Shown piece by piece: positions 1 to 64,000 of a DNA stretch of 64,000 nt. Position 1 is the first letter of the stretch, and each line of letters begins with the position of its first letter. Location: positions 124,001 through 188,000 of the forward strand of contig JACKQL020000072.1 of the NCBI GenBank assembly GCA_018296165.2, written 5' to 3'. Both the position numbers and the translations under genes were made by a program. The notes beneath the pieces are model-generated. The model did no database searches and was not told the origin of the DNA. It worked only from the letters and a program-made list of their open reading frames with translations. The DNA is from Termitomyces sp. T153. Its lineage: Eukaryota; Basidiomycota; Agaricomycetes; Agaricales; Lyophyllaceae.

Positions 1-3000
1 CAGGGTGGTGTGTGCAGTCTGTCTTGCTTTCTGTGCAGGGATTTAGCAGCCGAGTGGACAGTGTTGAGGAGATAGTGAGCAAGGTGTGAATGTTAGTTGG
101 ACAAGGCTCGGATGGTGGACTGGCTGTCACTGCCTATGATGGTGAGGCCTCATAGCTGTTTGTTGAATTTGGTTAGCATATGCAGTCCCATTGAGATGCC
201 CACTATCTCTGCTTTGTAAACTGTATGCTCTGCTGCAGAACTGAGGTGATAGCTCAAGTGAGAATCCTCCTCCCCATTTACGTAGAGGACTGCTGATGCT
301 CCTACTCCATCTTGGAAACTAGATCCATCGCAATAGACAGCCATTGTCACCCATTTGTGTGTGACTGTGATTGCCTCAAGGGCCTTGTCCTTGGAGGTGG
401 CAATGTGCATGGTGAAAGATGGCCAATAGCCTGGGTGTCATTGGTGGGCTGTAATAGTCTCAATGGACATGGGTTTGATGCTTGTAAATAAGAAGAGATT
501 GTGTAATGGTGAGCAGTGGCATTAAACCTGGCATTTAGATGCCTGTCATGCCAGGGCACTGACTGGGTGTGTCTCAGGCAAGGAGCCTAGGCAAACCATG
601 GCTCTAGCAAGAACTCTACAGAACAGTAGGTCTACAGGTAAAAGGTTAGCATGAAGTTCAAGCATGTTGGCTGCTGTTGTGCTCAGTGCACCCATGATAG
701 TTTTTGCAGCATGGTGCTGGGCCGTGTTGAGTTTCTTTGAGGCTGCTACTGAGCCTGTGCAGCATCTGCCATTTGAGCTCAAGCTGATGCCTGTATACCA
801 GACATCTGCAGCATACATAAATGCTGGGACTGCTACCATGTTATACAACTAGTGTATCCTGTGTAGGGGCATACCTCCAGATATATGGAAGAGTCTGGAC
901 ACTTGGTGTGTCCACCATGCCGCATTTGCTGCCACTTTCTGGGTGTGGGCTGCCCACCTCAACTTGTTGTCAAAAATGACACCAAGATATTTATATATTG
1001 CTAGTGTGTTGACAACCTGTGCTGTGACAGAGCCATCTGGGTTGGAGTGGTAAAGGGTCAGGTTGGTGGGAACCAAGTCACAGTGTGATCTTGGGAAGTT
1101 CATAAGAGCAAGTTTTGAGAGTTCAAAGGCGGAATTGTGAGATAGAGACCATTTGAATGCACCTTGTGCACATTCGATGAGGTTCTTAATAATGGTGCGC
1201 ATCTCTGTCAGAGACTTTGCAACAGCCAGGAACATCACATCATCAACAAAGCCCAACGATAGTTCAGATTTGTTGTGGTGGCAGGCAACACAGATAAGGG
1301 GAGCATTATAAAAAGCATAAAAAAGCATAGACAGGGGGCAGCCTTGGGTGGTGCCATTGTTGATGGTGATCCAGTCAGAGAGGAAGTCATCGAACTTCAG
1401 ATGCATTTGGTGGTTGGATAACATCTACTCAGCTAGGTGAACATAGCTGGTGGGGACACTGGCTTCTCTCATGTTATGAATGAGTTGGTCACAGACCATG
1501 TTGGAGAAGGCCCCTTGGATGTCAAGAAAGAGAGCTGTTGCAACTTTACCTGAATGCCAGGCATCCTTGATCCTTGAGACCACCAGATGCATGACGTCTG
1601 ATGTGTTTTGGCCTGGGCAGCCCTCAAATTGACCTGGTGGAAGCATATTGTGTTTCTCTGCAATGTAGGAGAGGTTAGCATCAACCAGTGTGGAAAGGAG
1701 CTTCCCTATGGTGTTGAGCAGTCCTATGGGCTGGTAAGCCTTTGCAAGGTTGTAGGCCAGTTTGCCTGGCTTGCACAGTACCAAAGTGGTGGATTCAAGC
1801 TAGCTGGCATGGTAAATGTCCAGCTTAAACACTGCAGCAAAGATAAAAGCACCTCTGCACACTGTTTGAGTACTATGTTGTGGATCCTGTCAGGACCCAG
1901 TGCTTTGAATGGGGAAAGTTTGCCTATGGCAGCAAGGATGTGCTCTTTAGAAAAGGAAGGAGATGCACTGATGGGGCAGGGATATGTCATGTGGGGGATG
2001 GAGGGAGAGGAAGGAGGAGGAGGAAAGAATGACTCAGCTAGTGCCCTGGCCTTGTCTTCATTGGTTGATGCAACAGTCAGAACACCATTAAATGTTGTTT
2101 TCAAGTCTGGGACTCTGTCACATGAGAAGTCAGAGGGCTCCTGCACAATGTATTTGTTAGCAATGTAAATTTGTTGAGCATCAATTGACTCCAACTATTC
2201 CATCCAGTGTTCTTCCTTAGCCTTGTGAATTACCTTGGCCATTTCCTGAGATAGATGGGCAGCTTCAGCTTTTGTGGGGTGGTCTGGTATGTCATGAAAC
2301 TTGAAGGCTTGGTTATTGGCTCAACATCTCTGGGCCTTCAGCCATTTGAGATTGTCATTTCACCACCTTTTGGTGTATGGGCAAGGTTTGCGAACCGGGA
2401 CAATGTTGTCCTCTGCTATGACCTCCTGGATTATCTGGGTGAGGTCATGCACCTTGGAGTCGAACTCCAATTCTGTGAGGATGGGTACTGCTGGGGACTC
2501 GTTCTGCAGATGCTCTGTCAGAGCTGCATTGAACACTTTCTAGTCAACTTGGCAAAAGTCTTTAGATGGTGGTGAGGAGGTGCAGGGCACTGGAAGCTCC
2601 ACCTCAGTAACTATGGGGAGGTGATCAGCTAGAGACGGACATAGTGATGGGACTATGTCGCATGAAATAATTGGATCAACATCTGAGTGGGTGTGCCAGA
2701 CGTTGTCAGGCCATGTCCACCTGTCACCTGCAGACTGGAAAGTGGGCAGTTCTGGGGGCAGAGCTAACTCCATGTTGTATGCCATCAGCATATCAAGGAG
2801 AGGTTGTACAAAGTTCTTGGGACTATTCAGGTGACAGTTATTAGCTGACTCCCATAGGGAGTGGTGACGGTTGAAGTCACCAAGCCATAACATATGATTG
2901 CCAGGTGTGGGCTGGGCAATATGGAGAGAGGTAGAGAGATAGGTGGAAAGGTCATTGAGGACCATGTTGTGTGTGCAATTGTTGTACATATTGAAGACCG

Positions 3001-3560
3001 AGAGGAAGCCAAATTTGCCTGAGAAGCAGATGGCTGAAATGTCTGTGGAATGGATGGTTAGTTGGGAATATGCATCTGTTGAAATGTTAGTGTTGATTAG
3101 CAGTACTGAGCATGAATGCATGCTGCCATCTTTTCTGTGGTCAGAGGGGTATAATACTCTCCAGTATCTGGTAACCTTTGTGTTACTTAAGGAATCAAGG
3201 AATGGCTCTTGACGTGTGAGCACATCTCAGTCTTCCAGGTGGGCTGCCACTAGTACATCTTCTTGTGCTGAGATTGACTTCCAAGTGTTTTGTTGCCAAA
3301 TGCAAATCTTCCTGGGTGCTGCTGTGGGTCATGCAATCATCAGTTTGTTGAGGTGGGGAGGGGTACAGTGCCTTGAGACTTCTGGGTGTTTGTTTGGGTG
3401 AAGCTGAACTCATCCAAGTTGCTCATGTGACTCAGGGCACAGCTGTTGGCCAGTGTCTTCTGCATGGTGTTACATTGTCATGGCAGTATTGTGGCTTGGA
3501 CAGGTCTGGTGGGAGCAGGGGAGGGTGTCCGAGTTGCAGCTGCAGCAGTCAGTGCTGGTG
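1..3560 (-). pseudogene. LINE (Tad1-like) ORF2: endonuclease, reverse transcriptase, RNase H; decayed, cut by window edge
   Basis: Reading from high to low coordinates, three domains follow each other. An APE-type endonuclease lies at about 3,305-2,560, with IWQQNTWKS near its start, LWLGDFNRHHSLWE in the middle and DHLPIVTEVELP near its end. A reverse transcriptase lies at about 2,190-850, with LFLDIQGAFSNM, NGTTQGCPLS and the catalytic box FVDDVMFL near 1,245. An RNase H domain lies at about 410-1, with VYCDGSS, YKAEIVGI and SDSQS carrying the D-E-D residues; its C-terminus runs off the window. This is the order of Tad1/I-type non-LTR retrotransposons, which copy themselves by target-primed reverse transcription. 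Frame changes and stops (for example at 1,424 and 849) break it into separate frames, so it is a dead copy. CpG is very rare here. ORF1 lies just upstream on the same strand. Confidence 0.85.
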
Positions 3561-3683
3561 GTCATGTACCCATGGGTGGAGTTGGACGCTTTGGCAGAGC
3601 TGTAGCCCAGATTGAGGGGTCAGTTGTTGGGAAGTACAACATTCTATTCTTAGGGAACCGTGCATTGAGAGCTTTGCAGCATT

Positions 3684-5256
3684 TCAAGAATTCTGGGCAG
3701 CCATGATCCAAGCTTGCATGTACCAAGTCAGGCCTGCACAATACACACCTATTCTTGACAGCCTTGCAGGAGGTGGCAGAGCATCTATTACTAGCGCATC
3801 TGGGATAGCAACCTTTGTTCTTGCAGTCATTGCAGAAGTGCCTGTACTTCTGGCAGTTGTTGCATCATATAGGCTTGCAGATGTCCTTGCAAATTGCAAC
3901 TTGTTGGCTGCAGATGAAGATTCATCCACAGATCATGTCATTCGCAGTCTTGGAGTTGTTGCAAGTGATTTTGGAGATGTGACTGATTGCTTTGGGGATC
4001 TAAGGTCAGGATTCTTGAGCCAGAGTGCCAAGGTGATGGACATGGAGGATAAGCTGTTTTCAAGCTTGATGGTGCAGAGGCTGTTGAAGTTGTCTGGGTT
4101 GAATGGGCCCTCACATAGAACAAACCTCACAATGAGGTTGAATGTCTTGTCCATGACATCTGAGGAGTTGCTGAAGATGTCATTGATGACCTCCTAGTGT
4201 TTAGTGGCATAGTGCCAGAATCTGTCTGCAGAGTCAGCGGTGTCAAACTCAGCAAGGTACACACTGCTATTAATAATCTTCAGCCCTATCACATGTGTCT
4301 TTGGCATAGTGACTTCAATCTCTCCATCTTTGCCTTGGTTGAGAGATGTTTGTTTGTTGTTGAGTGTCTTGAGTGTTTTGTTGAGGGCATCCTAAAGTTT
4401 CAAGGTGCCAGTTACTGAGGGGTCAGTTGGGGCGCTGGCATCCATAGGATTGAACTTGATCAATACTATATGTGCATCACAAAGGATGCATTGTTGAACA
4501 CATATCTTATTGTCAGTCAATAGTGCATATGCTGGGGTCAATGTTTGATGGCTGTGGACTATTGCAGGCTGTGGAGATGCTGAGGTTTTGGCAATTGAGG
4601 CCCATGTGGGCAGAGCAGTGGGCTGCTGGAGAGGATTTGCAAACTTGGATGCCATAGTATCCAGCAAAGAGAATACCCCAGCAAAGGTCTCAGATGTTGA
4701 TTTAAGGGCAAGAGTGGACTCTGCCCTCTGTGAATTGTTGGCTGCAAGGAACCTGGCCATGGTGCTGAGTTTTTCTACCAGATTGCTGAGCCTACCCATG
4801 GTTTTAGTCATGATTGCATCTGCCAGTGAGGATAAGATTTGATCTGTGATGTCCACCTTGAGGAGGAATGCCATTGCAAGGACAGCATTTTTCATTTTGG
4901 CCAGCTTGAAGTAGAGGGCCACAGTGGCTAGGATGCTGACAATCTTTGCTCGGTCATAGGGCTCAGCCGCAAGTATCCATCTGTTGGACTCAAGCCATTT
5001 GTGAGCATTGAGTAGAGATCTGATTGGGCTAGTGTCCTGTGCCAAGAGAGTTTTGAGGTTGCAGTGGGTTGGGATGAGATGCAAGTGTTTTGGAGTCCCA
5101 CCTGAGTTGGGACTGCTCAGGGGTAGTCAAGAAGACTCCCTCATCAACAAGGACATCAGTTGGACCAAGGAGCAATAGGGTGAGAAGAGCAGAAGCAGAG
5201 AGGGCACTGGAGGGCTTATTGGGCTGGGAGGTGCAGGAAAGAAGTTGATTATACAT
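3684..5256 (-). pseudogene. LINE ORF1 (Gag-like RNA-binding protein), decayed
   Basis: Open stretches at 5,084-4,392, 4,154-3,933 and 3,929-3,684 follow one another directly upstream of the endonuclease of the same LINE, the position of ORF1. The first part is alanine- and leucine-rich and reads like a helical, multimerising Gag segment. The last part holds a C/Y-x-C-rich stretch near 3,900-3,740 (NKLQFARTSASLYDATTARS and on) that looks like a CCHC zinc-knuckle array whose cysteines have mostly changed (C to Y, R or S). The assignment rests mainly on position and on these decayed knuckles. ORF1 proteins of this type coat the LINE RNA. Several frame breaks are needed to read through, so no functional product is expected. 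Confidence 0.6.
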
Positions 5257-5339
5257 TACTTATGGTCTCAAAACAACCAGGACACTGAAAGGGATGATGA
5301 GTGTCAGAGATCAAGAAGCATTCAGGGCAAGGCCTGCCA

Positions 5340-5546
5340 CCCCTGCCACCCCCAGTGGTGGTCAACAATAACAAGGAGTATAAGGTAGAGGAAATCCTGG
5401 ATAGTTGTTTATTCTGGAGACAACTACAATACAAGGTGAAGTGGAAGGGCTATGAGATTGAGGATATCTCCTGGGAACTGTCAGGGGATGTCTCCCTTGT
5501 TTCCCCTTCTCCTCCTCCAGCTCTTGTCAGATTTGCTCCATTGTAG
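5340..5546 (+). pseudogene. Ty3/gypsy chromodomain remnant (pol C-terminus)
   Basis: A proline-rich linker is followed by EYKVEEILDSCLFWRQLQYK and VKWKGYEIEDISWE, the typical chromodomain pattern (Y-x-V-E-x-I-L-D, then Y-x-V-K-W-x-G-Y). In chromoviral Ty3/gypsy elements this domain sits at the C-terminus of integrase and directs insertion to heterochromatin. The expected W-E-P-x-x-N-L end is altered to WELSGDV, and nothing recognisable of integrase precedes it (the LINE begins about 90 bases upstream). A Gag-like frame begins about 500 bases downstream on the same strand, so the DNA between could hold LTR sequence. Confidence 0.6.
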
Positions 5547-6030
5547 TTTTCCTTTATTCTCCTTCCTTTTCCCTATCTATTGGTCCTAGTTTTAGCCCTC
5601 AGGCCACACCAGTTCTCTGTCAATAATTCAGACAAGTGTGGCCCTTTGACACTGCCACTGGCTTATGTAACTGCTGACCAATTGCTGACACATCACTTGT
5701 GTCTTTTTTCTCTGTCATACTGTACAGTTGTTTCTCACACTTCTGAAGCCTCTGAAGCATTACACCTGGCCTAGGGAATCTCCAGACTTGTTCTCTTTGG
5801 ATTTCCCTTTGCCAGGTGAGTAGTTATCTCAGTAGACACTGTACAGTACTGAATAGACTTTGGATTTCCCTTTGCTAGCTGTGTGATTGAGCCCCAGCCT
5901 CCAGAGGTCACCCTTACAGCAGAACAAGTCTCTAGATTTGGTCTGGGAGCCCCCTTTTTGGTTACTTGAGCTTCTACTTAGTTCTTCAAAAGGTCTCTTC
6001 CCCACCAGTGTCTTAGTGCTCCTGTGCTCT
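5547..6030. other. Gene-free spacer, possible decayed LTR
   Basis: This lies between the chromodomain remnant and the Gag-like frame, where an LTR would be expected if both belong to the same element family. A 15-base string (ggatttccctttgc) occurs at about 5,800 and again at about 5,865. I see no clear TG...CA ends or primer-binding site, so the LTR reading is only positional. Confidence 0.25.
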
Positions 6031-6034
6031 TCCT

Positions 6035-7123
6035 ATGACCCAGCCAACCCCTCCAGCACCTCCCCCTGACACTTCAAGCCCCCAGGATGATGCCTGGAGT
6101 CATTTACTGTCCCTGGAAACACAGGTTCAACTTACCCAAGCCTCCCTTACTTCCCACATGGCTGAACTCACTGGACTCCATCAAACCACTGAAGCAGTGT
6201 CCCTTTCTCTACAAGCCCTTCTGGAACATCTCCCCCTTGCTCCTACCACTCCTTTGATGCCTACAGCAGATGCAGAATGGTTTGTGTCTGCACCTAACTC
6301 AGGCTTGTTGGCTCCAGCTGCTGCAGAATGGTTTGCATCTGCATCTGGCTTAAGCCTTTCAGCTCCTCATTCCAAACTCCCTTGTCCTGCACTCCCTGAT
6401 GTATAAGATGGAGATTGTAAGGCTGGAGAATGTTTCCTTCAGTCCTGCATTACCTATATCCAGCTGAGTGGTGAAGCCTTTACCTTGGATGCCTTGAAAA
6501 TTGCCTGGGTCCTCTCCTACATAAAGGCTGGTCAAGCCTCAACTTATGCACTGCATATCTTCTGAAGCCCAGGAGGAGTGGAGAGTTTCTCTAGCTGGAC
6601 AGAGTTTGAGAAGGAGTTCTGAGCAGAGTTCTTCCCCCTTGACCCAGCCAAAACTGCAGCACTTTTCCTTTGAGCCCAAACTCAGTATGGTCAAGAAAAG
6701 CGGTCACTTGATGAGTACATTGACTCCTTTAGTGCCTTAGCTGAACAGGCTGGATATCTGGATGGTCTACAACTCTGCCTAACCTTCCATGATGGACTCC
6801 ACCCCTCTCTCAGGGATCATATAGACAGCATGGCAGAAGGGTGCCCAGATGATGAGCAGGTCAACACCTGGTACAAGGTGGCACGTGAGCAGTGGCAGCT
6901 CATGGAATTGCAACATGAGCTGCAGCAGATGCAACCCCCAACCTTCCCTTTTTCTCATGGAGGGTTCACTCCCCAAGCTCTCTCTTCTGCACCTGCACCA
7001 GCATCCTCCCAACCAGGTGCAGCTCCTTCCTTCATGCCTCATGTTGCTCCCCTGCATTATCAACCAAGTTACTGTAAGGATACCTGTTTCCTTGCCTTCT
7101 ACAGAGCATTGAATAATCTATAG
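6035..7123 (+). pseudogene. Ty3/gypsy Gag remnant
   Basis: The first frame (6,035-6,406) begins MTQPTPPAPPPDTSSPQDDA and has a helical, leucine-rich stretch typical of the Gag N-terminus. After frame breaks the retrotransposon Gag core continues with WTEFEKEFRAEFFPLDP near 6,605-6,650, then QYGQEKRSLDEYIDSFSALA near 6,690-6,740, and a final frame (6,830-7,123) ending in a Q/P-rich tail. That core (W-x-x-F-x-x-E-F, then S-x-x-E-Y-x-x-x-F) is the hallmark of the Retrotrans_gag family, which forms the virus-like particle. Stops at about 6,405, 6,555 and 6,663 show decay. Only a few hundred bases follow before recognisable sequence is lost, so protease and pol are absent. Confidence 0.65.
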
Positions 7124-7600
7124 ATCATTTCCATGTCCACATCGTGAATGCTAACCAGGTATGGCTGTAGAACAGGCACATCTGCTTAATGATGTCATTT
7201 TGCTGGTACGTGATCCTCATCACTTGACCTCACAGCCCCTCACCTGTAGTACTCATCATATTCAGCTAGAGATAGAGTCAGAGAACGGCCCTGCTACTTT
7301 TGAGAGGATGGTCTTGACATAGGCCTAGGTGATCAGCATGGCTTGTTTGAGGCAATGCAGGCAGCATCTGCTTGATCAAAGTACATCTTTATGGAACCTA
7401 GATAGCAATGATCCACTGCAATTTCTTCCTTCATCAATGGAAGGTATGCCAGAGTCAAATTTCTCTGTTCTCAAGCTGTGTGTATCATGCCTCAACATCA
7501 GACGGACCAAAGAAATCACCAGAAAGATCGTGTTTCATTCAGCGTTGCATTCCTAATGAAGTCGCACACTAGTAGATGGGCAACTCAGGCATAAGGTTTT
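7124..7600. other. Gene-free decayed repeat DNA
   Basis: Downstream of the Gag remnant I see only a 75-codon frame (7,329-7,556) with no recognisable feature. It may be a relic of the protease/RT part of the same element. Confidence 0.3.
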
Positions 7601-7859
7601 TGACCTCAGCAATAAAGTTTTGCTAGTGTCAGGTGTTGTGAAAGTTCGGAATGAAGGGGAAGCAAAAAAGAATGGATGTAGCAATAATGGCAATGATTGC
7701 TCAGGCAACATCCAAGGAGCAAATGATGAGGCCTGTCAAATCAGAACACTGCAACCTGGAATTTGCTGATGAGCAAGCACCACCCCTTGCTATAGCTAAT
7801 AATATGAAATTCTGAACTGCAGAACATTGATGTACCAAGTCGCCCACAATGTTCAGGGT

Positions 7860-8588
7860 TTTCTCTTGTTCGCTTGCTCAGCCAACCTTGACACTTTAAT
7901 GCAGCATACAGTGCAATTATACCTCATTGCCAATGCAATATGCCCTGTAAGATAGAGTACTGTATGCTACTGAATAACCTCGCTCCTTTGAGATCATTTG
8001 TGATGCATTACTCATGCATTAAGTACTTTACAGTATGTCTGAGGTGTGGAATACATGTTTGACAGCCTTGCAAGATCATCTCCATATGTTTGGTCTTTTT
8101 CATCTCTGCCTTCCATGCATTACTCTGCATGTGCCATTGGAACCAGCTCACAATTTGCTAAGCACATCATGTAAGTAAGCATTTAAACTTTCATGATCCA
8201 TGATGCATGGTGCTTAACAAGCATTGTGTTGTAATTGCTTTCCCCAACTGTGTCTCCTGCTCCTCAGACAATGGATTGGTGACTGGTTTGTTTGAAAAAA
8301 GCATAGCACACTCAGGAAATAGACTTTCCCATTTTTCATAAATTTCAGGCCAGAAATCAGTGTACTTCTGCTCTGCCCTGCATGTGCAATACTTTTCCAA
8401 CAGGCTTTGCAAGAAGACTGTCTGCAGTTCATTTGCCCACAAAACACCCATCTGGAATATGTCATTCTGTGTTGGCAATCACAGATAAATCTATAAGATT
8501 TACATTTTCTTTGTGCCCAGTTTTTTTGTTGCAAAATATTACTACACATATATCTTTGGTGACTCAGAGGAGTTTGTGGTTTGGCCAC
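7860..8588 (-). pseudogene. Remnant of a mushroom-specific repeat-family ORF
   Basis: The frame at 8,478-8,191 reads MGVLWANELQTVFLQSLLEK, then FWPEIYEKWESLFPE and LSEEQETQLGKAI; continuing past a break gives SWFQWHMQSNAWK near 8,150. From memory this is the N-terminal block of a large protein family common in Agaricomycete genomes (a K-x-x-F-L...W-F-R-W type head), usually found in many copies and of unknown function. An overlapping frame at 8,588-8,214 supplies the part just before it. Downstream, towards 7,860, the frame is lost. It sits in CpG-poor sequence and is likely a dead copy. Confidence 0.45.
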
Positions 8589-8599
8589 AATGCCAAAAC

Positions 8600-9210
8600 T
8601 TTAAATGTATAAACTATAAGTGCATATAAGCTACACAGACCTTATCTAGCCATACATCAATTATACATTGGTTATACAGATTTTGCTAGATTGCGCCACC
8701 AGCCCACTGCCACAGAGGTATCTTTAAGTGCCTATACCACCATTTCTAACTTCCTAAGTTTTCCTCTGGTCCAGATGATATAGGAGAATTATCTTTGCTT
8801 GTCTGTAGCCTGACCACCCTTGCCTATGCTTACATGTAAGTTCCATGATGAGCTGTCCTAATGCATTCTTATGCCACAACAGCACACTACAAATACCCTA
8901 ACTATTTCAAGCATAAACCCTGCATCAAATCAACTTTGACTTGTTTGAACTTTGACCCTCTTTAGTGCCCAACTTCTTTACATGGCTCAAACTACTAGCA
9001 TATCAGCTACCAGAGATGTGGTTCTGGTATCCCATACATTGGCACAACTCCTTCAAGCCCTCCAGCTTGCTGCCTGTATGTCACAGCATTGCACACATTA
9101 CATTCATAACCCACAGTATCATTCTTTAGCAATTACAATCACAATCCCCCCACCCAGTAAGTGTCTCCCTTCTTCAATATCAGATGCTCAACTGATGTGA
9201 ATATATATCA
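8600..9210. other. Gene-free CpG-poor stretch
   Basis: Only short frames without recognisable motifs (for example 8,952-9,200 on the plus strand). About 120 bases from 8,821 on hold no CG dinucleotide at all. Nothing else is seen. Confidence 0.4.
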
Positions 9211-9212
9211 AG

Positions 9213-9730
9213 ATGGAGGTACTACAGATGCAAACAGTATGTTATCATTTCCTCCACTCTCACTGTGGCTGCTCAAGTTTCCACTGTGGCTGTGACTGCT
9301 CAAGTTCCCACTGTGGCCATGCCTGTTCAAGCTCCCATGGTTGCACCTGTTCAAGCTCCCACAGCCATGCCTGCTCCCATGCCTACTCAAGCTCCTGCAG
9401 CTGTGCCTGTTCAAGCTCCTGCCCATGTTGTCATGGATCCTGCCACCATGGACTTCTGTGCCTCTGGAGCTGAGATTGAAGATTATCCTGACCAGCATTA
9501 TTATGTTGTCACCATTGGCAAGAAGATTGGAGTATTTTCTTCTTGATAAGTCTTACATCCTCTCTCTTACCTTGCTATCTAATGTGTGAATATAGGGGAA
9601 ATGTGTCTCTTTATGTCATTAAGGTCACTGGGGCTGCATTCTCCATGGTTGATGGGGTTGATGCATGCAACTGTGCAATGTGCCAGTTCAATGAGGCATT
9701 CATCAACAGTCACTGCCACTTTGTGCCTTG
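9213..9730 (+). pseudogene. RNase H1 N-terminal (viroplasmin-like) domain protein with a V-Q-A-P repeat head
   Basis: The frame 9,265-9,546 starts with a low-complexity repeat of about 27 nt per unit (VPTVAMPVQAP type), then an acidic linker and YYVVTIGKKIGVFSS, the first half of the RNase H1 N-terminal hybrid-binding domain (Y-x-V-x-x-G-x-x-x-G-V-F-x-S-W). The second half appears after a gap at about 9,625: VTGAAFSMVDGVDACNCAMC and QFNEAFINS. The gap looks like an intron, but its expected donor reads ATAAGT where GTAAGT is usual, so splicing is probably lost. Small proteins with this domain are frequent in mushroom genomes. In RNase H1 the domain binds RNA/DNA hybrids; no catalytic RNase H part is present here. 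Confidence 0.6.
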
Positions 9731-9739
9731 AATCTTTGC

Positions 9740-11320
9740 TCATCTCTTCTTGTGATCTGTAGTTTATGTAGGCTCTGTTTGTATTTTTATATCTTCCTTC
9801 CCATGCTATCTCAACACCTCTGCCAACTCCCCCCTACATACACTATCAATATACTTGCATGTCTGACCATGCTATTATGTACATGCATGATAAGCCAAGT
9901 ATACATAGATAACTAGAGTATACATATCAGTTTACTAGCTAAGATGACACATCTAAGAAAACAACACATCCAAGTTCTTGAGTATAGATTTACTAGCTAA
10001 GACCCTGAAACAGGTGCTTCCTTTTTGGGCTACAAATCAAGCCCTCTGTTGTCAAGAAGAACTTATGAGTGTCAGCAATCATTGCTCTCACAGGAATGAT
10101 TGTCTTGGGAATAGAGTCTTTTTGGCTTGTTAATATCAGTCATACCATGGGTCAAGATATCCTGAAGAGAATAGATAGCCATGGCTACTCACTTCTGAAC
10201 AGCCTCCACCTAATGCAAGTCCTTTACAAACCCCAATATGCTTAGTAGTTCATTACAGTACTGAGTGCAGGAGGTTTCCAAGCACCCAAGCTTCTCAAGC
10301 ACTTCATTGATAGGGTCTGAAGATATCTCTTGGATATATCTGTCATAGAGTTCTTGAATAGACTGATGTGGATCCTTGCCATTGTAAAGATTGTCAAGCT
10401 TGACTGAGACACACTCAGCATGAGAGAGCCAATCTTCCCTCAGTGATATTGTCTTCCAAGGCTGCAACAATGTTCTGCCAAGCACACAACCAACCATAGT
10501 GGATTGTGGAGTTGTAATATATGGACTTGAAGTAGTGACTTACTGGGCCAGCAATTTGCCATTCTTACCTGCCTTCATGGATGTAGAGTGACTGCAGTTA
10601 TGAGTTTTAGCTCCTAAGATAAGGTTCATGAACTTAGAATACATACCTGGAATACTGGGAACCATCTTCCTCTGATCTAGCTGATGTTGACTTGTTACTA
10701 GAGCCATACTTGAGTATAAGTGTTTTAATGCAGTTGAAGCCCCATAACATACCTGTCATACCATCTTTTACTCTTATGGCAGTTGGCAAGGCATTTCTCT
10801 TCCTCTGTATGATACTTGCATGGTTAACTCATGAGTGGGAGGTAAAAGGTTTGAGTTAGCTAACACAAACTCATGAGTCATCAAGACCTGCCCATGTCAA
10901 TTCTTACTTTTTTACTCATAATCTTTCCAAAAAAAAATTGTTCCAGTGTTATCCAATGATTTTTCTCAATTTTTTCATCTCTTTATTTTGGCCATTGCTA
11001 CAGTTACAGACCACCAGTGAATATTTCAAAATAATTCTGCATGGTCTGTCACCCACTATGATGTTTATCAGCAACCTTCTCTCAAGTACATGCACAGGGG
11101 CATTACCTTCCTTGTGTGAGTCTACAGACTTCATTGTGCAACCTACTATACAGTTTTCCAAAAGGGAACATAACCCTGGAGGAGACCCTGTCCTCCCCAC
11201 ACATTATTGGGTTCCAAAAAAAATCATGTGCTAACTCCCTTAAATACTGCCAAACATTCACAGTGCTAGTTCAGTACATGAGTCTTGATTAACTTTGATT
11301 CTCATTGATGCTAACCTCAA
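9740..11320. other. CpG-poor region with one unassigned ORF
   Basis: The only frame worth note is on the minus strand at 10,497-10,210 (95 codons, starting MVGCVLGRTLLQPWKTISLR and rich in charged, helical sequence). I recognise no family, and it may be an exon or a relic. Around 10,930 there is a short A-run and at about 11,214 another. No RNA gene, LTR or clear intron signals were seen in the rest. Confidence 0.35.
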
Positions 11321-11327
11321 ATGAAGG

Positions 11328-12250
11328 ATGCCAAAACAAGGCAAGGCAACCAAAGCAAGCAGTGAGAAGTCATGCATCCTAGGCACACAACAGTTGCTTT
11401 GCAAGGAGCTTGCACCATTCTACAATCAGGCCAAGCATGGTTTCAAAGAGCTTTGTCTGTTCTTGGATGCATATTACAATGTCTATTGGGATTGCTGGCC
11501 CTTGGATGTCAAAGACTTCAATGATAACCCAGGAGAAATGAGATTTATTCATGATAAGCAAAACACAGTATGTACATTTATATATTTCATGTGATCATTG
11601 TTCATCTGACTGCAGGTGTTACAGCAGAATCTCATGCAGCAAGCAGCAGCCACCCACAATGTTGCCACTGAGCCATGGCATGAGTATGTTACTACTGAGA
11701 AGGATAGGCAATGTTGCATGAGTGATCATTCTAGGCTGGAGGCAGAGACAGACTTATGAGCATTTCCTCCAGCATGATTATGTGGCATATCTTGCCACAC
11801 ATCCATGCCCAACGACATGACCATTGGGCTGCAAGAAAGTGTTCCCTGATGTCAAGAATGCAGGTGGAAATGAGGGGAATGGATCACAGAGTGGATTGGG
11901 AGCAGCTGATTGCAAAGATACCACTGCAATGCAGGGAATGTCTCATTGCCCACTAGGTGATGTGCAGACTGGTTCAAGGTAAGCAAAACATTGTTGCCAG
12001 TTAGTGTTGTATACAGGCTTGATGCCACAGCAAGGTACTTCACTCAAACAGCTGCCTTGTTTGACAAATTGTATGGTCAGAATGGGATGATGGTTTTCCA
12101 TGTATATAATTCTGCTTGCCCCTACTATGTAGCTGAGCATCTGAAAGAGCTGAATTCGTAGTGTTGTAGCACCTACAGTACTTACCAATATCCAAATTAT
12201 GCCCTTTTTTGAAGGGTAGCCCATATCAGAGCCATTTGATACATCAGCCT
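11328..12250 (+). pseudogene. Unassigned decayed coding remnant
   Basis: The frame 11,328-11,594 begins MPKQGKATKASSEKSCIL and encodes a mixed helical protein with FLDAYYNVYWDCWPLDVKDF. A possible continuation near 11,620-11,755 (after a GT-AG-like gap) reads VLQQNLMQQAAATHNVATEP. Later pieces such as RYFTQTAALFDKLYGQNG at about 12,030-12,080 lie in other frames. This pattern of linked exon-sized frames suggests a decayed multi-exon gene, possibly part of a transposon upstream of the KDZ element. I do not recognise the family. Confidence 0.3.
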
Positions 12251-12458
12251 TGCATTATTTAGTCCTTTGAATGATGCATTAAGTATGCCTGCCAAGCATA
12301 AGCAATCCTTGAGTTTCTCTGGCACAGCTCAATATGTCAGGTTCCTGCATCTCTCCAAGATCATGGGGTGTGCATGAAAGTACCAAGCAAGGACTTACAA
12401 GGGGCAGCATCCTTACAGCCAACCAATAAAGCAAGTTGTTCAAGATGTTCAGCATACC

Positions 12459-15400
12459 CACTACATGTCATCCGAGGGCATAGCACAAGCTTTGACGACT
12501 TTTTTGTCTGTTGTAGAGGAAACCACAGAGACCCCCTCTTTGTCTGGTGATCTTTCATCATTGGAAACACTGCTCAGAGACAGTGTAGCCTACGATCCTG
12601 CATATCTTGTACATCTGGAAGTTAACAATGGAGAAGGACCCAAGCACAAGAAGAGAGCAGCAGTAAGTCAAATTACTGCACAATTATAAACATATATGAT
12701 ATTCAGCCTCACAAACACTTAGGATGAGCCATTACAAGTTTGGCTGCCTTACCAAGAATTGTTTTTGCAAGAGTTGATCAGTTCGGATGGTCGTGGAGAC
12801 AAGCCAAAGAATGAATGCGCACATTGTATTGTGTTTCTTGCAGGCCTTGCTTGTTACGAGTGCATAGACTGTTTTGGGCGTGGCATGAAATGTGCAGGAT
12901 GTATGCTACAGAAACATTCTGAGAACCCATTACATCGCATCCAGGTGGGTTATTATATTTATTGAGCTTTGTAGAAATGTCAAAACATTGAAAGATAATC
13001 CAGAAATGGAATGGGGTATTTTTTGAGAAAACAAGTCTAAAATCATTAGGATTACGTTGGCAACTGGGTCATTGGCCCCAAGACAGATGCCAAAACCCTC
13101 AACCATGCAATGACTTCATTGTCATTGATAACAGTGGCATCCACTCTATTGCACTTGACTATGCGGAGCATCCAGTCAGTCCCATCCTGTTCAGCTCCTT
13201 CGTACACGCCTATTCCCAGCCACTGTCACAAACTCTAAAATGGCAGCAACGTTCGCTACTCTCAAGATGCTGGAAATACTTTCCTACAAGTCAAAAGTGT
13301 CACCTTCCAATTCTATAACTCATTAACATGGCTGACAGATATTACAGGGTTGAATACTCCCAAGGTGAGTCTCTCCATCTTTTCAGAATGAAATAAATTA
13401 TCTCTGTCACCTTAGAACCGTTATGAGTCTCTTGTGCTGATGATTCGACAATGGCATTACCTCAAAATGCTCGAGCGCAGGGCACGCAGACATGAGAAAA
13501 ATGGATTAGCAACAACAACACCAGGATCATGCACTGTGGAATGTCCCGCCTGCTCACATCCTGAGAAATATATGCCCGATAATTGGAAAGATACCCCTGA
13601 AAACAAGAAGTGTGTATAACTTTGTGCTACATGTCATCTGTACATTCATTAAGTACCTAAACAGATGGCTTCACTCCCTCTTCATTGGCATCGATGCCAA
13701 TTTCCGGCTGAAATGGAAGGACGTGTCATGCGAGAATGTTGACCTTGACCTAGGTAATGGTTTTTCATTTTTCGTACCTGACAAGGCATATAAGGAGTAT
13801 CTGTGGAAACACAAAGATGATGTGGAACCGGTACTTCCATTTGTTGATATCATGATCATAATCTGACAAGTTTTCTAGAAATCAAACTGTTCTCGACACA
13901 ATGCAATCAATCTTGCGAACACCAAGTTCAATCAGGGACTGGCTGCAACAGGTGTTGCAACGATCAAATGTTCATGCCACGATATGAAATGGCCTTCTTC
14001 TGCCAGTGATCTTCAAGTTGGGGAAAGGTATGTCAACAAAGTTCAACTTGACTTGATGGCGATGATTGATGGGCTCTGGCACAGATATTGCAACATAGAT
14101 TATTTATTTTACCACAGCATTGTCAACTCGGACTTGGACTCTTTTGTTGTATCCTACAACATTGCATGCCAGTGGTCCGTCCACCTCAAAAGGCGCATGG
14201 CGGAGCTCGATCATGATTTTATGCTCTATCTAAATCATGTTCATATCTGCTTTTTTGTTCCGAAATTCCATATGTCAGCCCACGTGGTTGCTTGCCACTC
14301 TGTATATTCCTTCCATTATGGTCTTGGTGTTGGCCGAATGGATGGTGAGGCTCCAGAACGTGGGTGGGCAGAGACCAGCCCATTAGCTTCCAGCACAAAG
14401 GAGATGGGTCCAGGTTTGCGAAGGGATGTCCTTGACTGTCACTTTGGTGACTACAATTGGAGGAAGGTTACTTCAATGGGTGGGTCAATCTACTCTTTCA
14501 TTAAAACTTGTGATAGAACTGTTCTAAATGGATTAGGGCGCACCCTTCTACAAAAATTCAAAGCCGCGATGGCTGATATGTCAGTGCCCATTTTGATCTG
14601 ACCACATCATTACCACGGGATCTTTCATTGAAATGGGGAACCGAATTTGAGGCATGGGAACAGGATAAGGCAAACACAAATCCATTTCCTCCCAAAGTCG
14701 CCAGTAATGGTTGCATTTTCGCTATAATATTGCTGTGACTAATGCATTTGCTCTCTAGAGCCAACACAGGCTTTGGTTCGTTACGAGTTAGCACAGGCTG
14801 AAGCTCGGAATGCCAGTACAACAGAAGAGACATCCCTCGATGAGCATGTATTGCCAAGTGTTTTGATTGCGTGTGGCTTAGAGATCGAGGGAGAACAGTA
14901 TGTAATCTGCTCTTGCATACTTGTACTTACTGACAAATTTAATCCAAAGATGTGGTCTCAAGGTCGAAGCTTCAAAGATATGGCAACATTCACAGGATCG
15001 ACAGCGTTCAAAAATCCAGCTACGTTGCAACTCACTGCAGCGGAAGATTGCTGCTTGGTCCCAAATCAATCAGCTCTATATTCCTGCAGTCACCACTCTC
15101 TCCCGCATTGAAGAACAGACTACCGCTGCACAGAAGAAGCCACTGCATGCTTACACAATTTCACACTGGCTCCCTTCACAAATTGGGACAAAGTTATCCT
15201 TTGATCTACATCTCGCAGAGATTGAATGGAAGCTACGCGTGGCCCAGGCCTACGAGGCTCTCGAGACTCTTAGGAGTTGTCTTCAGATTCGGTAACATCT
15301 CTTCAAATACAAGGATCGGTTTATTAGGGGACAGCACGGTTCTATAAAAACAGTTGCATATTAGTGATACTTTGATAAGAAGGGGCACTACAGAAGCAGT
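12459..15400 (+). pseudogene. KDZ (Kyakuja-Dileera-Zisupton) transposase with CxC2 cysteine cluster
   Basis: Exon-sized frames give the domain order of fungal KDZ transposases. First comes the CxC2-like cluster at 12,810-12,945 (CAHCIVFLAG, CYECIDCF, MKCAGCMLQKHSENPLHRIQ). Next is a middle part with YESLVLMIRQWHYLKMLERR (13,425-13,480) and VECPACSHPEKYMPDNW. The catalytic KDZ region follows at 13,900-14,600: VVSYNIACQWSVHLKRRM, FFVPKFHMSAH and DGEAPERGWAE. A C-terminal part with LYIPAVTTLSRIEEQ and HWLPSQIGTK runs to about 15,295, and a final piece, YKDRFIRGQHGSIKT, reaches about 15,345. GT-AG introns separate several pieces, but the stretch at 13,140-13,330 needs frame changes and further stops occur near 15,295, so this copy is broken. 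KDZ elements are cut-and-paste DNA transposons. CpG is normal here, unlike the DNA to the left. Confidence 0.85.
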
Positions 15401-16030
15401 TACAGATCAGTATGCACAGCTTTGTGGCAGTGCTAGGATAACCGCAGTGCATCGGTGACTGGACTATATCCAGGACTACGTATACCAGAATTTTGTGCAA
15501 CCCCTCATGATTGTGGTAGTAAAAATCTCGGTGACGATTTCGCTTTCGGGCTTTAGGGGCCAGGACACATATATGAGAAGCCCAACAAGGCGCCACAAGT
15601 CGATCAAGTCAGAAACAGGAGCGCGGTCAAGGATAATAAGTCCAGTCATCTCAGCGGTTATTTTGAAGGTGTTACTTTACATAGCATGTGAAGTTGATTA
15701 ACGATCACACGCGTAATGACCCAACTCGGGATGGCCGTAACGGAAGTCAAGCACAATCCGATAAACCATCAGAATCAATTTAATTTCTCGAGAGACTGCG
15801 TGCTTTAGTTACTGACGTGTCTGTCCTGTTCCGATGTCCACAAAAGCTCATCAGGCAGATTCTTGTTTCATCGTAATGGAGGATGTATCAAGAGCACTTC
15901 TTCATGCGGATTAAAACAGGAACATGTCAACCCCAAAACGAATATTATAATGATCCGGTATTGTATGGGGAAGCGCAGTAAAGTACAAGAAATCTGACTC
16001 GACTTCAATGAGTAAGTATCTGGGTACTGG
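15401..16030. other. Gene-free spacer
   Basis: Normal-CpG DNA between the KDZ remnant and the DnaJ-like gene. Only short, overlapping frames on both strands; I see no gene, repeat or RNA structure. The KDZ terminal inverted repeats were not found by eye. Confidence 0.4.
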
Positions 16031-16033
16031 TGA

Positions 16034-17396
16034 TCAAGCCTTCGCTTTCTTCTTTCTCCGACCCCTACGGCTCGGATGGGCAGTAGGGCGATTTCCTGCA
16101 GAACGGTTCTTCTCAGCAGTTTGAGAAGCAAGCCACCTTGCCTTTTCAGCGACTCGAGCTAGATGGATAATGCAACGAGGGTCATGCTCGAAAAGACCGC
16201 GAACAAGCATCTAAACAAAACAATTAGTTCTTTCGATCTCTTACTTGGATGGCCTGGTTGTACCTCTTTCGAGCTTCCTCCTGAGCGACTTTATTCCTTC
16301 TCTTGATTCGGCTGAGAATGCATATATTTATATGGTATGTTATAGAAATGACTAATTGAGACTCACTTAGCATTACTCACTTCTCCTGGCTCAGCGCGAA
16401 CTTGAATCCATTCGAAAGATTTCAAAGTCTCAAAATGACTCCAATAAGCATAGAACTTTCCTGCTTCACCCACATTTTGAAGGACACGAGCGAACTGAGG
16501 ATCCCACTTCCAGTCTTCGTAAGACCAGACATAGTGAGCGCACCCGAACTCTTGCGGATGATCTTTTGAACCCCATCTGAACTCGTCAAATGTAAGACAC
16601 AGGAAAAAATCTTCTATGCGCCGAAAGAGTCCCTAATGAGCTGCTGAGTGAGAGTCCACCCGAGGAGAGTCAGAAGGTAACGCGCCTCATCATTGTGATC
16701 ATCTCGCATGTCGAACAATTTACCGTCAATAGATGTCTCGAAGTCAAGAACATCTTGAAGTGATATGCCTGGATCCAGTACATTTGCGTTCGCATGCGCC
16801 TTCTCAACATATGCTTGGAAATCATAGCGTTTACGGAAGGATTTATACCATGGTTTCCACAGCCAATTGAAGACCAGGCATAATAGTCCTGTCAATAAAG
16901 CAAAGAGGAACTCTAACAACCCCATTTGAGATATCGCATCGTCCTTTGGTGCGCTGGAACGTGGTGCATCTTGTGTAGGTGGAGATGAGCGTGGGGCAAA
17001 TTCTTTTTGAGCACGATTTCCATCATATATGCTACGTCTCTGTGCGAAAGATGAGATCTTTCAAGAGCTGCTGCTAATTCTTCAACTAATAGCTTACTCC
17101 TTCATCCGTAAGGGTCTGGGGTCGGGATACAAGGTCAGGTCCATTTTCTCCGTCCTGTCGCAACTCCACGTACTTCATATGCTTCCTGAACACGGGCGAA
17201 CCTCCTGGCCGCATCGGGGTCATTGATGTTTTTGTCGACGATAAGCTTTCTGAACAGCACTTGATAGTTGGATATTTTTTTCTATGATTCACAAATCAAG
17301 CATCCTTACTTTGATCTGGTCTAAAGTAGTGTTTTCATCCACCTTAAGGACCTCGTAAAAATTCAGTATATCAAAGTCATGCTCAGACCGTGCCAT
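16034..17396 (-). pseudogene. DnaJ/zuotin-like protein, HPD motif not found; likely a decayed paralogue
   Basis: From ATG at 17,396 the protein starts MARSEHDFDILNFYEVLKVD, a J-domain helix I. Splicing two short introns gives DKNINDPDAARRFARVQEAY, then ETLTDEGRRSIYDGNRAQKE, a normal end of a J-domain. At 17,215-17,260, where HPD should stand, the DNA reads either RKLIVDKNIND or, in another frame, KAYRRQ. A small deletion has apparently merged the two frames and removed HPD, without which J-proteins cannot stimulate Hsp70. A hydrophobic segment follows (LLEFLFALLTGLLCLVFNWL, about 16,925-16,865), then a zuotin-like part with FYAYWSHFETLKSFEWIQ and basic helices, ending RRGRRKKAKA at 16,034. 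Near 16,620 the frame also shifts by one. Both lesions argue for a pseudogene, though I cannot exclude unusual splicing. It lies 404 bases left of the large element. Confidence 0.6.
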
Positions 17397-17796
17397 CACA
17401 TCGATTCAGAAAAACATGTGAGTTACAGCAGCTGATCATGCATAGGTTGAACCTACGATGCGACGATGATTATCGGAAGGGAAAGAATGGTTAGTACTCA
17501 TGGAGGTTGTTGATGAAAGAAACATGCAGGCACAAGCAGGTAATCTTTCTCCACGTGATGTACTAATGGGATTTGCCATGTCCCTCGTCGGCAAGAGCTG
17601 TCATGAGCTCTTACCTCTCCGTAATCCTATTGATTGGTAGATTTGGTAGATGAAACAGGTGGGAGTTGCTCAACACGTATGTAATAGTCTGAGGTATCTG
17701 TAACAAAATGCCTGGCGATGTCGAAGTTAAAGCGTTAGTTCGGGACATCACAGGACACAAAGGTGCCGTCTTGGTTTTGAAGTTCTAATGGGAACC
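17397..17796. other. Spacer between DnaJ-like gene and the large element
   Basis: Contains the probable 5' region of the DnaJ-like gene and no recognisable gene of its own. It is the left insertion flank of the 28-kb element. Confidence 0.4.
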
Positions 17797-17799
17797 CAT
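17797..17799. repeat. Left target-site duplication (CAT)
   Basis: CAT directly precedes the element terminus CACTTCAGG. The same CAT directly follows the right terminus at 45,989-45,991. CACTA-type elements make 2-3 bp duplications on insertion. A three-base match alone could be chance (1 in 64); it gains weight because both ends are the same inverted terminus. Confidence 0.6.
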
Positions 17800-17826
17800 C
17801 ACTTCAGGAAATGTAGCGTGTTTCCT

Positions 17827-17876
17827 GAGAAAAAGGTGTCAGAAATATGTTTTTCAATTTCTGACACCTTTTTCTC
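17827..17876 (+). repeat. Subterminal hairpin, 20-bp perfect stem
   Basis: GAGAAAAAGGTGTCAGAAAT at 17,827-17,846 and its exact reverse complement at 17,857-17,876 enclose a 10-nt loop. It starts 27 bases from the element end. The mirror copy lies at 45,912-45,961 and is fully conserved, which hints at a role in end recognition. Confidence 0.85.
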
Positions 17877-18022
17877 AAGAAACATGCTAAATTTTGTGTC
17901 AGAAGATTTCAATAAATATATTAAATATTATCTTAATGTTTCTTTCGTAGAATGATAAATTTTTCCGTGTTTTTTCTGAAGAAACAATCCTCAAAATATT
18001 TGAAATGTTCTCAATGATTTTC

Positions 18023-18061
18023 TTGAGAAACACGTGATATGTTTTAGCACGTGTTTCTCAA
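18023..18061 (+). repeat. Palindrome built from the GAAACACGTG motif
   Basis: TTGAGAAACACGTG at 18,023-18,036 pairs perfectly with CACGTGTTTCTCAA at 18,048-18,061. Further copies of the core lie at about 18,113-18,128 (TCTCGAGAAACACGTG), 18,150-18,162 and 18,202-18,213, and a variant (GCGTGTTTCC) lies next to the terminus. Arrays of short motifs near the ends are the known binding sites of CACTA transposition proteins in plants; that role here is inference. Confidence 0.7.
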
Positions 18062-18353
18062 AAAACCTTTGTCCTGTTCTTAGTTTGTATCTCGAGAAAT
18101 ACTCTGTATTCTTCTCGAGAAACACGTGTCGGCATAACGTATGATATTTCTCAAGAAACACGCAATAAAAAAATGTAATAATATTATATAGAAACAATAT
18201 ACAGAAACACGTGTCGCGTCGCTCAGCGCGCGACCGTCGATTCGCTCATCAAGACGCTTAATACGTACTACTGAGTCGGTAACATAGTGTACAAAATTAT
18301 AGACTCCCAACAAACTCCAAGAAACAGATGAACAACAGCTGAAGTCAAGAAAA

Positions 18354-18893
18354 ATGAAGGCTAAATCAGCAGGACAGACAGGGCATCGACTTACAAGGAA
18401 AATCACCAAAATCAATCCGATCTACAAGCCTCTCGAATTCGAATTTGCCGGCCGTGGACAGTGCGCGGAATGCTATATGGTCGGTAACGAGCAGATCAAG
18501 ATTTCATGCAGCCCAAGTGCTGCGCAACTACCTGGGACAGCGTTGTTGTGCATGTCTGGTTGACTCTTGATTGGTTGGACGGCGTCGTCGAGGGGGGTTC
18601 GTCAACAACGATGAGTTCCTGTGTCTGGTTGAGGATCGGTTGGTCGTCGTTGCGCTCCAGTTTGACGACACAAGACAAAGACTTGCGCGCCTGAAGCTTG
18701 TTAATTCTGTGTAGTCATAGAAAAATCTCAACACTGACCTGTGACAGATGGATGGAAATGGTGGACCCTATGCAGATGTTATCATACAGGATCTCAAAAT
18801 TAGGCATTGTGGTCAGCTCTGTGCTGGTGTATTTGAGCTGAAAGATTGGCATTGTGATGGAATTATGAGAAAGAATGTGCATTTGTGATCATT
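18354..18893 (+). pseudogene. Small conserved coding-like frames in block A
   Basis: The frame 18,354-18,563 (MKAKSAGQTGHRLTRKITKI and on, with FAGRGQCAECYM) and the frame starting at about 18,750 (MDGNGGPYADVIIQDLKIRH, ending near 18,891) are both present in the right arm at mirrored positions. The middle frame reads NDEFLCLVEDRLVVVALQFD with stops around it. They look like exons of a truncated gene trapped in the arm. I recognise no family, and conservation between the arms may only reflect recent duplication. Confidence 0.3.
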
Positions 18894-19056
18894 TGGCTCC
18901 CTAACTCTAGATTAGATTTGCACTGAGGAGTATGACAAGACAGATCCCGAACGAAATGTAGCTCTCACACCACGTAGCTGTCAGAGGACCATGCAATACA
19001 TTCTATACCAAGCGAAAGTACATTGTATTGGTACACAACAAGTCTAACAACTGCAA

Positions 19057-21134
19057 CTAGAGAGGCACCTCAGTGGTCGCGGGACTTTCTAGGCGGCGTG
19101 AATGAGGGGTGTTGGAGAAGGATGGAGACTGGACGGACCTGTACTGTCCCTCTGCAGCGACGCTGAGCTTGTCAATCTCACCTTGGATGGTGGAGAGGGC
19201 CTCTGCGGCGGTGGAAAAGTAGAGAAGCTGGGCCTTGGCGAGCTCGTTGAGGTTCTTGATTGGTTCGGGCTGCAAGGGAGTGAGTATGAGTGTAACACAT
19301 TGTACGGCATGCGCACATTCTCCAAGACGGTCTTCATGAGAGTGATGGCGACCTCTGTCTTTTGCATGAGATCGTCCTCAGCATTCTCGACCTCGAGCCT
19401 GGCATGCTCCTGTTTAGCGGGACTAGCATTCTTGAGGCTGTTGTTGGGAGTGATGAGCGGAGGTGAGGACGACGAGAAAAGGGACGACAGACATCTGCTT
19501 TGCGGCATCAAGCTTGAGCCTGCTGACTCTGACGGCCTGCGTGGCCTTGATGGCGACGGCGATGCTGGTGTTGAGGGTGGTCTGCCAGGTGTGGAGAAAG
19601 TTGAGCTGGACGGCGGCGTCATGGTCAAGGCAGGCGAGGGCAACCCTCTCGTAGGCGGCGGCGTAGAGGGTGAGGGCCTTGGCGAGGGCGTCATCGGGGC
19701 CAGGGGCGGTGGCCTGGACGGCGTTGCTGGCGGTGGCGGTGGCGCGGAGGAGGGCGTGGGGGAGGGTCTTGTGCTGGATGGGTGGGGGCGCGGTGGGGGA
19801 TGTGGGGATGGGGAGGTTGGTGCCCTTGAGGTTGGTGGCGGCAAAGGAGGAGATGTTGTAGGAGAGGAAGGAGGAGAGCTTGTGGATGGACTCCTGGATG
19901 TGCGTGAGGTAGTCGTAGGACTTGTGCTTGTAGACTTTGGTGATCCTGCGGGGCATGAGGGGGGTCAGCGCGGCAACAGCAAGCTTACTTGAGAAGAGTG
20001 AGGTAGGCCATGCGGAGGGCGTCGACGCGGGCCTCAAGGTCCTTGTACTCTGCGGACAGTGAGCGAGAGTGTGTGCAGGGGTGCAGACCAACCTTGGGGC
20101 AGCTCCGTGATCTCGTCGGGCGCAACCTGCCCGAGGCGCTCCTTGGTCGCCTGGACGCTCGAGTTGAAGCCCTTGGAGATCTTTGAGCCGCCCTGCGCAA
20201 AGTTGATGTTGCTGAGGCTCAACGAGAGTTTGTGCCAGCCATCCATCGTGGGTGAGGATTGCACAGCCACAACAGGTCTGGTCACAGTCACGCGCGTCAC
20301 AGCCACACGCATGGACGTCTTCCTCTGCACATCCCCACCGACACCGCCGTCATACCCGGCATCCACGGCTGTCCTCTTGCCACCCTTGTTTGCCGCTGCC
20401 AACCCCTTCCCATGCCCGCCGCTGCCGCTGCCGGTCGAGCCCGAGTTGCCTGTTGTGCGCGCGTCATCACGGCCCGCCTGCGCCCCATCCCTGCTGACAC
20501 CTTCTCCGGGTGGGATCACATAACTAAGAAACCTCGGCTTTGCCCCTGATAACTGCTCCAAGGCGGCCTCGAATTCTTGTTCAAACGACTTGAGATGGAA
20601 GTTGGCAATGGAGACTTCTGGCTCGAGAGTAGGCGGGAAGTACTCGAGCTTGTTAGGTGTAGTGCCAGATCTTTGAGATTCAGGGGTAGGTACAGTGGTG
20701 GATGTAATGCAGATTGCGAGGTGGCTCGGGCTCGCCGCAAACATGCTTGCTGGACGTGCGTTCCCACCTCGTGGAGAGGTGAACATCTCAGTAGGTTTGG
20801 TGACAGACAAAGTCGCGGGGACGTGCATGGTCAGTCTTGGTACAGCAGGAGTAGCCTCAGATCGGGTATTGAGTTTTGGTTCTAGATCAGGTATAGATTT
20901 CGTGGTATTCATCGAGATCTTTGGTTCTTGGGACATTGAGGGAGTTTCAATAACTGGTGGTTGGTATGATGGAGGGGCGGCAAGAGGAGAAATCTGCACC
21001 GGGAACATGTCTTGAATATTTGCAACGACCTTGCCGAGATCATGTACAGCGTTGACAAGGCTGAAGGAACCCAGAGGAGAAAGTTCACTTTTGCTTGTGG
21101 TTGACGAAGATGCAGTGCTTTCGGCTGGGTTCAA
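19057..21134 (-). CDS. Gvp36-like BAR-domain protein with an extra N-terminal extension (captured cargo, left arm)
   Basis: The BAR part begins MDGWHKLSLSLSNINFAQGG at 20,246. Five exons join cleanly: DEITELPQ|EYKDLEARVDALRMAY, then ITKVYKHKSYDY, a long exon with the paired helices, NASPAKQEHARLEVENAEDD, and PEPIKNLNELAKAQLLYF to the stop at 19,057. This matches fungal Gvp36/BAR_2 proteins, which bend membranes in Golgi vesicle and endocytic traffic; the part looks full length and free of stops. Upstream, the same frame stays open to about 21,134, adding up to some 290 residues rich in S, P, T and G with a VTRVTVTRP motif, not expected in Gvp36. No in-frame ATG starts that frame at 21,134 (the first codon is TTG); an ATG at about 21,190 in another frame could serve through an intron. 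Introns are kept, so capture was from DNA. High CpG and GC set it apart from other genes of the element. Confidence 0.75.
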
Positions 21135-21299
21135 ATGTTGGCGAGGTCAGTGTCGTGTACGACGAGGAAGAGGACGTGTTCACTGACATTTTCAGTTCCG
21201 AAAGAGTGTTGGATGTGCTACAAGCTGGCCAGCGACTGTAGATATCAGGGTAACAGAAGATCTAACTTCAAGTGAAGCGATGAATGGAGGTGGCACACA

Positions 21300-21327
21300 C
21301 ACTTCAGGAAATGTAGCGTGTTTCCTG
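21300..21327 (+). repeat. Solitary internal copy of the element terminus
   Basis: CACTTCAGGAAATGTAGCG and eight further bases match the left end (17,800-17,827) exactly and in the same orientation, then diverge. It lies in the 5' region of the BAR gene, about 55 bases from block B. It may be a relic of a nested insertion or of the end of an older element copy. Confidence 0.8.
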
Positions 21328-21723
21328 TGAAGATGCTTGACCATGAGTTCTGCAATGGTTGCCGATGTTTTGGTGACCTGCGCTTGTGGTAAATTGAGAA
21401 ACAGAAAAGAATCGAAAGCTTAGATCAATAAACTTATGCAAAACGATGAAAGGAACAATCTTTCACCACAGATTACATTGCACGATTCTCAATGTTTGAT
21501 ACAATTAACTAGTTTTTCCCTCCCTTGTTCCTTTTATCAGCCTGTGGTATATGAGAAAACTGAAGAAATATAAACAAAAAGAGAACTGACCTTCCAGCAA
21601 TCATGCCTGTTGTATATCCCCTCCTCCCCATTGATCTCCCTAATCACCTTCACACTCCAAGAGACCCAGACACACTTGATCCAGTCAATACATTTGTCCC
21701 CCTTTACTTGACCAAAGCATTAC

Positions 21724-22038
21724 TCACCGATGGCAAGGCGTTCGACAAATATCCCATCGCCTCAAGCTCCCTTCGAAAGTGCGCCCCCCGATGCTTCTCC
21801 CACAAATGAGCCACGAACTTTGCGGCGCGAACATCGTTGGCGGATCAAATGCACATGTTGGTGCTGCGCTAGATAGAGGCCTAGAATTGAATCGAAAGAC
21901 ACTCAAAGCAAAAGACCGTACGCGAATCTGTTGGCTCTTCTCCAGCTCGAGGACAGGGTACCCTTTGAGTTGAGACTTGCTCGGGTGAAGGACAGGGCAG
22001 CACATCGGGATCTTGAAGGACTTGGTGTGCCTTGGCAT
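21724..22038 (-). pseudogene. Small two-exon coding fragment in block B (left copy)
   Basis: From ATG at 22,038 the first exon reads MPRHTKSFKIPMCCPVLHPS and ends QQIR before a GTACGG donor. After a CTAG acceptor the second exon contains NDVRAAKFVAHLWEKHRGAH and FRRELEAMGYLSNALPS, then a GTGAGT donor. An in-frame TGA stands just before the NDVRAAK part. It looks like the start of a real gene that lost its remainder. I do not recognise the family. The right arm carries the same sequence at 42,963-43,277. Confidence 0.4.
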
Positions 22039-22140
22039 ATTGACGGTGTAGATGATGCTAGAGAAGCGTTAAGTAAGTCAAAAGAAGGAAATAGAACGAC
22101 TTACTTGTCAGAGATGGTGGTTCAAGTGAAGGAGACGGTC

Positions 22141-22482
22141 AAGGAACCAGACACCTTAAATACGACAGAGCAATGGGGTCTTCTGAAGAATTGGAACTTG
22201 GAATATTATCCCAGAGCTCAGACAATCATAAGAGTGAGTGAGTTTGGGTGAACCCAGGTGTCATGAGTAAGGGATAAAGCTTGGGTGAACCCAGAGCTCA
22301 TCAATGGTAGTATTAACCAGACGCCTTAAATACGACAGAGCAATGGGGTCTTTTGAAGAATTAGAACTTGGAATATTATCCCAGAGCTCAGACAATCATA
22401 AGAGTGAGTGAGTTTGGGTGAACCCAGGTGTCATGAGTAAGGGATAAAGCTTGGGTGAACCCAGAGCTCATCAATGGTGGTA
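22141..22482 (+). repeat. Tandem duplication, about 171-bp unit, two copies
   Basis: The segment from CCTTAAATACGACAGAGC at 22,153 to the motif-rich end near 22,311 is repeated from 22,324 onward with few changes (offset 171). Each unit has two copies of the near-palindromic GGGTGAACCCAG motif. The right arm has the same duplication (about 42,520-42,860), so it predates duplication of the arms. Confidence 0.8.
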
Positions 22483-23060
22483 TTCGACACACAGAAGAGA
22501 CTGTCTTGTTCCCAAGGCACCTTACAGGTGTACATCAAGCCCCATGCCTTGAAAGTCACTCAGCAAAGGAGGAAATTTGAGAGTTGGGGTTCCCAAACCC
22601 AAAACTTGAGAGGGAGTGTGAGTGAGTTTGGATGTACCCAGAACTCGTGAGGGAAGGATAGAGCTTGGGGGAACCGAGTTCAACTCCAGTCCTACTTTGA
22701 TGGAGTTTGATGATTATGTAATTCACCCATGGAAAACACAATGAGCGTTGAGCGAGTAGGTGTGATCTGCAAGCAATATATTGGAAAAATAGATCTTCGA
22801 GGTAGCGTCATGGTGATACAGATGCCTTAGTCCATCAAGGCTACGCCATAGATAAATCCTTAAGATCACTCAGCACAACAGGAGTTTGAGTTGAGCCAAG
22901 AACTAGAACCAAGTGATCACGAGTTTGGGTTGGACCCAGAACTTCACAGGCAGTGGTAGAGCTTGGATGAACTCAGAAGTGATACAGAATTCAACAAGCT
23001 TGGGTGAACCCAGAACTCGTGAGGGAGGGACAGAGCTTGGGTGAACCCAGAGCTCATGGT
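22236..23060. repeat. Cluster of near-palindromic GAGCTTGGGTGAACCCAGAGCTC motifs
   Basis: About ten copies (for example near 22,241, 22,278, 22,412, 22,449, 22,999 and 23,035) with spacing of roughly 35-170 bases. The unit is an imperfect palindrome around GGGT-GA-ACCC, flanked by GAGCT. Irregular spacing and lack of unique spacers of one length exclude a CRISPR array. Confidence 0.8.
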
Positions 23061-23352
23061 CGTTTTCAACAAGTCAAAGTCTGACTTGACTGGTGTTTGA
23101 TTCTTACATAACCCATCATGGGAACGTAATCAGCAATAAGCGGAATCATAGATAAGATTATGTATGAGCGCGTCGAGCGACAAAGACTACATTTTGCAGA
23201 TATGATATATGTAAACAAAATTGATTCATTTGAGAGCCAAACTATAATAGTAATGAGTTCTGTAACTGACAGACAGTAAGTGCAAACAAGACTACTATCA
23301 TCTGCCAGACTACATGTATCTAGACTTGGCGCCACAAGTTATTTAGATCTGA

Positions 23353-26300
23353 TCAACATAAAGAGACTAGATCAAAATGAGTGAGTTTATTCATCTTGAG
23401 CTCAGAGAAAATACAAACACGTCTCAGTGATATAACCACCCAGTTGTCCTCCCATTTCAACCTTGCTGCGTGAGCTTCAATGTCTGAAATCATCACGGCT
23501 CTAAGCCATGGGTCCAATTCAGTACTCCAAATGCTTGCTCCCAATTCCTGATATTTTGAGTAAAGGTCAAAAGAGAATGAAGTTGAGGGCTTCAGATGAT
23601 ACCCAACAATCCATGTGCCATGAAGAGTTTGATCGTCCCTCACTACAGGAAACTCGAGAATGTTCTCAATCATAAATGGGGCAGAGACGTTTTGCAAGAA
23701 GACAAAGCTGTTGCCCTTGTGCTTCTCACAAGAGGTGTATGACAAGCCAAAGTGATGGATTTGAGATTTAATGACTGCTTTCGGAGGAATTTTGTGATAC
23801 GGCTTGGCACGTTCAATTGCCAGACCATATCCTTCGGGAAGTGGGGTTAATTTCCCTTTTAGAGTATCGTCATCATCATCATTTACTTCAGTCCTGTCAA
23901 ACAAAATGAGGGTAAAAGCATTGTCCTCTTCAGTCGCCAGGATCCCATGAGTCTGTGGTCGAACAAGAGTCTGAAACATGGACTCGCATTCTTTGATGAT
24001 GTTGGGGCAGGCCTGTTTGAGGAAGAGCCCTCTTACACTAGATGTCAGATGCCAAGCGTGCACAATTGTCTCTTCATATTCACCTGAACTGCGTGTTATT
24101 AATCGAAGCCAAATGAATACGTTGGTCTTACCTTTCTTGTAATTCGTTGACATTCGCTGCAATTGCCCAATTGCACGCTCAAAAGGAAAGGCCCACCAGC
24201 CTGAAGCAGGACCAAATAATTTGAGAAAATCAGGAATGTGGAAGGCCATGTGATGATTGGGGACACATTCATAGAATGGGAAGAGGCGAGCAAGCTCTGT
24301 TCAATACTCAGTCATGAGCTCCAAATAACACGCTCTATGATTTGCACTAGTCACTCGAGAAGTCGCCACTTGGACAGCCAAAGAAAGCAGCATTGTCAGA
24401 TGCAGGAGATTTTTCTTTTGTTCGTCACCATCCCACCATAAGCGGGTCAAAGATATGGGAAGATTTACACAGCCGACCATCCGCCATTGATCCGCTTTGA
24501 GCTTGGGCCCACTTGATAAGAGAGTTGTTGGGACTGAAGTCACCCAGGAAGGTCTGATAATATCTTCGAGGTCAGCCCAGATAGTCTCCATTTCATCTTC
24601 TGAGAAGATTTCCCCATGAAACAATGTGACATCGTGTTCTGGTTGCTGAAGTCGCTGGTAGAACAATCTAAGTCAACGTTGTTCATACACATTGACTGAT
24701 TTATACATACCCAGAGAAGGATTGCACGAGCATAGTCCTCTCTAGTCCCTTTATCTCCCAGCAATAGTTGAATACCTAATCCTGTCGCCATACGAATCAG
24801 GGCTTCTTTGCGCAAATTTCTCCATCTCTTGACTGCTTTATCAAAAGCCGGGCCTTCAGCGCTGAAATCAATGGGCCGTTGAAGCCACCAGCAAAACGTA
24901 TATACATCATTGAAAACCTTCGGCTCAGTCTCTGAATCCGGCTTGGGATTGGCTTCATTGTAGTGAAAATTCACCACAGTCAACTTTGCTGGAGCTCCCT
25001 TCTTGGTCTTGCACTTCTTATTGTTGGCGTCATAACCAAGGATGTTCTGGAAGTGCTCTTTAATCAAACCAAGAAAGAGATTATGCATAACATCAACAAC
25101 AAGGTATGTTGATGCCTTGTAGTACAGAAGCCGGAGAAGCTCGGTCCATCGCAAACCCGATTTGCCAACAAGAGCAGACGCCTCTTCTGGAGAAGAAGCC
25201 AAGAAGTAGTTCTCAGCCAAGTCTCAACATTCTTCATCAGTTCGGAATTTCCAGCATTTAACATCGAAATTGCTGAGTTTGTGAGATGTCCTGTTGCACC
25301 AGCAGCGGGAACAAAAGTACTCGTGATGGATTGAAGTAAAGCCTCCAACTTTTCGAACCATCATGAGATCACAAATTACAAGAACGATGGCACACAGAAT
25401 CAGTCGACCGTAAGGGAAGTCGGCGGTCTGGCTAAAGGCAACACCTGACCAGAGATCCAAGAATTCATTGATGATGGGGCACAAGTATGGGTTCATTCCG
25501 TCCAGTTGGGCCTCAGGTTCCTTGGGGCCAGGAATGATGTGGATAAACATGTTCTCTGGTCTATACCGTTCCTTGATAGGTAAATTCAAGCACGCAATGC
25601 ATATCATGCCAATAGAGATCTTCTTTCCGGCTTGTTTGTTGCCCAAAGGGTTGAAGAAATCCACACTGAGTGAGAAAAGATAATGACCAGCATTTTCACC
25701 TCCATAGACGCTAAAGTGAGATTTTCCATCGGGGCCTTTGAAATTTTGGATAGCAGAACCTTGAAAGATGTCCCTTAGTATTCCATCAGAAGGCATTTCC
25801 ATCCACTTCCAAGCCTGATCCATCTTTCTTTCATATGATTCTCGCGAGAGTAACCCGGCAAACCAATCTTTAAAGTCAAATACAATGTAAGGCCGGATGG
25901 GAACGTAGATGTCCAGTCGGCGGGTTCCTATTGACTTAGGACGAACGAGCAATTCTTCGCAGAGAACACCATGCCGAACAGCGTCACACTGTAAGGGGTA
26001 GACAGGTACTTTGCTGTGATCACCTGCTTTAACGTCGGGGAATTTGGGCCTGTAAATCGCATGACACTTTGGACAGGAAGCGTAAACCAAGGACTTTCCC
26101 TCTATGCGAAGGGGTTTCATAGTGGTGTGAATATTGACAGGAAATTTATCAAGGACGCCAGCGATGGGACGCGGAATAGATGGGAGAAAGGAAAAAGCGT
26201 CGCTTATGATTTTACTGCACATCTGGAATATCCAGACAGTTCCCCTACGAGGAAGGCGTAGGACAACATGGCAGACGGTGATCATGAAGACCACAAGTTG

Positions 26301-27038
26301 GAGGAAAGGTACCACTTTGCTAAAGCCGAGGAAAAAATGGTCACCTGAGGAAGAAAGAATCAGAGAACAATTCATGCACATTGCCATTGGTGACTCACTC
26401 GTGTTGAATTGACTGTGTGCGAGCGCCAGTGGCTCTGCAATTCGTGTGTCTAGCGCATTTGTCCATGACTCCGTTGTCTTGTTGAGAAAGCGCTGAACAT
26501 CCTGCTGTAGGGTGTCAACAACGCCGTGCATGTGCATGATGGCAGGAGTCTTGACTCTTCCAATGGTACGTAAACATGTAGTTTGCTCAACTAAAGTTTG
26601 CTTGATCGATTCTAGCGCCATAAGCTTGTCCGCGAACATATGGTCGCCTGCGTGAAACGGAGCCAAACCAATCACTTGCACCTTGGTGCGCAAAGATTCA
26701 AGTACACCCTCAATCTCGTTGAGACCAGCGACGAGTTTGCTCGCCCTGTTAATTGGTAAATTTGGCTTATCACTGGTTACAGGCGGAAACGTTGCCGGAT
26801 GCGCCGCAATATCGCTCAGCGAAAGATTGTTCATAGCAATTGCTATCTCAGCTTCGTGAGCCTTCAAGGCTCGTGCTTCGTATGCTAAGGCACGATCACC
26901 TAATCTCTGAGCCTTGTCCTCCTTTTCATGATTTCAAAGTGTCCTGGCGTCAACCAAGGTGCCACAGGTGCCGTCTGGAAGCCGATTCAGATGGCATTTG
27001 AATTTTGTGCAAGTGCAGATTTTGTCTTTCGGCAACAT
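23353..27038 (-). pseudogene. Tnp2-family (CACTA/EnSpm) transposase, with two in-frame TGA codons
   Basis: From MLPKDKICTCTKFKCHLNRL at 27,038 the frame gives the cysteine head typical of mushroom Tnp2 proteins, then an in-frame TGA at 26,934-26,936. The next open part (to 25,224) has CPKCHAIYRP, PYIVFDFKDWFAGLLSR and CPIINEFLDLWSG. A second TGA stands at 25,224-25,226, followed in the same frame by ENYFLASSPEEASALVGKSG and YKASTYLVVDVMHNLFLGLI, the D-x-M-H-N-L-F-L-G signature of Tnp2. After an intron come VTLFHGEIFSEDEMETIW, PSWVTSVPTTL and FGPASGWWAFPFERAIGQLQ, ending SLC at 23,353. Both TGAs sit where an arginine (CGA) would fit, so C-to-T change is likely. The segment near 26,140-26,400 has odd composition and may hide an intron. 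Tnp2 proteins cut and join CACTA elements, matching the CACTTCAGG ends. Confidence 0.8.
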
Positions 27039-27139
27039 CAAAGAGGTAGTAAAAGGGAGGGTGGCGATCGTAAGTAGCCAAGAGACAAAATCAATATGCA
27101 GACTAAGTGAGATAACATCTGGTGGAAACATCAATTAGT

Positions 27140-27545
27140 ATGACAAAGGTTCGCCATACAATGCTCTGTGGAAACAATTGAGAACCTCCTGCACCCTGTG
27201 CCCTGTCCCCTTCGAAATTATAGCTTAGTCAGCACATTTCATGCATATGAAAGGAAGGGCTGTAACTGCAGCCTGGGCCTGCTTCCAAGAAAATCTATGT
27301 AAGGAGTTGAAATCAAACATGTGCCAAGCGGGGATAACAATAAGCATACCGATTGTTATTGGACTCTTTTAGGCAGTCATTTTCTTTGTCCCCAGAAAGA
27401 CAAAGGGTTTCACAAGTTCCCGTACATGTGCGGGGCACAATACATGTGATAATGAAGAACAGATACTCATTAATATTCACATGATGAGAAGTTCAGTACC
27501 TCATACAACTTCATTTTCAAATTTTTCAAAGGTAACAAAATACAA
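27140..27545. other. Spacer between transposase and WD40 gene
   Basis: Lies upstream of the minus-strand transposase and downstream of the WD40 gene stop. It would hold the transposase promoter. No further structure was recognised. Confidence 0.4.
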
Positions 27546-29466
27546 TCAGATATTGAGATCGACAACGTGAAACGGCACTTCTACATCATCCACCTCGGCA
27601 GACTCTTCCTCTGATAACTCCGGCTTTGTGGTAGTAAAACTCTCCACCGTCAGGCGAGTAACCGTAACAAATCGAGTGATTGTGGAGACCTCTTTGGCCT
27701 GTGCACTAGTGATGGTCCAGATCGTAGTGTAAGATTGGGCACCGACCGCCTGGGTAACATACGAGAGGGTGACCGGACTCGCACTTTGCTCTGCGATATT
27801 ACTATCTACAGAAATAACGGGGGAGAGCACTGTATGTTCAATGGGTTGAGTGAAAGCGTCTGGAGCCGCACGATGGTGGGTGGCAAGATCTTGAGCGTTT
27901 GACTTGAAAAGCTGCACGGTTAGCGCTCTGACACCAGGGATGGGCTAGGGAGTGCGAATTTAGTACACAAAAAGATATCAAGGGAGGGGCAAGTAAACAA
28001 ACATTGACAAAGGGGACAGCCATCATTGGAAACAGTACCCACAATAACACAGCGGCATAGAGGACGCAGTAAGCAGCTTGTTTTGCAATAGAGAACCACT
28101 TTGCATAAACCACCATGAAGCCCGTTGCAAGCGGTTCATTGGCACTTTCGAAGGGCTAGATGACAAGTTGGTGAATGCAGACTTGATAGTGAATCAGAAC
28201 TACGCACCTCTTTCACCCACATATACACCTCAAAACCTCCCAAACTGGAGCCACCTATGATCATATCATACCCATCTTCATGTTTGGCGACTGCAATGAC
28301 TTGCATGAGTCCTAAGATACCATGAGCACAAATCATCAACCAGGGTTATATAACTCACCAGATCCAGACAACTTCTGCAATATTTTCTGAGTCACTGTGT
28401 CTACCACGTAGACCATTCCATGATTGCTGCCGCACACGATAATTTTGCCTTCTTCTACAAATACTCCTTGAATGATTCTACACCGGGTAGATGTAACACC
28501 TGGTATTGCTTCGGCTGGAGTACCAGGAAATCGGTGGAGTTGAAAGTGGCCTTGGGTGAGATTATGAGTGAACAAGAGGTCTTCACCAGGCGAAAGGGCG
28601 GCATGACCTCTGGAAGAGGCAGTCAATAATGCGGAGGACAATGGTGAGAAAAAGCACACATTGCACTCGTTAAATGCTTTTGCCACAGCTGGTTGGAGGT
28701 TTGAGCATCGATGCAAAGGCTGTAAAGGGTAAACTTGGATTCAACGTTGACCGTTCAGATACACCTACATTTCGCTGTTTTCAATCTTGGTGAGCAGTAT
28801 ATTCTGGCTACCAGCACCAAAGAGCTTGAGGCTTGCAGGGATGGCATCAGCCGTGGGTGGAATGACCCACAATTCCGTCATGTCAACTGCTGGGGGTTAG
28901 ACAAAGATGGGGTGACATAACTGCCAATACTTACCACCTGCACTGACGCTAAACAATTTGATTGTACCATTATGGCTAGCGACCACAAGTTGCTGGTTAG
29001 CATCATCACAAGCCTGGGTGGCAACGCTATTGTTGAACTCAAAGATATTGTAGACCTTGGAATACCTCTGAGAGAACCACTGGGACCATGATCAGGGAGG
29101 GACGACATTTCAACTCGAGATGACGTACAGAGGTTGAATTTGCACGGGGAATAAGGCAGATTGATCCTCGAATGGTCCCGACGCATATAGATTCACCCTT
29201 GTTACCAGCAGCATTTATAGTGAGACAAGTCAGAGTGGTGACTTTGCCCCACGTCTTATCGTAGAGGGTTTGTAGGGAGGAGAGATCCTTTGTGGAATAG
29301 ACATGGACATGTCCATCATCGCCTGAGAAATGATCAATTTGTGTAGTCAAGGCAAATTGAAAGACCTACCTCCTATTAAGACCATACTTGAATTGTTAGT
29401 GAAGGTCACAGCACTAACTGGGCCTTTGCTGCCTCTGAGGTCACCCTGAAGCTTGTATTCAGAAGT
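27546..29466 (-). CDS. WD40/beta-propeller protein with C-terminal membrane segment
   Basis: Exons read SEYKLQGDLRGSKGPVSAVT from 29,466, then GDDGHVHVYSTKDLSSLQTL, VASHNGTIKLFSVSA, a longer exon with IIQGVFVEEGKIIVCGSNHG and VYVVDTVTQKILQKLSG, and EDGYDMIIGGSSLGGFEVYM. These are blades of a WD40-like propeller, a scaffold for protein contacts. A hydrophobic segment follows (YCVLYAAVLLWVLFPMMAVP, about 28,075-28,015), then a polar tail with TRFVTVTRLTVES and an acidic end, stopping at 27,546. The start codon is unresolved: the first exon begins at a splice acceptor and no in-frame ATG lies between it and the divergent gene. One junction near 28,720-28,770 does not keep frame in my reading. 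Similar WD40-plus-membrane proteins are known to me from mushrooms without a defined role. It is probably cargo. Confidence 0.55.
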
Positions 29467-29694
29467 CTGGCAAGGGGCAGAGGTCAAAAGGAGGGTAGAA
29501 AATGAGAAACTGATGCTGACAAGCGTGCAAGAGTGAAGTGGATAATCCCTTGTCAAAAATTGGGTGCGATTACATAACAATGAAACAAAGGTCTTTGTTG
29601 TCGCTTTAAGGCTCAAAGCGCGTTTGTAAATCAATAGAATTATATATAACGCGCGCCAGGAGATGGAAATGTATCTGTTTCCTGGAAAACTACA
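29467..29694. promoter_or_regulatory. Divergent intergenic region with TATA-like box
   Basis: Lies between the minus-strand WD40 gene and the plus-strand gene starting at 29,695. A TATATATAA-like string stands at about 29,639-29,648, some 50 bases upstream of the plus-strand ATG; it is nearly symmetrical and could serve both directions. Confidence 0.4.
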
Positions 29695-30385
29695 ATGAAC
29701 CTCTATGTTGAAAGACCTTTTCCCTTGACTGCATCTCAAATCAAGTTTACAGTTCTTCCGCCCGCCTCGCTGCCCCCAACTGCTCCAGGCATGGAGTTTG
29801 GTGATTACATTTTACACCGCAATAACCCTGGGAACAAGAGTGATGGAGAACCTGAGGTTGAGCCTCGCCGCTCCCAGAGGTGTTCGGGTAAGAAATTTCT
29901 CTGGCCCAATGGCGAACCAGGAAGGCCCAACAGTGGTGGGTTCAATTTGAGCTCGGAGCTTGTCAAGACTGGTTGGACTATCCAAACTGTTGAACGCTTT
30001 TTGGTGGGCAGTCATACAAGATCAACTTACATAATGACCTGATTTTCTGAACAGGAAGATGTGTACGAATTGGCCAAAAAGAAATTGGATTTGACCAAGA
30101 GCTATCAAAAGCAGGATAACAACGAGATAAAGAAGTTATGCAAAGAGGTACACGTGGACAGTTCAAGATGAGGCTCGAATAACCTCATCTTAATGCGTTC
30201 GGCAGATTATGAGGGACAAGAACTGGCTTCATCTAAAGGACTACGAGAATTGCTGGCCAGTAACTTCCTTGCTGAAGTTGAAACTGAAGAACGGCACTGC
30301 ATCAGCTTGCAGGCAAGAGATGAGGGCTACCCATGAGCGCTTGCAAGCTGCCATGAACAGAAGGGGAATAAGCCCAGATACTTAA
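29695..30385 (+). CDS. Intact three-exon gene of unknown function
   Basis: Exons 29,695-30,003, 30,055-30,147 and 30,206-30,385 join in phase at GT-AG introns of 51 and 58 nt and give a 193-residue protein without stops. It starts MNLYVERPFPLTASQIKF, has a proline-rich head, a basic/acidic middle (EPEVEPRRSQRCSGKKFLW), then a charged helical second half (VYELAKKKLDLTKSYQKQDN, IMRDKNWLHLKDYENCW). No domain is recognised. Cysteines are few and there is no signal peptide or membrane segment. Unlike most of its neighbours in the element it has no nonsense codon, so it may be expressed. It is divergently placed to the WD40 gene. It could be an accessory protein of the element or captured cargo. 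Confidence 0.6.
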
Positions 30386-33046
30386 TTATTATTATTGTAA
30401 CGTAGGTGGGAATGAACATGGCGCTTGAAGCTCGGCGAGAGGATAGGGGAGACCCTACTCTGGTGGATCAGCGCGCCAGGTAGATGGTCCATATGGATGC
30501 AATGGATAGAATTTGGAGACGTCAATTGCAATGGGTAGATTTTGGAGACGTTAGAGTATGAGGGGAGAATGACCAGAGTTTGGGTGAACCCAGAACTCAA
30601 GAGGCAGTGATAGAGCTTGGGTGAAACCCAGAACTCAAGGGGAAGTGATAGAGCTTGCGTGAACCCAGAGCTCATGCATATGGTTGTTTTCAAGTCCGAC
30701 TTTGCTCGTGTTTGATGATTCCAAGACATCAGATCTTATCTATATCGTTCATCTGGATTACGGAACCATCAAATGCCATCAAAGTTTGGACTTTGAAATT
30801 TGGACGTTGGACTGTCACGACCATTGATGAGCTCTGGGTTCACCCAAGCTCTGTCCCTTCATCGCAAGTTCTGATTCTGCGTTCGTATAAAATGATCTTC
30901 ATTTATTGCCATTGTGAGATCGCTCAACACTCATCCTTGCTCATAACAAATCTTATCTATATCATTTATCTGGAATGTCCAATGCTGGCCAAAGTTTTGG
31001 ACTTCAAACTTTTGCCTGTCATGACCATTGATGAGCTCTGGGTTCACCCAAGCTCTGTCCCTTCATCGCGAGTTCTGGGTCTGCGTTCGTTGTTTCTACC
31101 TACTGTCTGTCACTTACAGAACTCATTACTATTATAGACATTCACTTTCAAATCAATCAATTTTCTTCTATCTAGATGTTGTGTGCAATTGCCATTGTGA
31201 GATCGCTCGATGCTCATCCTCGCTCATAAGGAATCTTATATATATCGTTCATCTGGAATATGTAACCGTCCAATGCTGGCCAAAGTTTTGGACTTCGAAC
31301 TTTTGCCTGTCACGACCATTGATGAGCTCGGTCCCTTCCTCACGAGTTGTGGGTTCACCCAAGCTCGTTCACTCCCTTATGAGTTCTTGGTTCACCCTAA
31401 CTCTCTCATTTCCTCTTGAGTTTCCAATCCATGAACCCAAACTCGCTCACTTCCTCCTGACTTGTAGCCTGATGCTTGGGACGTGCGGTGTTTTTTTCTT
31501 TGTACATCTTCACCTCCTGTGAATAATCCAATTCCTCGAACTGACTCAATGTTATCTAAAAGTTCCAAGACCTAAGGCGACCACTTCCAAATATGAGATT
31601 CTGTGGCCAACATCATCTTATTGCTCATCCTCAGTCATCGCGTTTCCATTCCGGTATACTCGTCTTGGTAGATGACACAGTCTCCAGATGTTGCTGCAGC
31701 ACCACATGGATATCACGTTTGATTTCTTCGAGGTGTGGTCATTGAGACTTATATTTGCAATTCAACCAGACCTGCCCCTTGTACTTCCCCGTTAGCAGAA
31801 TATGGATTTGACGCCCCTGCCGGAGAGGACAACGACATCGCGAAGAGGCAAAACTTGATGACACAATTTCAGACGGTGCTAGAGCACCACATGGATATCG
31901 TGTTTGATTTCTGACTACGAAGAATATATCCCCATGCTCTCGAAGTATCGAAACGACAACGACTTTGCGAAGAGGTAAAGCTTGAATGGCTCTCTATCCT
32001 CAAGTCAGAGTCTCTTGCCATCCTTACCGCTCTCCCAACTAAGTTCATCACGATGTACAATGCTGTAGCTGGGCTAATGCCACTTGACAACTGCACAGTT
32101 ACTTCGCTGGTCCATCACCCTGGAAAACACAAGGGAAAACAAGCAAGACGGGATACAGGAATTGGGCAACTGAGTTACTCAGCTTCTTGACAAGGCAGAT
32201 TCGGGCAAGGCAGGAGGAAAGTTGGTACTGGATACACTGGTGGAGCGTGTTCATGAGGTGGGGTGAGCGGAGCAGTTGCAGATGGCTGTGGAGGCCATGG
32301 GAGGTGTGAGAGCATTGTTTAAGGCGAATACGGATATGTGATGGAGGAATGAGTGGTTGGTGGTTTTGGATTTATTTGTTTATACTTGTACTTCTCATTT
32401 ATGGGTATCATCTTAAATAGAAATTAAGCATACGTTGCATCACGTTCAACAAGCTCGGGTAAAGCGTTAGAAACACATTCATATCCAGCAGAGGTGTGAT
32501 ATCGTATAGCCCTGTTTGGAATTACGGTCTGTCACTTACAGAACACTGTGTGTATATTTCGCTCTCAAATAAATAAATTTTCTTCATGCCCATGTCAGAT
32601 ACCGCAAAATATGTAGTCTGCGTGCAATTGGTATTGCGAGATCGCTAGACGCTCATCCTCGCTCATACATAATCTTATCTATGATTATACTTATCGCTCA
32701 TCGTGTTCCCATGATGGCTTATGTAAGTACCAAATACCAGTCAAGTCGGACTTTGGCTTTTTGAAACGACCCATGAGCTCTGGTTTCACCCAAGCTCTGT
32801 CCCTCCCTCACGAGTTCTGGGTTCACCCAAGCTCGTTCTCTTTCCCTTGAGTTCTGGGTTCACCCAAGCTCTATCACTCCCTCTTCCAAGCTCTGATCAT
32901 TATCCCCATATACTAGTGTTCTGGAATTTTATCCACCTCGTTATAATCATCTTTCTGTTGCAAGGCTTGGTACTTGCCCAGACCTCTCTATAATTGCATT
33001 TTTCGTAACATTTTTATCTGAGTCCCACCAACTATAGACAGAAACA
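30386..33046. repeat. Gene-free interior with motif clusters and degenerate 3'-flank copies
   Basis: GGGTGAACCCAG-type motifs occur near 30,580, 30,615 and 30,655, then in the opposite orientation near 30,835, 31,045, 31,350 and 31,385, and again at 32,775, 32,815 and 32,850. Parts of 30,890-31,440 and 32,510-32,890 are degenerate copies of the roughly 400-base sequence that follows the transposase and the coiled-coil gene. At 31,600-32,350 there are short coding-like pieces in mixed frames that I cannot assign. A possible TATA element for the next gene was not found. Confidence 0.6.
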
Positions 33047-35768
33047 ATGAATAGAGAGTAAGTTTTGCAACTCGATATACTGCTGAGCATTGTTAACACC
33101 AACTTTATAGATTGGATAAAAGTTCTGGAAACATCGTCGTTTACCAGGGTGATTTATACTATTTGCCAAACTGCAGTCGCTCGATTTCTCTCCCACCTCA
33201 AGATCCCAAAATTGGAACGGAGTATAGCATCTTTCAAAGCAAGACTTCTCGTACAGACGATTTTACCGAGCCTTTCTGGTGGACAGAGGCATATGGATGG
33301 CTTGCATTTGTCTCCCGTAAACCTTCATATACCGGTCCTCTTTTCAAACGACTTGCCAAAGTTCCAAGCTTGGAACGCGCTAAAGATGGGCGAGACCAGT
33401 TTGTTCTACCTTCAGAAATTAAGGATTCCTGGGTCAAGTTAGATTGGTGGCTGAATTGTGCGACAACTATCCTAGCCAAGAACTTCGAGGCTTCGGTAGT
33501 TCGCCCCTTCTCTCCCTGGTCTATGGGCTATGTTGATGGACGCTACAGCTATGGGCATACTTTGTCTCGAATCTATAAGGCTAGAGACTGGTTTTCGATT
33601 TGGATGGGATTGCTGTCCTATCTCATTGCTAAAGCCAAGTCAGCCAACGCAACTGATACCGATGTATATTGGCAAGTTGCACTTTGCGATAATGGTTTCC
33701 CAATCGAAACAGTAGACGCGCTTCAGGCTTCGACAGTTTGCGACTTCTCCCCAAACACCGAACGCGCCGGCGTATTCCTTGATATAACCAGTAAAGACAC
33801 AAGGCAACCAGCTATAGAGTGGTTTCTCAAGTACAACATTCCGGTCTGGTATTGATGGGGTTCTAAAGAGGTGGCCATCTCTTCCCTCACTTATTTGGCA
33901 CCCACTGCGAGCCAGATGCAGCGTACGGTGCTGGCTTTGACCAATCCTGTGCACGAGACATGCACACTGAGCAAACAACTCCACCCATCCACGCAGACGA
34001 CAAAACGGCCTGAGTATGAAGCTTTTCTTTCTGCTTGAGACGAGCATAACGCTCGACATCTCTTGTCTGAGACTCCTGCTGCTTGACAGACCCGTTTGAA
34101 CAGAGAGCAATGGCCACCAACAGTCAGCGCTCAAGTCTTTGAATGGTCTTGTAGCGAGGAGGACAAAAATGTGTGGTGCCGCGTTCAAGTGCGCAAGGTG
34201 GATAGAGCAGATACACTTGGACAATATAGTGAGGCACAGAAGCGCTACAATTCATTCTCGAATGAGTGGGATTGCTGCGAGGAATTTGGTCCTAGCGATT
34301 GTGATTACAAGGCCGAGTTTGAGGAATTTTACGCTTTCCCAGAAGAATCAACCAATTCCTGCAATACACTTGAGCCTCCATATGATAATACTAAGGTTCC
34401 AAGGGTTCTCAGTCCTTCAGATCAGCCAGCGCATCTTTCGGAATCTGAACGCCTCAACGTGCCCCGCGTTCATCCCCTTCAGCACGCTGTCGTTCTTTCA
34501 GAGCCAGTGGTGCCAGAATCGCCAGCGTCGCCTGAATTGTCGTCGGAGCCCATACCCATTCCGTCATCATTGTCAGACTCCAGGTCAATCGACATCTTGC
34601 AACAGGAAATTTTGGAAATTCTCGTCTTACACTATGGCTTTACTCCACCTCTTCCTCTTCCATCCTCACACCCCTCGCTGGCAAGCGTGGCAGAAGCCAG
34701 TCAACTTGTTTATTGGCTAGGTTTGGGATCGGTTGAGTGCCAGCCTCACATTATGGCAGTTCCATGTGCAGCTCTGGCAAGGTCTTACTTGGAAGGCATT
34801 ATTGCAGGACAAAAACCCAAGGATGATGAGTGCAATTTCAACGTTCAAAGCCGTGTCTCTCTGTCAATGTCCGAGCGGTCCAAATACTTACGCATTGTCG
34901 TCAATGATGATGATCAGTCTCAATTACTGTACATGTTTGACTTTGGGGACAAATCTGAAATGCCATGGAAGCTGACATTGACTACTGCAGCGGATGCATT
35001 GATGGTGTGTTGCCTTGATTCTTGGCTTTGTGAGTCAGATGTTGCCAAGTATCTCTTCCAGCATGGAATCCCGTTTCGAACTTGTCTTCCTCTTGAACTT
35101 GCTTCTAGAGCACCATGCCAATCCCTGCCACCTTGTGTCCTACCTACATGATTGTCTGATTCATCATTTGGGATGGAGGATTACAATTCTTATCTGAGGC
35201 AACAGGAGTCCCTTTTGAATCAACCTCATGCGCGTGCTGCATTGATGCGAGGGGGTTTAATTTGGCGATTGAGTGCGTCTGTCGTTAGTTTTTCAACAGT
35301 CCTTCAAGGTCCTACGGGTTGGTCATTGGTCCCAAACACAATGCTCAGAGTTTGCGACCCAAAAACCAATAGAAGATTCATCGACGACACTTTGACTGAA
35401 TTGGAGTTCAACCTTATTTCTGGTGTGTATGTATGTTACACCAGTGAGATTTTCCTTCTGTTATCGAATTTCCGGTTCTCACTTTCTTTTAGGATTTGGT
35501 CATCAAACGGTGCTCCATTCCTGGTTTCCCACAATGAAGACCTCTGAAGCTAGCGGGGAAGAATATGGACGCTGGAGTGGAAATCGCAAGCATACCCTCT
35601 CTAGACAACTGGCTGAGATCACGAATACTAGTTCTCAAACAAATTCTTGAGGGCCCATCAGCTCAAAGAAATGGCGCGATCTCTTACGTGGCAACAAAGA
35701 GATTCGTCGTATTAAAGACACTATGGAGTCGTGGTCCCGATCATTCATCGAACAGTACTTATCAAAGT
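33047..35768 (+). pseudogene. Large mushroom-specific family protein, five in-frame TGA codons
   Basis: A four-codon first exon (33,047-33,057) and an intron to 33,110 lead into ELDKSSGNIVVYQGDLYYLP, then FWWTEAYGWLAFVSRKP and FLKYNIPVWY. The frame continues after TGA at 33,853 (WGSKEVAISS), through TGA at 34,036 and 34,084, into LNREQWPPTVSAQVFEWSCS, YNSFSNEWDCCEEFGP and a long middle part. TGA at 35,149 follows, then YNSYLRQQESLLNQPHARAA and LQGPTGWSLVPNTMLRVCDP. After an intron comes GFGHQTVLHSWFPTMKTSE, one more TGA at 35,648 and KKWRDLLRGNKEIRRIKD to about 35,768. From memory this whole architecture is a recurrent Agaricomycete family of unknown function, with arginine at most of the TGA positions. 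It is likely an accessory gene of the element that has decayed by C-to-T change. Confidence 0.6.
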
Positions 35769-36723
35769 CATGAAAGTCACATCTCGAGGGTATCAGTACT
35801 ATTGTTACATGTGTATATAAAGGGTATGCAAAGCTGTATTCTATATTCTAATCCATTTGTATCCGTCGAGGGAAACGGAACATTAAGTTTTTGGGGATAT
35901 AGAGTCGACCCTGATGCACTCTGCCTACAAAACTAGTGGTTTCCAAATCAACTCACATGAAAGAGATTGATGAAAGGCCCATACATACCAATGCACGGCA
36001 AAGTTGGCAAGAGTGTTATCCATAGCTTGGATGTTTACAAATTCTTTTTCTTTCCCCTTTTTCAAGACGAAAATGTCGCCTCGCCAGCTCCCTGCTGCCC
36101 ATGGCAAAATTTGACGGTTAAATGGTAAGTTCACATGGTTCTTGAAAAACAGATGGAACTGAGCTATTCTGTGGTCACCTGTGATGGTGACGAGGGCATG
36201 GTGGATATGGGGTTGGACTTTGTGGTTGGCGAGGATAAACTCGAGGTGTGGTCGCCTCCCGCAATAATTGGTTTGACATTGAACTCTCTTGGTGATAGGT
36301 TGTATACACAACGCACCATAATAATGCCCACCAAGAAGTGTTGTATAGTCCTACTCTGGGTCAACATCATACAATCTATCACGAATAAGAAAGCCACTCA
36401 CGCATGTGGTAGGGGTGAACGGTTCCAAAGTATTGACCATCGTGACGATTAATATGCAGTAGCGATGAGCACGTTGCAGGTTCGACAAGGAAGGAAACAA
36501 GCGATATTTCTGTCTGAGAGGGTAAGCAAGCAGATTTTTATGCGGTCATGTCCTTTGTTTTCATTTTGTCCTTTGTGATCATTTCAACAAAGGAGCGGAC
36601 TTTAGAATTTCTAACATATGTTTTCTTTGAAATTCAACCTTTCAGCCTTTGTCCCATATCAGTTCCCCATTATCATCCTCACCACCTGTGGAAGTCAGGC
36701 AATACCTACATAGTCCAGATACA
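35769..36723. other. Spacer between the two large genes
   Basis: Contains only short frames on both strands, none recognised. It probably holds the 3' end of the preceding gene and the promoter of the coiled-coil gene. No copy of the GGGTGAACCCAG motif was seen here. Confidence 0.4.
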
Positions 36724-39700
36724 ATGAACGGTGACTTCGAGGTATGTGAAGTCCCATATTGTTTCTTTGTAATTTCTGACATCGCATTGTTTTCTAGGCT
36801 ATCGTCACCATTGGAAATGACCCGGCGCATCACAAACCTTTGAATAGACAAGGCGCGACTATGATGTCTGTAGACACCCAAGAGGAACCTCTGTTCCATA
36901 AAGGTTCCCTGTTACCCAAACATATTATAACGATGGTCAACAAGCAAAACGAAGAAGGGGTCGGTCATGTCAATGATGCTCCTTCCAAGAAACGTCGACA
37001 AGGAAATGAAGAATTGACCAGCTGCCATGAACTAGTTCTATATACAGTAGGTCGCTCATTCATCCAGCCATCCTTGTTTGACTTGTCTCTTGTAGGGCTT
37101 GGACAAGAACTCAAGTCAAGATGACAACGACACTGCTTCGCTGAAGCTCCAGATTCTCTCTCTGGAGCAGCGGGTGAGCTCTGCGCAAGTCATTGAAGAA
37201 TCCATACTGATCGACTTGCTAGCTTGCCGAGAAGATAGCCGAATCGAATGAAACACAGAAACATCTTGCCGATGTATGTCATTCTCGCATAAATCTGTCA
37301 GAATACCCATGACACCATCCACACCTAGATCAAAAGTACCAACACCAAACTTGAGCACACCCTCAACACTCAATGCTCTGACTTGCAACGCAAGACAATA
37401 GAATTGGAAGACAGTGCAGAACAAGTTGCGCGGCTTCAAGCTTACGCTGATCGTCACCATCACGATGAGATCGCCAAGGAGAAAAACATTAGATTTCACG
37501 CGCAAAGAGCCCTAGTAGCAATGACTATTCTGGCGCAGACTTTCACCGCCGAGTGCGACTCTTCTTCGAAGCAACTGACCGTCCTTCAAGCCGAGCAGCA
37601 ACGCCAAAGGGATGCTGAAGCAGCGTTGTTAGAGGAATATCAGGTGGGTTGTAATACTCGTGCTTCTACCCTTTTAAAAATGTATCGAGTCTCTTTAGGA
37701 CCAGATGGAAAGCAGCGAGCAACAGCTACTACTATTGCAAGGAGAGTGCAATAGGCTTCGATTGGATTTGAAACAAATCAAGGGCGATCTCGACAACACT
37801 ACGAATAATAAAGAGATTCTTGTTGCTACCATTGGACATCTGAAGATTCAATTGTCGACCCTCCAGGAAACTCATCAAAATACCTTGGAACAACTGGGGT
37901 CAGTCGAAAGAGAGCAAAAGAGTCTTCGAGAGTGTATGGCTGCGGACCAGAAACAAGTCAACGAGAAAATTGTGAGTGCTTATCAAGATCAACGAATGAA
38001 TTATCATTCTAACTGAAAACAATTTCTCAGGCTGAGCTGGATGCCGCCAAAATTGTCATATCTGACTTTCAGGCGAAGTTGGAAGCCCAGTCTGAAGAGT
38101 CAACAGTGGGTCACTATTCATCGCCTCCTTTCGCTCCGGTCATTCTTTGTCTGCTTTTACTCTCTGCTTACTATCCAATACTTAGGTGATGATTCAAAGA
38201 CTTCAGAGTCAATTGCAGACGGCCGAGGAAGAGCAACAGATCCTGGAAATTCAAATATCTGTTAAAGAGGGGCTTCTCCGACAGAACACAGTAAGTGTTT
38301 GCCCATCGACTTCTCATCATTTTTGCTCTGACACTTTTGTCAGGCTGAGTTAGCAGCGTCGAAAGACGTACAATCAGAAATGAGCATGCAGTCTGCAAAG
38401 GCTTCTGTCAGTAACTGATTCATGCGTTTTTCTCTTCTCCGTTGATTCCTTGTTGTTAGGCCGCTATTCAAGATCTTCAGAGCCAATTGACGAGTCTTCA
38501 GAACACCCATCAAAACACTCTGAGTCAACACCAGGAGGAATTATCGACTGAACGGAAGAAGGTTCAAGAGAATGCAGTAAGCCTCTGGCATACCATTTCT
38601 CGTCATTCCAGTCAACTAAAACACCCTTTTTCTCAGGTTAAGCTGGCAGCTTTGGAGTCTGTAAAGTCAGATACCAGTACGCGGTCTGCAACAGAGGCAT
38701 CAGTTGGTCACTTCCTGCTTTCTTTTGTTCTTACTTATTTTTCAATGTTAGGCGCTTCAGGATCAATTGTCAGCTCTTCAAGAGGCACACCGAGCTACAC
38801 AAATTGAACGAGATAATCTTCAAGTTCAATGTGATCAAGCACTGAAACAGACGCAAGAGGCACGTTTACAACTTGATCAAGCGCAAAAGTTGATTGGCAA
38901 GCTCAGAGTTGTATGTCTTTCATTTTTTTTCACTTCCTTGGGTTTCCATCACCTCTGTCGCAGGAAAAGAGTACTCATGAAGACGCTGTGACCAAGCTTA
39001 AACAGAGGATTTCTGCTTTGGATGCTTTGGAAGGGAAGGTATCCACGCATCCAGCACAATCGAATGAAACAACACAAGCTGAGCCCTCCGCTGCCGAACA
39101 TCCTTCAGATGAGGATGTTGTACTCGATGTTGCAGACCAAAATGGATATGAACCTGACACGGAATCTGAAGACGACAGCGACCGAATGATTATCGACGTA
39201 GATGACATCCCCAGTACCACCAACTCGAGGCCTGCTCATTACAAAGGGCAGCAACAAACCGTCTCCGACTTTGCTGATGGAAGACCTTATCACGCTGGAA
39301 AACAGAAAGAAAATTCACCCGACCCATCAATGCCAGTCGACTACTGAGTAAATTCATACTATCTTTGATTATCAAATATCTGACTTGTTCTTTTCTCAAG
39401 CTGTTCGGAATGAGACCCCATTCTTTGCCATTCAGATCATGTGCATCATCTCAATCAGTTGCCTCCCGTACTCATGGGACTGCAGGAACTTCTCTTGCCA
39501 ATGATTCAATGCGTTCACCTCACATTTTAAGCGAGGTTCCTGATGACCATCTACTGCTTCGAAACCAAATGATTTGCTTGAGTCCCGCTCAGCAAGCGCA
39601 GCAATCACACACCTCTCGGAAGTTTTCAATGCCGTCCCACGTGTCGCCCGGTCCTCGTTCTGAGAGTGTTCGTTTGCCACCTACGATTGTGACTCCTTCG

Positions 39701-41154
39701 AAAAAGTCCAAGCAACGCAACCGTGATGATTTCGTACGGACGGACAGGCTTCCTAGAACTGGTCGATTGAATTACCAGCCCACTTTGTTGCCCAAGATTA
39801 ATGAAGAACTGGTTCTCACCCCTTCTGCTCGCCTTCACAACTCTTTTCAATCGTCTACCACTCCTCGAATGGCAAAGAGTTCAAGACTTTGAGAGACCAG
39901 AGAGGATGGCAAGAGCACTTCTTCAAATGACGCAACTCAGCTGTCTGTCCCTTTCGCTAGGAGACTCCAAGGTGGGGCTGCTAGTGATAACGGCGGTGGC
40001 AGTGACATTGAAGATGAAGAAGACAACGACGAAGACAACAAAGACAACGACGACGGCATTGTCTATGACAGTGATGACATCAGACCTACTCTTAGAAGAC
40101 TAAAGGTTGAAATCTTGGCCTTACGCAGCGATTTTGATGTAACTGCGCAGCGTTTCGGTGAGCCCGGACGTAGAAAAGCATTGGTGCAGCGGACATTCCC
40201 TTTCAAAGTACCGCAAGGCCAAGAAGTACGAACTGAACAGCACAACGATACCATGCGCGTTGTCCAGAAAGAGATGCGGTCCCTCCTTGGAACGAAGAAG
40301 GATAGGGAATTCCCGAATATTGTCTCAGAAAGACCAGAGCTACTGGCCATGCCCTGGGACGTGTTCAATTTCTGTTTCGATGACAATGCTCCTGGACCAA
40401 ACCTCCAGCACCCACAGATTTATATCGAGGCTCCTGAGAATATATGGAATGTCTCACTTGCTTGGCAATTTGCTGACATGGTGACACAGAAGTATCCTGA
40501 GAAGGACCTGTCTATAGACATAGTTGCGCGACATTTCCTCAATCGTCTTGACACTCTTCGGAAGGCTTGTGCAAAGGCCTGTCCAAGGGCCAATGAACAG
40601 CCGGAGGACATTCTTGTATGCATGACAGCCGAGTTTCAAGCTATGAGTCATCGTAAGCGAGTTAGGATGAGACAGAAACAAGTATGTGTATCCTTTCTCC
40701 ATCTTTTCATTGGCTAACTAGGACATTCAAGCTATACCTCGCGAGGAGCGGTCATTGTCAAGACCAAGTTGAATATGATAATAATCCGGCTTGGAACAAG
40801 ATGCTTCTCATGGTTAGATTTCTAGGAGTGGACGGCCAGAGTTCAGATGAGTCTGATGGTGGAGAATATAGAGTCAAAATTCAAACTTGGCGCGATCCAC
40901 ACGTTACCAGACTGCTTCGCTACATAGACCGAAGTCATCCTACCACTAACATCCTCGGAAATCGACTCCCTGGTAGTGCTCCTCGTATCCGTCAAATCAG
41001 CAAACGCGAAGAGACTACACGTCTTTACAGTGACATTCCTGCGAAGCTTCCCGCAAACTTCTACGACAAGGTGTGGTTCGAGACTCTGGTTCCTGGATTG
41101 CAAACCAAGTTGGACCCTCACCCAGTCCTTAACTTACCTCACTTGCAGAACTAG
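36724..41154 (+). pseudogene. Coiled-coil mushroom-specific family protein with many introns, two in-frame TGA codons
   Basis: Starting MNGDFE at 36,724, more than ten small exons join in phase and give a long coiled coil (for example TKLEHTLNTQCSDLQRKTIE, LRLDLKQIKGDLDNTTNNKE, QCDQALKQTQEARLQLDQAQ). An acidic stretch (about 39,110-39,200) and a polar, basic region (39,410-39,890) follow. TGA codons stand at 39,345-39,347 (right before an intron donor) and 39,890-39,892. The C-terminal part has a D/E/N-rich run, FPNIVSERPELLAMPWDVFN, SIDIVARHFLNRLDTLRKAC, an intron at about 40,682-40,732, then WRDPHVTRLLRYIDRSHP and FYDKVWFETLVPG to the stop at 41,154. I know the C-terminal part as a repeated Agaricomycete family of unknown role. 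It is directly followed by the same 3' flank as the transposase gene, which ties it to the element. Confidence 0.6.
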
Positions 41155-41159
41155 TTGAT

Positions 41160-42110
41160 ATGATTGATACATGTAGTCTGGCGGATGATAGTAGTCTTGT
41201 TTGCACTTACTGTCTGTCAGTTACATAACTCATTACTATTATAGTTTGGCTCTCAAATGAATCAATTTTGTTTACATATATCATATCTGCAAAATGTAGT
41301 CTTTGTCGCTCGACGCGCTCATACATAATCTTATCTATGATTCCGCTTATTGCTGATCACGTTCCCATGATGGGTTATGTAAGAATCAAACACCAGTCAA
41401 GTCGGACTTTGACTTGTTGAAAACGACCATGAGCTCTGGGTTCACCCAAGCTCTGTCCCTCCCTCACGAGTTCTGGGTTCACCCAAGCTCGTTGACTTCT
41501 GTATCACTTCTGAGCTCACCCAAACTCTATCACTTCCTCTGAAGTTCTGGGTCCAACCCAAACTCGCTCACTTGGTTCTATTTTTCTATTTTCTCTGAGC
41601 TCACAATCAATACACTCACTCATTTTGATCTAGTCTCTTTATGTTGATCAGATCTAAATAACTTGCGGCGCCAAGTCTAGATACATGTAGTCCGGCGAAT
41701 GATAGTAGTCTTGCTTACACTTACTGTCTGTCAGTTACAGATGTCATTTACTATTATAGTTTGGCTCTCAAATGAATCAATTTTGTTTACATATATCATA
41801 TCTGCAAAATGTAGTCTTTGTCGCTCGACGCGCTCATACATAATCTTATCTATGATTCCGCTTATCGCTGATCGCGTTCCCATGATGGGTTATGTAAGAA
41901 TCAAACACCAGTCAAGTCGGACTTTGACTTGTTGAAAACGACCATGAGCTCTGGGTTCACCCAAGCTCTGTCCCTCCCTCACGAGTTCTGGGTTCACCCA
42001 AGCTCGTTGAATTCTGTATCACTTCTGAGTTCATCCAAACTCTACCACTGCCTGTGAAGTTCTGGGTCCAACCCAAACTCGTGATCACTTGGTTCTAGTT
42101 CTTGGCTCAA
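41160..42110 (+). repeat. Tandem pair of shared 3'-flank repeats (offset 514)
   Basis: GATACATGTAGTCTGGCGGATG from 41,166 to about 41,580 is repeated from 41,680 to about 42,110 with few changes. Each copy runs through a CTGTCTGTCAGTTACA string, a TCGCTCGACGCGCTCATACA string and two or more GGGTTCACCCAAGCTC motifs. The same sequence follows the transposase stop in the left arm. Confidence 0.85.
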
Positions 42111-43645
42111 CTCAAACTCCTGTTGTGCTGAGTGATCTTAAGGATTTATCTATGGCGTAGCCTTGATGGACTAAGGCATCTGTATCACCATGACGCTACC
42201 TCGAAGATCTATTTTTCCAATATATTGCTTGCAGATCACACCTACTCGCTCAACGCTCATTGTGTTTTCCATGGGTGAATTACATAATCATCAAACTCCA
42301 TCAAAGTAGGACTGGAGTTGAACTCGGTTCCCCCAAGCTCTATCCTTCCCTCACGAGTTCTGGGTACATCCAAACTCACTCACACTCCCTCTCAAGTTTT
42401 GGGTTTGGGAACCCCAACTCTCAAATTTCCTCCTTTGCTGAGTGACTTTCAAGGCATGGGGCTTGATGTACACCTGTAAGGTGCCTTGGGAACAAGACAG
42501 TCTCTTCTGTGTGTTGAATACCACCATTGATGAGCTCTGGGTTCACCCAAGCTTTATCCCTTACTCATGACACCTGGGTTCACCCAAACTCACTCACTCT
42601 TATGATTGTCTGAGCTCTGGGATAATATTCCAAGTTCTAATTCTTCAAAAGACCCCATTGCTCTGTCGTATTTAAGGCGTCTGGTTAATACTACCATTGA
42701 TGAGCTCTGGGTTCACCCAAGCTTTATCCCTTACTCATGACACCTGGGTTCACCCAAACTCACTCACTCTTATGATTGTCTGAGCTCTGGGATAATATTC
42801 CAAGTTCCAATTCTTCAGAAGACCCCATTGCTCTGTCGTATTTAAGGTGTCTGGTTCCTTGACCGTCTCCTTCACTTGAACCACCATCTCTGACAAGTAA
42901 GTCGTTCTATTTCCTTCTTTTGACTTACTTAACGCTTCTCTAGCATTGTCTACACCGTCAATATGCCAAGGCACACCAAGTCCTTCAAGATCCCGATGTG
43001 CTGCCCTGTCCTTCACCCGAGCAAGTCTCAACTCAAAGGGTACCCTGTCCTCGAGCTGGAGAAGAGCCAACAGATTCGCGTACGGTCTTTTGCTTTGAGT
43101 GTCTTTCGATTCAATTCTAGGCCTCTATCTAGCGCAGCACCAACATGTGCATTTGATCCGCCAACGATGTTCGCGCCGCAAAGTTCGTGGCTCATTTGTG
43201 GGAGAAGCATCGGGGGGCGCACTTTCGAAGGGAGCTTGAGGCGATGGGATATTTGTCGAACGCCTTGCCATCGGTGAGTAATGCTTTGGTCAAGTAAAGG
43301 GGGACAAATGTATTGACTGGATCAAGTGTGTCTGGGTCTCTTGGAGTGTGAAGGTGATTAGGGAGATCAATGGGGAGGAGGGGATATACAACAGGCATGA
43401 TTGCTGGAAGGTCAGTTCTCTTTTTGTTTATATTTCTTCAGTTTTCTCATATACCACAGGCTGATAAAAGGAACAAGGGAGGGAAAAACTAGTTAATTGT
43501 ATCAAACATTGAGAATCGTGCAATGTAATCTGTGGTGAAAGATTGTTCCTTTCATCGTTTTGCATAAGTTTATTGATCTAAGCTTTCGATTCTTTTCTGT
43601 TTCTCAATTTACCACAAGCGCAGGTCACCAAAACATCGGCAACCA
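41585..43645 (-). repeat. Inverted arm block B, right copy
   Basis: Inverted match of 21,356-23,410, ending at the MIC60 fragment. At its inner end (41,590-41,647, plus strand read backwards from the left arm) it keeps the last codons of a transposase (SELTINTLTHFDLVSLC and stop), a relic of a second Tnp2 copy. Confidence 0.9.
42963..43277 (+). pseudogene. Small two-exon coding fragment in block B (right copy)
   Basis: Same sequence as at 21,724-22,038 in inverted orientation: exon one 42,963-43,079 (MPRHTKSFKIPMCCPVLHPS...), donor GTACGG, acceptor near 43,120, and a second exon with FVAHLWEKHRG. The in-frame TGA is shared, so it arose before the arms separated. Confidence 0.4.
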
Positions 43646-44891
43646 GGCTTGCGCTTGGACAACCTGAACCAAGTCAACTGCGGCCATGGGACGAGAAAGT
43701 GAAGACTCACCTCTAGTGCTTGCTCGACCTCTAACCTTTGTCGAGCAGCCTCAAGCCAATCATGCAGCAGGAGTTTTGCTGCACCACCCAATTGATTCAG
43801 TTCGTGCGCAGCGCTATCAAGGTCCTTCTCATTCAAGTAATATTCGGCCCTTGCAACCACACTGAGGACATCATTACTGGCAACCAATCCTTGTCGACGG
43901 AATCTGAGTCCGGAGAAGAGTTGGCTGGCAAGGTACGACAAAACACCTGCATTCTGATCAGGCACCAAAGCAACATGAACCACCTTAGGTGCAACATTGC
44001 TAGAGAACCATGATGCAAGATCGGCAAAAGGCTCGACACCAACATCCAGTACATCTGACGATTCAAGAGATTCCAAAGCGGCCATGACTACCGGGTCTTC
44101 ATGGGCACTGGTAATATGTCGCAAGATGTGGAGTTCCTTGCGGAAAGGTTTGCAAACCTGTGATACCAAGGTGGAGGAACTGAGGGTGCAGACAGCAGAC
44201 CAGAGAGCATGAACACACAGATTCTCGTCGAGATAGCTAGAGTTGTCGAGAGCAACATGTTCGAGACGCTCGAGATGTGAAGCAAGTTCTTCGAGCTTGC
44301 CAAGGTGTCCGCCTCGCTCTTGTTCAACCCTTACTTTGATGTCCCGGATCCATCAGCGCTGAAGCTCGACACCTTGAGCAATGACTTCTTCCTTCAGACT
44401 AAGATAGAGTCAGAGCCAAGGAAACTGCATGAACAGAAAAAGGAACTTACCGCTCGTTGATCAGTTCAGTCTGAGTCTGCAACTGGTTATGCAATTTCTT
44501 GTGATAAGATTGGATGAGTTTCTGCCTCTCCTGGTCAAAGAATTTCCTAAAATCATCTTCTTGGTTATCCAGCTTATCCTGAGCCTCCATCTCAAGTTCC
44601 AAAAGCTTCTGTGTATATTCTCACGCTTGTTCATCCAATTTTGATTCCAAGCCAATTCTCTCCTACTCCTTAGCCTTCTCAGTACTATCTGCAAGTGCAG
44701 TCAGGTCTGTCTTCGCAGATTTGAGAACATCCGCCACTTTTGAGGCGGCTGCGGGATTGGCGTTGATGAAGGAGGCGAGATTATCGATAGTACTTGCGAG
44801 TTGGGCAATTATGGGTTCAGATACACCAATCGACAAGACGCCCAGTACAATCAAAGGAAGAGGAACAGATTCCGAAGGTTTGGGTGCCTCT
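43646..44891 (-). pseudogene. MIC60: MIC60 (mitofilin) fragment, captured cargo of the right arm
   Basis: Reading down from 44,891: KPSESVPLPLIVLGVLSIGV, ASTIDNLASFINANPAAASK, then helical sequence with LDEQA-stop-EYTQKLLELEME, an intron (about 44,399-44,450) at INER|LKEEVIAQG, VRVEQERGGHLGKLEELASH, NSSYLDENLCVHALWSAV, DVGVEPFADLASWFSSNVAP and ARAEYYLNEKDLDSAAHELN, ending RQRLEVEQALE and, after an intron, VVQAQA. This is the coiled-coil and mitofilin C-terminal domain of MIC60, the MICOS core protein of mitochondrial cristae. The targeting peptide, membrane segment and last few residues are missing; the sequence stops exactly at block A and block B. Nonsense codons are one TAG and two TGA, all explainable as C-to-T from CAG and CGA. 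Retained introns show capture from DNA. Confidence 0.85.
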
Positions 44892-45988
44892 CTAGAATTA
44901 GGGTAGCCAAATGATCACAAATGCACGCACATTCTTTCTCATAACCCCATCACAATGCCAATCTTTCAGCTCAAATACACCAGCACAGAGCTGACCACGA
45001 TGCCTAATTTTGAGATCCTGTATGATAACATCTGCATAGGGTCCACCATTTCCATCCATCTGTCACAGGTCAGTGTTGAGATTTTTCTATGACTACACAG
45101 AATTAACAAGCTTCAGGCGCGCGAGTCTCTGTCTTGTGTTGTCAAACTGGAGCGCAACGACGACCAACCGATCCTCAACCAGACACAGGAACTCATCGTT
45201 GTTGACGAACCCCCCTCAACGACGCCGTCCAACCAATCAAGAGTCAACCAGACATGCACAACAACGCTGTCCCAGGTAGTTGCGCAGCGCTTGGGCCGCA
45301 CAAAATCTCAATCTGCTCATTACCGACCGTATAGCATTCCGCACGCTGTCCACGGCCGGCAAATTCGAATTCGAGAGGCTTGTAGATCAGATTGATTTTG
45401 GTGATCTTTCTTGTAAGTCGATGCCCTGTCTGTCCTGCTGATTTAGCCCTCATTTTTCTTGACTTCAGCTGTGTTTCTTGGGAGTCTATGATTTTGTACA
45501 CTATGTTACTGACTCAGTAGTACGTATTAAGCGTCTTGATGAGCGAATCGACAGTCGCGCGCTGAGCGACGTGACATGTGTTTCTGTATATTGTTTCTAT
45601 ATAATATTATTACATTTTTTTATTGTGTGTTTCTTGAGAAATATCATACGTTATGCCGACATGTGTTTCTCGAGAAGAATACAGGGTATTTCTCGAGATA
45701 CAAACTAAGAACAGGACAAAGGTTTTTTGAGAAACACGTGCTAAAACATATCACGTGTTTCTCAAGAAAATCATCGAGAACATTTCAAATATTTTGAGGA
45801 TTGTTTCTTCAGAAAAAACACGGAAAAATTTATCATTCTACGAAAGAAACATTAAGATAATATTTAATATATTTATTGAAATTTTCTGACACAAAATTTA
45901 GCATGTTTCTTGAGAAAAAGGTGTCAGAAATTGAAAAACATATTTCTGACACCTTTTTCTCAGGAAACACGCTACATTTCCTGAAGTG
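44892..45988 (-). repeat. Inverted arm block A, right copy (terminal inverted repeat)
   Basis: Inverted, nearly identical copy of 17,800-18,910, ending CGCTACATTTCCTGAAGTG at 45,988. It contains the mirrored hairpin (45,912-45,961) and the GAAACACGTG palindromes. It begins at CTAG next to the MIC60 fragment. Confidence 0.9.
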
Positions 45989-45991
45989 CAT
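45989..45991. repeat. Right target-site duplication (CAT)
   Basis: CAT immediately outside the right terminus, matching CAT at 17,797-17,799. Confidence 0.6.
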
Positions 45992-46159
45992 GCGGGGCAA
46001 GTAGTGCTCACTGTTGAAACAGATCTCCGGAGTTCAGCCGGTGTACGAACAATTCTGAAACTCTGTTCCCAAAAAAAATCCGATGAACTCAGACAGCATC
46101 TACGAATTATAGAAAAATATACAGATAGTTCAATTCCCCGGCCTTTTAGCGAAGGAATC

Positions 46160-49100
46160 TCAGGGAAGGAATCTCACATCACGCCAATAACTCACCCAGC
46201 GACGCACGTCTTCGGCTCCAATAGGTCGCACCTCTCTCATTGTCTGGCTCAAGTTTTGAGCCTTGGCAGTTGCGAATTTCGCTAGTCCACCACTTTCGAC
46301 TTCATGACAGCCGGCCTCGACAATGGCATAGTCAGCCTTAGAGATTGCGCGGAAGAACTCAAGAAGCTTAACAGCAGGCTATAGAAAGGGCATGATGAGG
46401 CTATTGAAGTCAGAGCCGATGGCTAAGAACTCACAATAGCCTGGATGTCGGCATCACTTGCGTTCTTAGAACGCTTTTCAAGCGAAGAAAACCACTCCTG
46501 GAAAGGAACCACACGTAAGGGAAAGCCATCCTCAACCAGTGCCACCTTAAGAGCATCTATCACTTCGCTCCATTGTAGAGGTCGAGGATGGACCAGATTG
46601 ATTGCTACGGGAAATTTTTCGGAGGAAAACGCGACGTCGAGGATAGCTTTGGAGACTGTGTGCATAGGCAACCAGGAAATCAACTGAATTCACGACCTCA
46701 ATAAGAATGACGCCAATAAGAAAAGTCAAGACAACGTACCCCAGTGGCATTAGGAAGTGCTCCAAGAGCTAAACTTGACTTCACAAGGATAGGCAACCAA
46801 TCGCTCGTAGCCCAGGCACCGTTGGGAAGTCCTCCACTGATCTGACCGATACGGAGAGAAGAAACTTGTATTCCGCTCTTCGCGAGTAGCTGGAATAGGA
46901 TGTTAGCGAGGGAAACTTTTAAAGTCCAGGGAGAGTGCATCGCGTACCCTTTCTGACACATATTTACCCTCACCATAGCCATTTCCGACAGCAACAGCGG
47001 CATCCGTTAGGACTTCCTCGGGGAACAGGACTTCAGGCTGGCCCCATGACTGCGCTGATGCCACAGAAGAGGTGAACAGGAAACGAATTGACTCAGGGTG
47101 TGGCCCAGAATGCGCAAAGTCAATGAGTTTGCGAGTGCCTCGAACATTGGGCTCGAACGATGACAGCGAAAGGTTAAAGTCAAGACGCCACGCAGTGTGG
47201 ATAATAACAGTGACAGAGTCACTAATCTGACGTGATAGAGATAGATCTTGATAAGAGCCTTTTGCAGCTGTAGATTGAACTTACCTCGTTGTAGAGTTGA
47301 TCTGATAACCCGAAGCGAGAGAGTGCTGCATCACCTTCCACAAAAGCAAGCCTGTCGGACTGCAGGAGTTTGATGTCCAACCCTTTATCCTGGAACCGTT
47401 CAGTGTGTCGTTCGAGGATCAAACCCGTGGATGCACGATTTAGAGCATATACACGCTCAACAGAAGGATCGAGTAAGAGGTCAGCAAGAATCTGAGAACC
47501 AAGGTTTCCAGTCGATCCTGTCAGTAGGATGACTTTGTTTTTTGGTGCAGAGAGTGCAGAGAAATCAGAGTGTGAGCTATCCAGACCAGCACTATACTTC
47601 TCGATCATCGCTTCAATTTCTGCCTTGGCATTTTTCCCATCTTGGAAGCCCTCGGGATCAGCCACAAGTTGCACGAGGAATGTCGCAAGTGTTTCAATAG
47701 ATGGGTATCTGTAGACAGTATTCTGGGTGATATTTTCTGCGGCTTTGATGGTCGAATTATCCTTGCTTGCACGTAAAGCGCCCGCGATACGGCAGTGAAG
47801 GATTGTCGCACTCAAACTTTGGGAGAGAATGAGATGCATTGGGAGCGGACGTTGAATAGGACTAACCTATCGAAGCCCTGCTCGAAAAGATCCTGGGAAA
47901 TGTCAAAGGTTTTACCTGAATGGATATCGGCAGCCTGGTACAAGAGCCAAACCCGGACATGTTTATTCTCCCAAGTAATTGGAGGTACCACGTCCTCTCC
48001 TTTTGCACTTTGTTCCACAGTAGCATAGCTGTAGAAAATTTAAAAAAGGCAAAAATTCAAAATAATGTGGACATACAGTCCCTCAATCTCATCGTCATAA
48101 GTCTTGAGAGCCATCTTATGCATGACGGTTCCTTTTCCTGCTCGAGGTAGAGGTTTATCCTTGGAAGTAAAGAGAATCACCTCCTTAAATATCCTACTAA
48201 ACGCTGGCGCGATTTTATTGGCTTCCTATATCACAGACCTGAACGCGCGGACGGTCAGCTGCAGAATGATCAGATGGAGCCTATACCCACCAGAGGTGAT
48301 TTCGTAATTCTGCGACCTGAGTCTGATCTGTGATATCGATAGCATACTGAGCCTTGGGCTCAATAAGAATTCCTGGCTGATCGTGAGTGCGACCGAAAAT
48401 GATAGCACCCATAACGCTGTTGTCGATATATAGGTTAGTAGGGGTGCACGCGAAAATAGTGCGAGATCGACACCGACTAGGGGCTACTCATAACAATATC
48501 CTCCATTGGGGCCGGGACCGTCTTTTCCCCAGATGAGTGGATGACGACATCATCAATGCACCCGACGCTGGAGCAACATCAGCTAACTTGATGCAAGAAG
48601 AGGGAAATGACATACATCTTCCACAGGTGATCCTTTGTAGGATGCGGTTCCCAGAGGTCGGAAGTGGCATACCCCCTGACATCAGGCAAGTTTTCAATGG
48701 GAAGCGAATGCATATTCGTAGTCTACAAGCTATGTCAGATCGAATTCAATGTCAAAAAGTCAATCAAATGCATACCAAGAATTGACATTCGAACGTTCCA
48801 TCTCCCTGAGGCATCCATCTGATCTTTGCTCTGTCGCAAAACTCCATAAATGCCCAATCAACCTCGTCACCTGGACGCGGAATGGCATACGTTGGCGAGC
48901 CAAACTTGGTGCCACCGTAACCAGGTTTTAGTTTGACACCTGCTGAAACCATGAAATTACCCAACTTAGGTGCCACGGCACCACCGGAGTAGCCCTAAAT
49001 ACATGATATCAGCAAACCGCACTCATGTCAAAAATATCAACAGACGACAAAATACAATGTTTTGAGGAGGTCAACGGACTCGATAGACTGTGCCCATATC

Positions 49101-50121
49101 TGCAGGAGGGCAGGAATTGTTATCATCGAATTGGACTTTGTACGTCGAGTGTGCTCGAGGATATTCTCTGGGGTCGGTATCATTGGAGTCATCTCCCTTG
49201 AGGTCACTTGGGGAGGATAGACACCCACGGAAATAAGTCCAAACAGAGGATAGAGTACCTGCACATAGATGCCAAGTGTATGGAACGAAGGGAGCATCAT
49301 AGCCCCAATCCGCAACTGGGGTCTGTGATCACGGAACTCAATCAAACAAGCTTGCCGTCAAAATGTTAGCATCAGTGAACAAAAATTGTCGTCATACTTA
49401 CGGAAAGCCACCCAGTGCGAAAGGATCAAATGAGTTTGATAAATTGCCTTTGGAAATCCAGTACTACCAGATGAGTGAAGAATTAATGCCATATCCGATA
49501 AGAGAGGCCGCGTAATTGGTGTAGGATAACACTCAAAAGGATCACGGACAGTCTCAGTCCCAAGTCTAGGATACACTTGATCGAGCGTTGGAATCTCCTC
49601 AATTGAAAGTTCAAAATCAAGTATGTCCGCAGCGAGCTCGGTTTGAATACCATCTAGGAGGCTGCAAAGCGTCGCAGGGGTAGTGATCAAACGGTGGCAC
49701 GATGTTTTCTTCAGGAGATGCACAACTGCAGCGGGGCTGTTACGAGGAGAAATGGGAAATGGCTGTTTGAACAGACATCGTCGTTGGTATTCTCCTGAAC
49801 ATGACAAGTTAAAGGACTCACCACTAGACTGGCTATCATCAGGCCTATTGCCACTGCATGGTACACAATCGTATCGGCCAATGCAATAAACGCGACTATC
49901 TCACGGTCAGGGCCAGCACGAATGGGTCGAACCAGGTGAGCTACTCGATGACACGCGCGTCCAAATTCGAGGTATGTAATCTCTGTTACTTTGCTCAAGC
50001 CTTCTCTGCTATAAGTAAACATAGGAAGCTCAGCATTGTGCTTCCAGTGAACATCAATGGTCTCTGGGATGGTTACTGAGCCATCGAGGGGAGGACAGAC
50101 CGGTTCTTGCGGTATAGTCAT
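46160..50121 (-). CDS. NRPS-like adenylate-forming reductase (A-T-R domains)
   Basis: Start MTIPQEPVCPPLDGSVTIPE at 50,121; about thirteen GT-AG introns. The adenylation domain has LILHSSGSTGFPKAIYQTH, GYGGTKFGSPTYA, GYATSDLWEPHPTKDHLWK and LPRAGKGTVMHK. The carrier domain has DLFEQGFDS-LSATILHC; the phosphopantetheine serine codon is split by the intron 47,817-47,866. The terminal reductase has VILLTGSTGNLGSQILADLL (NADPH site), YGEGKYVSE (SDR Tyr and Lys) and ends RRWVSYWRDVRFLP at 46,160. Such enzymes activate a carboxylic acid with ATP, load it on the carrier and reduce it to an aldehyde or alcohol; many mushroom paralogues act on aryl or amino acids. The substrate cannot be read. One possible lesion: near 48,477 the frame meets TAG in SSP-stop, and I found no splice that keeps frame. 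The stop codon lies about 170 bases from the large element's right end. Confidence 0.8.
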
Positions 50122-50640
50122 CTGCGAACTAATGTGGGTCAGTAGAATTCCTTCCCAGTTATATAGTAAGAACGTTGAAGATAGCATGTGGGACCTACTT
50201 ACTCGAATTTGAAACATCAGACGACCGACCTGGGGCTCGGGCTTGGTTCGGAGTCCGAGGCCTTGTGGATTTTTCTTGGTCATCTCCACTGTCGCTCTCT
50301 TCCAAGTTCGAGACTCGGGGTAGCCTCCAGGTGCAAAAACTATTTCCTCACCTGCAGCAGCCTAAGTACCAGCACTTAGCAAGAAGTGTACTTACAGCCG
50401 ACTTGCAAGCATTCAGTATTCAGTCTCAACAAGGCTTGGACCGAGGTAGAGTGATCAGTATTGCTCATTTCTTCGTTCTAACCAATACATGAGAGGCTTT
50501 CGAACAAAACCTCGAAATGAGCAACGTCTCCGACTAAATGTATTTGGCATTGTCCGGTCGTATTATTGCCCATACTCTATCAAGTAGAAATATAGCAGTG
50601 CAAACATCTTCACAGCTCGAAAAAGTGCGAAGGGAAGGCC
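50122..50640. other. Intergenic region upstream of the reductase
   Basis: Holds the reductase promoter and the 3' flank of the F-box remnant. Short frames only; no clear TATA box or repeat. Confidence 0.4.
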
Positions 50641-50643
50641 GTG

Positions 50644-52193
50644 CTATCGTTGGCTCTCTAGCGAAAAACGAATGTTGATGGGGTAGATTTCCTTCATATC
50701 ATCCATGCGCCTCTCCATGCGCTTCTTGATCGAGAGCCATTCCAATGGCACATTTTGCCACAAAATTTCAACAAAGTTTAGGCTCTTCAGCGCCTGAGAA
50801 CCGACGACGTTAGAGTCAACAGATGCAAGAGTTACCTCCTGATGCCAGCACCTACTCTCAATAGCGTCAAGCACCTCATTATCTCCAAGGAAATGTGAAA
50901 GATCAAGTCTATGAGCATTGAATCCTGCTGCCAGCCAACATATTAATTCCTGTTTTGCCTGATCCAAGATATTGTTGGCTATATATACTTTCAAGAGGTT
51001 TGGCAAGATGTGTTCTGAGTGATTATTCACGTCTCAATTGTACCTGATTGCGGTCAGGATTTTGGCATGAGAGTAGCAGTGGCCATTGCATGATGGCTCT
51101 ATTTTGGAGGTACTGGAGCTGAGGAAGCATCCTAAGAAAGTTGGAAACCTTGTCATAGGAAAATATAATGTTTAAAAGCCTAAGAAGATGGATAGGCGCA
51201 CATGAGTGGATCTGCAGCCATATAAGATTGTCAATAATATCCTCATCAGTGGCATAGGGGACAGCAATGGTGAATTCGATCAATGCAGGAAGGGTAAAAG
51301 CTCTAAAGAAAGGTGAAATTTGACCCTTGGGTGCTTCTCCTGAGAATCTGACAATCAGAGACCAAAGGTGTGCCAAGATCACTGGGGCTGTTGAAAGCAG
51401 GATAACCTCATGTCCTTCCCATCGACTAATTTTCAGGAAGCAGTAAACGAGGCTGGTGCATTGTAGTAGAATCTCGCGTCCACGCATAGGGGAGAGGCCA
51501 CAATCCGTAATGGAGAGTTTGCTGCGTTGAGAATAAGGGATTCCAGAAATGAGGTTATCTGTGATAAAACCAAAAGACCTGTCTGGGCTGTTGATGGACA
51601 GGTCCTGTAGTTTATTGCATCCAGTCAAGTATCCGCTTCCCCGAGGTAAATTTTTGGATCGACACTTTGTCTGAGTTTTCATATGGCATTGATAGGTAAA
51701 GGAGTTCCAGCATTGCAAATCTTGCCTTCCACAATGGCTGGGTAGTTGTTGTCATTGAAAGCATGTGAAACATGGAGAAAGGAGCACAAAGGCTTAGATA
51801 CTGTAGAAATGGGAAACATTGCTGTAGCACCTTGGCAGATGCGGAGGCAGGTTCTTCAGAATGAAGATTAAACATAAGATACAAGGGTCGGCCAACTGCA
51901 CATTTAAGGTAGGAACTAATGAGGGCCATTTTGTCAAGGCTAGATGACAGGCCAATGACCTTCAAAACATGCCTGTTATGAACGTGGGTCTTCTCATGGC
52001 CTCTTTCTAATTCCCAATCATAGTGACGCTTGTTCCATTAATTTTGCTCATTGATTGCTATATCATGCCAATGCACACAGACATCGGTCAACACATGAGG
52101 CTCACGATGATGAAGACATTTTGATCTGATCCATTCGTCAAGGTACGAAAATACTTGGGTGAGAAGGTAGGCAGGTAGATTGTTGATCAACAT
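50644..52193 (-). pseudogene. F-box protein, decayed
   Basis: From ATG at 52,193: MLINNLPAYLLTQVFSYLDE, then LTDVCVHWHDIAI, the pattern of an F-box (L-P-x-x-L-L-x-x-V-F...V-C-x-x-W). A TAA follows soon after (INEQN-stop-WNKRHY). The next part, LKVIGLSSSLDKMALISSYL to about 51,612, is in frame with it; the following part (51,718-51,023, with LQDLSINSPDRSFGFITDNL and PFFRAFTLPALIEFTIAVPY) is in another frame, and the end (51,030-50,644) in a third. This is the layout of the large mushroom F-box family, whose C-terminal leucine-rich part binds substrates for SCF ubiquitin ligases. At least one frameshift and one stop make a pseudogene likely. Confidence 0.65.
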
Positions 52194-52199
52194 TTTAAT

Positions 52200-55100
52200 C
52201 ACCTCTCATGAATGTGTTGACAGTGGTTCTGGGTCGGGATGGGAGCTACCTAACTCTGCTCCTTCAGAATGAGTGACTACAAGACAAGTGAGCATCATGT
52301 GTGAAATACCTTTCTGGTCTACAATTCTCTTCTTTCTGCTTAAGCTAGATCTGCAGTTTTGGAGAGAAAAGGATCCAAATTCAATGGTTTAAGTGAGAGT
52401 TCTTGGCTAATTTGAGGCCAGAATGGTGTAAACAAACACTAGCAAAAAAGGGACAGCCATCAAAAGAACAATGGGCCAATTTGTGGCCAGTGAAATGCCT
52501 GGCCACTTTATCAGTTTCAGTTTTTCAACACCATATACTGCACATTAAAATGTACATTTTCAAATTGCCTTGGGACATTACGTACTTGCTTCAGTAGCAT
52601 ATGGGCAAAAGACCCACAGTTTTCAAAGTCCAAAGGGCCACTGGGCCCGTGACGAGGATCCATTATCAAAGATACCTCTGGGGGATATCTGGTGCTTGCT
52701 CCTTGCTCTACTAGCCCATAATTTACACATGAGGTAATGATCCCATGATTCCTGCACCTTGGACAACAATTGATTACCATATGAAGTGGAGAGCTGCCAG
52801 GCTGAGACTACAAATAAAAAACTTCCATCAAAGGTGTGTATAGACACATGTAATGCCTGTGAATCTTCAGTTTTTGATTGTCAAAGATGCTGATTGTGAA
52901 CAGCAAACCATTTGGCATACAAACTAACTGGGGAATCGAAGTGGTTAAGGCATCCTTGCACCAGTGACCAAAGAATGTATGTGGAATACTTACCAGTCTA
53001 CAGCTTGTTTGAGGCTTATCATGGCTGAAGCATATACATCTGGTCAGGTTCACTTTATTGAGCCAGTGCTTCCTGATTCTGCATTTGCTGGCTAGTCTAA
53101 GGGACAGTCTGTCCTACACCTACTAGGATATGTGAAATCTTGGTCCCTTGCATACCTTATGTCCACTCTTACACCTTCCACTGCACATAGTCAAGCTTAT
53201 ACTGCTCAGCAGCCTGTTACTTCACATGTTTAAGGTTGTTGTAGCAATCTTGGACTTGTGTGAGTTCTTGTTTGGGCAAGAGATCATGCTTGTTGCTGGA
53301 GACACTGTATTTCTCTCCAAAATTGTGTTAATCAGTAGTCAGTAGAATAGATGTCATAACTCACTTGGTTTCATCATCCTGGCATGTCTGGCTTGCCTTG
53401 AAAGCATCTATTTTGCTAAAACAAAGTTTTAACCAGTGTGACTGTGTGAGCATGTTTCCATGGTGTTGCGCTTCACAGTGCCTCTTGAGGCTCTCATTGT
53501 TCATGTGTTGGAAACAAGCAATTTTTTGGTCTTTTTGAGAATTTGCATGTGTGTTGAGAACATTGCATGTGCTGGAGAAGGGTTCCATTGGGATGATGGT
53601 ACCTGCAAACAATCACATCTAGTCAATGGGAGGGTTCATCATGAGCTGGGCAAAGTTGATTTACAGATGCCCAAGAGGTGGAAAGGTAAGGACTTGGGGG
53701 TGGGCTTGGAAGTGCAGGTCTTACATAACACAATGATCTAGGGCTGGTGTAGGATAGGACTGTGGAGAGCAGGGCTCAGCCAATGATGGATACTCAGCCA
53801 GAGCTCAATAGAAATCAGTCTGAGTTGCAGTGAAAAAAATGATTATATGCATATTTGAACTGTATGGGCCAGGAAATGGATTACATGCTCTGGGTTGTTT
53901 GAAATGCATGGCAGCAGGTGGGGGTATGAAGCCTGGTTTGCAGCCACCAGGAAGGCCAATGAGTTGAGGCAGGTCATTATATATATTCATTGTGTTGATT
54001 GTTAAAATTGTATAAGAGGTTGATACAGTTGGAGACTTAGATTCAATGCTCATAATCAAGGATTTCCTGACAAGGCAAGACACAATAGCTATGACAACCC
54101 AATAACTGGTGGAACTTCTTCAATCATGCACACCAAACAACATAAGCAGAAAAAAATGACCACCAACATCATCATCCTATCCCTTTTCTAAGTCCCATAA
54201 AAATGTCCCTCTCCTCCAAATAATCTGAGACCTCAGGTGTCATAAGTCAAAAAAAAGATAGAACCAAACAGTAGGTGTGGGCTCTGGAGTGAGATACTGA
54301 GGATTATCAATTGCACAAAGTTCTGGCTTGTCAATGCTGAGATCCACCACCCCCTCACCATCCTTTTTCACCAATATGCACCAGGAAGTTGTTTCTGTGA
54401 TGGGGCAGGGGAGGGCACAATGCTGTTTGGGCTGCTGAGGGCAGTATAACAACAATGACAACAAAGAGGTGGGAAGGTTGGAGATGGCATGTGCAGAGGG
54501 GATGTAGTATGTTGTTGATGCTGATGTCAGGTGGTCATGAGCATGATCATTGTGTATGGGACAATGGCAGGTAATCTGTAAATGGTAGTCAGATGTTTAT
54601 AGATGAGTATGTGGATTGTTGAAATTGAATGTGTGTAAAACATGTGCAGGTGGAAAAACATAGCAGAGGGTTCAGCAGAAAAAGGAGACTGCCATAGAGA
54701 AAGAGGATGAAAATGACTACATACCATTCAGTTCATGTTGAAATGGTGTGTAGCCTGTGTGTAGAAAGAATTGACATTGGTAGATTATAAAGAAAGGGGT
54801 TGGAAGATATTCTGTAGGTAGCCATGATCAGTGAATGTTAAGACAGAAAGTGTAAATGATAAGGGTGAGGGCCACACAGACAATGACACCTAGCAAGTGA
54901 GAAAGAATTTAGTGCATGAGTAGCATAGGGAAAAGAATGGACAAAACTTACAATTTTGCATGCTATCTGAGATGTCTCACAACTTTCCTGCAAAACTTAG
55001 AGCACTCTTAATGCTTGCTTGCCCACTTCTGCCCAGATGATGCATTAATGCCTGAGCCCATGAGCACTTCCACACATCCAAACTGCAGTGTCTGCTCCTT

Positions 55101-58100
55101 CTTGCTTGAGTTCTGTTTGGAACAAAAGGGAATGTATCAGTGCTGAGCTGGGATGTTTAGCTAAAGCAACATCTACAAAAAAGACTGTACCATGTCAAGC
55201 CAGTCATATAACTCATGGCAGCTATATGGAAACACTAGCATGGCAGCCCACATAAATGGCAAGAGCAGTTAGCAATTGCTATGTAGTGCATTAATAGGCA
55301 AATAGTTTACATGTAAAGCAATAACTGCTTAGCTGTTCAATAGATGCTTTGATCTTCTCCTTAGCATACACATTCATTCAACTGCAATTGAAACATAGTG
55401 ATGTCAAAATAACTGTGACCCCAGCATTAGCATTAATGGATAACAGTCAAGATTTCAAGTCAATCTGTGGTATTCAACTTTGTTTGAACTTTAAACAAGT
55501 ATTTGTTGCCATCATGATTAATTCACAGCTCAGCATAACCCCAATCATCCTTAGAATCCTCCACATTGTCTTCTCCATTCTCAGGATATGTATATGTATA
55601 TAACAAAATAGAAGGCTTACATAATAACATTGTAAAATCTAGAGTCTTTATTGTTTTTGCTAGTAGCTTGAGCACTAGTGCTGGGAGGAAGAAGCTCAAA
55701 AGTTTTTCCAGCACAGAATAAAGAAATTAAGTGGACTCCTTGAATAACTCATGCTGGATCAAGAAAAGCAAAACACTGCATCATCACCATTAACAAACCC
55801 AATTTGTGCAGGCATTGAGCATGCCAACCACTCCTAAAACTCACTTCATACTACTGCACTCAGAGAAATCCAACATGCTGTGGATCACAAGAAGTTGAGT
55901 TTGGTCCAGTATGAAGACCATTTGCATGGAATATGTCCAAGACATGGCAAAATCAGTATGGAAATGGCTTGACACCATCCTCTTCATCCTCATTTGATAG
56001 CACAAGAGCATTGGCATAAGTATGAGGATTGAGGGTATCCTAGGCTCACTGACAATCATATGTTGTGTAATTTACTTGGATTTACTTGTGTCAATAGATT
56101 TTGTTACCAACAATGTGGATATGTTACCATTGCTCAGGAGTATACATAAGGATGTCACCATCATAGTGTTCATTAAGCATGTGTGCAAGGCAATAGTCCT
56201 GAAGCTTGACTAAAAATCCCTTCATAATAATATACTATACTGTAAAGTTTGTATCCATACCTCAAGAGCAGGATCATCTCTAATTTCACCAAGCAATTGT
56301 GGAAGTATTAGGATGTTGAACATCTTGAGCAATGACATGATGGTTTTTTGGAGAACCATTGAGTAAATGTTCACTTTTATCAAAAGGAAGCCAAAGAAGA
56401 GTAAAACTATCATCACATTGCTTTTGGTTTTCACCTGTCTTTGGTGGCTTTAGGGCTTTTTTCTTCATTCAATAAAGTATTTGCTGTCAATGTCTATATT
56501 TTGCAATTCTAAGTGTATATGTGCTTTTCTGCATCACTGAATAAAAGTGTTTTATATGCTGATGAGCCAATTCTTCTTGTTAAAGATATAATGTAGGCAA
56601 CATTACTAAACTGATTAAAAAACTCACTGTCTGAGTTGAATCATTATCTGTAATTCCATGCAACTGAATACATTTTACATAATTACCAAGACTATGCAAT
56701 TTAATTGTTTGAAGATTCAACCCATAAATTTGAGAATTTTGAAATTTATATGACATCAGATAGTCTATATATTATGATAATCATGGGAAAATAGCAACCT
56801 TCTGTTGAGCTCTTAAATTGAGTCATTTCCTGCAACATATAAAATACAAAGACAATGTTTGAAAAGTGCTGCAAATACACCAACTTCAAATTCATGCAAA
56901 ATGTCAGAACATAAGAGCCTGTGAAAATCACATCTATAGGAACTAAGATGAACTGAAAAGGCATTCTATGGCATCATAAGTACTGTATCATTGATAACAA
57001 GAACTTGAAACTTACATGAGATGAGGTGAGTAATCCATATTGGAGTAATCCTTTGATTATAGTACTTTTATGTGTGTATCCATTTTTAAATATTTTTTTT
57101 GCATACATTTTCAATACACTGCCTATGAGTTTCATCATCCACATGAAGATTTGCCTTTGATAGCAGTCAAGTTTTCCACCAATTTGTGGGATTTCATTCA
57201 TCTGATATAAGCATCATGGGCATAAATAATTAAATAGAAACTGAATACAGATCATAAAAATTCTAGAGCATGTGTTAAAAACAGTAGTTTAACATTATGA
57301 TCAAAGTTACTTGCTTTTCTGGATAGTCCATTCTATGTATTATAAAGCATGAAAAATGACAATGGCCAATAGCATCAGCACTAGCTACATAGATAGATTT
57401 CCAGAAAGTTATCATCTAAATGAAGAAGCCACACTGTATTCATGATTTCATGTCAAAGGAATGTCAAGATATCAGCAGAAGCAGGCTGGCCATATTAACC
57501 TATAAACTAGTCTTGAAAAGTATCAGATAACTTAATACTAATTAGTATCAAGAATCAGGCAATTAAATGATCACATATCTTGAGAATATATACCAAATGA
57601 TTCTCAGAGTGTGATAAAAGCTTATATTATATTGCTTTCCACTGATTTGCTAGATAGAAGTAGATTAGTCAAAGAGATGCTTTGCCAAAATTGGTCAAAT
57701 GTGTTGAATCAGACCAGAGAGCAATTCCAAGTATTCTCAATACTATCATTTTGAAAGAGATTTTGAAACTTCATAAACTCAGAGATGAAATTGTTTGCAG
57801 TGAACATGTCAGTGAAGACTTGTTCTGGATGAGATTCTGGAGGTGTCCCAAACATTTCATAAAGATGGAGAACAAATGTTGATGCTGCTGGTCCATTAAT
57901 AATGCTAGAAAGTACAGCATGCATAGACCAATGATCAAGACCAGAAAGCTCAAATATAAGTGCTTGAGCTTCTGAAACATGTTTTACACCATCACAGAGT
58001 GCAGAAATTCTGAATGTTGACTGTTTCCATCAATTCCTTGTAGCAAAAGATGATGGGGCTGCTTCTTTGAAGTAATTAAGCTGTTTACTCTTCCTACAAG

Positions 58101-58660
58101 CCAAAAGGGCTCAAAGATGGCTGATTCTGAGACATTTCATGACTAGATATGAAAGTGAGCATATTTGAGGTGTGAGAAAGTGAATAAAATTCTTTTGGAG
58201 TGAATGATGTTTGACCTCCAGATTAGATGTAATAGGTACCAAAGCTATCAGCCTCTGTACAATAAGTGAGCAGGTCTGGAGATGGGCTATGAATAGTTTC
58301 TTAGGATGTGGCTTGAGTGGTAGGAGAAGGACCACAAATTGGTTAAGGATTATGGACAGAAAGTGGTGGTGATAGTGACATCAGATCAATGTAGCATTTA
58401 GGTAACTAAATAGTATGCTTTAGTCTTCCAGATTGTTGAAGTGGACAGAGTATTGGATTTTCTACAGGTGCAGAAAGAGGAAGTGGTAAAGGCAACAGCA
58501 TAGGAACTCTTTTATCCACTGATTCAGACTCAGAGTCAATACTAACTAGAGTAAAAGACAGTGAGTTTCAAGATTACACACAGAACTAGATTGAAACACA
58601 CAGATGTATTAATCTCCTTTAAGCCTTTAGCCTGAGATGATTCACCAACTTTTCTCTCAT
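52200..58660. other. Long CpG-poor stretch of decayed repeat DNA
   Basis: Over 6 kb without an open frame longer than about 95 codons. Frames such as 53,612-53,361, 53,053-52,808, 56,468-56,286, 57,201-56,974 and 57,924-57,709 lie on the minus strand in an order consistent with one decayed element read from 58,991 downwards, but none shows a motif I can name. CG dinucleotides are very rare and TG/CA abundant. No RNA gene, LTR pair or terminal inverted repeat was recognised. Confidence 0.4.
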
Positions 58661-58667
58661 TGAAGGC

Positions 58668-58991
58668 CTAAAGAACTTGAACAGCCTTTGGCTGCATAAG
58701 TCTGCATTGCCTTTTGTGAGTAGATAGTCCAGAGCTATTGTTGAAGGCCTTGTTGCAAGCAAAACAAGAGAACCCAGAAGGCATACTTGTAGTAAGAGGG
58801 AAAGAGTTCACATCAAGATAAGATGATAAGATGATCTTAGTAAAGTTGAATAGTTTCCATCTTTGGACTTTGAGTCTGATAACATGCATTATAGACAAGA
58901 TAAGCCTATATCTTTTTTGTGCTGTCATTGGAATGCAATTGGTATATACCAGAGATGTATTCATATCTATAGCACTCCTTAGTGCACTCAA
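58668..58991 (-). pseudogene. C2HC zinc-finger remnant, possibly the start of a Plavaka-like transposon protein
   Basis: The frame reads SFPLTTSMPSGFSCFACNKA then FNNSSGLSTHKRQC: C-x2-C, a phenylalanine, G-L-S-x-H, x3 and C. A zinc finger of this shape stands at the N-terminus of Plavaka (CMC superfamily) proteins in Agaricomycetes. The decayed DNA at lower coordinates would then be the rest of the gene. The link is inference from this finger and from orientation only. Confidence 0.35.
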
Positions 58992-59109
58992 ACTTGACTA
59001 CCTCTTGTGGTGGAATTAATTAATCATGTTTTCAGAAAGAGCATGTTAGGATTATGTGACTTAGGCATACTCTGATAGTGACACTCATGTCACATCACAA
59101 TCAACTTGT

Positions 59110-60330
59110 TATTTCTTTACTAGTGCATGCCTCACCTTTGTCTTTCAACTCCACCTCCATCAAACACTTCAAAGACCAATTCTAATAATGAACATGCCCA
59201 GAAAGTCTTGAAGAATCTGCAGGAAGGCTCTTGTAGAAGGGCAGCTGAGTAAGTTAAATCAATTTCTTGAGTATACACTCTGCATAATACTCTTTCAAGC
59301 TGTAAAAACTCAGTTAAAACCTATATTAATATGGGCAGGTGGATACTGCTCTCCTTATACCCATTTATTATTATACCCATTTATCATTGTTAGAAATGTC
59401 ATATATGCTGCATTAGAACAGTCTGAGTACATCATTATTTCTATTATTTTATCACCAACTTTTGATAAATACAGTAACATTCCAAATCTTCTGGATCAAT
59501 ACCAGGCTATTTTGAAGATTGCACCATGCCATGAAAATGTACTTCAATGTCTTGCTGAGGGTCTGACACAATTAGACAACTTTATTAAAGAGGTACATCA
59601 ATATATGCAGTTTTTTTATTATTATTCTATTTACTTCAACTACAGATGAAGAATGGCTTCAATCCAGCATGTACTGACAACACTTCATCTCTTATTTCTG
59701 CAATCATCAAATATCTCTCTAATTGACCCCAATGCCAACCTTGACCACAAGGTACTTGAAACATGAACCAAGGCATGTCATGCCTTTGAACACCCAATCT
59801 TTGCTTGCCATCTTTGTCCAATCAAGAAACTCAGCACATTTGATTGTGATCCAAAGTCAGTGTTCTTACCTATTTTGATGTCAGCTCTAATCAATAAGTT
59901 TCTTGATATAGATCCTTCATGGATAAAATGAATGAAGGGCAGAATGGGTACAACATCACAGCCTCTGACTGGCCTTTGTGGCTTTTGACTCAATCTTTGA
60001 CAGGTCTATTGACATATTTTTACTGGACTATCATCTGCACTTCTGGCCATTGCAATGCAACAAAGCCATGTATTGCCCATCTCCATGGCCTGAAAGAGGT
60101 CACTGCAAGGATGATCACTTATGTGGCTATCCAAGTATGTATATTGACTATCTATGATTAATCACAGTGCTGATCTATCTAGGCTTGCTTTCCACTCTGT
60201 TTAGTGGAAAAGTGGAGCCACAAAGACAGAAACTTTGACTTACATAAGTTTTGGCATATGTTTGTCTGTCTCTTTGAGTCCAATCTGGAGGAGCCATGGG
60301 TCATCAAGACTCTTGAATAGTGGAATGTGA
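59110..60330 (+). pseudogene. DUF6698-like mushroom family remnant
   Basis: Pieces in linked frames: MPHLCLSTPPPSNTSKTNSN near 59,127, SNIPNLLDQYQAILKIAPCH near 59,480-59,540, INKFLDIDPSWIK near 59,895, NEGQNGYNITASDWPLWLL at 59,930-59,990, YRHIF-like sequence near 60,005, VTARMITYVAIQ at 60,100-60,135, an intron-like gap, then KWSHKDRNFDLHKFWHMFVC near 60,210-60,265. From memory this order (YNITASDWPxWLY, ...TPRxIAYVAxQ, ...DxxFDxxxFW) is the DUF6698 family, abundant in mushroom genomes and of unknown role. Stops and frame changes show that the copy is dead. Confidence 0.45.
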
Positions 60331-60593
60331 GTGTTCTAAGTCACAGTAATCTTTGGACATGGCTGATGTATCTTGTCATAAGAATGTACCTGAACTCAAG
60401 TCTGAGCTGAAGAGAAAGAGGAAGCAAGTGGCAGTGTCTGAGGAAGTGGAATCTCAGAGTGATGATGCTGCTGAGGAGGTTTTATGCCTGTGGAAGGCTC
60501 ACAAAACCCAACAGGTATCTCAATTCTAGTCTTATGCATACAGCCCCATATTTTGCTGATGATTGACAGGAATCATCATCACCTGCCTGGCAA

Positions 60594-60612
60594 GATGGAT
60601 GGATGGATGGAT
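60594..60612 (+). repeat. (GATG)n microsatellite
   Basis: Nearly five perfect GATG units at the 3' side of the DUF6698-like remnant. Confidence 0.9.
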
Positions 60613-60799
60613 CTCTGTTTAATGCCAGCAAGCTACAAACTGGGCTAAGGGGAAGCTGTGTAGCTATGTATAGTAATTGTAAGTGGTGTGATATGTAGAT
60701 GATTGATCTGAGCTTTCCCTGGTGGTAGTTTTTTCTAGCATTTGTAAAGTAGGGTATGGCAGTGTGTAGTAGCAGGTCAGTTGAATTTGTAATAGTGGA

Positions 60800-62780
60800 T
60801 CAGTGAAGGAATAAACAAAAGAATGTGAAAGAAAGAGAGAAAGAAAACAAATGATAGGTAGTGTCCCTATCACCAAAGATAAGTGGAGTCCATGTCTTCC
60901 TCCTTTTGTGCCTGCTAGGCATCACATGTGTGCATGTCCTGTATTTGTTGCACAAACCTGTGAGTGTACCCTCCCTTGGTGTCCTTGTTTTGGCATGCTC
61001 CTCTTGACACTCAGAATTGCTAGTTCTCTTCCTCCTTGCTCTCCTCCCCCTCTCTTCTGTGCCCTCCTTCATCCTCCCAACATGCTCCCCTTCTCTCTCC
61101 CTCTCCTCAAACCCTGTGTGGAGTGCCTCTGTCAAATCATTGCATGCTTTTGCAGCTTCTTTCTTTATTGTACCTGGTGTGGTTGGGATGATTTTGAGAC
61201 AACTGTTATATTGGTCTACTGTTTTCCTCCATGGTGGCTCTAGTAGTGGCATGATGTGTTCACCTTCCATTGGGTTATATGTGATGGTTGCTATAGATTC
61301 TAGCTGCATGGGTTTGCCTCTTAGTTTTGTTGTCCAATTTCTTGGGTGTCATCACAATGGCATCAGTGGGCTGGACCTGGCTAGTGTCCCCACTCTCCAT
61401 GTGTCTGGTAGCCTGGCTAAGATTGGATGAGCCTTGTTCAGTTTGTGTAGCCTGTCCATGTAGCTCACTACTGTTCTGTCCATATGTAATTGGATTGAAG
61501 GTATTGCCATCTCAATTTCCAATGCATTGATAGATGTCATCCTGAAGGCCCCCATCATATGTTGGAGTGCCTTGTTCTGTATGATGTTCAGTTTGGATTG
61601 GTGTTTCTTCTTGTTTGTCCACCAGGCTGGGCTTGCATATGTGATTATTGGAAGGATGCATGCCTTGTACATGGTCTATAAGTGCAACTGATTCAGACCT
61701 TTAAGCATATTTGCTAGCATTTTCATGCCCTGTACCACTCTTTTTGCTTTGGTTGATACTACCTGTAGATGTCTGTCAAAGGTTAACTTGCAGCCCAGAT
61801 GCAATCCTAGTATTCTGATTGAACTTTCAGCATTTATAGTTACCTCAGACCCATCAGGCATGGACAGTTGTATGCTTAGCACATGTCCTCCATCTCTTTC
61901 CCAGGAGTGATGTATCATTTCTGTTGATTCCACTGCTGTCAATAAGCCTACCCTCTCAAGCCAATCATTCACTATGATGAATGCTGACTGAAGGATGATA
62001 ACATTGAAATTGAGTGACTTGGTGGATATTTACAGTGTCCCATCATTTATGTACATGTTGAGCATTGGGACCCCTCCATTGTTTCTGGTGCTGCAGGTTG
62101 CATTGTGTGCATTTCTCTTCTCTCCCATGATTTCTTGTATCTTGCTACCATAAATGATTGATGGGATGGGTGAAACTGGTGATCCTTGCAGGATTCCATT
62201 TGCTACTTTCTTCATGTCCCCCCTTTTCACATCCAGGCATATCTCTGCTTGCCTCTGGTCTCAGAAAGACTTTACCCATTTGACTTTTCCTCCTGAGTTC
62301 TTGCAGTAGTCAGGAGTGGTTAACATTGTTGAAGTAGCCTGAGATGTCAAAGGTGAGGACCAATGTTACCTTTCCATGATTTCCAGCTGCCTGAATGTCC
62401 TCTACATGTGTCAGGAGTGTGTCTTTTATGGAGCTGCAGGGCCATCCATCAAACTCATTGGTAGGTACCAAATCCCTGGCCCCTACCATGAAACTAATCC
62501 TCTTGGCTACCACACTCTCCAGTACTTTGCCCAGACATTCCAGTAGCTGTATTAGCCTGTATGCCTTCATTTCAGAGTAGTTTGGTTTGTTTGGTTTGTG
62601 TAGTGCCACTGCAATTACTTTTCTCCATGCTTTTGGGTGATAGCCTGTCTCAATATAGTGATGTATTAGTGAGAAAATTATGTCCTACTCTGTTTCCCAG
62701 GCCCATCTAACTACTGCAAAGATTTGTTGGCTCTCCCCTAGTGTTCAATGTCCCCAGGTTGGTCTTCTGTGAGATTTGAG
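60800..62780 (-). pseudogene. Second LINE (Tad1-like) fragment: reverse transcriptase and C-terminal part
   Basis: Downwards from about 62,690: YHPKAWRKVIAVALHKPNKP, LIQLLECLGKVLESVVAKRI, VLTFDISGYFNNVNHS (the first catalytic Asp), QGSPVSPIPSI, and MYINDGTL at about 62,060-62,040, where Y-x-D-D has become Y-I-N-D. Then come NDWLERVGLLTAVESTEMIH, ILGLHLGCKLTFDRHLQVVS, and MYKACILPIITYASPAWWTN near 61,672. A last frame (61,309-60,800) with an arginine/glutamate-rich run covers the stretch where RNase H would begin, but no RNase H motif is visible. Frame changes and the lost aspartate show it is inactive. It is clearly a different LINE from the one at 1-5,256. The endonuclease end is missing above about 62,780. 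Confidence 0.75.
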
Positions 62781-62789
62781 TTGTTATTG

Positions 62790-63640
62790 TCTTCAAGAGG
62801 TTAGTTAGCAATGTCTGATCACAATGTCACTGTGAAGTCTGGCCTTGACCTCACATATGTCATGGTCCTTGGTCTCTGCCCCATTGCAATCATTGCTGTC
62901 AGTAGGATGGGGGTCCACCCAGTGCATGCAACTGGCCCTGTCTGGTCTTCTCCTATCCTTCAGACCCTCAAATTATTAAACACAAAGGACTTCATTGACC
63001 TCATTGATGATACCATCAAGACAAGAGACTTCAACAATCAGACCCTCAACATCAAGATTCTCATCAAGATCATCAAGGCTATTGCTACAATTATTGCCTG
63101 ACCAACAACCTTCAGTGTCCAGGACACCATGAGGACCAATATCTCAATAGTCTAGATGTTGAGCACCAACACAAAGATTTTCCTCATGATTCCATGTATC
63201 ATTCTTGAACTTACTTTGACAAAAGGCCTGTGAGTTGTTTGTATTTGACCATTATTAACTATTTTTATGATGTATCAAAAATCTACATAGCATGATCCTT
63301 GTTATTCCCTGACACAGCAATCCAAAAGTCCTCACCCAGGCCCTTGCCCACCACTCCAGCACATCCAGCCTTTGCCATCAACACATCTTCATAACCAAAA
63401 TTTTGTTGTCAGTCCTTATTCTGCTATGATTGTTCAAATTTTCACGTGTATCGAACACATTCTACTAGCCTACCCATCATTTGCTCCAAACTCAGCAGTG
63501 TGGCAACGCTTCAAGTTCTATGTCCTTCTGACATCAGCAGTCTCAAGTCCAAATGTCAAGGCAATCACATCAACAATCTCTGATGGGGTGCAATGGGGAT
63601 AAGGAGGAACATGATTTGTCTGAGTCTGAGGCAGGGGAGA
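62790..63640. other. Gene-free CpG-poor stretch
   Basis: Only an isoleucine/threonine-rich frame (62,811-63,101) and a 76-codon frame (63,372-63,602), neither recognised. The CpG-poor composition ends at about 63,640. Confidence 0.4.
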
Positions 63641-63798
63641 AAGGTGCTGCACACATGAGCGAAGATGAGGACAAGCATAGTCGGGTCGGTATGCCAAGCC
63701 ATTGTATTACTATAGAATCCGGGGTGGGAGATTGAATCTGTCGGGATCGAAAGAGATTTCTGCAATCGCTTCATTCAAGTTCAGCGGTAAATCCCGCC

Positions 63799-64000
63799 TG
63801 TTATGTCCCGCCCGAGCTGGTGGTGACGTGATGTGCGACGGCACCCGGCGCCACAGCTCGTTTCATTTATGAGACATACCAAGACGGATCTGGATCGTAC
63901 CGTTCATGTATGTGGTTTTTGAATGTTGCTTATGTATGGTTTTTTCCTCGTGAGTTTTATAAGTTTTTGTATAAAGAGTGACGGGCTGGAGCGTGAACAT
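63799..64000 (+). mobile_element. Possible 5' part of an LTR (Ty3/gypsy-like)
   Basis: TGTTATGTCCCGCCCGAGC at 63,799 resembles the start of gypsy LTRs in mushrooms (TG plus a C-rich string), and TATAAAG at 63,970-63,976 would be the LTR promoter box at a fitting distance. The window ends before the other LTR border, so this is tentative. Confidence 0.35.

Follow-up and report, generated by a model that had tools for sequence, protein, structure and literature searches.

Differing host gene fragments in the two arms of a CACTA-type transposon of Termitomyces

Introduction

Gene capture by DNA transposons is already known. In plants, Pack-CACTA and Pack-TYPE elements have CACTA-type ends that carry host DNA and are described, in the sections cited, as non-autonomous, with the cargo between their ends (PMC8903248, PMC13317346). 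One soybean CACTA element, Tgm-Express1, carries five intron-containing fragments of unrelated host genes (PMC1947982). Animal Pack-TIRs, for which gap-filling and fork-switching models have been put forward, are elements with terminal inverted repeats that contain host-derived fillers attributed to break repair (PMC8277862).

Related cases have been described in fungi. CACTA-type EnSpm elements with 3-bp duplications carry a TET/JBP dioxygenase as an extra gene (PMC12730594), and fungal hAT and Tc1/mariner elements are DNA transposons that amplify host genes by transduplication (PMC3538342, PMC6710886). Pleurotus Helitrons are basidiomycete transposons with captured gene fragments (PMC4289320), and PMC6431247 mentions, in the sections cited, gene fragments captured by fungal Helitrons as well as red algal CACTA elements of 16–20 kb. 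Gene capture by fungal CACTA elements was not found in the sections cited of PMC10853768, PMC10799480 and PMC6431247. The way in which DNA transposons acquire host genes remains under debate, and the arguments often rest on single end products.

Results

A CACTA-type element with two-block arms

The window, that is, the whole stretch of 64,000 nucleotides analysed here, contains an entire element with the following parts:

17,800–45,988, no strand assigned: whole CACTA-type element, 28.2 kb, with ends CACTTCAGGAAATGTAGCG at both sides and the 3-bp duplication CAT
17,800–18,919, plus strand: left-arm block A, up to the divergence point of slot types (self-comparison, genome copies, slot alignment)
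21,328–23,417, plus strand: left-arm block B, containing a 170-bp tandem repeat (self-comparison, slot alignment)
25,227–26,933, minus strand: predicted transposase reading frame, PF02992 Transposase_21 (tnp2), Pfam match E 1.1e-07, above the curated cut-off
41,583–43,645, minus strand: right-arm block B (self-comparison)
44,891–45,988, minus strand: right-arm block A (self-comparison, end reading)

The termini read CACTTCAGG at both ends and thus have the 5'-CAC..GTG-3' form of CACTA/EnSpm elements, a feature given for fungal EnSpm in the sections cited of PMC12730594. The CAT duplication lies at 17,797–17,799 and 45,989–45,991. Nine elements had both ends read, and the 3-bp target site duplications among them were exact as CAT, ACA, CAT, TGA, CTG and CTA, with a further CCA when one changed terminal base is allowed and a CAT when one extra A is allowed at the left end; the exception, C16:393458, has TCT against CTG. 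The CTA and CCA duplications and the C29 case were read by eye. Relatives also carry PF02992, and the adjoining reading frames at 24,543–25,223 and 23,356–24,300 gave no Pfam match. Named sources among the transposase matches are fungi (Gymnopilus, Tephrocybe, Trametes, Austropuccinia), and the plasmid collection searched gave no match. Helitrons have neither inverted terminal repeats nor target duplications, and the window element, which has inverted repeats and a 3-bp duplication, is therefore not one of them. On these sequence features, it can be assigned to a large fungal CACTA/EnSpm-type transposon family.

In each arm, a slot zone lies about 1.1 kb from the element end, with A outside and B inside, and most copies keep both blocks. 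Self-comparison of the window gives 94.9% identity for A (17,797–18,911 versus 45,992–44,891) and 98.9% for B (21,356–23,417 versus 43,645–41,583), with unrelated DNA between them at 18,911–21,355 on the left and 43,646–44,890 on the right, just as the first-pass annotation had described the arms.

Stacked fragments in the slots

The same annotation had placed one cargo in each slot, with a complete Gvp36-like gene filling 18,911–21,355. The cargoes do differ and the BAR gene is complete, but it is confined to 19,014–20,501. Three other host fragments and a 28-bp copy of the element end make up what remains of this slot, which is a stack rather than a single gene. The two slots contain the following:

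18,923–19,000, plus strand: ion-channel gene copy, 78-bp remnant, donor C42 (L051), 94.9%
19,014–20,501, minus strand: captured BAR_2 (Gvp36-like) gene with introns, donor C46 (L020), 88.7%
20,246–20,093, 20,049–19,989, 19,945–19,493, 19,437–19,317 and 19,269–19,057, minus strand: predicted coding exons of the BAR gene
20,502–20,608, minus strand: AROM (ARO1) gene copy, 107-bp remnant, donor C122 (L052), 98.1%
20,610–21,299, minus strand: host fragment from C15:244,200–249,000 (L078 and L050), in two pieces
21,300–21,327, plus strand: relic of the element's own terminus, 28 bp
43,647–44,890, minus strand: MIC60 fragment, joined to B by a deletion, donor C13 (L030/L066), 95.2%

The exon limits of the BAR copy were set from its alignment with the donor; they give five exons and 333 codons with no internal stop, and the donor reading frame matches PF10455 BAR_2 (E 3.5e-28). 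Comparison of this copy with the donor gives a pN/pS of 0.42, and comparison of two copies gives 0.54; selection is not readable from these values, because 49 of the 54 window-private changes are CpG transitions.

The C15 fragment consists of 20,610–21,135 and 21,136–21,299, with 1.1 kb of the donor absent between them, and stops exactly where the terminus relic starts. The relic agrees with the terminus at 31 of 32 bases over 21,300–21,331, whereas elsewhere in the window no forward match exceeds 22 of 32. At the joint, the donor reads GGCACACA followed by GCTGATG, and the slot reads GGCACACA followed by CACTTCAGG. The left slot as a whole is composed of the left half of a C42 lineage and the right half of an AROM/C15 lineage, with the BAR gene between. 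The right slot contains a truncated MIC60, as had been proposed: it matches PF09731 (E 1.2e-38), its frame is broken by stops, and it is the remnant of a 3.16-kb capture.

Slots and donors across the genome

Twenty-three arms were compared, out of at least 40 scored A places and at least 40 scored B places (the lists overlap), and their slots were read, some partly. In C16L1 and C16L2, about 2.1 kb of slot was read and B was not reached; in C25, A was not located; and C120L was read without the usual A border. C6-left is known from search hits, C119, C27 and C33 (604,962) from hits and partial loci, and C56 and C79 were used for BAR. Host DNA occurs in 20 of the 23 slots and matches nine loci on nine contigs, among them the BAR_2 gene, MIC60 and its neighbour, AROM, an ion channel and a GH31 glycosidase. 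The BAR donor (C46) and the MIC60 donor (C13) were thus located, and other copies carry other host genes at the slot, both of which the first-pass annotation had proposed to look for. Introns are kept, as it had stated, in that the cargo is colinear with genomic DNA, intergenic DNA included. The longest contiguous match for each of the nine donors spans 0.8–3.2 kb at 88–96%, which excludes chance. Judged among the listed A, B and interior matches, all nine appear to lie outside the element family. Among the best 120 of 296 matches in the AROM search, one named source was Grifola frondosa.

For the remaining three slots (C120L, C29L and C2), there is no match to any of the nine donors; the queries did not include C120L or, in C25, the 4.2 kb that precedes the C15 piece. 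A candidate tenth donor at C9:1,099–1,101 kb adjoins an element-interior match and was treated as an old element copy, and consequently C29L and C2, which match C9, were counted without a host donor.

Left and right slots differ in all six elements with both slots read in whole or part (C72, C15, C3, C120, C29 and the C16 element at 635,834–673,376, whose left slot was partly read), and slots within one element still share about 1 kb (C15) and about 1.5 kb (C29) at the B side. Some cargoes are extensive, as in C142 and C6R, which hold 3,163 contiguous bp of C13 with MIC60 and neighbouring DNA. Others are layered: C85 lies within C42 sequence (2.5 kb) in C17 and C16a, C121 follows 627 bp of C13 in C16L1 and C16L2, and in C15R the C42 lineage meets the C15 lineage with no filler between them. 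A given filled slot can occur in several copies, and the C42–C85 patchwork recurs at C17, C119 (partly seen) and C16 with different outer flanks. In C15L, about 38 bp of slot sequence has been duplicated and stands on both sides of the 1,721-bp AROM insert; the two stretches agree at 34 of 38 bases, as against at most 25 in 1,000 shuffles, and C33b has the same site without the insert. Each slot is a stack, with earlier captures overwritten or interrupted by later ones.

Borders and joints

The borders had been described as sharp and the site as fixed; comparison with other copies does not support strict fixity. On the A side, host DNA starts at 18,919 in six slots (the ion-channel group) and at 18,911 in five (the MIC60 group), while ten further slots continue in a common non-donor stretch past 18,919, with the first donor match at least 200 bp later or absent. 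Among the A copies listed, 36 of 40 reach 1,110–1,115 of the 1,115-bp query and 4 stop at 857–1,073. On the B side, AGATGCTTGACCAT is common to all 20 aligned slots, preceded by the terminus relic in 10 and by older common sequence in 10; TGGTTGCCG, formerly taken as the B-side border, is the deletion joint of the right arm. The borders are common largely by descent and are not strictly fixed to one base. Of the earlier claim of repeated host-DNA capture at a fixed arm site, repeated capture in one zone is thus strongly supported and the fixed site is not: the data call for nine or more donors, which do not amount to nine separate insertions at a single base pair.

Both partners were read at 14 joints, whose positions follow the limits of the BLAST alignments, where diverged bases may be lost. 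Microhomology as a guide to capture was looked for at these joints and was mostly absent. Ten have no shared base (two of them deletions inside cargo, and one with a 6-bp shared word two bases off), one has 2 shared bases, and three have 1–20 unmatched bases. In template switching, shared sequence of 1–36 bp (median 2) has been found at one or more breakpoints in 67.6% of cases (PMC8277862, in the sections cited). This is more homology than is usual here, and end joining fits better.

Discussion

We favour, at a probability of roughly 65%, a reading in which breaks in the slot zone are repaired with unrelated host DNA, layer on layer, and one layer derives from neighbouring elements. Repair of a break or gap in the zone would copy in or join on unrelated host DNA, with joint homology slight or absent, and sometimes the halves of two slot lineages would be joined with host filler between, as with BAR in the window. 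For the C15 layer, an element may have inserted at the C15 locus beside another copy and lost most of its outer end; the end of the other copy would then have mobilised the intervening host DNA, fusing host flank to the 28 bp of terminus. Cargo would accumulate because the zone tolerates insertions, possibly aided by proneness to breakage.

How much of this pattern reflects the zone itself can be argued in two directions. If fragments entered anywhere by break repair, and only insertions in a dispensable zone survived and were amplified, no preference for capture would be needed; this is quite possible, at less than even odds. The borders do vary, from 857 to 1,120 bp from the end, and the C15 element matches the interior (26,950–41,000) end to end at 94–95%, its 11-kb interior insertion having one reading frame with chromodomain and Tf2-type SH3 matches, and thus looking like an ordinary retrotransposon. 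Against this, the points at which captures from C13 and C42 joined A lie no more than 8 bp apart (18,911 and 18,919). These joins are two events, few in number, and one may have used the scar of the other. At the other extreme, the element could keep, in both arms, a break-prone site that takes up host DNA again and again. The family would then continuously record and shuffle host genes, and could carry a complete gene with its introns. We consider this doubtful. Borders common by descent are not independent hits and do not demonstrate a true hot spot.

Two further explanations are less likely. In the tandem-array model, summarised for Pack-CACTA in the sections cited of PMC13317346 and PMC8903248, a hybrid of nearby elements with complementary terminal deletions would have mobilised the intervening DNA for every cargo. 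The relic it predicts, host flank plus 28 bp of terminus, is found in the window left slot and nine others, yet only one of nine donors is seen ending at an element terminus; the AROM, C85 and C121 pieces, found within or next to other slot sequence, do not read easily as inter-element DNA, and nested layers speak against this as the sole mechanism. As an account of every cargo, the model is decidedly unlikely. It is extremely improbable that the slots are assembly chimeras or were filled by ordinary nesting of other mobile elements. Seven contigs (C79, C27, C56, C33, C119, C142 and C17) end in the 170-bp repeat of B, and the assembly therefore does break there, but the matches of the cargo are to intron-containing host genes, no terminus of a different element was noticed at the joints read, and the C42–C85 patchwork recurs with different outer flanks.

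Among the literature matches listed, none described a fungal CACTA element with both arms serially overwritten. Within one family and one genome, there are donors, sites lacking a given layer and slots with few and many layers, together with an insert-flanking duplication and a fossil host–terminus joint, and these together make the order and kind of capture steps readable.

In the sections cited, Tgm-Express1 is one 5.7-kb element, with no series of copies with varied slot cargo described (PMC1947982), and animal Pack-TIRs have 59.8% same-chromosome donors and more microhomology (PMC8277862). The TET/JBP elements pass one cargo gene between transposon lineages, with serial host fragments not mentioned in the part cited (PMC12730594). 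The hAT and Tc1/mariner cases concern ascomycetes and other superfamilies, the histone H3 copy of P. fijiensis being without introns (PMC3538342, PMC6710886), and Pleurotus Helitrons are rolling-circle elements with another mechanism (PMC4289320). Pack-CACTA offers a parallel, in that a hybrid of neighbouring elements would account for the C15 layer. Unlike Pack-CACTA as described in the sections cited, the window element is 28 kb long, carries cargo inside both arms, keeps a tnp2 reading frame and has layers that overwrite each other. With host-derived DNA between its terminal repeats, it appears to work like a Pack-TYPE element, but it is not filed as one because a predicted transposase reading frame lies within it, and it adds CACTA-type gene capture in a fungus.

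The variable slot in the element arms

In a comparison with the genome (72.4 Mb, 307 contigs; contigs are labelled C plus a number, C72 carrying the window at 124,001-188,000), positions 17,800-45,988 of the window form a single element, with CACTTCAGGAAATGTAGCG at each end and CAT repeated in the flanks. An open reading frame (ORF) at 25,227-26,933 matches tnp2 (Pfam PF02992), and the two adjoining ORFs have no Pfam match. Among the matches listed, 91 of 95 relatives contain this domain; the few named sources are all fungal. Of the nine elements with both ends read, six are flanked by exact 3-bp duplications; a further two are when one differing terminal base is tolerated, and the ninth lacks them. 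Fungal EnSpm elements are reported to have CAC..GTG ends and 3-bp duplications (PMC12730594). On the combined evidence of ends, tnp2 match, and duplications, the window element is of CACTA/EnSpm type.

Just inside the element end, an 86-bp near-palindrome (17,809-17,894; 85% identical to its own reverse complement) recurs at many copies of the outer arm block in the genome. On C16, two element ends (at 672 kb and 423 kb) have an identical outer flank over the stretch compared, and the element at C16:393,458-424,728 has no matching 3-bp duplication, probably through segmental duplication or recombination.

Each arm has an outer block (A) and an inner block (B), separated by a slot. Between the window's arms, A is 94.9% and B 98.9% identical, and the DNA between them is unrelated, as the first-pass annotation had described. 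Genome-wide, 36 of 40 scored A copies reach 1,110-1,115 of the 1,115-bp query, and the others end at 857, 857, 909, and 1,073. We read 23 slots in whole or part, both window slots included, of which 21 could be aligned at the A side and 20 at the B side. Divergence from A begins at 18,911 in the MIC60 group (5/21) and at 18,919 in the ion-channel group (6/21); the other ten keep a common stretch past 18,919, and their donor matches, where there are any, lie deeper in the slot. All 20 slots aligned at the B side share AGATGCTTGACCAT, immediately preceded by a terminus relic in ten and by another common sequence in ten. The annotation's observation stands with corrected borders: TGGTTGCCG, which it had placed at the B side, marks where the window's right arm lost DNA between MIC60 and B. 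Its interpretation, repeated capture of host DNA at a fixed site, is supported in part, in that host cargo came from several donors; the B-side border and strictly fixed borders are not supported.

B also contains a 170-bp tandem repeat (22,145-22,484 and 42,517-42,856). Seven contigs (C79, C27, C56, C33, C119, C142, and C17) terminate within it, so the assembly breaks there.

Donors and layers of host cargo

Host cargo occurs in 20 of the 23 slots and matches nine donor places in the same genome.

Donors of slot cargo (contig; identity; content)
BAR gene: C46; 88.7%; Pfam BAR_2
MIC60 and neighbour: C13; 93-96%; Pfam Mitofilin
AROM: C122; 93-98%; Pfam DHQS_C, EPSP_synthase, SKI
Ion channel: C42; 91-96%; Pfam Ion_trans
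C15 fragment: C15:244-248 kb; 86-95%; long ORF, 789 codons
C85 fragment: C85; 94-96%; long ORF, 1,074 codons
C121 fragment: C121; 94-97%; region adjoins Gtr1/RagA gene
C8 fragment: C8; 88-97% in main pieces; region with weak MatE match
GH31 glycosidase: C31; 90-91%; Pfam Glyco_hydro_31

The long ORFs of the C15 and C85 donors have no Pfam match. Wherever checked, donor genes extend past the captured part: at C13 the first part of Mitofilin adjoins the captured part and runs beyond it, and at C122 shikimate kinase adjoins the AROM piece. None of the nine places appears among the matches listed for A and B copies. Three slots (C120L, C29L, and C2; L and R denote left and right arms) match none of the nine donors. 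Arm blocks and donors together cover nearly all of some slots (C72L, 2,683/2,700; C72R, 1,498/1,501; C17, 3,934/4,088) and little of others (C25, 436/4,701; C120L, 131/3,501; C29L, 159/4,201). An old element copy at C9:1,099-1,106 kb has an arm resembling the C29L and C2 slots.

The layers, like their donors and joints, are directly observed.

Order of layers in selected slots
C72L (window, left): A, ion channel 78 bp, BAR 1,488 bp, AROM 107 bp, C15 526 + 164 bp, element terminus 28 bp, B
C72R (window, right): A, MIC60 1,244 bp, B
C142 and C6R: A, C13 3,163 bp, AROM ~430 bp, C15 pieces, terminus, B
C17 and C16a: A, ion channel, C85 2.5 kb, ion channel, C8 ~600 bp, older slot ~150 bp, B
C16L1: A, C13 627 bp, then C121

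Left and right slots differ in all six elements with both read (C72, C15, C3, C120, C29, and C16), those of C15 and C29 being partly common to both arms. Truncation and nesting of the pieces suggest that C15 preceded AROM, AROM preceded C13, and C13 preceded C121 in one series; in another, C8 would precede the ion channel, and the ion channel both C85 and BAR. C72L combines the ion-channel and AROM/C15 lineages with BAR at the seam; in C15R, ion-channel sequence joins C15 sequence directly. In a C3 slot (676,200-681,000), the AROM fragment is partly tandem-duplicated (donor 1,853-3,344, then 3,085-3,555).

In the window, the BAR copy forms an open gene of five exons; the two other copies, on C56 and C79, have a common stop at codon 17. 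Among the 54 private changes of the window's BAR region (19,014-20,501; against donor and C56), 49 are CpG transitions, as are 22 of 25 in MIC60 (43,647-44,890); sister copies have few such changes (matching totals: BAR, 8 in C56; MIC60, 2 in C142 and 3 in C6R). The pattern points to past methylation of the window copy, and with such CpG wear, selection on the cargo cannot be read.

In a search that scored five of 87 candidate places, a separate element copy on C15 matches the whole length of the element interior (26,950-41,000) at 94-95%. That copy has an 11-kb interior insertion (C15:532,500-543,700); in the 8 kb read, one ORF matches a chromodomain and a Tf2-type SH3, and a longer ORF has no match, so that the insertion looks like a Ty3-type retrotransposon. 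A further interior insertion measures 1 kb. On this comparison, host cargo more probably belongs to the arm zone than to the interior, which fits an insertion hot spot and tolerance of insertions alike.

Joints and proposed routes of capture

Donors are still in place and the cargo retains introns and intergenic DNA; thus, the copied material was genomic DNA. Both partners were read at 14 joints, of which ten have no common base (two being deletions within cargo), one has two, and three have 1-20 unmatched bases. The AROM insert in C15L is flanked by two copies of a ~38-bp slot sequence (34/38 identical; best shuffled score 25 at most in 1,000 shuffles), and C33b is the same site without the insert. 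Such copies are the expected trace of a staggered break that was filled.

The C15 layer may have another origin. At the host-terminus joint where it ends, GGCACACA is followed by GCTGATG in the donor and by CACTTCAGG in the slot. An element would once have inserted at the C15 donor locus and lost most of its outer end, after which element and host DNA would have been mobilised together by a neighbouring end. For the remaining layers, we infer break repair with host filler.

Comparison with known captures

DNA transposons are known to capture host genes in plants, in animals, and in ascomycetes, where a hAT with histone H3 is reported (PMC3538342, PMC6710886); capture is also reported for Pleurotus Helitrons, and EnSpm elements carrying a TET/JBP gene have been described in fungi (PMC12730594). 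None of the titles and abstract openings listed from open-licence literature describes a fungal CACTA element that took up host genes serially. Capture itself is known, and the record of steps here is unusually complete. The C15-layer relic fits the route that has been proposed for Pack-CACTA (PMC13317346, PMC8903248), while the other layers would resemble the host-filler repair argued for animals (PMC8277862), although microhomology is lower here than reported there.
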